This document shows, piece by piece, positions 1 through 21,708 of a stretch of 21,708 nucleotides of DNA. The stretch lies in IMG/VR virus record IMGVR_UViG_3300047550_006032, positions 1-21,708 of that record; one strand, written 5' to 3'. A program made the translations under genes and the position numbers. This DNA is from a virus. The notes under the pieces were generated by a model. The model made no database searches and was not told the origin of the DNA. It saw only the letters and a list, made by a program, of their open reading frames with translations. How positions within the stretch are numbered: the stretch's first letter is position 1; every line of letters begins with the position of its first letter.

Positions 1-231
1 CATCTCAAGGTACTCAAGGTTCTGGAATCCAAGGTATCCAAGGATCTCAGGGTACTCAAGCATCTCAAGGTACTCAAGGTTCTGGAATCCAAGGTATCCA
101 AGGATCTCAGGGTACTCAAGCATCTCAGGGTACACAAGGTTCTGGAATTCAGGGTATTCAGGGATCGCAGGGTACTCAAGCATCTCAGGGTACACAAGGT
201 TCTGGAATTCAGGGTATTCAAGGTACTCAAG
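1..231 (+). repeat. Tandem 60-bp repeats in fibre shaft
   Basis: Bases 1-60 and 61-120 are identical. Bases 121-180 are a diverged 60-bp copy, and 181-231 is a 51-bp copy lacking one Gly-Ser-Gln triplet. All unit lengths are multiples of three, and each unit encodes about 20 residues of collagen-like triplets. The array touches the window edge, so the total copy number is unknown. Confidence 0.9.
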
Positions 232-1913
232 CATCTCAGGGTACTCAGGGATCAGGAATTCAGGGTATTCAAGGACCAGCAGGTACTGTTCAGGGTGCTC
301 AAGGATCTCAGGGTACTCAGGGTACTCAAGGACTTCAAGGACCAGCAGGTACTGTTCAGGGTGCTCAAGGATCTCAGGGTACTCAGGGATCAGGAATTCA
401 AGGTTTACAAGGTACACAAGGTGTTCAGGGATCAGGAATTCAGGGTATTCAAGGACCAGCAGGTACTGTTCAGGGTGCTCAAGGATCTCAGGGTGTTCAG
501 GGTAGTGGAATTCAGGGAACAACGGGGTCTAGTGGTTTAAGTACAGTTTTTAATATATCATCATCCGAAACCAGACCATATTACATTGGATTAAGTACGG
601 TAAGCACTGGAATTAATACTGCATTATTTACTTCTTCGCAATTGGTTGTCAGTGGTTTTGGATCTGTTGGTATAGGGACAACAAGACCAATATCACCACT
701 TCATGTTGTTGGTGATGTAAGAATTACTGGACTTTCTACAACCTCTGGTGTCCTAATTTCTGGAGGAATAGTAACATCGGCATTGGGTTCTGTAGGTGTC
801 GTAACATATTATGGTGATGGATCAAATTTAACTGGAAATATTCCAAATGCAATTCAAAATATAGATGTTAACTTAATCTATTATCCTTTATTATCAATTA
901 GTACCACTGGAACAATATCTAGTATTAGTGTTTCTAGTAATTCAATTGTCTTTAATCCAGGTCCAAATTATCTTGGAATAGGAACTACAAGTCCAAAAGC
1001 AAATCTTGATGTTTTAGGTAATGCAATTTTTTCTGGAATTGTTACGGCATCTCAATTTAGAGGTAGTTCTCAGATTGGTATTTCCAGTGGAAATAATTAT
1101 GTTGGATTAACAACTCTGATTAAATTTGTTGGATCAGGAGTCACCATTACATCTGAATATAATTCCGTATCTGGAATTACAACATTGACTTTTGGAAGTG
1201 TTCAGGGATCTCAAGGTACTCAAGGTACTCAAGGTACTCAGGGAGTTTCAGTTCAAGGTGTTCAAGGACTTGCTGGAAGTGTTCAGGGATCTCAAGGTAC
1301 TCAAGGTACTCAAGGTACTCAGGGAGTTTCAGTTCAAGGTGTTCAAGGACTTGCTGGAAGTGTTCAGGGATCTCAAGGTACTCAAGGTACTCAAGGTACT
1401 CAGGGAGTTTCAGTTCAAGGTGTTCAAGGACTTGCTGGAAGTGTTCAAGGTGTTCAAGGTCCTTCTGGTGGAGGTTCTATTAATGTTGTTGATAATACAA
1501 CAACAAATGCAACATATTATGTTGGTTACTCCACAATTTCTGGAGGAACTTTATCTAATCTTGGAATTTCTTCTACGAAACTTCAATTTAATCCTTCTAC
1601 TGGAACTCTTTTTGCAACAATATTTACTTCACTTTCAGATAGAACTCAAAAGGAAAATATAATTCCAATTAAAAATGCATTAAATATTGTAAATAATATG
1701 AATGGTGTTTACTATGATTGGGTTGATGGTCATAATCAATCTTCTGTTGGTTTGATCGCACAAGAAGTTGAAAAGGTTCTTCCCCAGGTAATTTCAACTA
1801 ATGATGATGGATTAAAAACAATTTCTTATGGAAATATCGTTGCCGTATTAATTGAGGCAATTAAAGAACAACAAATTCGCATTGAAAGATTGGAGGATAG
1901 ATTAAATGCCTAG
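1..1913 (+). CDS. Collagen-like phage tail fibre with C-terminal S74 chaperone domain (5' partial)
   Basis: The reading frame is already open at the left edge (first full codon at base 3) and runs without a stop to TAG at 1911-1913, giving 636 visible residues; the true start lies upstream. Residues 1-180 are Gly-X-Gln triplets (QGTQGS, GIQGIQG), a collagen-like shaft. Next comes a beta-rich segment with repeated GIGTT and LHVVGDV-type motifs, as in trimeric phage fibres, then a second Gly-X-Gln shaft at about residues 399-490. The C-terminus (about 545-636) begins SDRTQKENI and contains GLIAQEVEKVLPQ and a terminal coiled coil. It matches the peptidase S74 intramolecular chaperone, which in known fibres trimerises and then cleaves itself off just before the SD motif, here Ser545. 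The stop overlaps the next start by 8 bp (ATGCCTAG), suggesting coupled translation. The likely role is host recognition; the receptor is unknown. Confidence 0.85.
   Translation, partial: SQGTQGSGIQGIQGSQGTQASQGTQGSGIQGIQGSQGTQASQGTQGSGIQGIQGSQGTQASQGTQGSGIQGIQGTQASQGTQGSGIQGIQGPAGTVQGAQGSQGTQGTQGLQGPAGTVQGAQGSQGTQGSGIQGLQGTQGVQGSGIQGIQGPAGTVQGAQGSQGVQGSGIQGTTGSSGLSTVFNISSSETRPYYIGLSTVSTGINTALFTSSQLVVSGFGSVGIGTTRPISPLHVVGDVRITGLSTTSGVLISGGIVTSALGSVGVVTYYGDGSNLTGNIPNAIQNIDVNLIYYPLLSISTTGTISSISVSSNSIVFNPGPNYLGIGTTSPKANLDVLGNAIFSGIVTASQFRGSSQIGISSGNNYVGLTTLIKFVGSGVTITSEYNSVSGITTLTFGSVQGSQGTQGTQGTQGVSVQGVQGLAGSVQGSQGTQGTQGTQGVSVQGVQGLAGSVQGSQGTQGTQGTQGVSVQGVQGLAGSVQGVQGPSGGGSINVVDNTTTNATYYVGYSTISGGTLSNLGISSTKLQFNPSTGTLFATIFTSLSDRTQKENIIPIKNALNIVNNMNGVYYDWVDGHNQSSVGLIAQEVEKVLPQVISTNDDGLKTISYGNIVAVLIEAIKEQQIRIERLEDRLNA
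246..494 (+). repeat. Duplicated 69-nt shaft segment, 180 bp apart
   Basis: Bases 246-314 and 426-494 are identical over 69 nt. A shorter third copy of the same motif (GPAGTVQGAQGSQGT) lies between them, around 338-390. The unit encodes Gly-Pro-Ala-containing collagen triplets and looks like a segmental duplication inside the shaft. Confidence 0.8.
1198..1440 (+). repeat. Three identical 81-bp repeats in second shaft
   Basis: Copies start at 1198, 1279 and 1360 and appear identical base for base. Each encodes 27 residues of the form SVQGSQGTQGTQ followed by GVSVQGVQGLAG. A partial fourth unit (SVQGVQG) follows at 1441. Identity at synonymous sites implies recent duplication or ongoing homogenisation. 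Confidence 0.9.
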
Positions 1914-3924
1914 TCCCGGTGGTCAGTTTTTTTCAGATGAATTTGGTGATATTGAAGATTACTTTGTGTCTGATTATCAACTAATAGACCAATATATTGG
2001 AGATCAGTTGTGGAATTGGGGTTTTAATAGTTCTGGGCAACTTGGAGTCAATGATACCATATACAGAAGTACTCCAGTCACCACAATACTCGGCGGAACC
2101 AATTGGAAACAAGTTAGTTTTAATAGTGCAATCAAAACCGATGGAACTCTATGGTTGTGGGGTAATAATTCTTATGGACAACTAGGAGTCAATAATACTG
2201 CATCAAGAAGTATTCCAGTCACCACAATACTCGGTGGAACCAATTGGAAATCTGTTTTTTCTAGAGGATCACAAACTATAACAGCAATCAAAACTGATGG
2301 AACTCTTTGGGTATGGGGTCGTAATGAGTTTGGACAATTAGGAGTCAATGATACCATAACCAGAAGTACTCCGGTTACCACAATACTTGGTGAAACCAAT
2401 TGGAAATCTGTTTCTTGTAGAGATGGAAATACAGCAGCAATCAAAACCGATGGAACTTTATGGACTTGGGGTGGAAATGCTTCTGGGCAACTAGGAATCA
2501 ATGATAGAACAGAAAGAAGTACTCCGGTTACCACAATACTCGGTGGAACCAATTGGAAATCTGTTGTTTGTGGAAGTTTTTGTATAGCAGCAATTAAAAC
2601 CGATGGAACTCTATGGGTTTGGGGTTCTAATAGTTTAGGAGAACTAGGACTCAATAATAGGGCATTCAGAAGTATTCCAGTCACCACAATACTCGGTGGA
2701 ACCAATTGGAAATCTGTTGATATTGCAGATAGTGCTACAGTAGCAATCAAAACTGATGGAACTCTTTGGGTATGGGGTCGTAATGAGTTTGGACAATTAG
2801 GAGTCAATGATACCATAATCAGAAGTACTCCAGTCACCACAATACTCGGTGGAACCAATTGGAAATCTGCTATTAGTGAAGGTTTTAATACGGCAGCAAT
2901 CAAAACCGATGGAACCTTATGGACTTGGGGTTATAATGATAATGGACAACTAGGAGTCAATGATCTCACAAACAGAAATACTCCAGTCACCACAATACTC
3001 GGTGGAAACAATTGGAAATCTCTTTCTGGTAATTCTGTAGTAATTACAGCAATTACAGCAGGAGTAGAAATTGGTTTTACTACACCAACAGAAGTTATTT
3101 TTGATGTTCCTGGAACTTATACCTGGTATGCACCAGTAGGTGTTACAACAGTATCAGTGGTTTGTGTTGGTGGTGGGGGAGGTTCTACAACATCTGGTTC
3201 TGGTGGTTCTGGTTCTGGTGGTGGAGGATTGGGATATAAAAACAATATTTCGGTAAGTACAGGAATAGGTTACACTGTTGTTGTTGGATCTGGTGGAACA
3301 AAAGTAACTACAGGATTCGCTGGTACTGGTGGTAATAGTTATTTTATAAGTTTAGGTACAGTTGCTGGTTATGGTGGCGGTGGTGGACAAGCAGCAGGAG
3401 ATACTGTTGGTGTTGGGGGAACTTATTTTGGTGATGGTGGTGGAAATGGTGGATCTGGTGGCACCAGAGGTGGTTCTGCCGCTGACGCAGCTGGAGGTGG
3501 TGGTGCTGGTGGATATTCTGGTGCTGGAGGTGCTGGAGGTGCAGTTGTTGCTGGTGTTGGTGGAAATGGTTCTGCTGGTGCTGGTGGTGGTGCTGGTGGT
3601 GGTGGTGGATGTGGAACTGGTGACACTGGAGGTTGTGGAGGTGGTGTAGGTTTATATGGTTCTGGAACTAGTGGAAATGGAGGTGCTGGAAGTGCTAATG
3701 ATGGTGCCGGAGGATTTGGTGGTTCTGGTGGTCAAAATGCGGCTCAGGCATCTGCTACTGCTCCAGGAAATGTTTATTCCACAACTGTACCTTCAACTCC
3801 TGGAGAATATGGTGGAGGTGGATGTGGATCTGATGTAAACAATATTGGTGAAGTTTCTGATGGTGCCTCTGGTGCCGTAAGAATTATATGGTCTTATACT
3901 GGAAGCACACCTACTTTTTCATAA
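1906..3924 (+). CDS. RCC1 seven-blade propeller fused to glycine-rich domain, putative adhesin
   Basis: The protein has 672 residues. Residues 1-33 form an acidic, aromatic N-terminal tag (EDYFVSDYQLIDQY), possibly a virion docking segment. Residues 34-385 hold seven repeats of about 50 residues with the RCC1 pattern LWxWGxNxxGQLGVND, TPVTTILGGTNWKSV and AIKTDG; seven repeats suit a closed seven-blade beta-propeller. From about 397 (FDVPGTYTWYAPVGVTTVSV) to the GAVRIIW motif near the C-terminus lies a glycine-rich domain with long Gly/Gly-Ala runs. It recalls polyglycine-sandwich adhesins such as the gp38 tips of T-even-like phages, though homology is only inferred. The gene directly follows the S74 fibre with an 8-bp overlap, so a virion surface or receptor-binding role is likely. 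Phage RCC1 proteins have no established biochemical function. The TAA stop sits inside a late promoter box. Confidence 0.8.
   Translation: MPSPGGQFFSDEFGDIEDYFVSDYQLIDQYIGDQLWNWGFNSSGQLGVNDTIYRSTPVTTILGGTNWKQVSFNSAIKTDGTLWLWGNNSYGQLGVNNTASRSIPVTTILGGTNWKSVFSRGSQTITAIKTDGTLWVWGRNEFGQLGVNDTITRSTPVTTILGETNWKSVSCRDGNTAAIKTDGTLWTWGGNASGQLGINDRTERSTPVTTILGGTNWKSVVCGSFCIAAIKTDGTLWVWGSNSLGELGLNNRAFRSIPVTTILGGTNWKSVDIADSATVAIKTDGTLWVWGRNEFGQLGVNDTIIRSTPVTTILGGTNWKSAISEGFNTAAIKTDGTLWTWGYNDNGQLGVNDLTNRNTPVTTILGGNNWKSLSGNSVVITAITAGVEIGFTTPTEVIFDVPGTYTWYAPVGVTTVSVVCVGGGGGSTTSGSGGSGSGGGGLGYKNNISVSTGIGYTVVVGSGGTKVTTGFAGTGGNSYFISLGTVAGYGGGGGQAAGDTVGVGGTYFGDGGGNGGSGGTRGGSAADAAGGGGAGGYSGAGGAGGAVVAGVGGNGSAGAGGGAGGGGGCGTGDTGGCGGGVGLYGSGTSGNGGAGSANDGAGGFGGSGGQNAAQASATAPGNVYSTTVPSTPGEYGGGGCGSDVNNIGEVSDGASGAVRIIWSYTGSTPTFS
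2283..2818 (+). repeat. 77-nt exact duplication between blades 3 and 6 of the RCC1 gene
   Basis: Bases 2283-2359 and 2742-2818 are identical over 77 nt, covering AIKTDGTLWVWGRNEFGQLG and the following residues. After one mismatch the match continues. Other blades of the same gene differ at many synonymous sites, so this points to a recent blade copy or gene conversion. Confidence 0.8.
2488..2566 (+). repeat. 79-nt tract shared with the third RCC1 gene (copy 1)
   Basis: This tract in blade 4 is identical to 10488-10566 in the RCC1 gene at 9738-10922. It includes the unusual inter-blade residues NDRTERS and the less common codons for PVT (ccg gtt acc), so it is not just conserved protein sequence. 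Confidence 0.85.
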
Positions 3925-3927
3925 ATA
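3920..3927 (+). promoter_or_regulatory. T4-type late promoter box
   Basis: CATAAATA matches the NATAAATA late box known from T4-like cyanophages. It overlaps the TAA stop of the upstream gene and ends 11 nt before the next ATG. If initiation occurs six bases past the box, as in T4, the leader would be only about 6 nt and could not hold a Shine-Dalgarno site. Confidence 0.55.
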
Positions 3928-3938
3928 CTTAAAAAAAT

Positions 3939-4586
3939 ATGTACGCACTTGTTCATAATTCTCAACTAATTCTTGGTCCAATCAAGTATAACTATCTTTT
4001 AATTAATGGAGAACTGGAAGAACTTGAAATAAATGCAAAAGTTTCTCCAAGAGATTATGAGAGAGTTCCTATTATATTTGATGCCAATACTGCACTGGTT
4101 TCAGTAGTTCAGACTATACCAACATATGATGAACGATTTGAATCACTTGGAAACTTTGAATGGTCAATCTTTCAGGAAAATGGCTATCCAGAAAGAGTTG
4201 ATATGACTTATACGATTAACAATAAAACCCTAGAACAAATCAAAGAAGAATATAAAGCAAGAGTGGCACCCATTCGCTGGGAAAAAGAAAACGGACAATT
4301 AATTACAATTACTGTTAATAATACTCAAGTTCAAGTTTATACAAGTAGAGAAGAAAGAGACCAATTTGTATCTAAATTAGTTTCTTGTTCTGGTATACAA
4401 AATGCTACACATAATTATAAGTTTAGAAATGATGTATGGGTTGAAATAGGATGTACAGAAATTGAATACATTTTACAACAAATTGATATGGTAGTTCAGG
4501 ATGCATTTGATTGGGAATATACAAAACTACAAGAAATTGATGCCTGTACAACTGGACAAGAAGTTTATGCAGTTGATCTAACATAA
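3939..4586 (+). CDS. DUF4376-like phage protein of the tail-fibre region
   Basis: The protein has 215 residues. The N-terminal 100 residues (VHNSQLILGPIKYNY, then VQTIPTYDERFESLG) look like a short structural segment. About 110-205 resembles DUF4376: a lysine/arginine-rich helix (EQIKEEYKARVAPIRWE), a short beta segment (ITITVNNTQVQVYTSREERD), an aromatic stretch (NYKFRNDVWVEIG) and a closing helix (VVQDAFDWEYTKLQEIDAC). In phages this family usually sits beside tail or fibre genes, and its function is not established; assembly chaperone or fibre accessory are both possible. The start is the only sensible ATG. No ribosome-binding site is visible in the 14-nt gap, which is mostly promoter box and an A-rich run. 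Confidence 0.6.
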   Translation: MYALVHNSQLILGPIKYNYLLINGELEELEINAKVSPRDYERVPIIFDANTALVSVVQTIPTYDERFESLGNFEWSIFQENGYPERVDMTYTINNKTLEQIKEEYKARVAPIRWEKENGQLITITVNNTQVQVYTSREERDQFVSKLVSCSGIQNATHNYKFRNDVWVEIGCTEIEYILQQIDMVVQDAFDWEYTKLQEIDACTTGQEVYAVDLT

Positions 4587-4608
4587 CCTTTAGTGTGGGA
4601 GTAAATTA

Positions 4609-5838
4609 ATGGCATATGAACCAACTACTAATTTCAAAGATAGTAATAATGTTGATTTGGGTAAGAAGTTAGTCACCAAAGATTACTTATTAACTGTTTA
4701 TCCTTCAATTTTAGACAGTCTTGGAAATAGTGGTTTGACGGTAACTCCTGCTTTATGGACTTGGGGTATTAATGGTTATGGACAACTAGGAGTCAATAAT
4801 ACCACAACCAAAAGTACTCCAGTTACCACAATACTCGGTGGAACCAATTGGAAATCTGTTGATTGTGGATATAATCATACAGGAGCAATCAAAACCGATG
4901 GAACTCTTTGGTTGTGGGGTGGTAATACTTCTGGAGAATTGGGAAACAATGGCGTCGGGCAGCGCATAAGTATTCCAATCACTACATTACTTGGGGGAAC
5001 TAATTGGAAAGAAGTCGGGTGTTCTACATTTCATACGGCAGCAATCAAAACCGATGGAACCCTTTGGTTGTGGGGTAATAATAGTTATGGGACATTGGGA
5101 AACAATTTGGGGGGATCACTTATTGTTACTCCGATTACCACAATACTCGGTGGAACCAATTGGAAATCTGTTGATTGTGGAACCCGCGCTACATATGCAA
5201 TCAAAACTGATGGAACTCTTTGGTTGTGGGGTATTAATGGTAGTGGACAACTAGGAGTTAATGATAGAGTGTCTAGAAGTACTCCAGTCACCACAATACT
5301 CGGTGGAAACTATTGGAAATCTGTTGCTGGTAGTGGATTAGGTTCTGTTTTAGCAATCAAAACCGATGGAACTTTATGGTGTTGGGGTGCTGGTAATTTT
5401 GGACAACTAGGAGTCAATGATACCGCATTCAAAAGTACTCCAGTTACAACAATACTCGGCGGAAACAATTGGAAATCTGTTTCTAGTGGAAGAGAGCATA
5501 CAGTATCAATTAAACTCGATGGAACTCTCTGGTGTTGGGGTCGTAATAATTTTGGACAACTAGGAGTCAATGATACCACAACCAGAAGTACTCCGGTTAC
5601 CACAATACTCGGTGGAACCAATTGGAAATCTATTTTTTGTGGAGGTTATCATACATTAGCAATCAAGACCGATGGAACCTTATGGTGTTGGGGTCGTAAT
5701 AATCTTGGACAACTAGGATTCAATGATATCATAACAAGAAGTACTCCAGTCACCACAATACTCGGTGGAACCAATTGGAAATCTGCTGATGGTGGTCAAA
5801 ATTATACAGTAGCAATTCAATCCGTAGACTATATCTAA
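4609..5838 (+). CDS. RCC1 seven-blade propeller protein (second copy)
   Basis: The protein has 409 residues. Residues 1-48 are an N-terminal tag (FKDSNNVDLGKKLVTKDYLL) unlike those of the other two RCC1 proteins. From residue 49 seven repeats follow (LWTWGINGYGQLGVNN, TPVTTILGGTNWKSV, AIKTDG), and the protein ends just after blade 7 without an extra domain. Blades 2 and 3 are the most divergent (NNGVGQRISIPITT, NNLGGSLIVTPITT). Conserved Trp, Gly and Asp positions suit the RCC1 fold. A Shine-Dalgarno site GGGAG at 4597-4601 lies 7 nt before ATG. A role as a virion adhesin or decoration protein is inferred from its place in the fibre block. Confidence 0.8.
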   Translation: MAYEPTTNFKDSNNVDLGKKLVTKDYLLTVYPSILDSLGNSGLTVTPALWTWGINGYGQLGVNNTTTKSTPVTTILGGTNWKSVDCGYNHTGAIKTDGTLWLWGGNTSGELGNNGVGQRISIPITTLLGGTNWKEVGCSTFHTAAIKTDGTLWLWGNNSYGTLGNNLGGSLIVTPITTILGGTNWKSVDCGTRATYAIKTDGTLWLWGINGSGQLGVNDRVSRSTPVTTILGGNYWKSVAGSGLGSVLAIKTDGTLWCWGAGNFGQLGVNDTAFKSTPVTTILGGNNWKSVSSGREHTVSIKLDGTLWCWGRNNFGQLGVNDTTTRSTPVTTILGGTNWKSIFCGGYHTLAIKTDGTLWCWGRNNLGQLGFNDIITRSTPVTTILGGTNWKSADGGQNYTVAIQSVDYI

Positions 5839-5841
5839 ATA
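5834..5841 (+). promoter_or_regulatory. Late-promoter-like box before glycosyltransferase operon
   Basis: TCTAAATA overlaps the TAA stop of the RCC1 gene and lies 22 nt before the ATG at 5864. It resembles the late box with C in place of A at the second position. CTAAATA also occurs by chance inside genes here, so the call rests on its position in a gene junction. Confidence 0.4.
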
Positions 5842-5863
5842 GTCAAAATACATAATCTTCTTT

Positions 5864-7204
5864 ATGAACCCTCTTGAATTGGTTGCAAAAACACTCTATA
5901 ACTTCCAAGAAAAAGAACTTACGATACAACTTCTCAATGCTTTTGGAAAAAGAGCAGAAACCTTTGAGCAATATAATGATATAGCAAAGATTTTCTTTGA
6001 AATCAAAAATTTCTCCAATGCCATTACCTATGGAGAAAAAGCACTCAAATTAGCATCAAAATCAGAAGAGAAATATATCACATCTAAAAATCTGATTAAC
6101 GCATATAATCAATTCAATTATCCAGAGAAGGCAATCACTCAAATTGAAAAGTGTAAGAAACTGACTCCAACAGACCCAGAACTTTTATTTGAAGAAACAA
6201 CAACTTATGCTCAATTGGGGCAACACGAAAAATCTCATAAACTTCTTTTTAATCTTTCCAAAAGAAATGATTTACCAGAAGAAATAGAAAAAAAGGTTCA
6301 TCATAATCTTTCTGGATATTATTTTAGAAGAGATGATTTACATACTGCACTTGAACATTTTCTCACTGAAACCGAAAAAGAAGCATATAAGAACATTCAA
6401 ATTGAACACGAGAAATGGGACGGTATAATCGTTCCCAATAAAACTTTGATTGTAGATGCTAATTGTGGAGCAGGAGATGAGATAATGCACATAAGATTTA
6501 TGAAGCATCTCAAAGAACTCGGAATGAGACCAATCTGGGCAACCACAAGAAAGCAACTAGCAGAAGTTTTCAATCACAATGATTTTGAAAGTGTTTGTGT
6601 ATGGGACAAACCAGAATATCCAAAGGATGCTCAATGGGTTTATGCTCTTGCTCTTCCTTATCATTTAAATCTATCAGTTCAAGATTTGGGCAGAGAACCA
6701 TATATTCAACCATTACCAGAGAAAGAAAAACAATATTCTTATCTACAAGAAGATAAGAAATTTAAAATTGGAATGTTCTGGAACTCCGACTCTGGATTTG
6801 AACAGGCACATTTTAGAAGTGTGGGATTTGAAGATTATATGAAAGTGTTGTATAATGATAAGTATTCTCTATACTCACTTCAAATGAGTGATAATCCTGT
6901 TCCCGAAAAATATCAATCAAATGTTACAGAGTTTCATTCAGAAGATAGGGAGTTTGCTGATACATTTTCCATTATCAATCAGATGGATTTGGTGATTACT
7001 TCTTGTACATCCATTGCTCATATTGCAGCATCAATGGGTAAAGAAACCTGTGTGTTTGTTCCGATTATGGAATATTATGCCTGGACAAGTACTACTGGAA
7101 AATCTTGGTGGTATGGTGATAATGTTCATTTGTTCAGACAAAAGAAACCAAGAAATTGGGATAAACCAATACAAGAACTGAAAGAGTTTCTGAATACCTT
7201 ATGA
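5864..7204 (+). CDS. TPR protein with GT9/heptosyltransferase-like glycosyltransferase domain
   Basis: The protein has 446 residues. Residues 30-170 are helical TPR-like repeats (FFEIKNFSNAITYGEKALKL, then YNQFNYPEKAITQIEKCKKL). From 193 the GT-B part starts (KTLIVDANCGAGDEIMHIRF, a variant of the nucleotide-sugar GxGD loop). It carries GMFWNSDSGFEQAHFRSV (303-320), YSLQ (337-340) and the signature NQMDLVITSCTSIAHIAASM (372-391), followed by an aromatic WWYGDNVHLFRQ and a final Trp. This is the layout of bacterial TPR-GT9 proteins that transfer sugars to surface glycans or proteins; donor and acceptor are unknown. It heads an overlapping operon: its TGA overlaps the next ATG as ATGA. Confidence 0.8.
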   Translation: MNPLELVAKTLYNFQEKELTIQLLNAFGKRAETFEQYNDIAKIFFEIKNFSNAITYGEKALKLASKSEEKYITSKNLINAYNQFNYPEKAITQIEKCKKLTPTDPELLFEETTTYAQLGQHEKSHKLLFNLSKRNDLPEEIEKKVHHNLSGYYFRRDDLHTALEHFLTETEKEAYKNIQIEHEKWDGIIVPNKTLIVDANCGAGDEIMHIRFMKHLKELGMRPIWATTRKQLAEVFNHNDFESVCVWDKPEYPKDAQWVYALALPYHLNLSVQDLGREPYIQPLPEKEKQYSYLQEDKKFKIGMFWNSDSGFEQAHFRSVGFEDYMKVLYNDKYSLYSLQMSDNPVPEKYQSNVTEFHSEDREFADTFSIINQMDLVITSCTSIAHIAASMGKETCVFVPIMEYYAWTSTTGKSWWYGDNVHLFRQKKPRNWDKPIQELKEFLNTL

Positions 7205-7926
7205 GATTTCATACTTTTTACTCTAAAAATCTACCAGAACAACTGATAAAAGACCATCAGAAAGTGTGTAATCATATTGGTATTGATGTGGAGTATCACA
7301 TTGAAGAAGCAATAGATGATTATGATGCTCTTTATACTGCTCACGGAAAGTTTATGACCTCCGTAATGGAGCAAGAAAAAGTTGCTTGTTTTTTAGATAT
7401 TGATTGTCTTCCACATCATAAAGAAAATATCAAAAAAGCATATAACTGTGCAATAGAAAATCATTCTTTTGTTGGAAATGCTCAAAATATTTCTCATACA
7501 CAAATGAGAAATCATCTTTATGCCGCAGCATCTTTTTTAATTGTAACTCAAGATGCTTGGAAAACTTTAGGAACTCCAGATTTTTCTAATTTTATACAAA
7601 ATGACATTCAAATAGATACTGCACAAATTCTTACTTTGAGAGCAGATCAAATTGGATTTCCTTATCAATTAATGTATCCAATTGGATATGATGAAGATGA
7701 TTTAAAGCATTGTTTTGTTAATCATTCTGGATCTATTAGTCACAAAAAATGCTTGGGTTCATATGGAAATTATGGAACTGGAACACTTTATCCAGCAACT
7801 TGGCATTATTTTAGAATTAGTGAGTTTGTAAATCAAGTTCCAGACCTCTGGACAGAGAGGGTAAATAATATATTAAGTAATCAAAAAATCATTCCAAATT
7901 ATTCTTCGTATTTTTATGGATTATAA
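7201..7926 (+). CDS. Putative GT-A type glycosyltransferase, family unknown
   Basis: The protein has 241 residues. The best clue is ACFLDIDCLP at 62-71: a hydrophobic strand ending in Asp66-x-Asp68, the shape of the DXD metal and nucleotide-sugar site of GT-A enzymes. The start is typical of a Rossmann-like first strand (MRFHTFYSKNLPEQL). Later features are a hydrophobic stretch (LYAAASFLIVTQDAW), an aromatic/His C-terminal part (HSGSISHKKC, then YPATWHYFRISEF) and no TM segment or signal peptide. I do not recognise a named family. It sits in ATGA overlap with the GT9 gene and overlaps the next gene by 11 bp, which supports a glycan role. Confidence 0.5.
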   Translation: MRFHTFYSKNLPEQLIKDHQKVCNHIGIDVEYHIEEAIDDYDALYTAHGKFMTSVMEQEKVACFLDIDCLPHHKENIKKAYNCAIENHSFVGNAQNISHTQMRNHLYAAASFLIVTQDAWKTLGTPDFSNFIQNDIQIDTAQILTLRADQIGFPYQLMYPIGYDEDDLKHCFVNHSGSISHKKCLGSYGNYGTGTLYPATWHYFRISEFVNQVPDLWTERVNNILSNQKIIPNYSSYFYGL

Positions 7927-8701
7927 ATTTTTATTTTTAATTGGATCTTCTCTTGAGCATTTTGCAGAAGAACAGTTTAGTAGATATAAAACAGAACAAA
8001 GATTTTATCAAACTTTAGATACTATTGAAAGTGTAAGAAAAAAAGCACCAAATGCGTATATTTGTTTATTTGAACTATCACATAAACCTATTCCAAATGA
8101 GTACAAGGAAATTTTGAAAGAGAAGGTAGATTTGTTTCTGGAGTTTTATGATGATGAGGGAATAAAAACTATCTACGAAAATCTGAATAAAAATCCTGCT
8201 TTGTTTACTTTTGGTAAGTCTATTTTAGAAACCAGAGGTCTTTTATGTACTTTATATTATCTTAGAAAGAATCAGGTTTTTACCGATGTTCAAAGAGTAT
8301 TTAAATTAACAGGAAGATATGCATTAAATGAATATTTTGATATTCAGGATTATGAAAGTAAGTTATTAGAGAATCACTATGTTGCCAAGACATTTGAATA
8401 CCCAGAAATTGAAAATGATATTATGGATAATGTGATTTATACAAACTTTTATGCTTTTGTTTACAAATGTAGGGGTTCTATGGTGACTGGATTATGGTCT
8501 TTTGATAGAAGTTTATATCTGGAAACCATAGAGGCATTGGAAAAAAGTTTTAATTATATGGAAAAAATGATTACCTGCACTTCTGGAATTGATATTGAGC
8601 ATTCTTTATATTATTATTTGGATAAGAAAAAGATTATCAGGTCTTCCAATTTGGGATTAAATGTAATTAAAGGAATGGAAGAGGCAATTTATACGATATG
8701 A
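7916..8701 (+). CDS. Putative glycosyltransferase-like protein (KLTGRY motif)
   Basis: The protein has 261 residues. It starts with a hydrophobic strand (YKFLFLIGSSLEHF), and after a helix that ends SVRKKAPNAYICLFELS comes FKLTGRYAL at 129-137. A K(L/I)xGRY motif after a predicted strand is common in GT-A-like proteins of polysaccharide clusters, such as WavE-like enzymes, but no full family match can be claimed. Near the C-terminus CTSGIDIEHSLYYYL could be acceptor binding. The start overlaps the upstream gene by 11 bp, and the end overlaps the next by an ATGA junction. Confidence 0.5.
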   Translation: MDYKFLFLIGSSLEHFAEEQFSRYKTEQRFYQTLDTIESVRKKAPNAYICLFELSHKPIPNEYKEILKEKVDLFLEFYDDEGIKTIYENLNKNPALFTFGKSILETRGLLCTLYYLRKNQVFTDVQRVFKLTGRYALNEYFDIQDYESKLLENHYVAKTFEYPEIENDIMDNVIYTNFYAFVYKCRGSMVTGLWSFDRSLYLETIEALEKSFNYMEKMITCTSGIDIEHSLYYYLDKKKIIRSSNLGLNVIKGMEEAIYTI

Positions 8702-9369
8702 AATTAGCAATTTTTTATCATATTGCACAAATTGGATTAGGTGCATTCATTTATCAGGCACAAATTCATAGATTGTATGCTTCTGGTCTTATAGAAGCAG
8801 CAGATTACATTCATTTTGGTGTGAATGGAGATCAAGAACTCTTTAATGTTCCAGAAAAAGCAATTATAAAAAGAAATAAAACTTGGAAAGAAGAAACTGA
8901 AACTTTAATGTCCTTAAGAGATTTTGCCTCAGATAATCCAGATTATAAAATTCTTTATTTGCACACTAAAGGTGCTTCTAAAAATACATTAAACTCTCAG
9001 TCTTATCGTTTAATGATGGAGTATTTTGTAATTGATAGATGGAAAGAGTGTGTAGAATACTTAGATAATTATGACTGCGTTGGACAAACCTGGATTATCA
9101 ATGGAGATACCGTATGGTCAGATGGAAGTGTTACTAAAAATAATGAAGGAATAGGTCATTTTTCTGGAAATTTTTGGTGGACAAATGCTTCTTATGTGAA
9201 TAGATTGAATCACGAATATCTGGAAACTGGGTATAGATTAGATAGAGAATTTTGGATTGGAACGGGAAAAAATTATAAACAAAAATCTTTATATCAGTGG
9301 ACAGATGATTTCTATCTTGAAACTGATTTAAATGATTATTACTTTTCAGAAAAGGTGTATGTCAAATGA
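8698..9369 (+). CDS. Glycosyltransferase-like protein (YLHTKG/GNFWWT motifs)
   Basis: The protein has 223 residues. Motifs in order: a strand start MKLAIFYHIAQIGLGAFI; KILYLHTKGAS at 84-94; WKECVEYLDNYDCVGQ at 115-130; GHFSGNFWWTNASY at 153-166; and REFWIGTG at 183-190. The YLHTKG and GNFWW set recalls a family of small glycosyltransferases found in capsule and LPS clusters of aquatic bacteria and their phages. I recognise the motif set, not a characterised enzyme. ATGA overlaps tie it to the genes on both sides. Confidence 0.6.
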   Translation: MKLAIFYHIAQIGLGAFIYQAQIHRLYASGLIEAADYIHFGVNGDQELFNVPEKAIIKRNKTWKEETETLMSLRDFASDNPDYKILYLHTKGASKNTLNSQSYRLMMEYFVIDRWKECVEYLDNYDCVGQTWIINGDTVWSDGSVTKNNEGIGHFSGNFWWTNASYVNRLNHEYLETGYRLDREFWIGTGKNYKQKSLYQWTDDFYLETDLNDYYFSEKVYVK

Positions 9370-9728
9370 GAGAATGTGGTTCTTGTACTGCCTGCTGTAC
9401 TTGGTTGATTGGTAATGCTTATGGGTGGGAGTTTGGAAATGGAAAATCCTGTAAGTTCTTATGTGAAACTGGATGTAGTGTTCATAAGGCAAGACCAAAG
9501 GTTTGTGAGAAATACTTTTGTGCCTGGGCACAGGAACTCATAGATGAAGAATACCGACCTGATATGTGTGGTGTTTTGGTTTCGGTGGAAAACAATGAGA
9601 ATGGACAGTATTTAAAAATTTTGGAAATAACTGCAGATAAACTAAATAATGATATTGTAGAGTACTTTAATAAATGGAGTGAAAGAATGAATACTTCGGT
9701 GATTTATTTAAAGAAATTCAATTCATAG
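9366..9728 (+). CDS. YkgJ-type CxxCxxCC zinc/iron-chelating domain protein
   Basis: The protein has 120 residues. Cysteines are at 4, 7, 10, 11, 29, 33, 37, 47 and 52. The ECGSCTACC start and CSVHKARPKVC (37-47) followed by FCAW are the signature of the YkgJ-like metal-binding family, thought to bind zinc or iron but with no settled reaction. The C-terminal half (LKILEITADKLNNDIVEYF) lacks cysteines. Its ATGA overlap with the upstream glycosyltransferase makes it part of that operon. Possible roles are a metal-dependent modification step or metal storage; neither is shown by the sequence. Confidence 0.75.
   Translation: MRECGSCTACCTWLIGNAYGWEFGNGKSCKFLCETGCSVHKARPKVCEKYFCAWAQELIDEEYRPDMCGVLVSVENNENGQYLKILEITADKLNNDIVEYFNKWSERMNTSVIYLKKFNS
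9641..9648 (+). promoter_or_regulatory. Possible late-like box inside the YkgJ-type gene
   Basis: ACTAAATA lies within the coding sequence, 89 nt before the RCC1 start at 9738, and could give that gene its own transcript. The motif is common by chance in AT-rich coding DNA, so support is weak. Confidence 0.2.
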
Positions 9729-9737
9729 AGAAGATAA

Positions 9738-10922
9738 ATGCCCAAAGACGATATTAATTATAGATTTACTGAGAATGAAGTCGTTTATGATTTTTATGAT
9801 GTCTTTGTGCCTGCTGAGATTTTTAGAGAACCTTCTTTATGGACTTGGGGTGGTAATACTTTTGGAGCACTGGGAGTCAATGATACCACATCCAGAAGTA
9901 CTCCAGTTACCACAATACTCGGTGGAACCAATTGGAAATTTGTTTTTGGTAGGGACAATAGTTCAGTAATAAAATCTGATGGAACTCTATGGTTGTGGGG
10001 TTTAAATAACTCGTCACTAGGAATAAATAATAACGCAACCAGAAATACTCCAGTCACCACAATACTCGGTGAAACCAATTGGAAATCTGTTGCTGGTGGA
10101 AATAATTATACAGCAGCAATCAAAACCGATGGAACTCTATGGACTTGGGGTAGTCGTTCTGGTGGGGGAGCGTCTTCTGGACAACTAGGAGTCAATGATA
10201 ACATATCCAGAAGTACTCCAGTCACCACAATACTCGGTGGAAACGATTGGAAATCTGTTTCTTGCGGAAGTGATTTTACAGCAGCAATCAAAACCGATGG
10301 AACTTTGTGGGTTTGGGGTGTTAATGATAATGGAGCACTGGGAGTCAATGATACCACATCCAGAAGTACTCCAGTCACCACATTACTCGGTGGAAACAAT
10401 TGGAAATCTACTGCTAACGGAGCATCATATTTAGTAGCAATCAAAACCGATGGAACTTTATGGTTGTGGGGTGATAATAATTTTGGACAACTAGGAATCA
10501 ATGATAGAACAGAAAGAAGTACTCCGGTTACCACAATACTCGGTGGAACCAATTGGAAATCTGTTGAATGTGGAAATATTTATACTTTAGCAATCAAAAC
10601 CGATGGGACTTTGTGGGGTTGGGGTGAGAACACTAGTGGACAACTAGGAGTCAATGATATCACCTCCAGAAGTACTCCAGTCACCACATTACTCGGTGGA
10701 AACAATTGGAAATCTGTTACTGGTGGAGATTTTCATACAGCAGCAATAAAAACCGATGGAACTCTTTGGTTGTGGGGTGGTAATGGTGATGGAAAACTAG
10801 GAGTCAATGATACCGCAACCAGAAATACTCCAGTCACCACAATACTCGGTGGAAACGATTGGAAATCTGTTGCTTGTGGAGATGCTCATACAATAGCAAT
10901 TAAATACGAACCAGATCCCTAA
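9738..10922 (+). CDS. RCC1 seven-blade propeller protein (third copy)
   Basis: The protein has 394 residues. Residues 1-33 (NYRFTENEVVYDFYDVFVPA) are an N-terminal tag, then seven RCC1 repeats from residue 34 (LWTWGGNTFGALGVND, TPVTTILGGTNWK, AIKTDG). Blade 2 is shorter than usual (GLNNSSLGINNNATRN), and blade 3 carries a Gly/Ser insertion (GSRSGGGASSGQLG). It ends after blade 7 with YEPDP. Nucleotide tracts are shared with the RCC1 gene at 1906-3924. It is the only adhesin-like gene within the glycan-enzyme run, separated by 9 nt from the YkgJ-type gene and by 18 nt from the sulfotransferase. The purine-rich stretch AGAGAAG before ATG is a plausible ribosome-binding site. Confidence 0.8.
   Translation: MPKDDINYRFTENEVVYDFYDVFVPAEIFREPSLWTWGGNTFGALGVNDTTSRSTPVTTILGGTNWKFVFGRDNSSVIKSDGTLWLWGLNNSSLGINNNATRNTPVTTILGETNWKSVAGGNNYTAAIKTDGTLWTWGSRSGGGASSGQLGVNDNISRSTPVTTILGGNDWKSVSCGSDFTAAIKTDGTLWVWGVNDNGALGVNDTTSRSTPVTTLLGGNNWKSTANGASYLVAIKTDGTLWLWGDNNFGQLGINDRTERSTPVTTILGGTNWKSVECGNIYTLAIKTDGTLWGWGENTSGQLGVNDITSRSTPVTTLLGGNNWKSVTGGDFHTAAIKTDGTLWLWGGNGDGKLGVNDTATRNTPVTTILGGNDWKSVACGDAHTIAIKYEPDP
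10488..10566 (+). repeat. 79-nt tract shared with the first RCC1 gene (copy 2)
   Basis: Identical to 2488-2566, exactly 8000 bases upstream, and covering the NDRTERS inter-blade loop through WKSV. Sequence on either side diverges at once (gga/ggg before, gaa/gtt after), marking a recombination-sized block within blade 5. Confidence 0.85.
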
Positions 10923-10929
10923 TACATAA

Positions 10930-10937
10930 TATAAAAA
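10930..10937 (+). promoter_or_regulatory. Weak late-promoter candidate before sulfotransferase
   Basis: TATAAAAA differs from the TATAAATA consensus at one position and lies in the 18-nt junction, ending 3 nt before the ATG at 10941. At that distance the transcript would start inside the gene, so it may not serve this start codon. Confidence 0.15.
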
Positions 10938-10940
10938 CAT

Positions 10941-11732
10941 ATGAAAAATCTTTATTTTCTTTCTGGTTTACCCAGAAGTGGTTCCACATTATTAGGTTCC
11001 ATACTTTCTCAACATCCAAAACTCCAGGCAACTCCAACATCTCCTCTTGCGGATTTGTTGTGTTGGATTGATGATGGATTCTCCAAGTTAGACCTTCAAT
11101 ATACTTACGATAAGGAACAAATAACTTATAATACTTATAGTTCAATACTTTCCAACTTTTATAATCATTTTGAGAAACCTTGTATCTTAGATAAGCATCG
11201 TGGATGGTGTAAGAATGTACCTTCTATTGAAAAGTTTCTTCATCAGAATCCAAAAATTATAGCAACCAATCGTAGAATCTCAGAGGTTCTTGCATCTTAT
11301 ATTATTCTTCTTGAAAAAAATCAAACAGATAATTTTGTAGATGCACACCTAAGAAGAGAAGGAAAACCAATTACCACAGATAATCGTATTGAATGTCTGT
11401 GGAGAAACTATGTTTCTGATCCTTATGAGAGTTTAGTTTATGGATTAAGACATAATCCCCAAAATATTCATCTGGTTGATTATAATGATTTGACTCAGAA
11501 TCCCGAAGAAACGATTTCTAAAATCTATGAGTTCTTAGAGATAGAACCTCATAATCACGATTTTTCTAGCATTCTAAATACCTGTGCAGAAGATAAAGAT
11601 GATGCTTGGGGTATTGAAAATCTTCATAATATTCGTTCAAAACTTCAAAGGACTTCACCACCTCCAGAAGAAATTATTGGTGAAGACAATGTAAAACTTT
11701 ATGATTTATTTAATATAAACTATGAAAATTGA
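10941..11732 (+). CDS. PAPS-dependent sulfotransferase
   Basis: The protein has 263 residues, a typical length for the family. The 5'-phosphosulfate loop is SGLPRSGSTLL at 8-18. The 3'-phosphate-binding segment is likely TNRRISEVLASY, with Arg111/Arg112. The C-terminal part LVDYNDLTQNPEETISKIYEFL matches the usual family helix after a strand. These enzymes move sulfate from PAPS to a hydroxyl or amine of a glycan or small molecule. The surrounding glycosyltransferases suggest a glycan acceptor, which is inference. It overlaps the next gene by 11 bp. Confidence 0.85.
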   Translation: MKNLYFLSGLPRSGSTLLGSILSQHPKLQATPTSPLADLLCWIDDGFSKLDLQYTYDKEQITYNTYSSILSNFYNHFEKPCILDKHRGWCKNVPSIEKFLHQNPKIIATNRRISEVLASYIILLEKNQTDNFVDAHLRREGKPITTDNRIECLWRNYVSDPYESLVYGLRHNPQNIHLVDYNDLTQNPEETISKIYEFLEIEPHNHDFSSILNTCAEDKDDAWGIENLHNIRSKLQRTSPPPEEIIGEDNVKLYDLFNINYEN

Positions 11733-12417
11733 AGTATTTTTAAGACACTGTTATTACTCAAAGATTCAAGAGCAACCGAATAAAGAAAGACCAGATTGGT
11801 GGGACAAACAAAAAGTATTTGAGAATTTTAAGAATACTTTAAATCCAGAAACCACTAATTATACCATTGTTTATGATGAGCATTATGGAAAGATAGAAGA
11901 TACTTTTCTTTCTAATGAAACCAATGTTCATATTATCAATGCTGGAGGAGAAGCAAAAAGTTTTCTCAGCACCCTGAATTATGCCCTACAGCAGGACTTT
12001 GATGATGAGACCATCATCTACTTCTTAGAGGATGATTATGCCCATCGTCCAGGGTGGGATGTTATCCTACAAGAAGGATTTGAGTTGCCTGTAGGATATG
12101 TAACTCTATATGACCATAGAGACAAATATACTTCAATGTATGCTGATTTGATGAGTAAAATTCTTATTACAGAACATTCTCATTGGAAACCAGTTCCTTC
12201 TACAACAAATACATTTGCAACTAAATTTAAAACACTTAAAGAAGATGCTAGAGTTCATCATCAATATTCAACAAATGTAGAACCAACCGCAGATCATCAA
12301 AAGTTTTTAGATTTAAATCAAAAAGGAAAATATTTAATTTCCTGTCTTCCTGGATATTCCACACACGCAGTAAAAGAATGGGTCTCACCTTGTATTGATT
12401 GGAGCAAATACCTATGA
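11722..12417 (+). CDS. Putative GT-A glycosyltransferase (LEDDY motif)
   Basis: The protein has 231 residues. IIYFLEDDYAHRPGWDVIL (98-116) is a strand followed by acidic Glu103-Asp104-Asp105, the expected position of the DXD site in GT-A enzymes. NAGGEAKSFLSTLNYAL before it resembles the nucleotide-binding helix. A His-rich C-terminal part (VEPTADHQKFL, then GYSTHAVKEWVSP) could hold the base or metal ligand. No named family is assigned. Its TGA overlaps the next ATG (ATGA). Confidence 0.55.
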   Translation: MKIEVFLRHCYYSKIQEQPNKERPDWWDKQKVFENFKNTLNPETTNYTIVYDEHYGKIEDTFLSNETNVHIINAGGEAKSFLSTLNYALQQDFDDETIIYFLEDDYAHRPGWDVILQEGFELPVGYVTLYDHRDKYTSMYADLMSKILITEHSHWKPVPSTTNTFATKFKTLKEDARVHHQYSTNVEPTADHQKFLDLNQKGKYLISCLPGYSTHAVKEWVSPCIDWSKYL

Positions 12418-14561
12418 ATTGGAAAGATGTTCCTGGATTTTTTGATTCAGATTTAGTCTATAAATTAGCAGTAAAAAGTTTTCCCGAAGGTTCAACTTTT
12501 GTGGAGATTGGTTCTTGGATGGGAAGGTCAACTTCTTGTTTGGGACAACTTATCCTAGAATCTCAAAAAGATATTAAAGTTTATGCAGTAGACACTTTTG
12601 AGGGAAGTGAGGAGCATACTGATATTGTTAATGATATAGAGAATCAATCCACATCATTATTGGAGTTATTTAAAAATAATATAGAACTGTGTGATGTTAG
12701 TGATATTATTACACCAATACAAGGAAAAAGTTTAGATGTAGTTTCTCAATTTGAAGATAAGAGTATTGATTTTATTTTTATTGATGCCTCTCACGATTAT
12801 GATAATGTTCTGGCAGATATTACTGCCTGGTATCCAAAACTTAAATCTGGAGGTTTAATTGCTGGGGATGATTATGCTCTTTGTTGGGGAGGAGTTATTC
12901 TGGCGGTTAATGAATACTTTAATAATAAAACTGTATTTTTCCTGAACGGAAATTTAAACTATGATTATTCTGCAAAAGTTTGGCACTGGTGTCATTTTAA
13001 ACCAAGTGAGGAGAAAAAAATGAAAGTAACACTTTATGCAATTTCAAAAAACGAAGAAAAGAATATAGAAAAGTTTATTGAGAATTCCAAGAAGTTCTCT
13101 CATACGGTTGTGGTTGATACTGGAAGTACTGATAACACCGTTCAACTTCTAAGAGATGCTGGTATTGAAGTCCATGAACATCCACAAAAGAAAAATGAGT
13201 TTGATTTTTCTGTCGCAAGAAATCAGGCACTTTCTTATGTGAAGACTGATTGGGCATTTTCATTAGATTTTAATGAAAATGTTGATGAATTTTATTCAGA
13301 TAATTTGGATTTTATTGCAAATGAGTTGACTTGTTTTAGGCACCTAAGATTTGATGATGATGGGAATGGAGATCCCCAACAATCTTATGAGGTTCATACA
13401 AGATTTCATCGCACCGAAAACTATGAATGGGCAAATGCAGTTCATGAAGTTCCTCACTTTAAATCCACAGAAAAGTTTCCAAGTGAAACATCAGTGGAAA
13501 GTTCGATTAAAATTACTAAAAAAATTAAACAATCAATAAGTAAAGAACTATTTTATCTTGATATTTGTGAAAGAGAAATTGAAAAGAATCCAACTAATTG
13601 GTATTATATTTGGTTTGTTTTCAAACACTACTATAAAACACAAAATGTTTCAAAGGCACTTGAGTACGGTCAAGAATTTTTAAATCACTCTAGAGCATAT
13701 TTTAATACTTTCAGAATTGATGTTTTTATTCAATGTAGTATTCTACTTTTGAATTCTAAGAATTTCCAACAATCTGCCAACTATGCTTTTCATGCAGTCA
13801 GTGAAGCAATGAATATGGGAGAACCATATCTCTCTAAAGCATTTTCATATCTCACCGAATTATCTAAAAATTTAAATAATCCAAATATTACTGTATTTGC
13901 AACAGCATTTAATTCACAAACATTATCTTTACCAGAAAGACATCAAGCAATAGATAAATTATTCTTAACTAATTTAGATGATTGTCCTTCATCTTGTTGG
14001 GTGGGACATCGTGGGTTTGCCGAATGGTTAGTGTCTTATCTAAAACCAGAAGTGATTGTGGATTTGGGGGTTGATTGGGGATTCTCTACTTTCGCTTTTG
14101 CAATGCCAAGAATAGGACATGTTTATGGTGTTGATACTTTTGAAGGAGATGAATTCACTGGAAAAACAGGTGGAGTTAATTATGATTATGTTGTTTCAAA
14201 AAGAGAAAAACTTTTTATGGAAGACAATGTAACATTCATTAAAGGATATTTTGATGATGTTGCAAAAACTTGGGATAAAAAAATAGATATTCTTCATATT
14301 GATGGAGATCATAAGTATGAAAGTATTAAAAATGATTACGAAACTTGGAGTAAGTTTTTAAGTGATAATGGAGTAATCTTAATGCACGATACTTGTGTTG
14401 AAGAAATAAATGGAAATCAATATGGAGTGAAAAAATTCTTTGATGAAATTGATTTACCAAAGTGTACTTTCACTCACACTTTTGGATTGGGAGTAGTTTC
14501 AAAAAATAAACAATTAATCGATATTATTCAACAAAATTTTGATTTGTCTAAACCTTTATGA
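12414..14561 (+). CDS. Methyltransferase-GT2-TPR-methyltransferase fusion protein
   Basis: I choose ATG 12414, in ATGA overlap with the upstream gene, over an in-frame TTG at 12399; this gives 715 residues. Domain 1 (15-200) is a class I SAM methyltransferase of the Methyltransf_24 type: FVEIGSWMGRSTS with Glu31, YAVDTFEGS, DFIFIDASHDYDNV and GGLIAGDDY. Domain 2 (203 to about 330) is a GT2: LYAISKNEEKNIEKF, VVVDTGSTDNTVQLL (Asp235), FDFSVARNQAL. Its usual LDxDE site reads LDFNEN (Asp285, Asn287), a departure from DXD. About 335-505 are TPR-like helices. Domain 3 (525-710) is a second methyltransferase: VIVDLGVDWGFSTF (Asp550), YGVDTFEGDE, ILHIDGDHKYESI. A strong internal ribosome-binding site and ATG lie at the first domain junction. 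It likely makes and methylates part of a surface glycan. Confidence 0.75.
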   Translation: MNWKDVPGFFDSDLVYKLAVKSFPEGSTFVEIGSWMGRSTSCLGQLILESQKDIKVYAVDTFEGSEEHTDIVNDIENQSTSLLELFKNNIELCDVSDIITPIQGKSLDVVSQFEDKSIDFIFIDASHDYDNVLADITAWYPKLKSGGLIAGDDYALCWGGVILAVNEYFNNKTVFFLNGNLNYDYSAKVWHWCHFKPSEEKKMKVTLYAISKNEEKNIEKFIENSKKFSHTVVVDTGSTDNTVQLLRDAGIEVHEHPQKKNEFDFSVARNQALSYVKTDWAFSLDFNENVDEFYSDNLDFIANELTCFRHLRFDDDGNGDPQQSYEVHTRFHRTENYEWANAVHEVPHFKSTEKFPSETSVESSIKITKKIKQSISKELFYLDICEREIEKNPTNWYYIWFVFKHYYKTQNVSKALEYGQEFLNHSRAYFNTFRIDVFIQCSILLLNSKNFQQSANYAFHAVSEAMNMGEPYLSKAFSYLTELSKNLNNPNITVFATAFNSQTLSLPERHQAIDKLFLTNLDDCPSSCWVGHRGFAEWLVSYLKPEVIVDLGVDWGFSTFAFAMPRIGHVYGVDTFEGDEFTGKTGGVNYDYVVSKREKLFMEDNVTFIKGYFDDVAKTWDKKIDILHIDGDHKYESIKNDYETWSKFLSDNGVILMHDTCVEEINGNQYGVKKFFDEIDLPKCTFTHTFGLGVVSKNKQLIDIIQQNFDLSKPL
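13008..13022 (+). promoter_or_regulatory. Internal ribosome-binding site and in-frame ATG at domain junction
   Basis: GAGGAG (13008-13013), six A bases and ATG at 13020-13022 form a near-ideal start signal inside the fusion gene, at residue 203 where the GT2 domain begins with a typical N-terminal MKVTLYAIS. The same GAGGAG-A6-ATG arrangement is found at the gene starting at 20966 (five A bases before the ATG). It could yield a separate 513-residue GT2-TPR-methyltransferase product, or be the relic of two genes that fused. Confidence 0.55.
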
Positions 14562-15340
14562 AATATATCTTTGAGTATGGTTTGTGGGAGAATGATTTTT
14601 TATTAAATGAAATATTACCAGAAGGAAATGTTGAGTATGTAAAACCAATCGATCTGGAGCACTATCAATCCAGATGTGATGTTTTTGCTTTTTCTTGCAG
14701 AACTCATGATTTCTGGAATATTAGAAATACCGTAAAGAGAATCAAACCAAAAGTAATTATTATGCTTTCTGATGAATTTTATCAGGAAAATAAATGGAAC
14801 TATAATATGCTTGGAAATTATTGTGATTTATTCTTAAGACAGTATCATCATTCTTTTTATAACTATACTTCCAATACTTTACATTTGCCACTTGGATATA
14901 CAAATGGATGTAAAACATTTTCTTATGAAAAAAAATATGATTGGTCTTTTATTGGAAATCTTAAAAGTGATAGGAAAGAAATGATAGATGCCTTTTCCCA
15001 AATGTCAAATCATTTTATGGGAAATAATATATCCAAAGAAAAAATGTGTGAAATATATTCCCAATCTACTTTTGTTCCTTGTGGTCGTGGAAATTCTTCT
15101 TTAGATTGTTTTCGTTTATATGAAGCATCAATGAATGGTGCAATACCAGTTGTGGTGGGATTCAAAGAAGAAATAGAAAATACATTCAAGTATGAAGAAA
15201 ATCCTCCTTGGATATTTGCAGAAAGTTGGAATGATGCATTTAATAAGTGTATGAGCACTATTATTCAATCCAAAGATGTTATTTGTTGGTGGGAAAATAG
15301 AATTCAAAAAGTTAGATCTAAAATTTTGGAGGTATTATGA
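14558..15340 (+). CDS. Exostosin-like (GT47-type) glycosyltransferase
   Basis: The protein has 260 residues. The C-terminal GT-B half has WSFIGNLKSDRKEMIDAF (129-146) and the exostosin-like signature FVPCGRGNSSLDCFRLYEAS (172-191) followed by NGAIPVVVG, which binds the nucleotide-sugar donor in this class. The N-terminal half is shorter than in full exostosins. The substrate is unknown. The gene is joined by ATGA overlaps to both neighbours. Confidence 0.75.
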   Translation: MKYIFEYGLWENDFLLNEILPEGNVEYVKPIDLEHYQSRCDVFAFSCRTHDFWNIRNTVKRIKPKVIIMLSDEFYQENKWNYNMLGNYCDLFLRQYHHSFYNYTSNTLHLPLGYTNGCKTFSYEKKYDWSFIGNLKSDRKEMIDAFSQMSNHFMGNNISKEKMCEIYSQSTFVPCGRGNSSLDCFRLYEASMNGAIPVVVGFKEEIENTFKYEENPPWIFAESWNDAFNKCMSTIIQSKDVICWWENRIQKVRSKILEVL

Positions 15341-15699
15341 AAATAACAATTCCAGTGTCTGTTGGGGAACTTTTAGATAAAATATCAATTCTTGAGATTA
15401 AATCTTTGTTTACTGAGAATGAATATGTCCATAAGGAACTTGAAGAACTTAGCAAAATTAAAAGCACTCTCACGCAATATACTTTAGAATATGAGATTCA
15501 ATTAAAAAAAATTAACGAAAAACTTTGGAAGATAGAAGATAAATTAAGAAGGTTAGAAAAAGAAAAAAAATTTGATAAAGAATTTATTGAACTTGCTCGT
15601 AGTGTTTATATGACTAATGATGAAAGATCTGAAATAAAGAGAAAGATTAATGAGTTATGTGAATCATCATACAGAGAAATAAAATTATATTGTACTTAA
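15337..15699 (+). CDS. DUF6165-like protein
   Basis: The protein has 120 residues, mostly helical and charged. The start ITIPVSVGELLDKISILEIK, the middle LKKINEKLWKIEDKLRRLE and the later FIELARSVYMTNDERSEIKR fit the family I recall as DUF6165, whose members often sit beside surface-glycan genes in bacteria. No reaction is known; a regulatory or adaptor coiled coil is plausible. It ends the overlapping operon that starts with the sulfotransferase, and a 92-nt gap follows. Confidence 0.7.
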   Translation: MKITIPVSVGELLDKISILEIKSLFTENEYVHKELEELSKIKSTLTQYTLEYEIQLKKINEKLWKIEDKLRRLEKEKKFDKEFIELARSVYMTNDERSEIKRKINELCESSYREIKLYCT

Positions 15700-15708
15700 A
15701 ATTCCAAT

Positions 15709-15737
15709 TTGCCCTTTCATTTAAAATGAGGTATAAT
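15709..15737 (+). promoter_or_regulatory. Sigma70-type (host-like) promoter
   Basis: TTGCCC (15709-15714), a 17-nt spacer and a perfect TATAAT (15732-15737) lie in the 92-nt gap before the GH130-like gene. Four of six -35 bases match consensus. It would let the host polymerase read the last glycan genes without phage late factors. Confidence 0.5.
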
Positions 15738-15745
15738 GATAGGAA

Positions 15746-15753
15746 TCTAAATA
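15746..15753 (+). promoter_or_regulatory. Late-promoter-like box before GH130-like gene
   Basis: TCTAAATA, the same sequence as the box at 5834, lies 8 nt past the TATAAT box and 38 nt before ATG 15792. Together they form a possible tandem early and late promoter. Confidence 0.35.
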
Positions 15754-15791
15754 TGTTGAATTGATTTAATTTATTCACATCTACAAATCAT

Positions 15792-16766
15792 ATGAATTTT
15801 GTTAAACTTGCCTTGGGAAATGGCGGAAGTATTCATCCACTTATTATTCCTTCATCCGAATTAAAGGGACCAGCAATTACAAATCCTTCAATTTACAATG
15901 ATAATGGTAAAATTCTTGTAAATTTAAGAAATATTAATTACACTCTGTATCATTCCGAAAAGAAAAGATTTGAACACCATTGGGGACCACTTGTTTATAT
16001 TCATCCCGAGAATGATATTCGTCTTCGTACTTGGAATTACATGTGCGAATTGGATCAAAATATGAGAATTAAATCATATCATCGCATTGATACTTCAGAT
16101 TTTCCCGACAAAGAACTCTGGGAATTTGTTGGTCTTGAGGATGCTCGTATAGTCAGATGGGATGGTAAACTTTATATTTGTGGAGTTCGTAGAGATCTTG
16201 ATACTGTTGGCACTGGTAGAATGGAACTATCGGAAATTGAAATTACTAATACAGGAGTGAAGGAAATTAATCAGTATCGTATTCCAACACCCATTGATAA
16301 AAATTCTTATTGTGAAAAAAATTGGATGCCAATTCTAGATAAACCATTTCATTTTGTGAAATGGACAAATGGTACAGAAGTTGTGAAGTATAATATTGAA
16401 AGTAATACAACAGAGCAAGTACATGTTACCGACTGGAAAGATCTTGGATGTATTGATTTGAGGGGTGGATCACAAGTTCTTCCTTTTGATGATGGTCATA
16501 TTTCTCTTAATCATGAAACTTTTTTGTTTAGAAGTCCTCAAGATAGAAAAGATGGTACATATCGTCATCGCTTTATTGTATGGGATAAGAATTGGAATAT
16601 TACTAAAGTTTCCCCAAGATTTTCTTTTTTAAATGCGGAAATTGAATTTGCCGTTGGTATGTGTGAGTACGGAGATAATTATTTAATTACATTTGGATTT
16701 CAGGATAATGCTGCATACTTATTAAAAGTATCTAAATCTTTTGTTCGTAGTTTTATTTTTGGTTAA
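15792..16766 (+). CDS. GH130-like five-blade propeller glycosidase/phosphorylase-type protein
   Basis: The protein has 324 residues. The pattern NPSIYNDNGKILVNLR, WEFVGLEDARIVRWDGKLYI (110-129), CEKNWMPI (174-181), DLRGGSQVLPF and HETFLFR follows the order seen in GH130-like proteins, which share a five-blade propeller. GLEDARI corresponds to the family's GxEDPR-type motif, with Asp117 a candidate catalytic or binding residue. GH130 members cleave or phosphorolyse beta-mannosides; whether this phage protein is active is unknown. Alternatively it may be a non-catalytic sugar-binding relative. It is the first gene after the sigma70-like promoter; no clear Shine-Dalgarno site is seen. Confidence 0.6.
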   Translation: MNFVKLALGNGGSIHPLIIPSSELKGPAITNPSIYNDNGKILVNLRNINYTLYHSEKKRFEHHWGPLVYIHPENDIRLRTWNYMCELDQNMRIKSYHRIDTSDFPDKELWEFVGLEDARIVRWDGKLYICGVRRDLDTVGTGRMELSEIEITNTGVKEINQYRIPTPIDKNSYCEKNWMPILDKPFHFVKWTNGTEVVKYNIESNTTEQVHVTDWKDLGCIDLRGGSQVLPFDDGHISLNHETFLFRSPQDRKDGTYRHRFIVWDKNWNITKVSPRFSFLNAEIEFAVGMCEYGDNYLITFGFQDNAAYLLKVSKSFVRSFIFG

Positions 16767-16785
16767 TAAGTAATAGGAGTTTACC

Positions 16786-19644
16786 ATGATTTTAAATCTG
16801 GATTATGTTTTTGAAAAGTATGAACTTAAAGTTTCTGGAATCATTCATATTGGTGGTCACTATGGAAATGAGATTGAAAAATATAAGGAACATAATGTAA
16901 GTCGTGTTGTTTTATTTGAACCATTATCATCAAATTTTTCTGTCCTTGAAGAAAAGATAAAAAATATTAGTGGAGATATTGTTGCTCATCAGGTTGCCTT
17001 GGGTAATGATAATCGAAGAGTCACTATGAATATTAGTGATAATGAAGCACAAAGTAGTTCTATTCTTACCCCTAAAGTTCATCTAACGGCACATCCAGAA
17101 GTTTCATTTGTTGGAACAGAAGAAGTACAAATGAATAAACTGGATGATTATGATTGTAAAAATTGCAACATGATTGTTGTTGATGTTCAAGGTTATGAAC
17201 TTGAAGTATTGAAGGGTGGATCTGAAACATTAAAGAATATTGAATACATTTATTGTGAGGTTAATCGTGATGAAGTTTATGAAGGTAATGCCAGAGTTGA
17301 GGAAATAGATGAATTTCTTTCAACTTATGGATTTGAAAGAGTTGAAACGCAGTGGTATTATACGGAGGTTTGGGGTGATGCACTTTATGTTAAAAATAAA
17401 AAGAAAAATATAAATGGAAATATTTCTATAATTTGTGCTTGCAAAAATAGGTATAATGCTCTTAAGTTATCATTGAACTCTTGGTTAATGTTTGATGAAA
17501 TTAAGGAGGTTATTATTGTTGATTGGAGTTCTGATGAACCAATTGATGATTTGATGAAACTTGATGATAGAATTAAAATTATTAGAGTAGATAATAAAGA
17601 TCATTTTAATCTTGCACAACCACTCAATCTTGCTTCATCAATAGTGACTGGTGAATATATTTTAAAAATGGATTGTGATTATATAATTAATCCATATTGG
17701 AATTTCTTTGAGAGTTATGCAATTGATCAGAGATCATTCTTAAGTGGTAATCATAATTATAAAAGTCCAGAATATTTGGATAAAGATGGAGTTCCAATTG
17801 TAGATCTTATGTCACTAAATTTTAGTGAATTATGTGAATATGTAAACTCACATTCTCATTATTTTCAATATTTGAAAGGACTTCTTTTTGTAAGTAAAGA
17901 AAATTTTTTAAAGATTGGTGGATATGATGAAGATATTGAAAGTTATGGGTGGGAGGATGGTGAAATTATTAGGCGTCTTGAGAATTTGGAATTAGAACAC
18001 AGAAAAATATCTTTCGATTATAGATTGATGCATATTCCTCATCCAGATAGAAAAAGATTTGAGCATAGTAAACACTATAGTATTGAGGATGAAGACTATT
18101 TTAATAGTTTTATGCAGTATCAATATCCTACTGATTCTTTGCAATTTGAGATTGATTATGCACTGGTTTTACATTACACTCAAAAGAACAAGGAAATATT
18201 GATTGAATCTAATAAAATTTCTAAGAATTCAAATGAAAATTCTGACTATGTTACCACAGTCAATTCATATTTAAAACCAAAAACTCAATGGGATATAAAT
18301 TTAATTAAGGATAATTACTATATTGCCTCCGAAATTGAAATCAAAATGGATAAATTAAAGTTACAATATTTTCCTTCGGTTTATTACATAACACTTGAGG
18401 AAAGTGTAGATAGGCAAATTGAACTTGAAAGACAATTTAAACATTATAATATTATACCTACTGCAATTAAATCAAAAAGATTTGCCGAAAGTGACGATAA
18501 AATTTCTGGAAAATATTCATATCAACTTAATGATGGAACAAAGGGATGTTGCGTTTCTCATCTTAAGGCAATTAAAACTTGGTATGAAACCACAGAAGAA
18601 GATTATGGATTTTTCTGTGAGGATGATTTAAGTTTAGAAACCGTTGCTTTTTGGAATTTTACCTGGGAGCAATTCATTGAAAAAATTCCAGATGATGTAG
18701 AATGTGTTCAGTTATTTACTGTTCGTGACAATTTTGATACATTTGAATTGAGGGAAAGATATTGGGATGATTGGGGAGTAACCGCATACATCTTAACTAG
18801 GGATTATGCCAAAAAAATAATTGATACCTATATTAAAGGTGATGAGTATGTTTTGGAGATTCCGAATCAAGAATTGATGCCACTAATTGAAAATATTTTA
18901 CTTTCTTCCGTTGGCAAAACATATACTGTTCCTCTCTTTGTAGAAAATACAAAGTTCAATTCAACTTTTGTTGGATATGATGATGATGTAAAAGACGGAC
19001 ATAAAACAAATCATAAAATCGCCAGAGAACTTGTATTGAATTATTGGAGAAATATTTCAAATTTAATGGAGAATAAAAAGACGGAGTTGGAAAATCTTAT
19101 AACAAGATATTCTTTAGATACCGAAAATCCAGAAAGTAATTTTAATCTTGGAGTATGGTATGAAAATGAAGGTCATACGGCACCCGCTCTTTCTTATTTT
19201 TTAAGATGTGCGGAGAGATCGGAGGATCAAGATCTTGCATACGAAGCACTTATAAGAGGTTCTTATTGTTATGAAAAGCAGGGAGAAAGGGATGGTAGTT
19301 CAAGATCTCTTTTGTGGCAGGCGCAGTCTTTTAGACCTGATAGACCAGAGGCATATTTTCTTCTGGGCCGTTATGCCGAAAGAAGATCTTGGTGGCAGGA
19401 TACCTATATTAATGCTGATTTAGCACTTCGTTATTGTAATTTTGATCAAAAACCATTGATAACTGATGTAGAATATCCTGGTAAATATGCACTCTTATAT
19501 GAAAAGGCAATTTCTGGATGGTGGTGGGGTAAATCCGAAGAATCTAAATCATTGTTTATGGAAATTTTAAATGGAACAGAAATACCAGAACAATATAAAA
19601 AGTTTGTTCTGGAAAAAATGAAAAGTATGGGAGTTGAGATTTAA
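16786..19644 (+). CDS. FkbM methyltransferase-GT2-GT25-TPR fusion protein
   Basis: The protein has 952 residues in four parts. 1-205: FkbM-type SAM methyltransferase (IIHIGGHYGNEIEKY 19-33, FEP 44-46, VVDVQGYELEVLKGG 131-145). 210 to about 440: GT2 domain (ISIICACKNRYNALKLSLNS, VIIVDWSSDEP, LKMDCDY with Asp296/Asp298, YGWEDGEIIRRL 387-398 resembling the C-terminal galactosyltransferase subdomain). About 530-760: GT25-type domain (VYYITLEESVDRQIEL, GCCVSHLKAIKTW 587-599, FFCEDDLSLE with Glu612-Asp614, WGVTAYILTRDYAKKII). About 769-952: TPR-like helices (NFNLGVWYENEGHTAPALSY, then EAYFLLGRYAERRSWW). The Shine-Dalgarno site AGGAG (16775-16779) is 6 nt before ATG. It could carry out several successive steps of one glycan, including O-methylation. 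Confidence 0.8.
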   Translation: MILNLDYVFEKYELKVSGIIHIGGHYGNEIEKYKEHNVSRVVLFEPLSSNFSVLEEKIKNISGDIVAHQVALGNDNRRVTMNISDNEAQSSSILTPKVHLTAHPEVSFVGTEEVQMNKLDDYDCKNCNMIVVDVQGYELEVLKGGSETLKNIEYIYCEVNRDEVYEGNARVEEIDEFLSTYGFERVETQWYYTEVWGDALYVKNKKKNINGNISIICACKNRYNALKLSLNSWLMFDEIKEVIIVDWSSDEPIDDLMKLDDRIKIIRVDNKDHFNLAQPLNLASSIVTGEYILKMDCDYIINPYWNFFESYAIDQRSFLSGNHNYKSPEYLDKDGVPIVDLMSLNFSELCEYVNSHSHYFQYLKGLLFVSKENFLKIGGYDEDIESYGWEDGEIIRRLENLELEHRKISFDYRLMHIPHPDRKRFEHSKHYSIEDEDYFNSFMQYQYPTDSLQFEIDYALVLHYTQKNKEILIESNKISKNSNENSDYVTTVNSYLKPKTQWDINLIKDNYYIASEIEIKMDKLKLQYFPSVYYITLEESVDRQIELERQFKHYNIIPTAIKSKRFAESDDKISGKYSYQLNDGTKGCCVSHLKAIKTWYETTEEDYGFFCEDDLSLETVAFWNFTWEQFIEKIPDDVECVQLFTVRDNFDTFELRERYWDDWGVTAYILTRDYAKKIIDTYIKGDEYVLEIPNQELMPLIENILLSSVGKTYTVPLFVENTKFNSTFVGYDDDVKDGHKTNHKIARELVLNYWRNISNLMENKKTELENLITRYSLDTENPESNFNLGVWYENEGHTAPALSYFLRCAERSEDQDLAYEALIRGSYCYEKQGERDGSSRSLLWQAQSFRPDRPEAYFLLGRYAERRSWWQDTYINADLALRYCNFDQKPLITDVEYPGKYALLYEKAISGWWWGKSEESKSLFMEILNGTEIPEQYKKFVLEKMKSMGVEI

Positions 19645-19647
19645 TTT

Positions 19648-20508
19648 ATGAGAGGATTTACTATAAAGAAAGATATCTTATATGAAAAATTTGATATTAT
19701 TATACAAGGGAAATATTATAATTTCACCAATGAGTTAATTGATGAATATTTAAAGTTACCTTTCGTAAATAATATTATTGTTTCTTGTTGGGAGGATGAT
19801 TCTTGTTCGGAACATTCTGATAGAGTAAGTATAATCAAAAATAACTATCCAGAATTGAGAGGAAATGGTAATGTAAATTTGCAAATCATTTCTTCATTAA
19901 ATGGATTGAAGAGATCTAAATCTAAATTTTCTATAAAAATTAGATCAGATCAAAAATATACTTATGATAGTATGATGAAGATGTATAGTTTTTTTATTAA
20001 AAATAATGAAAAAACTATGTCATATCAATACCAAAATGATCGTCCGAATAATAAAATATTTGTATCTGGTGTTTATCCTGGTCTTTTATTTCATCCTAGA
20101 GATCATGTTTTCTGGGGAAATACTCAAGATTTAATTGATTTGTTTAGTATTCCGATAGATCGAAATGATATATGTAGTTTAATTAATGTACCTGAGCGAG
20201 GATTGGGTAGGTATTTTGATTGCTTTACCAGAGGGGAAACTTACATTGGAGCACACTATTGTGCCAGATTTGATGATAGAATAAATCGCATGATATTAAA
20301 TTCTGCAGATTATTTGTATGATAACTCTATAAATTGGAACCACGCAAAAGAACTCAGTGACAATATAACCTTTAAAGTTTTTAAATCATTTCCAAAAAGT
20401 ATAATTGATTTTAATTGGTTAGGAAAAACTGAGTGGAATATACCAGGAATTCCCTGGACTCTTCAACCTTATCTTGATGATTGTTTTTGGCATGAAGATG
20501 GGTTTTAA
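19648..20508 (+). CDS. WavE-like lipopolysaccharide synthesis protein
   Basis: The protein has 286 residues. The N-terminal strand FDIIIQGKYYNFTNELIDEY, then INLQ-type segment VNLQIISSLNGLKRSKSKF and the KIRSD motif at 97-101 match the WavE family, named from Vibrio LPS outer-core genes. Later parts IFVSGVYPGLLFHPRDHVFW (137-156), TYIGAHYCARFDD and the Trp-rich end NIPGIPWTLQPYLDD also fit. The reaction is presumed glycosyl transfer. It follows the fusion gene after 3 nt and is the last of the glycan genes. Confidence 0.75.
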   Translation: MRGFTIKKDILYEKFDIIIQGKYYNFTNELIDEYLKLPFVNNIIVSCWEDDSCSEHSDRVSIIKNNYPELRGNGNVNLQIISSLNGLKRSKSKFSIKIRSDQKYTYDSMMKMYSFFIKNNEKTMSYQYQNDRPNNKIFVSGVYPGLLFHPRDHVFWGNTQDLIDLFSIPIDRNDICSLINVPERGLGRYFDCFTRGETYIGAHYCARFDDRINRMILNSADYLYDNSINWNHAKELSDNITFKVFKSFPKSIIDFNWLGKTEWNIPGIPWTLQPYLDDCFWHEDGF

Positions 20509-20513
20509 ACCTT

Positions 20514-20521
20514 AATAAATA
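20514..20521 (+). promoter_or_regulatory. T4-type late promoter box
   Basis: AATAAATA matches NATAAATA and lies in the 28-nt junction, 15 nt before the glutaredoxin ATG. An A-rich run follows instead of a clear ribosome-binding site. Confidence 0.5.
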
Positions 20522-20536
20522 AACGAAAAAAAAACT

Positions 20537-20773
20537 ATGAATTTTACAGTTTACTCAAAAGAAAATTGCCCATATTGCTACAAAGTTAAACAAGTACTGG
20601 AGTTGACAGGAAGTAACTTTGTGGTTTATAATCTTAATGAACATTTTACTAAAGAAGAGTTTTATGCCGAATTTGGTGAAGGTTCAACATTTCCTCAGGT
20701 AGTTTTTGGTGACAAAAAACTTGGAGGATGCTCAGATACAGTTCAGTTCTTAAAAGAAAAAAAAATTGTCTGA
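20537..20773 (+). CDS. Glutaredoxin
   Basis: The protein has 78 residues, normal for a small phage glutaredoxin. It has the dithiol active site C11-P-Y-C14, the cis-proline motif TFPQV with Pro53, and the GGCSD glutathione-binding turn at 63-67. Such proteins pass electrons from glutathione to targets; in T4-like phages the usual client is ribonucleotide reductase, which is not in this window. An extra cysteine (Cys65) lies in the GG-C-SD turn. It has its own late box and no overlap with the WavE-like gene. Confidence 0.93.
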   Translation: MNFTVYSKENCPYCYKVKQVLELTGSNFVVYNLNEHFTKEEFYAEFGEGSTFPQVVFGDKKLGGCSDTVQFLKEKKIV

Positions 20774-20779
20774 CAATAA

Positions 20780-20787
20780 GATAAATA
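20780..20787 (+). promoter_or_regulatory. T4-type late promoter box
   Basis: GATAAATA matches NATAAATA, 6 nt after the glutaredoxin stop and 178 nt before the next clear gene start. It would begin a long leader transcript that covers the structured stretch downstream. Confidence 0.5.
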
Positions 20788-20965
20788 CTTTCAACCATAG
20801 AAATCGTGGTGTTGAAGTTTTACTATATGGAGGTAAGAGAAAGCAACCTAAAAATTTTCATATCATATTTGAAAAGTTGGTTTGCTTTCTTAAGCGGGAA
20901 GTAACCATCTATTTTGAATTTTCTTTAACAGTTAAGAAAAAATAGTAGTTTCCCGAGGAGAAAAA
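20788..20965 (+). promoter_or_regulatory. Structured 5' leader before the small membrane protein gene
   Basis: This stretch, unusually long for a phage this compact, holds an imperfect hairpin at about 20834-20892. Outer pairs are TAAG with CTTA, and the stem includes AAAGCA with TGCTTT. Inner pairs are TTTTCA (20855-20860) with TGAAAA (20870-20875), closing a 9-nt loop. A second, longer pairing CGGGAA (20895-20900) with TTCCCG (20950-20955) ends exactly where the GAGGAG ribosome-binding site begins. No T-run follows either stem, so terminator function is unlikely. A cis-regulatory RNA or small RNA is possible; no known class is recognised. Overlaps a possible 25-codon frame. Confidence 0.4.
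20827..20904 (+). CDS. Possible 25-residue micropeptide in leader
   Basis: ATG at 20827 opens a frame ending in TAA (20902-20904): MEVRESNLKIFISY then LKSWFAFLSGK. The second half is amphipathic with aromatic residues. No good ribosome-binding site precedes it, and its codons coincide with the hairpin arms, so base composition may reflect RNA structure instead of protein. It could act as a leader peptide for the gene at 20966. Confidence 0.25.
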   Translation: MEVRESNLKIFISYLKSWFAFLSGK

Positions 20966-21199
20966 ATGTTAGCAACTAGTTTAGTTTTTGGATCATTTTT
21001 GTTAATATTATTTCTCATAGTGGGACTCGTTACTGGATGGGTTGCGAGAGAATATATGATGAACTATCAGGATAAACCAAAACTTCATCCAGAATTTTTT
21101 GATGATAAGGGTAATGTAATTCCCGATGAAGTCCTTGCAATAAGTTTTAATCCTGATTATTTTGATATTGATGATGAAGAAGAAGACGAAGACGAATAA
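20966..21199 (+). CDS. Small single-pass membrane protein with acidic tail
   Basis: The protein has 77 residues. Residues about 5-26 are one hydrophobic helix (LVFGSFLLILFLIVGLVTGW), followed by VAREYMMNYQDKPK and a soluble part ending in a run of Asp/Glu (DIDDEEEDEDE). A strong Shine-Dalgarno site GAGGAG (20955-20960) supports the start. It resembles conserved hypothetical proteins of T4-like cyanophages found near glutaredoxin; the function is unknown. The acidic tail would lie in the cytoplasm if the N-terminus faces the periplasm. Confidence 0.75.
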   Translation: MLATSLVFGSFLLILFLIVGLVTGWVAREYMMNYQDKPKLHPEFFDDKGNVIPDEVLAISFNPDYFDIDDEEEDEDE

Positions 21200-21207
21200 A
21201 CTAAATA
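21200..21207 (+). promoter_or_regulatory. Late-promoter-like box before last gene
   Basis: ACTAAATA begins right after the TAA stop at 21197-21199 and lies 28 nt before the ATG at 21236. It resembles the boxes at 5834 and 15746. Confidence 0.4.
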
Positions 21208-21235
21208 GCAATAAATCATTTTATATCTTGTTTTT

Positions 21236-21708
21236 ATGACAACGACAACGGAAAAAAAGACCACGACTAAAGTAAAGGCATCTACCACTAAGAAAAATGT
21301 AGATGTTCCTGTTAAAGAACTTCCTTCAAATCCTTTTGCATTTGAAGTTCTTCAACTTGCTTCTTCTCAAAGAACAAAAGAAAAAAAGATTGAGGTTCTT
21401 AAAAAATATGAGCATCCATCTTTAAAAGCAATTTTTATTTGGAATTTTGATGAAAGTATTGTCTCACTTCTTCCCACTGGAGAAGTTCCTTATGCCAGTG
21501 TAGGTGAGCAAAATTCATTTAGTGGAACTATAAGTGAAAAAATTGATGATGCGGTTTCAAAAATGAATGAAATTGGAACTAATTCTTTGGGGTCACAAGA
21601 TCAAGGATATTCCTCAATTCGTAAAGAATATCAAAAATTTTATAATTTTGTAAAGGGTGGTAATGATGGACTAAGTTCTCTTCGTAGAGAAACTATGTTT
21701 ATTAATAT
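21236..21708 (+). CDS. Conserved T4-like cyanophage protein, DUF6433-like (3' partial)
   Basis: The frame starts at ATG 21236 and is still open at the window end, giving 157 residues. It begins with a Thr/Lys-rich tail (TTTTEKKTTTKVKASTTKK), then ASSQRTKEKKIEVLKKYEHP and AIFIWNFDESIVSLLPTGEV, which I recall from a conserved cyanophage family (DUF6433) usually lying near core replication and structural genes. The rest, up to LSSLRRETMF, is helical. The function is not established. The basic start could bind nucleic acid, which is speculation. Confidence 0.65.
   Translation, partial: MTTTTEKKTTTKVKASTTKKNVDVPVKELPSNPFAFEVLQLASSQRTKEKKIEVLKKYEHPSLKAIFIWNFDESIVSLLPTGEVPYASVGEQNSFSGTISEKIDDAVSKMNEIGTNSLGSQDQGYSSIRKEYQKFYNFVKGGNDGLSSLRRETMFIN

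Follow-up and report, generated by a model that had tools for sequence, protein, structure and literature searches.

An RCC1-linked glycan-enzyme cassette in a T4-like cyanophage and its putative role in adhesin modification

Which molecules do the glycan enzymes encoded next to the adhesin genes of a T4-like freshwater cyanophage modify, the phage's own propeller proteins or the surface of its host? The window analyzed here is the whole of a 21.7-kb IMG/VR fragment (21,708 nucleotides) of such a phage, syntenic with the isolate S-SRM01. A preliminary description had read a run of 14 genes (5864–20508) as a single island coupling glycan enzymes to RCC1 propellers. The run itself is real, being composed of 14 same-strand open reading frames, most of which overlap by 4–19 bases, and, as described, one RCC1 gene lies inside it and two lie upstream (Pfam PF00415). 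The single island, however, falls into two parts separated by a 92-bp gap: block 1 (5864–15699), which is linked to RCC1 genes, and block 2 (15792–20508), a separate unit that mostly occurs without them. Coupling of the whole 14-gene island to RCC1 is thus ruled out, as block 2 is common without RCC1.

All genes of the window are on the plus strand. The first encodes a tail fibre, truncated by the contig end, with collagen-like Gly-X-Gln repeats and a C-terminal S74 chaperone (3–1913; Pfam Collagen and Peptidase_S74, PHROG tail fibre). It is followed by RCC1 propeller a, a likely distal adhesin with a C-terminal Gly-rich domain (1906–3924; Pfam RCC1 E 5e-49), a fibre-associated DUF4376 protein (3939–4586; Pfam DUF4376 E 9e-4, PHROG tail fibre E 5e-8) and propeller b (4609–5838; E 1e-59). 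Propeller c is encoded within the enzyme run (9738–10922; E 2e-58). Each of the three RCC1 proteins contains seven PF00415 stretches above the Pfam cut-off, corresponding to about seven blades, and the Gly-rich part of propeller a shares 50% identity over 124 aa with a protein from the marine virus AG-345-E15. From the location of their genes beside S74 fibre and baseplate genes, we infer that all three are distal adhesins of the virion, probably host-binding. In the RCC1 profile, Thr29 and Lys50 hardly vary from repeat to repeat; this conservation is possibly fold-related, and hence we do not claim an acceptor site. No Rfam elements or tRNAs were found in the window, and the late-promoter motif ATAAATA, with 5 sites against 11.8 expected, forms an uninformative pattern.

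Block 1 starts with the gene of a TPR glycosyltransferase (TPR-GT, 5864–7204), immediately downstream of propeller b. Next are the putative transferases gtA (7201–7926; conserved DxD), gtB (7916–8701) and gtC (8698–9369; HTKG and GNFWW motifs), and a Cys-cluster protein (9366–9728). Propeller c is followed by a sulfotransferase (10941–11732; PF13469 E 2e-17), the putative transferase gtD (11722–12417; EDD motif), a methyltransferase–GT2/TPR–methyltransferase fusion (12399–14561; two PF13578 stretches, PF00535, PHROG 13126), a GT47/RXYLT1-like protein (14558–15340) and a DUF6165 protein (15337–15699; PF19662 E 2e-10).

The block 1 gene order is repeated in dozens of contigs, which is more than chance would produce. 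In a TPR-GT scan blind to RCC1, with counts made on scorable clusters at 95% identity, the gene directly 5' of TPR-GT encodes an RCC1 protein in 31 of 31 clusters. The gene 3' of the Cys-cluster protein is RCC1 in 37 of 39 clusters, and the sulfotransferase gene is located immediately 3' of an RCC1 gene in 28 of 35. Homologues scattered without RCC1 genes, which the preliminary description had regarded as contrary to its proposal, are therefore not the pattern of block 1, but they are that of block 2. When loci anchored on the GH130-like gene of block 2 are tabulated by RCC1 against at least four block 1 genes, the result is [[6,2],[1,30]] (Fisher p 6e-5, a statistic that ignores kinship); the one exception is a locus truncated upstream. 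On the GH130 tree RCC1 undergoes 6 changes and block 1 undergoes 5, a pattern resembling transfer of the cassette in one piece; independent-pair tests, which are underpowered, give 3 pairs that agree and 0 that oppose. Many relatives also carry a 2OG-Fe(II) oxygenase gene.

The preliminary description had assigned the first enzyme of block 1 to a TPR-GT9 class. The TPR repeats are real (Pfam), but no GT9 model was among the Pfam or NCBIfam matches, and the C-terminal half taken for GT9 is unmatched in both. The predicted structure (pLDDT 91) instead has TPR + GT-B enzymes as its best Foldseek matches. In the PDB, two protein O-glycosyltransferases, SPINDLY and OGT, come nearest (E 7e-8, prob 1.00), with low TM-scores of 0.28–0.35, of a kind that TPR arrays inflate, at 10–13% identity; the matches also include 8qoy, an enzyme of capsule synthesis. 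The model shows a GT41-type architecture, TPR plus GT-B. At the sequence level, Pfam GT41 is unmatched and a PDB sequence profile retrieves TPR proteins only. Among 25 homologues C381 is the only fully invariant cysteine, with C201 and C396 nearly invariant. A crude motif test revealed no cellular relatives of TPR-GT beside flagellin genes.

The other enzyme classes of the run fared unevenly. Pfam and PHROG searches recovered the proposed sulfotransferase, three methyltransferase domains (two Methyltransf_24, one FkbM), two GT2 domains, WavE, DUF6165 and GT25. The GT47-like assignment is weak (PF24785, RXYLT1_C, E 1e-4, under the cut-off; homologue alignment). For the small proteins proposed to be GT-A-like, the label of gtA–gtD as transferases derives from motifs conserved in alignments of homologues, since the profile libraries searched gave nothing at a meaningful score. 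Hhalign found no link of gtB to WavE and no support for gtA and gtD as a single profile family, and PDB sequence profiles of gtA, gtC and the GT47-like and GH130-like proteins had no meaningful match. Neither the Cys-cluster protein of the window nor its marine copy has a Pfam match to the YkgJ/CxxCxxCC family, which it resembles in Cys pattern only. The 5'-phosphosulfate-binding loop RSGSTL of the sulfotransferase is unchanged across 10 homologues; by profile and loop, the protein is predicted to be PAPS-dependent.

Homologues of the sulfotransferase were found in 7 phages among 50,697 phage records, and in 6 of these 7 the gene is next to an adhesin-like gene (RCC1 in two, Kelch-like in three, Gly-rich in one), directly or across one 2OG gene. 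At the GH130 site, propeller and sulfotransferase genes are associated (11/17 versus 0/20, p 1e-5, again ignoring kinship). Sister phages with Kelch propellers in place of RCC1 often have an interleaved sulfotransferase gene too, such a Kelch–sulfotransferase version being present in S-SKS1 (on WH7803). In S-SCSM1 a related sulfotransferase gene lies apart from any adhesin gene. A heptose donor was also considered. The window contains no heptose genes. The SIS gene of S-SRM01 is KpsF/GutQ-like and a search for it in 19 other viral records found nothing, hence we make no claim of heptose for the window. HldE-like genes are present in the marine single-cell virus AG-345-E08, and similar genes lie 3' of the sulfotransferase gene in AG-345-O18.

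Between the two targets named in the preliminary description, the adjacency of the genes, the fold of TPR-GT and the parallel with Kelch loci lead us to favour the phage's own propellers over the host surface. Block 1 is, on balance, probably a phage-encoded cassette that modifies the propeller adhesins of the same phage. The TPR domain would bind newly made RCC1 or fibre protein in the host cytoplasm, and the GT-B domain could attach the first sugar to it. The small transferases and GT2 would lengthen the glycan, and the methyltransferases and the sulfotransferase, using host PAPS, would cap it; in many relatives the 2OG-Fe(II) oxygenase might hydroxylate protein or sugar. The joint product may be one methylated, sulfated glycan, as proposed earlier. 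Once capped, it could modulate adhesion, stability or the ability to withstand factors from the host or from grazers, in a modification analogous to glycosylation of flagellins or autotransporters. We give nearly even odds to the broader model, a multi-enzyme protein-glycosylation pathway that places sulfate- and methyl-capped glycans on the phage's beta-propeller receptor-binding proteins and that is exchanged whole along with the type of propeller (RCC1 or Kelch); post-translational chemistry would then belong to the evolution of phage adhesins.

The main rival, which we consider rather unlikely, places the target on the infected cell, whose LPS or exopolysaccharide the enzymes would change, thereby masking the receptor of the RCC1 adhesin and blocking superinfection, grazing or progeny loss on debris, with the linkage reflecting receptor matching. 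Such a role was proposed for the LPS genes of P-SSM2 (PMC2984593, PMC3037559), WavE, GT25 and FkbM are characteristic domains of surface glycan loci, and S-SRM01 has a second glycan cluster at 195–205 kb of a kind that others ascribe to LPS. Enzymes that change the receptor bound by an adhesin would also be expected to be encoded next to it. The TM-scores of TPR-GT, the 8qoy match and the S-SCSM1 sulfotransferase were counted against modification of the phage's own adhesins. On the other side, the TPR-GT model resembles protein-modifying enzymes in architecture, the enzyme genes alternate with adhesin genes and are not placed near hli03/phoH, and the sulfotransferase recurs beside unrelated propeller types. 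In the window, itself a fragment, searches of open reading frames, Pfam and PHROG found no gene for sugar-nucleotide synthesis, a lipid carrier, a flippase, a polymerase or a ligase, which supports the phage's own adhesins as the substrate.

Block 2 contains genes for a GH130/GT108-like propeller enzyme (15792–16766), an FkbM methyltransferase–GT2–GT25–TPR-like fusion (16786–19644; Pfam, PHROG) and a WavE-like protein (19648–20508; PF07507 E 7e-12). The GH130-like propeller proposed earlier is upheld by its fold and not by a Pfam match of its own. Its AlphaFold model, a predicted five-bladed propeller, has Leishmania MPT-2 (GT108/GH130) and GH130 phosphorylases as top Foldseek matches (E from 1e-8), while the family does not reach the PF04041 cut-off (2 of 12 homologues match at all, best E 0.02). 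GLED at 114–117, a candidate for the GH130 catalytic Asp motif (GxEDxR type), is invariant in 12 homologues. The GT25 domain matches PHROG 2835 (E 2e-48) and, by tblastn, annotated cyanophage GT25 genes. Block 2 is widespread, and is best explained as a glycan module of general use in these phages, which combine it with various adhesin cassettes, among them RCC1 and Kelch. The distinct distributions of the two blocks and the gap at their border could also mean that block 1 acts on adhesins and block 2 on the host surface or on a different component of the virion. We regard such a mixed target as improbable, as the GH130-like and GT25/TPR genes likewise lie between fibre genes and DUF6433.

Passive co-location, in which a variable region by the fibre genes accumulates adhesin and glycan genes with no common pathway, would agree with the hyperplastic regions known in T4-like phages and with the view of cyanophage glycan genes as possible stuffer DNA (PMC3037559). 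It is very improbable given the immediate adjacency in all scorable clusters, which marine and freshwater viruses still share at about 30% identity. RCC1 with TPR-GT is the smallest and most widely retained unit, and this pair is still present at 25–30% identity in distant viruses and in phage-like MAG contigs (L323, L324, L327 and L335). AG-345-E08 has three RCC1 genes with TPR-GT, gtA, sulfotransferase, Cys-cluster and gtC genes. In BUCT-ZZ01, whose lab host is Synechococcus elongatus PCC 7942, RCC1 is followed by a TPR-GT homologue; that gene is annotated as 'hypothetical', and the phage, considered as a control having RCC1 without a glycan enzyme, instead counts as support. The two BUCT-ZZ01 proteins have the accessions UTS52180.1 (RCC1) and UTS52179.1 (TPR-GT homologue). 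Hypermodification of phage DNA, a frequent role of phage glycosyltransferases (PMC12619734), is scarcely credible here: the window has no base-modification genes, there is no evidence of DNA glycosylation in cyanomyoviruses (PMC2984593), and the linkage of sulfotransferase and adhesins would be left unexplained.

Synechococcus elongatus PCC 7942 is a genetically tractable strain. With the minimal pair in BUCT-ZZ01 on this host and the Kelch version in S-SKS1, the question is directly testable. In large cyanophages, glycan genes are commonly attributed to host LPS, or even regarded as stuffer DNA (PMC3037559); the strict genetic tie of TPR-GT and sulfotransferase to propellers provides a concrete alternative, that phages modify their own receptor-binding proteins. 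If so, prediction of phage host range from sequence only misses a chemical layer.

Among known systems, Caulobacter FlmG has an N-terminal TPR and a C-terminal GT-B domain, and its TPR binds the protein substrate (PMC7591256). TPR-GT resembles it in architecture, and FlmG O-glycosylates in the cytoplasm a protein that is later assembled outside; however, FlmG transfers pseudaminic acid to flagellins, whereas the putative substrate here is a phage propeller adhesin. TibC, of the bacterial autotransporter heptosyltransferases (BAHT; PMC4358343), is dedicated to a surface adhesin, as TPR-GT would be, and the GT9-like motif noted earlier and the HldE-like heptose genes of a marine relative recall it. 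In contrast, TibC is an iron-containing dodecamer for which PMC4358343 mentions no TPR, the window lacks heptose genes and the Cys pattern appears to differ. SPINDLY and OGT (GT41) share the TPR + GT-B organization of protein O-glycosyltransferases and are the top structural matches, but at the low scores given above and with no sequence-profile match. Mycobacteriophages bear glycans on their own virion proteins (Freeman et al. 2023, as summarized in PMC12619734), although the modified proteins in that summary are capsid and tail tube rather than adhesins, and the summary does not mention sulfation. The LPS clusters of P-SSM2, S-SM2 and S-SSM7 (PMC3037559, PMC2984593) are also rich in glycan genes and belong to T4-like cyanophages; they differ in being near hli03/phoH, not interleaved with adhesin genes, and in their proposed host-surface target. 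Another counterpart is the S-SRM01 locus at 222–234 kb, which the main text of the S-SRM01 paper (PMC8557907) does not discuss. The RCC1 proteins of S-SRM01 have the accessions YP_010670310.1, YP_010670312.1 and YP_010670319.1. The locus has a syntenic block 1 that includes TPR-GT, the sulfotransferase and three RCC1 genes, but contains an extra 2OG oxygenase and lacks the N-terminal methyltransferase domain, the GT47-like gene and, at this site, block 2.

All 14 genes of the glycan run listed in the preliminary description are present as described. They are tightly packed, with overlaps of 4–19 bases between most genes, and the largest gap within the run, 92 bp between the DUF6165 and GH130-like genes, lies at the same boundary as placed by the comparative data, separating block 1 (5864–15699) from block 2 (15792–20508). 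The enzyme classes were tested against Pfam, PHROGs and NCBIfam, which bore out the sulfotransferase (10941–11732), three methyltransferase domains, two GT2, GT25, WavE and DUF6165; the GT47-like match is sub-threshold. The putative transferases gtA–gtD (at 7201, 7916, 8698 and 11722) have no meaningful match in these three collections and are supported by motifs conserved in alignments.

In the model of the TPR glycosyltransferase (TPR-GT, 5864–7204; pLDDT 91), an array of TPR helices leads into an alpha/beta domain. The PDB entries that it matches best are SPINDLY, a protein O-fucosyltransferase, and O-GlcNAc transferases (E-values from 7e-8, probability 1.00, but TM only 0.28–0.35); the likeness is one of predicted architecture and does not prove family membership. 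The model of the GH130-like protein (pLDDT 79) matches GH130 phosphorylases and Leishmania MPT-2, a GDP-Man-dependent mannosyltransferase, and the enzyme may either form or cleave mannosides; GLED at 114–117 is invariant in 12 homologues.

The window comprises the whole of a 21,708-base IMG/VR record. Among isolates, Synechococcus phage S-SRM01 (Kyanoviridae, Serangoonvirus; from Serangoon Reservoir) is the closest; it shares the gene order of block 1, with enzymes 49–80% identical. Together with a gene reading as psbA in the relative L077 and the DUF6433 gene at 21236, whose relatives adjoin the corresponding region in many viral contigs, this identifies the window as a fragment of a T4-like cyanophage. 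Two small unlisted genes, encoding a glutaredoxin-like protein (20537–20773; MNFTVYSKENCPYCYKVKQ) and a one-helix membrane protein (20966–21199), precede DUF6433 in relatives as well. The tail fibre (3–1913) carries an S74 chaperone as well as long collagen-like repeats of Gly-X-Gln; in other reading frames the repeats yield long spurious ORFs on both strands.

All window proteins were mapped onto 90 loci, and the distributions of the two blocks differ. Of the single glycan island tied to RCC1 that had been proposed, block 1 remains, occurring as a set together with RCC1 genes; block 2 does not, being mostly found without RCC1. Its GH130-like gene has matches in at least 600 viral contig stretches, and most of its loci carry other adhesins.

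In a scan seeded by TPR-GT alone (77 loci, grouped at 95% identity into 32 clusters), RCC1 directly precedes TPR-GT in 31/31 scorable clusters. The block-1 gene order with RCC1 recurs in relatives. RCC1 directly follows the Cys-cluster gene (9366–9728) in 37 of 39 clusters and directly precedes the sulfotransferase in 28 of 35; all RCC1 counts in this paragraph are drawn from related viruses and are to be read accordingly. Among loci selected by GH130 alone, six have both RCC1 and block 1, two RCC1 only, one block 1 only, and 30 neither (Fisher p = 6e-5). One of the two RCC1-only loci, L074, has distant TPR-GT and sulfotransferase relatives, and the block-1-only locus, L037, is truncated upstream. 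On the GH130 tree, RCC1 changes state six times and block 1 five times; three phylogenetically independent pairs agree, none oppose and one is a tie, too few for significance.

In RCC1 genes of island phages, Thr29 (96%) and Lys50 (99%) of the 51-residue repeat are near-invariant (1211 repeats), and Ser+Thr content is 21–22% in RCC1 proteins versus 10–14% in enzymes. The small Cys-cluster protein has eight invariant cysteines and no Pfam family; it is possibly a metal-binding maturation factor.

TPR-GT relatives were found in four phages among 50,697 phage records. RCC1 is nearby in three: S-SRM01, BUCT-ZZ01 (UTS52180, confirmed RCC1, then UTS52179, the TPR-GT relative) and AG-345-E08, a single-cell marine virus. 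In the remaining phage the match is weak (21%), and that phage's record is absent from the RCC1 matches. AG-345-E08 carries an extended version: fibre, RCC1, a DUF4376-like gene, RCC1, two oxygenase-type genes, TPR-GT, 2OG-Fe(II) oxygenase (2OG), gtA, RCC1, sulfotransferase, GT25, several 2OG, Cys-cluster, gtC, a dTDP-glucose-dehydratase-like gene and split HldE-like genes. In many relatives a 2OG gene directly follows TPR-GT (L002 31614–32072, L011 4025–4483, L063 3336–3815); the window phage has none there, and AG-345-E08 has several. The oxygenase could hydroxylate the adhesin or sugar. The marine single-cell viruses L321 (22020–24511) and L424 (6037–7497) have split HldE-like kinase and adenylyltransferase genes and a phosphatase-like gene near the sulfotransferase/adhesin cassette, which suggests that they make their own ADP-heptose-like donors.

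TPR-GT relatives in bacterial genome contigs form two groups, with or without RCC1 upstream. RCC1 is directly upstream in L323 and L324, which read as phage contigs, and in L327 and L335, and in none of the chromosomal alphaproteobacterial relatives. L327 and L335 are Bdellovibrionaceae MAG contigs, either phage or chromosome.

Sister phages have Kelch-type propellers in place of RCC1 at the same genomic site. Four loci (L024, L026, L031, L061) and S-SKS1 (L422 1663–4849) share the order Kelch, sulfotransferase, Kelch, 2OG. In AG-345-O18 and AG-345-L05 the sulfotransferase is beside a Kelch-like gene (sub-threshold matches) or one 2OG gene away. In AG-345-E15 the gene before the sulfotransferase encodes a Gly-rich protein; the first RCC1 protein of the window (1906–3924) has a related C-terminal domain. 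Only the S-SCSM1 sulfotransferase, a 29% relative, has no adhesin neighbour. At GH130-anchored sites, counted without a correction for relatedness, the sulfotransferase occurs in 11/17 propeller loci versus 0/20 others, among which other propeller types could have been missed.

Gene content, order, co-occurrence and predicted folds are the directly established layer of the mechanism. From these we infer that the TPR domain would capture an RCC1 or fibre protein, the GT domain would initiate an O-linked glycan for GT2 and the small transferases to lengthen, and methyl and sulfate groups would cap it, all in the cytoplasm prior to assembly. The main rival is that the enzymes act on the host surface, a role long proposed for the glycan genes of P-SSM2 (PMC3037559, PMC2984593); it likewise predicts linkage of enzymes with adhesins. 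For modification of the virion proteins, TPR-mediated substrate capture has a tested precedent in FlmG (PMC7591256), and glycosylation of an adhesin by a dedicated enzyme in TibC (PMC4358343). The main text of the S-SRM01 paper (PMC8557907) mentions neither RCC1 nor sulfotransferase, and a full-text literature search (outside supplements and subscription journals) for cyanophage, RCC1 and glycosyltransferase jointly returned algal-virus papers only. Virion glycosylation is already known in mycobacteriophages, as summarised in PMC12619734; thus, unless its chemistry turns out to be on the host, the cyanophage cassette is a new and elaborate version of a known phenomenon.
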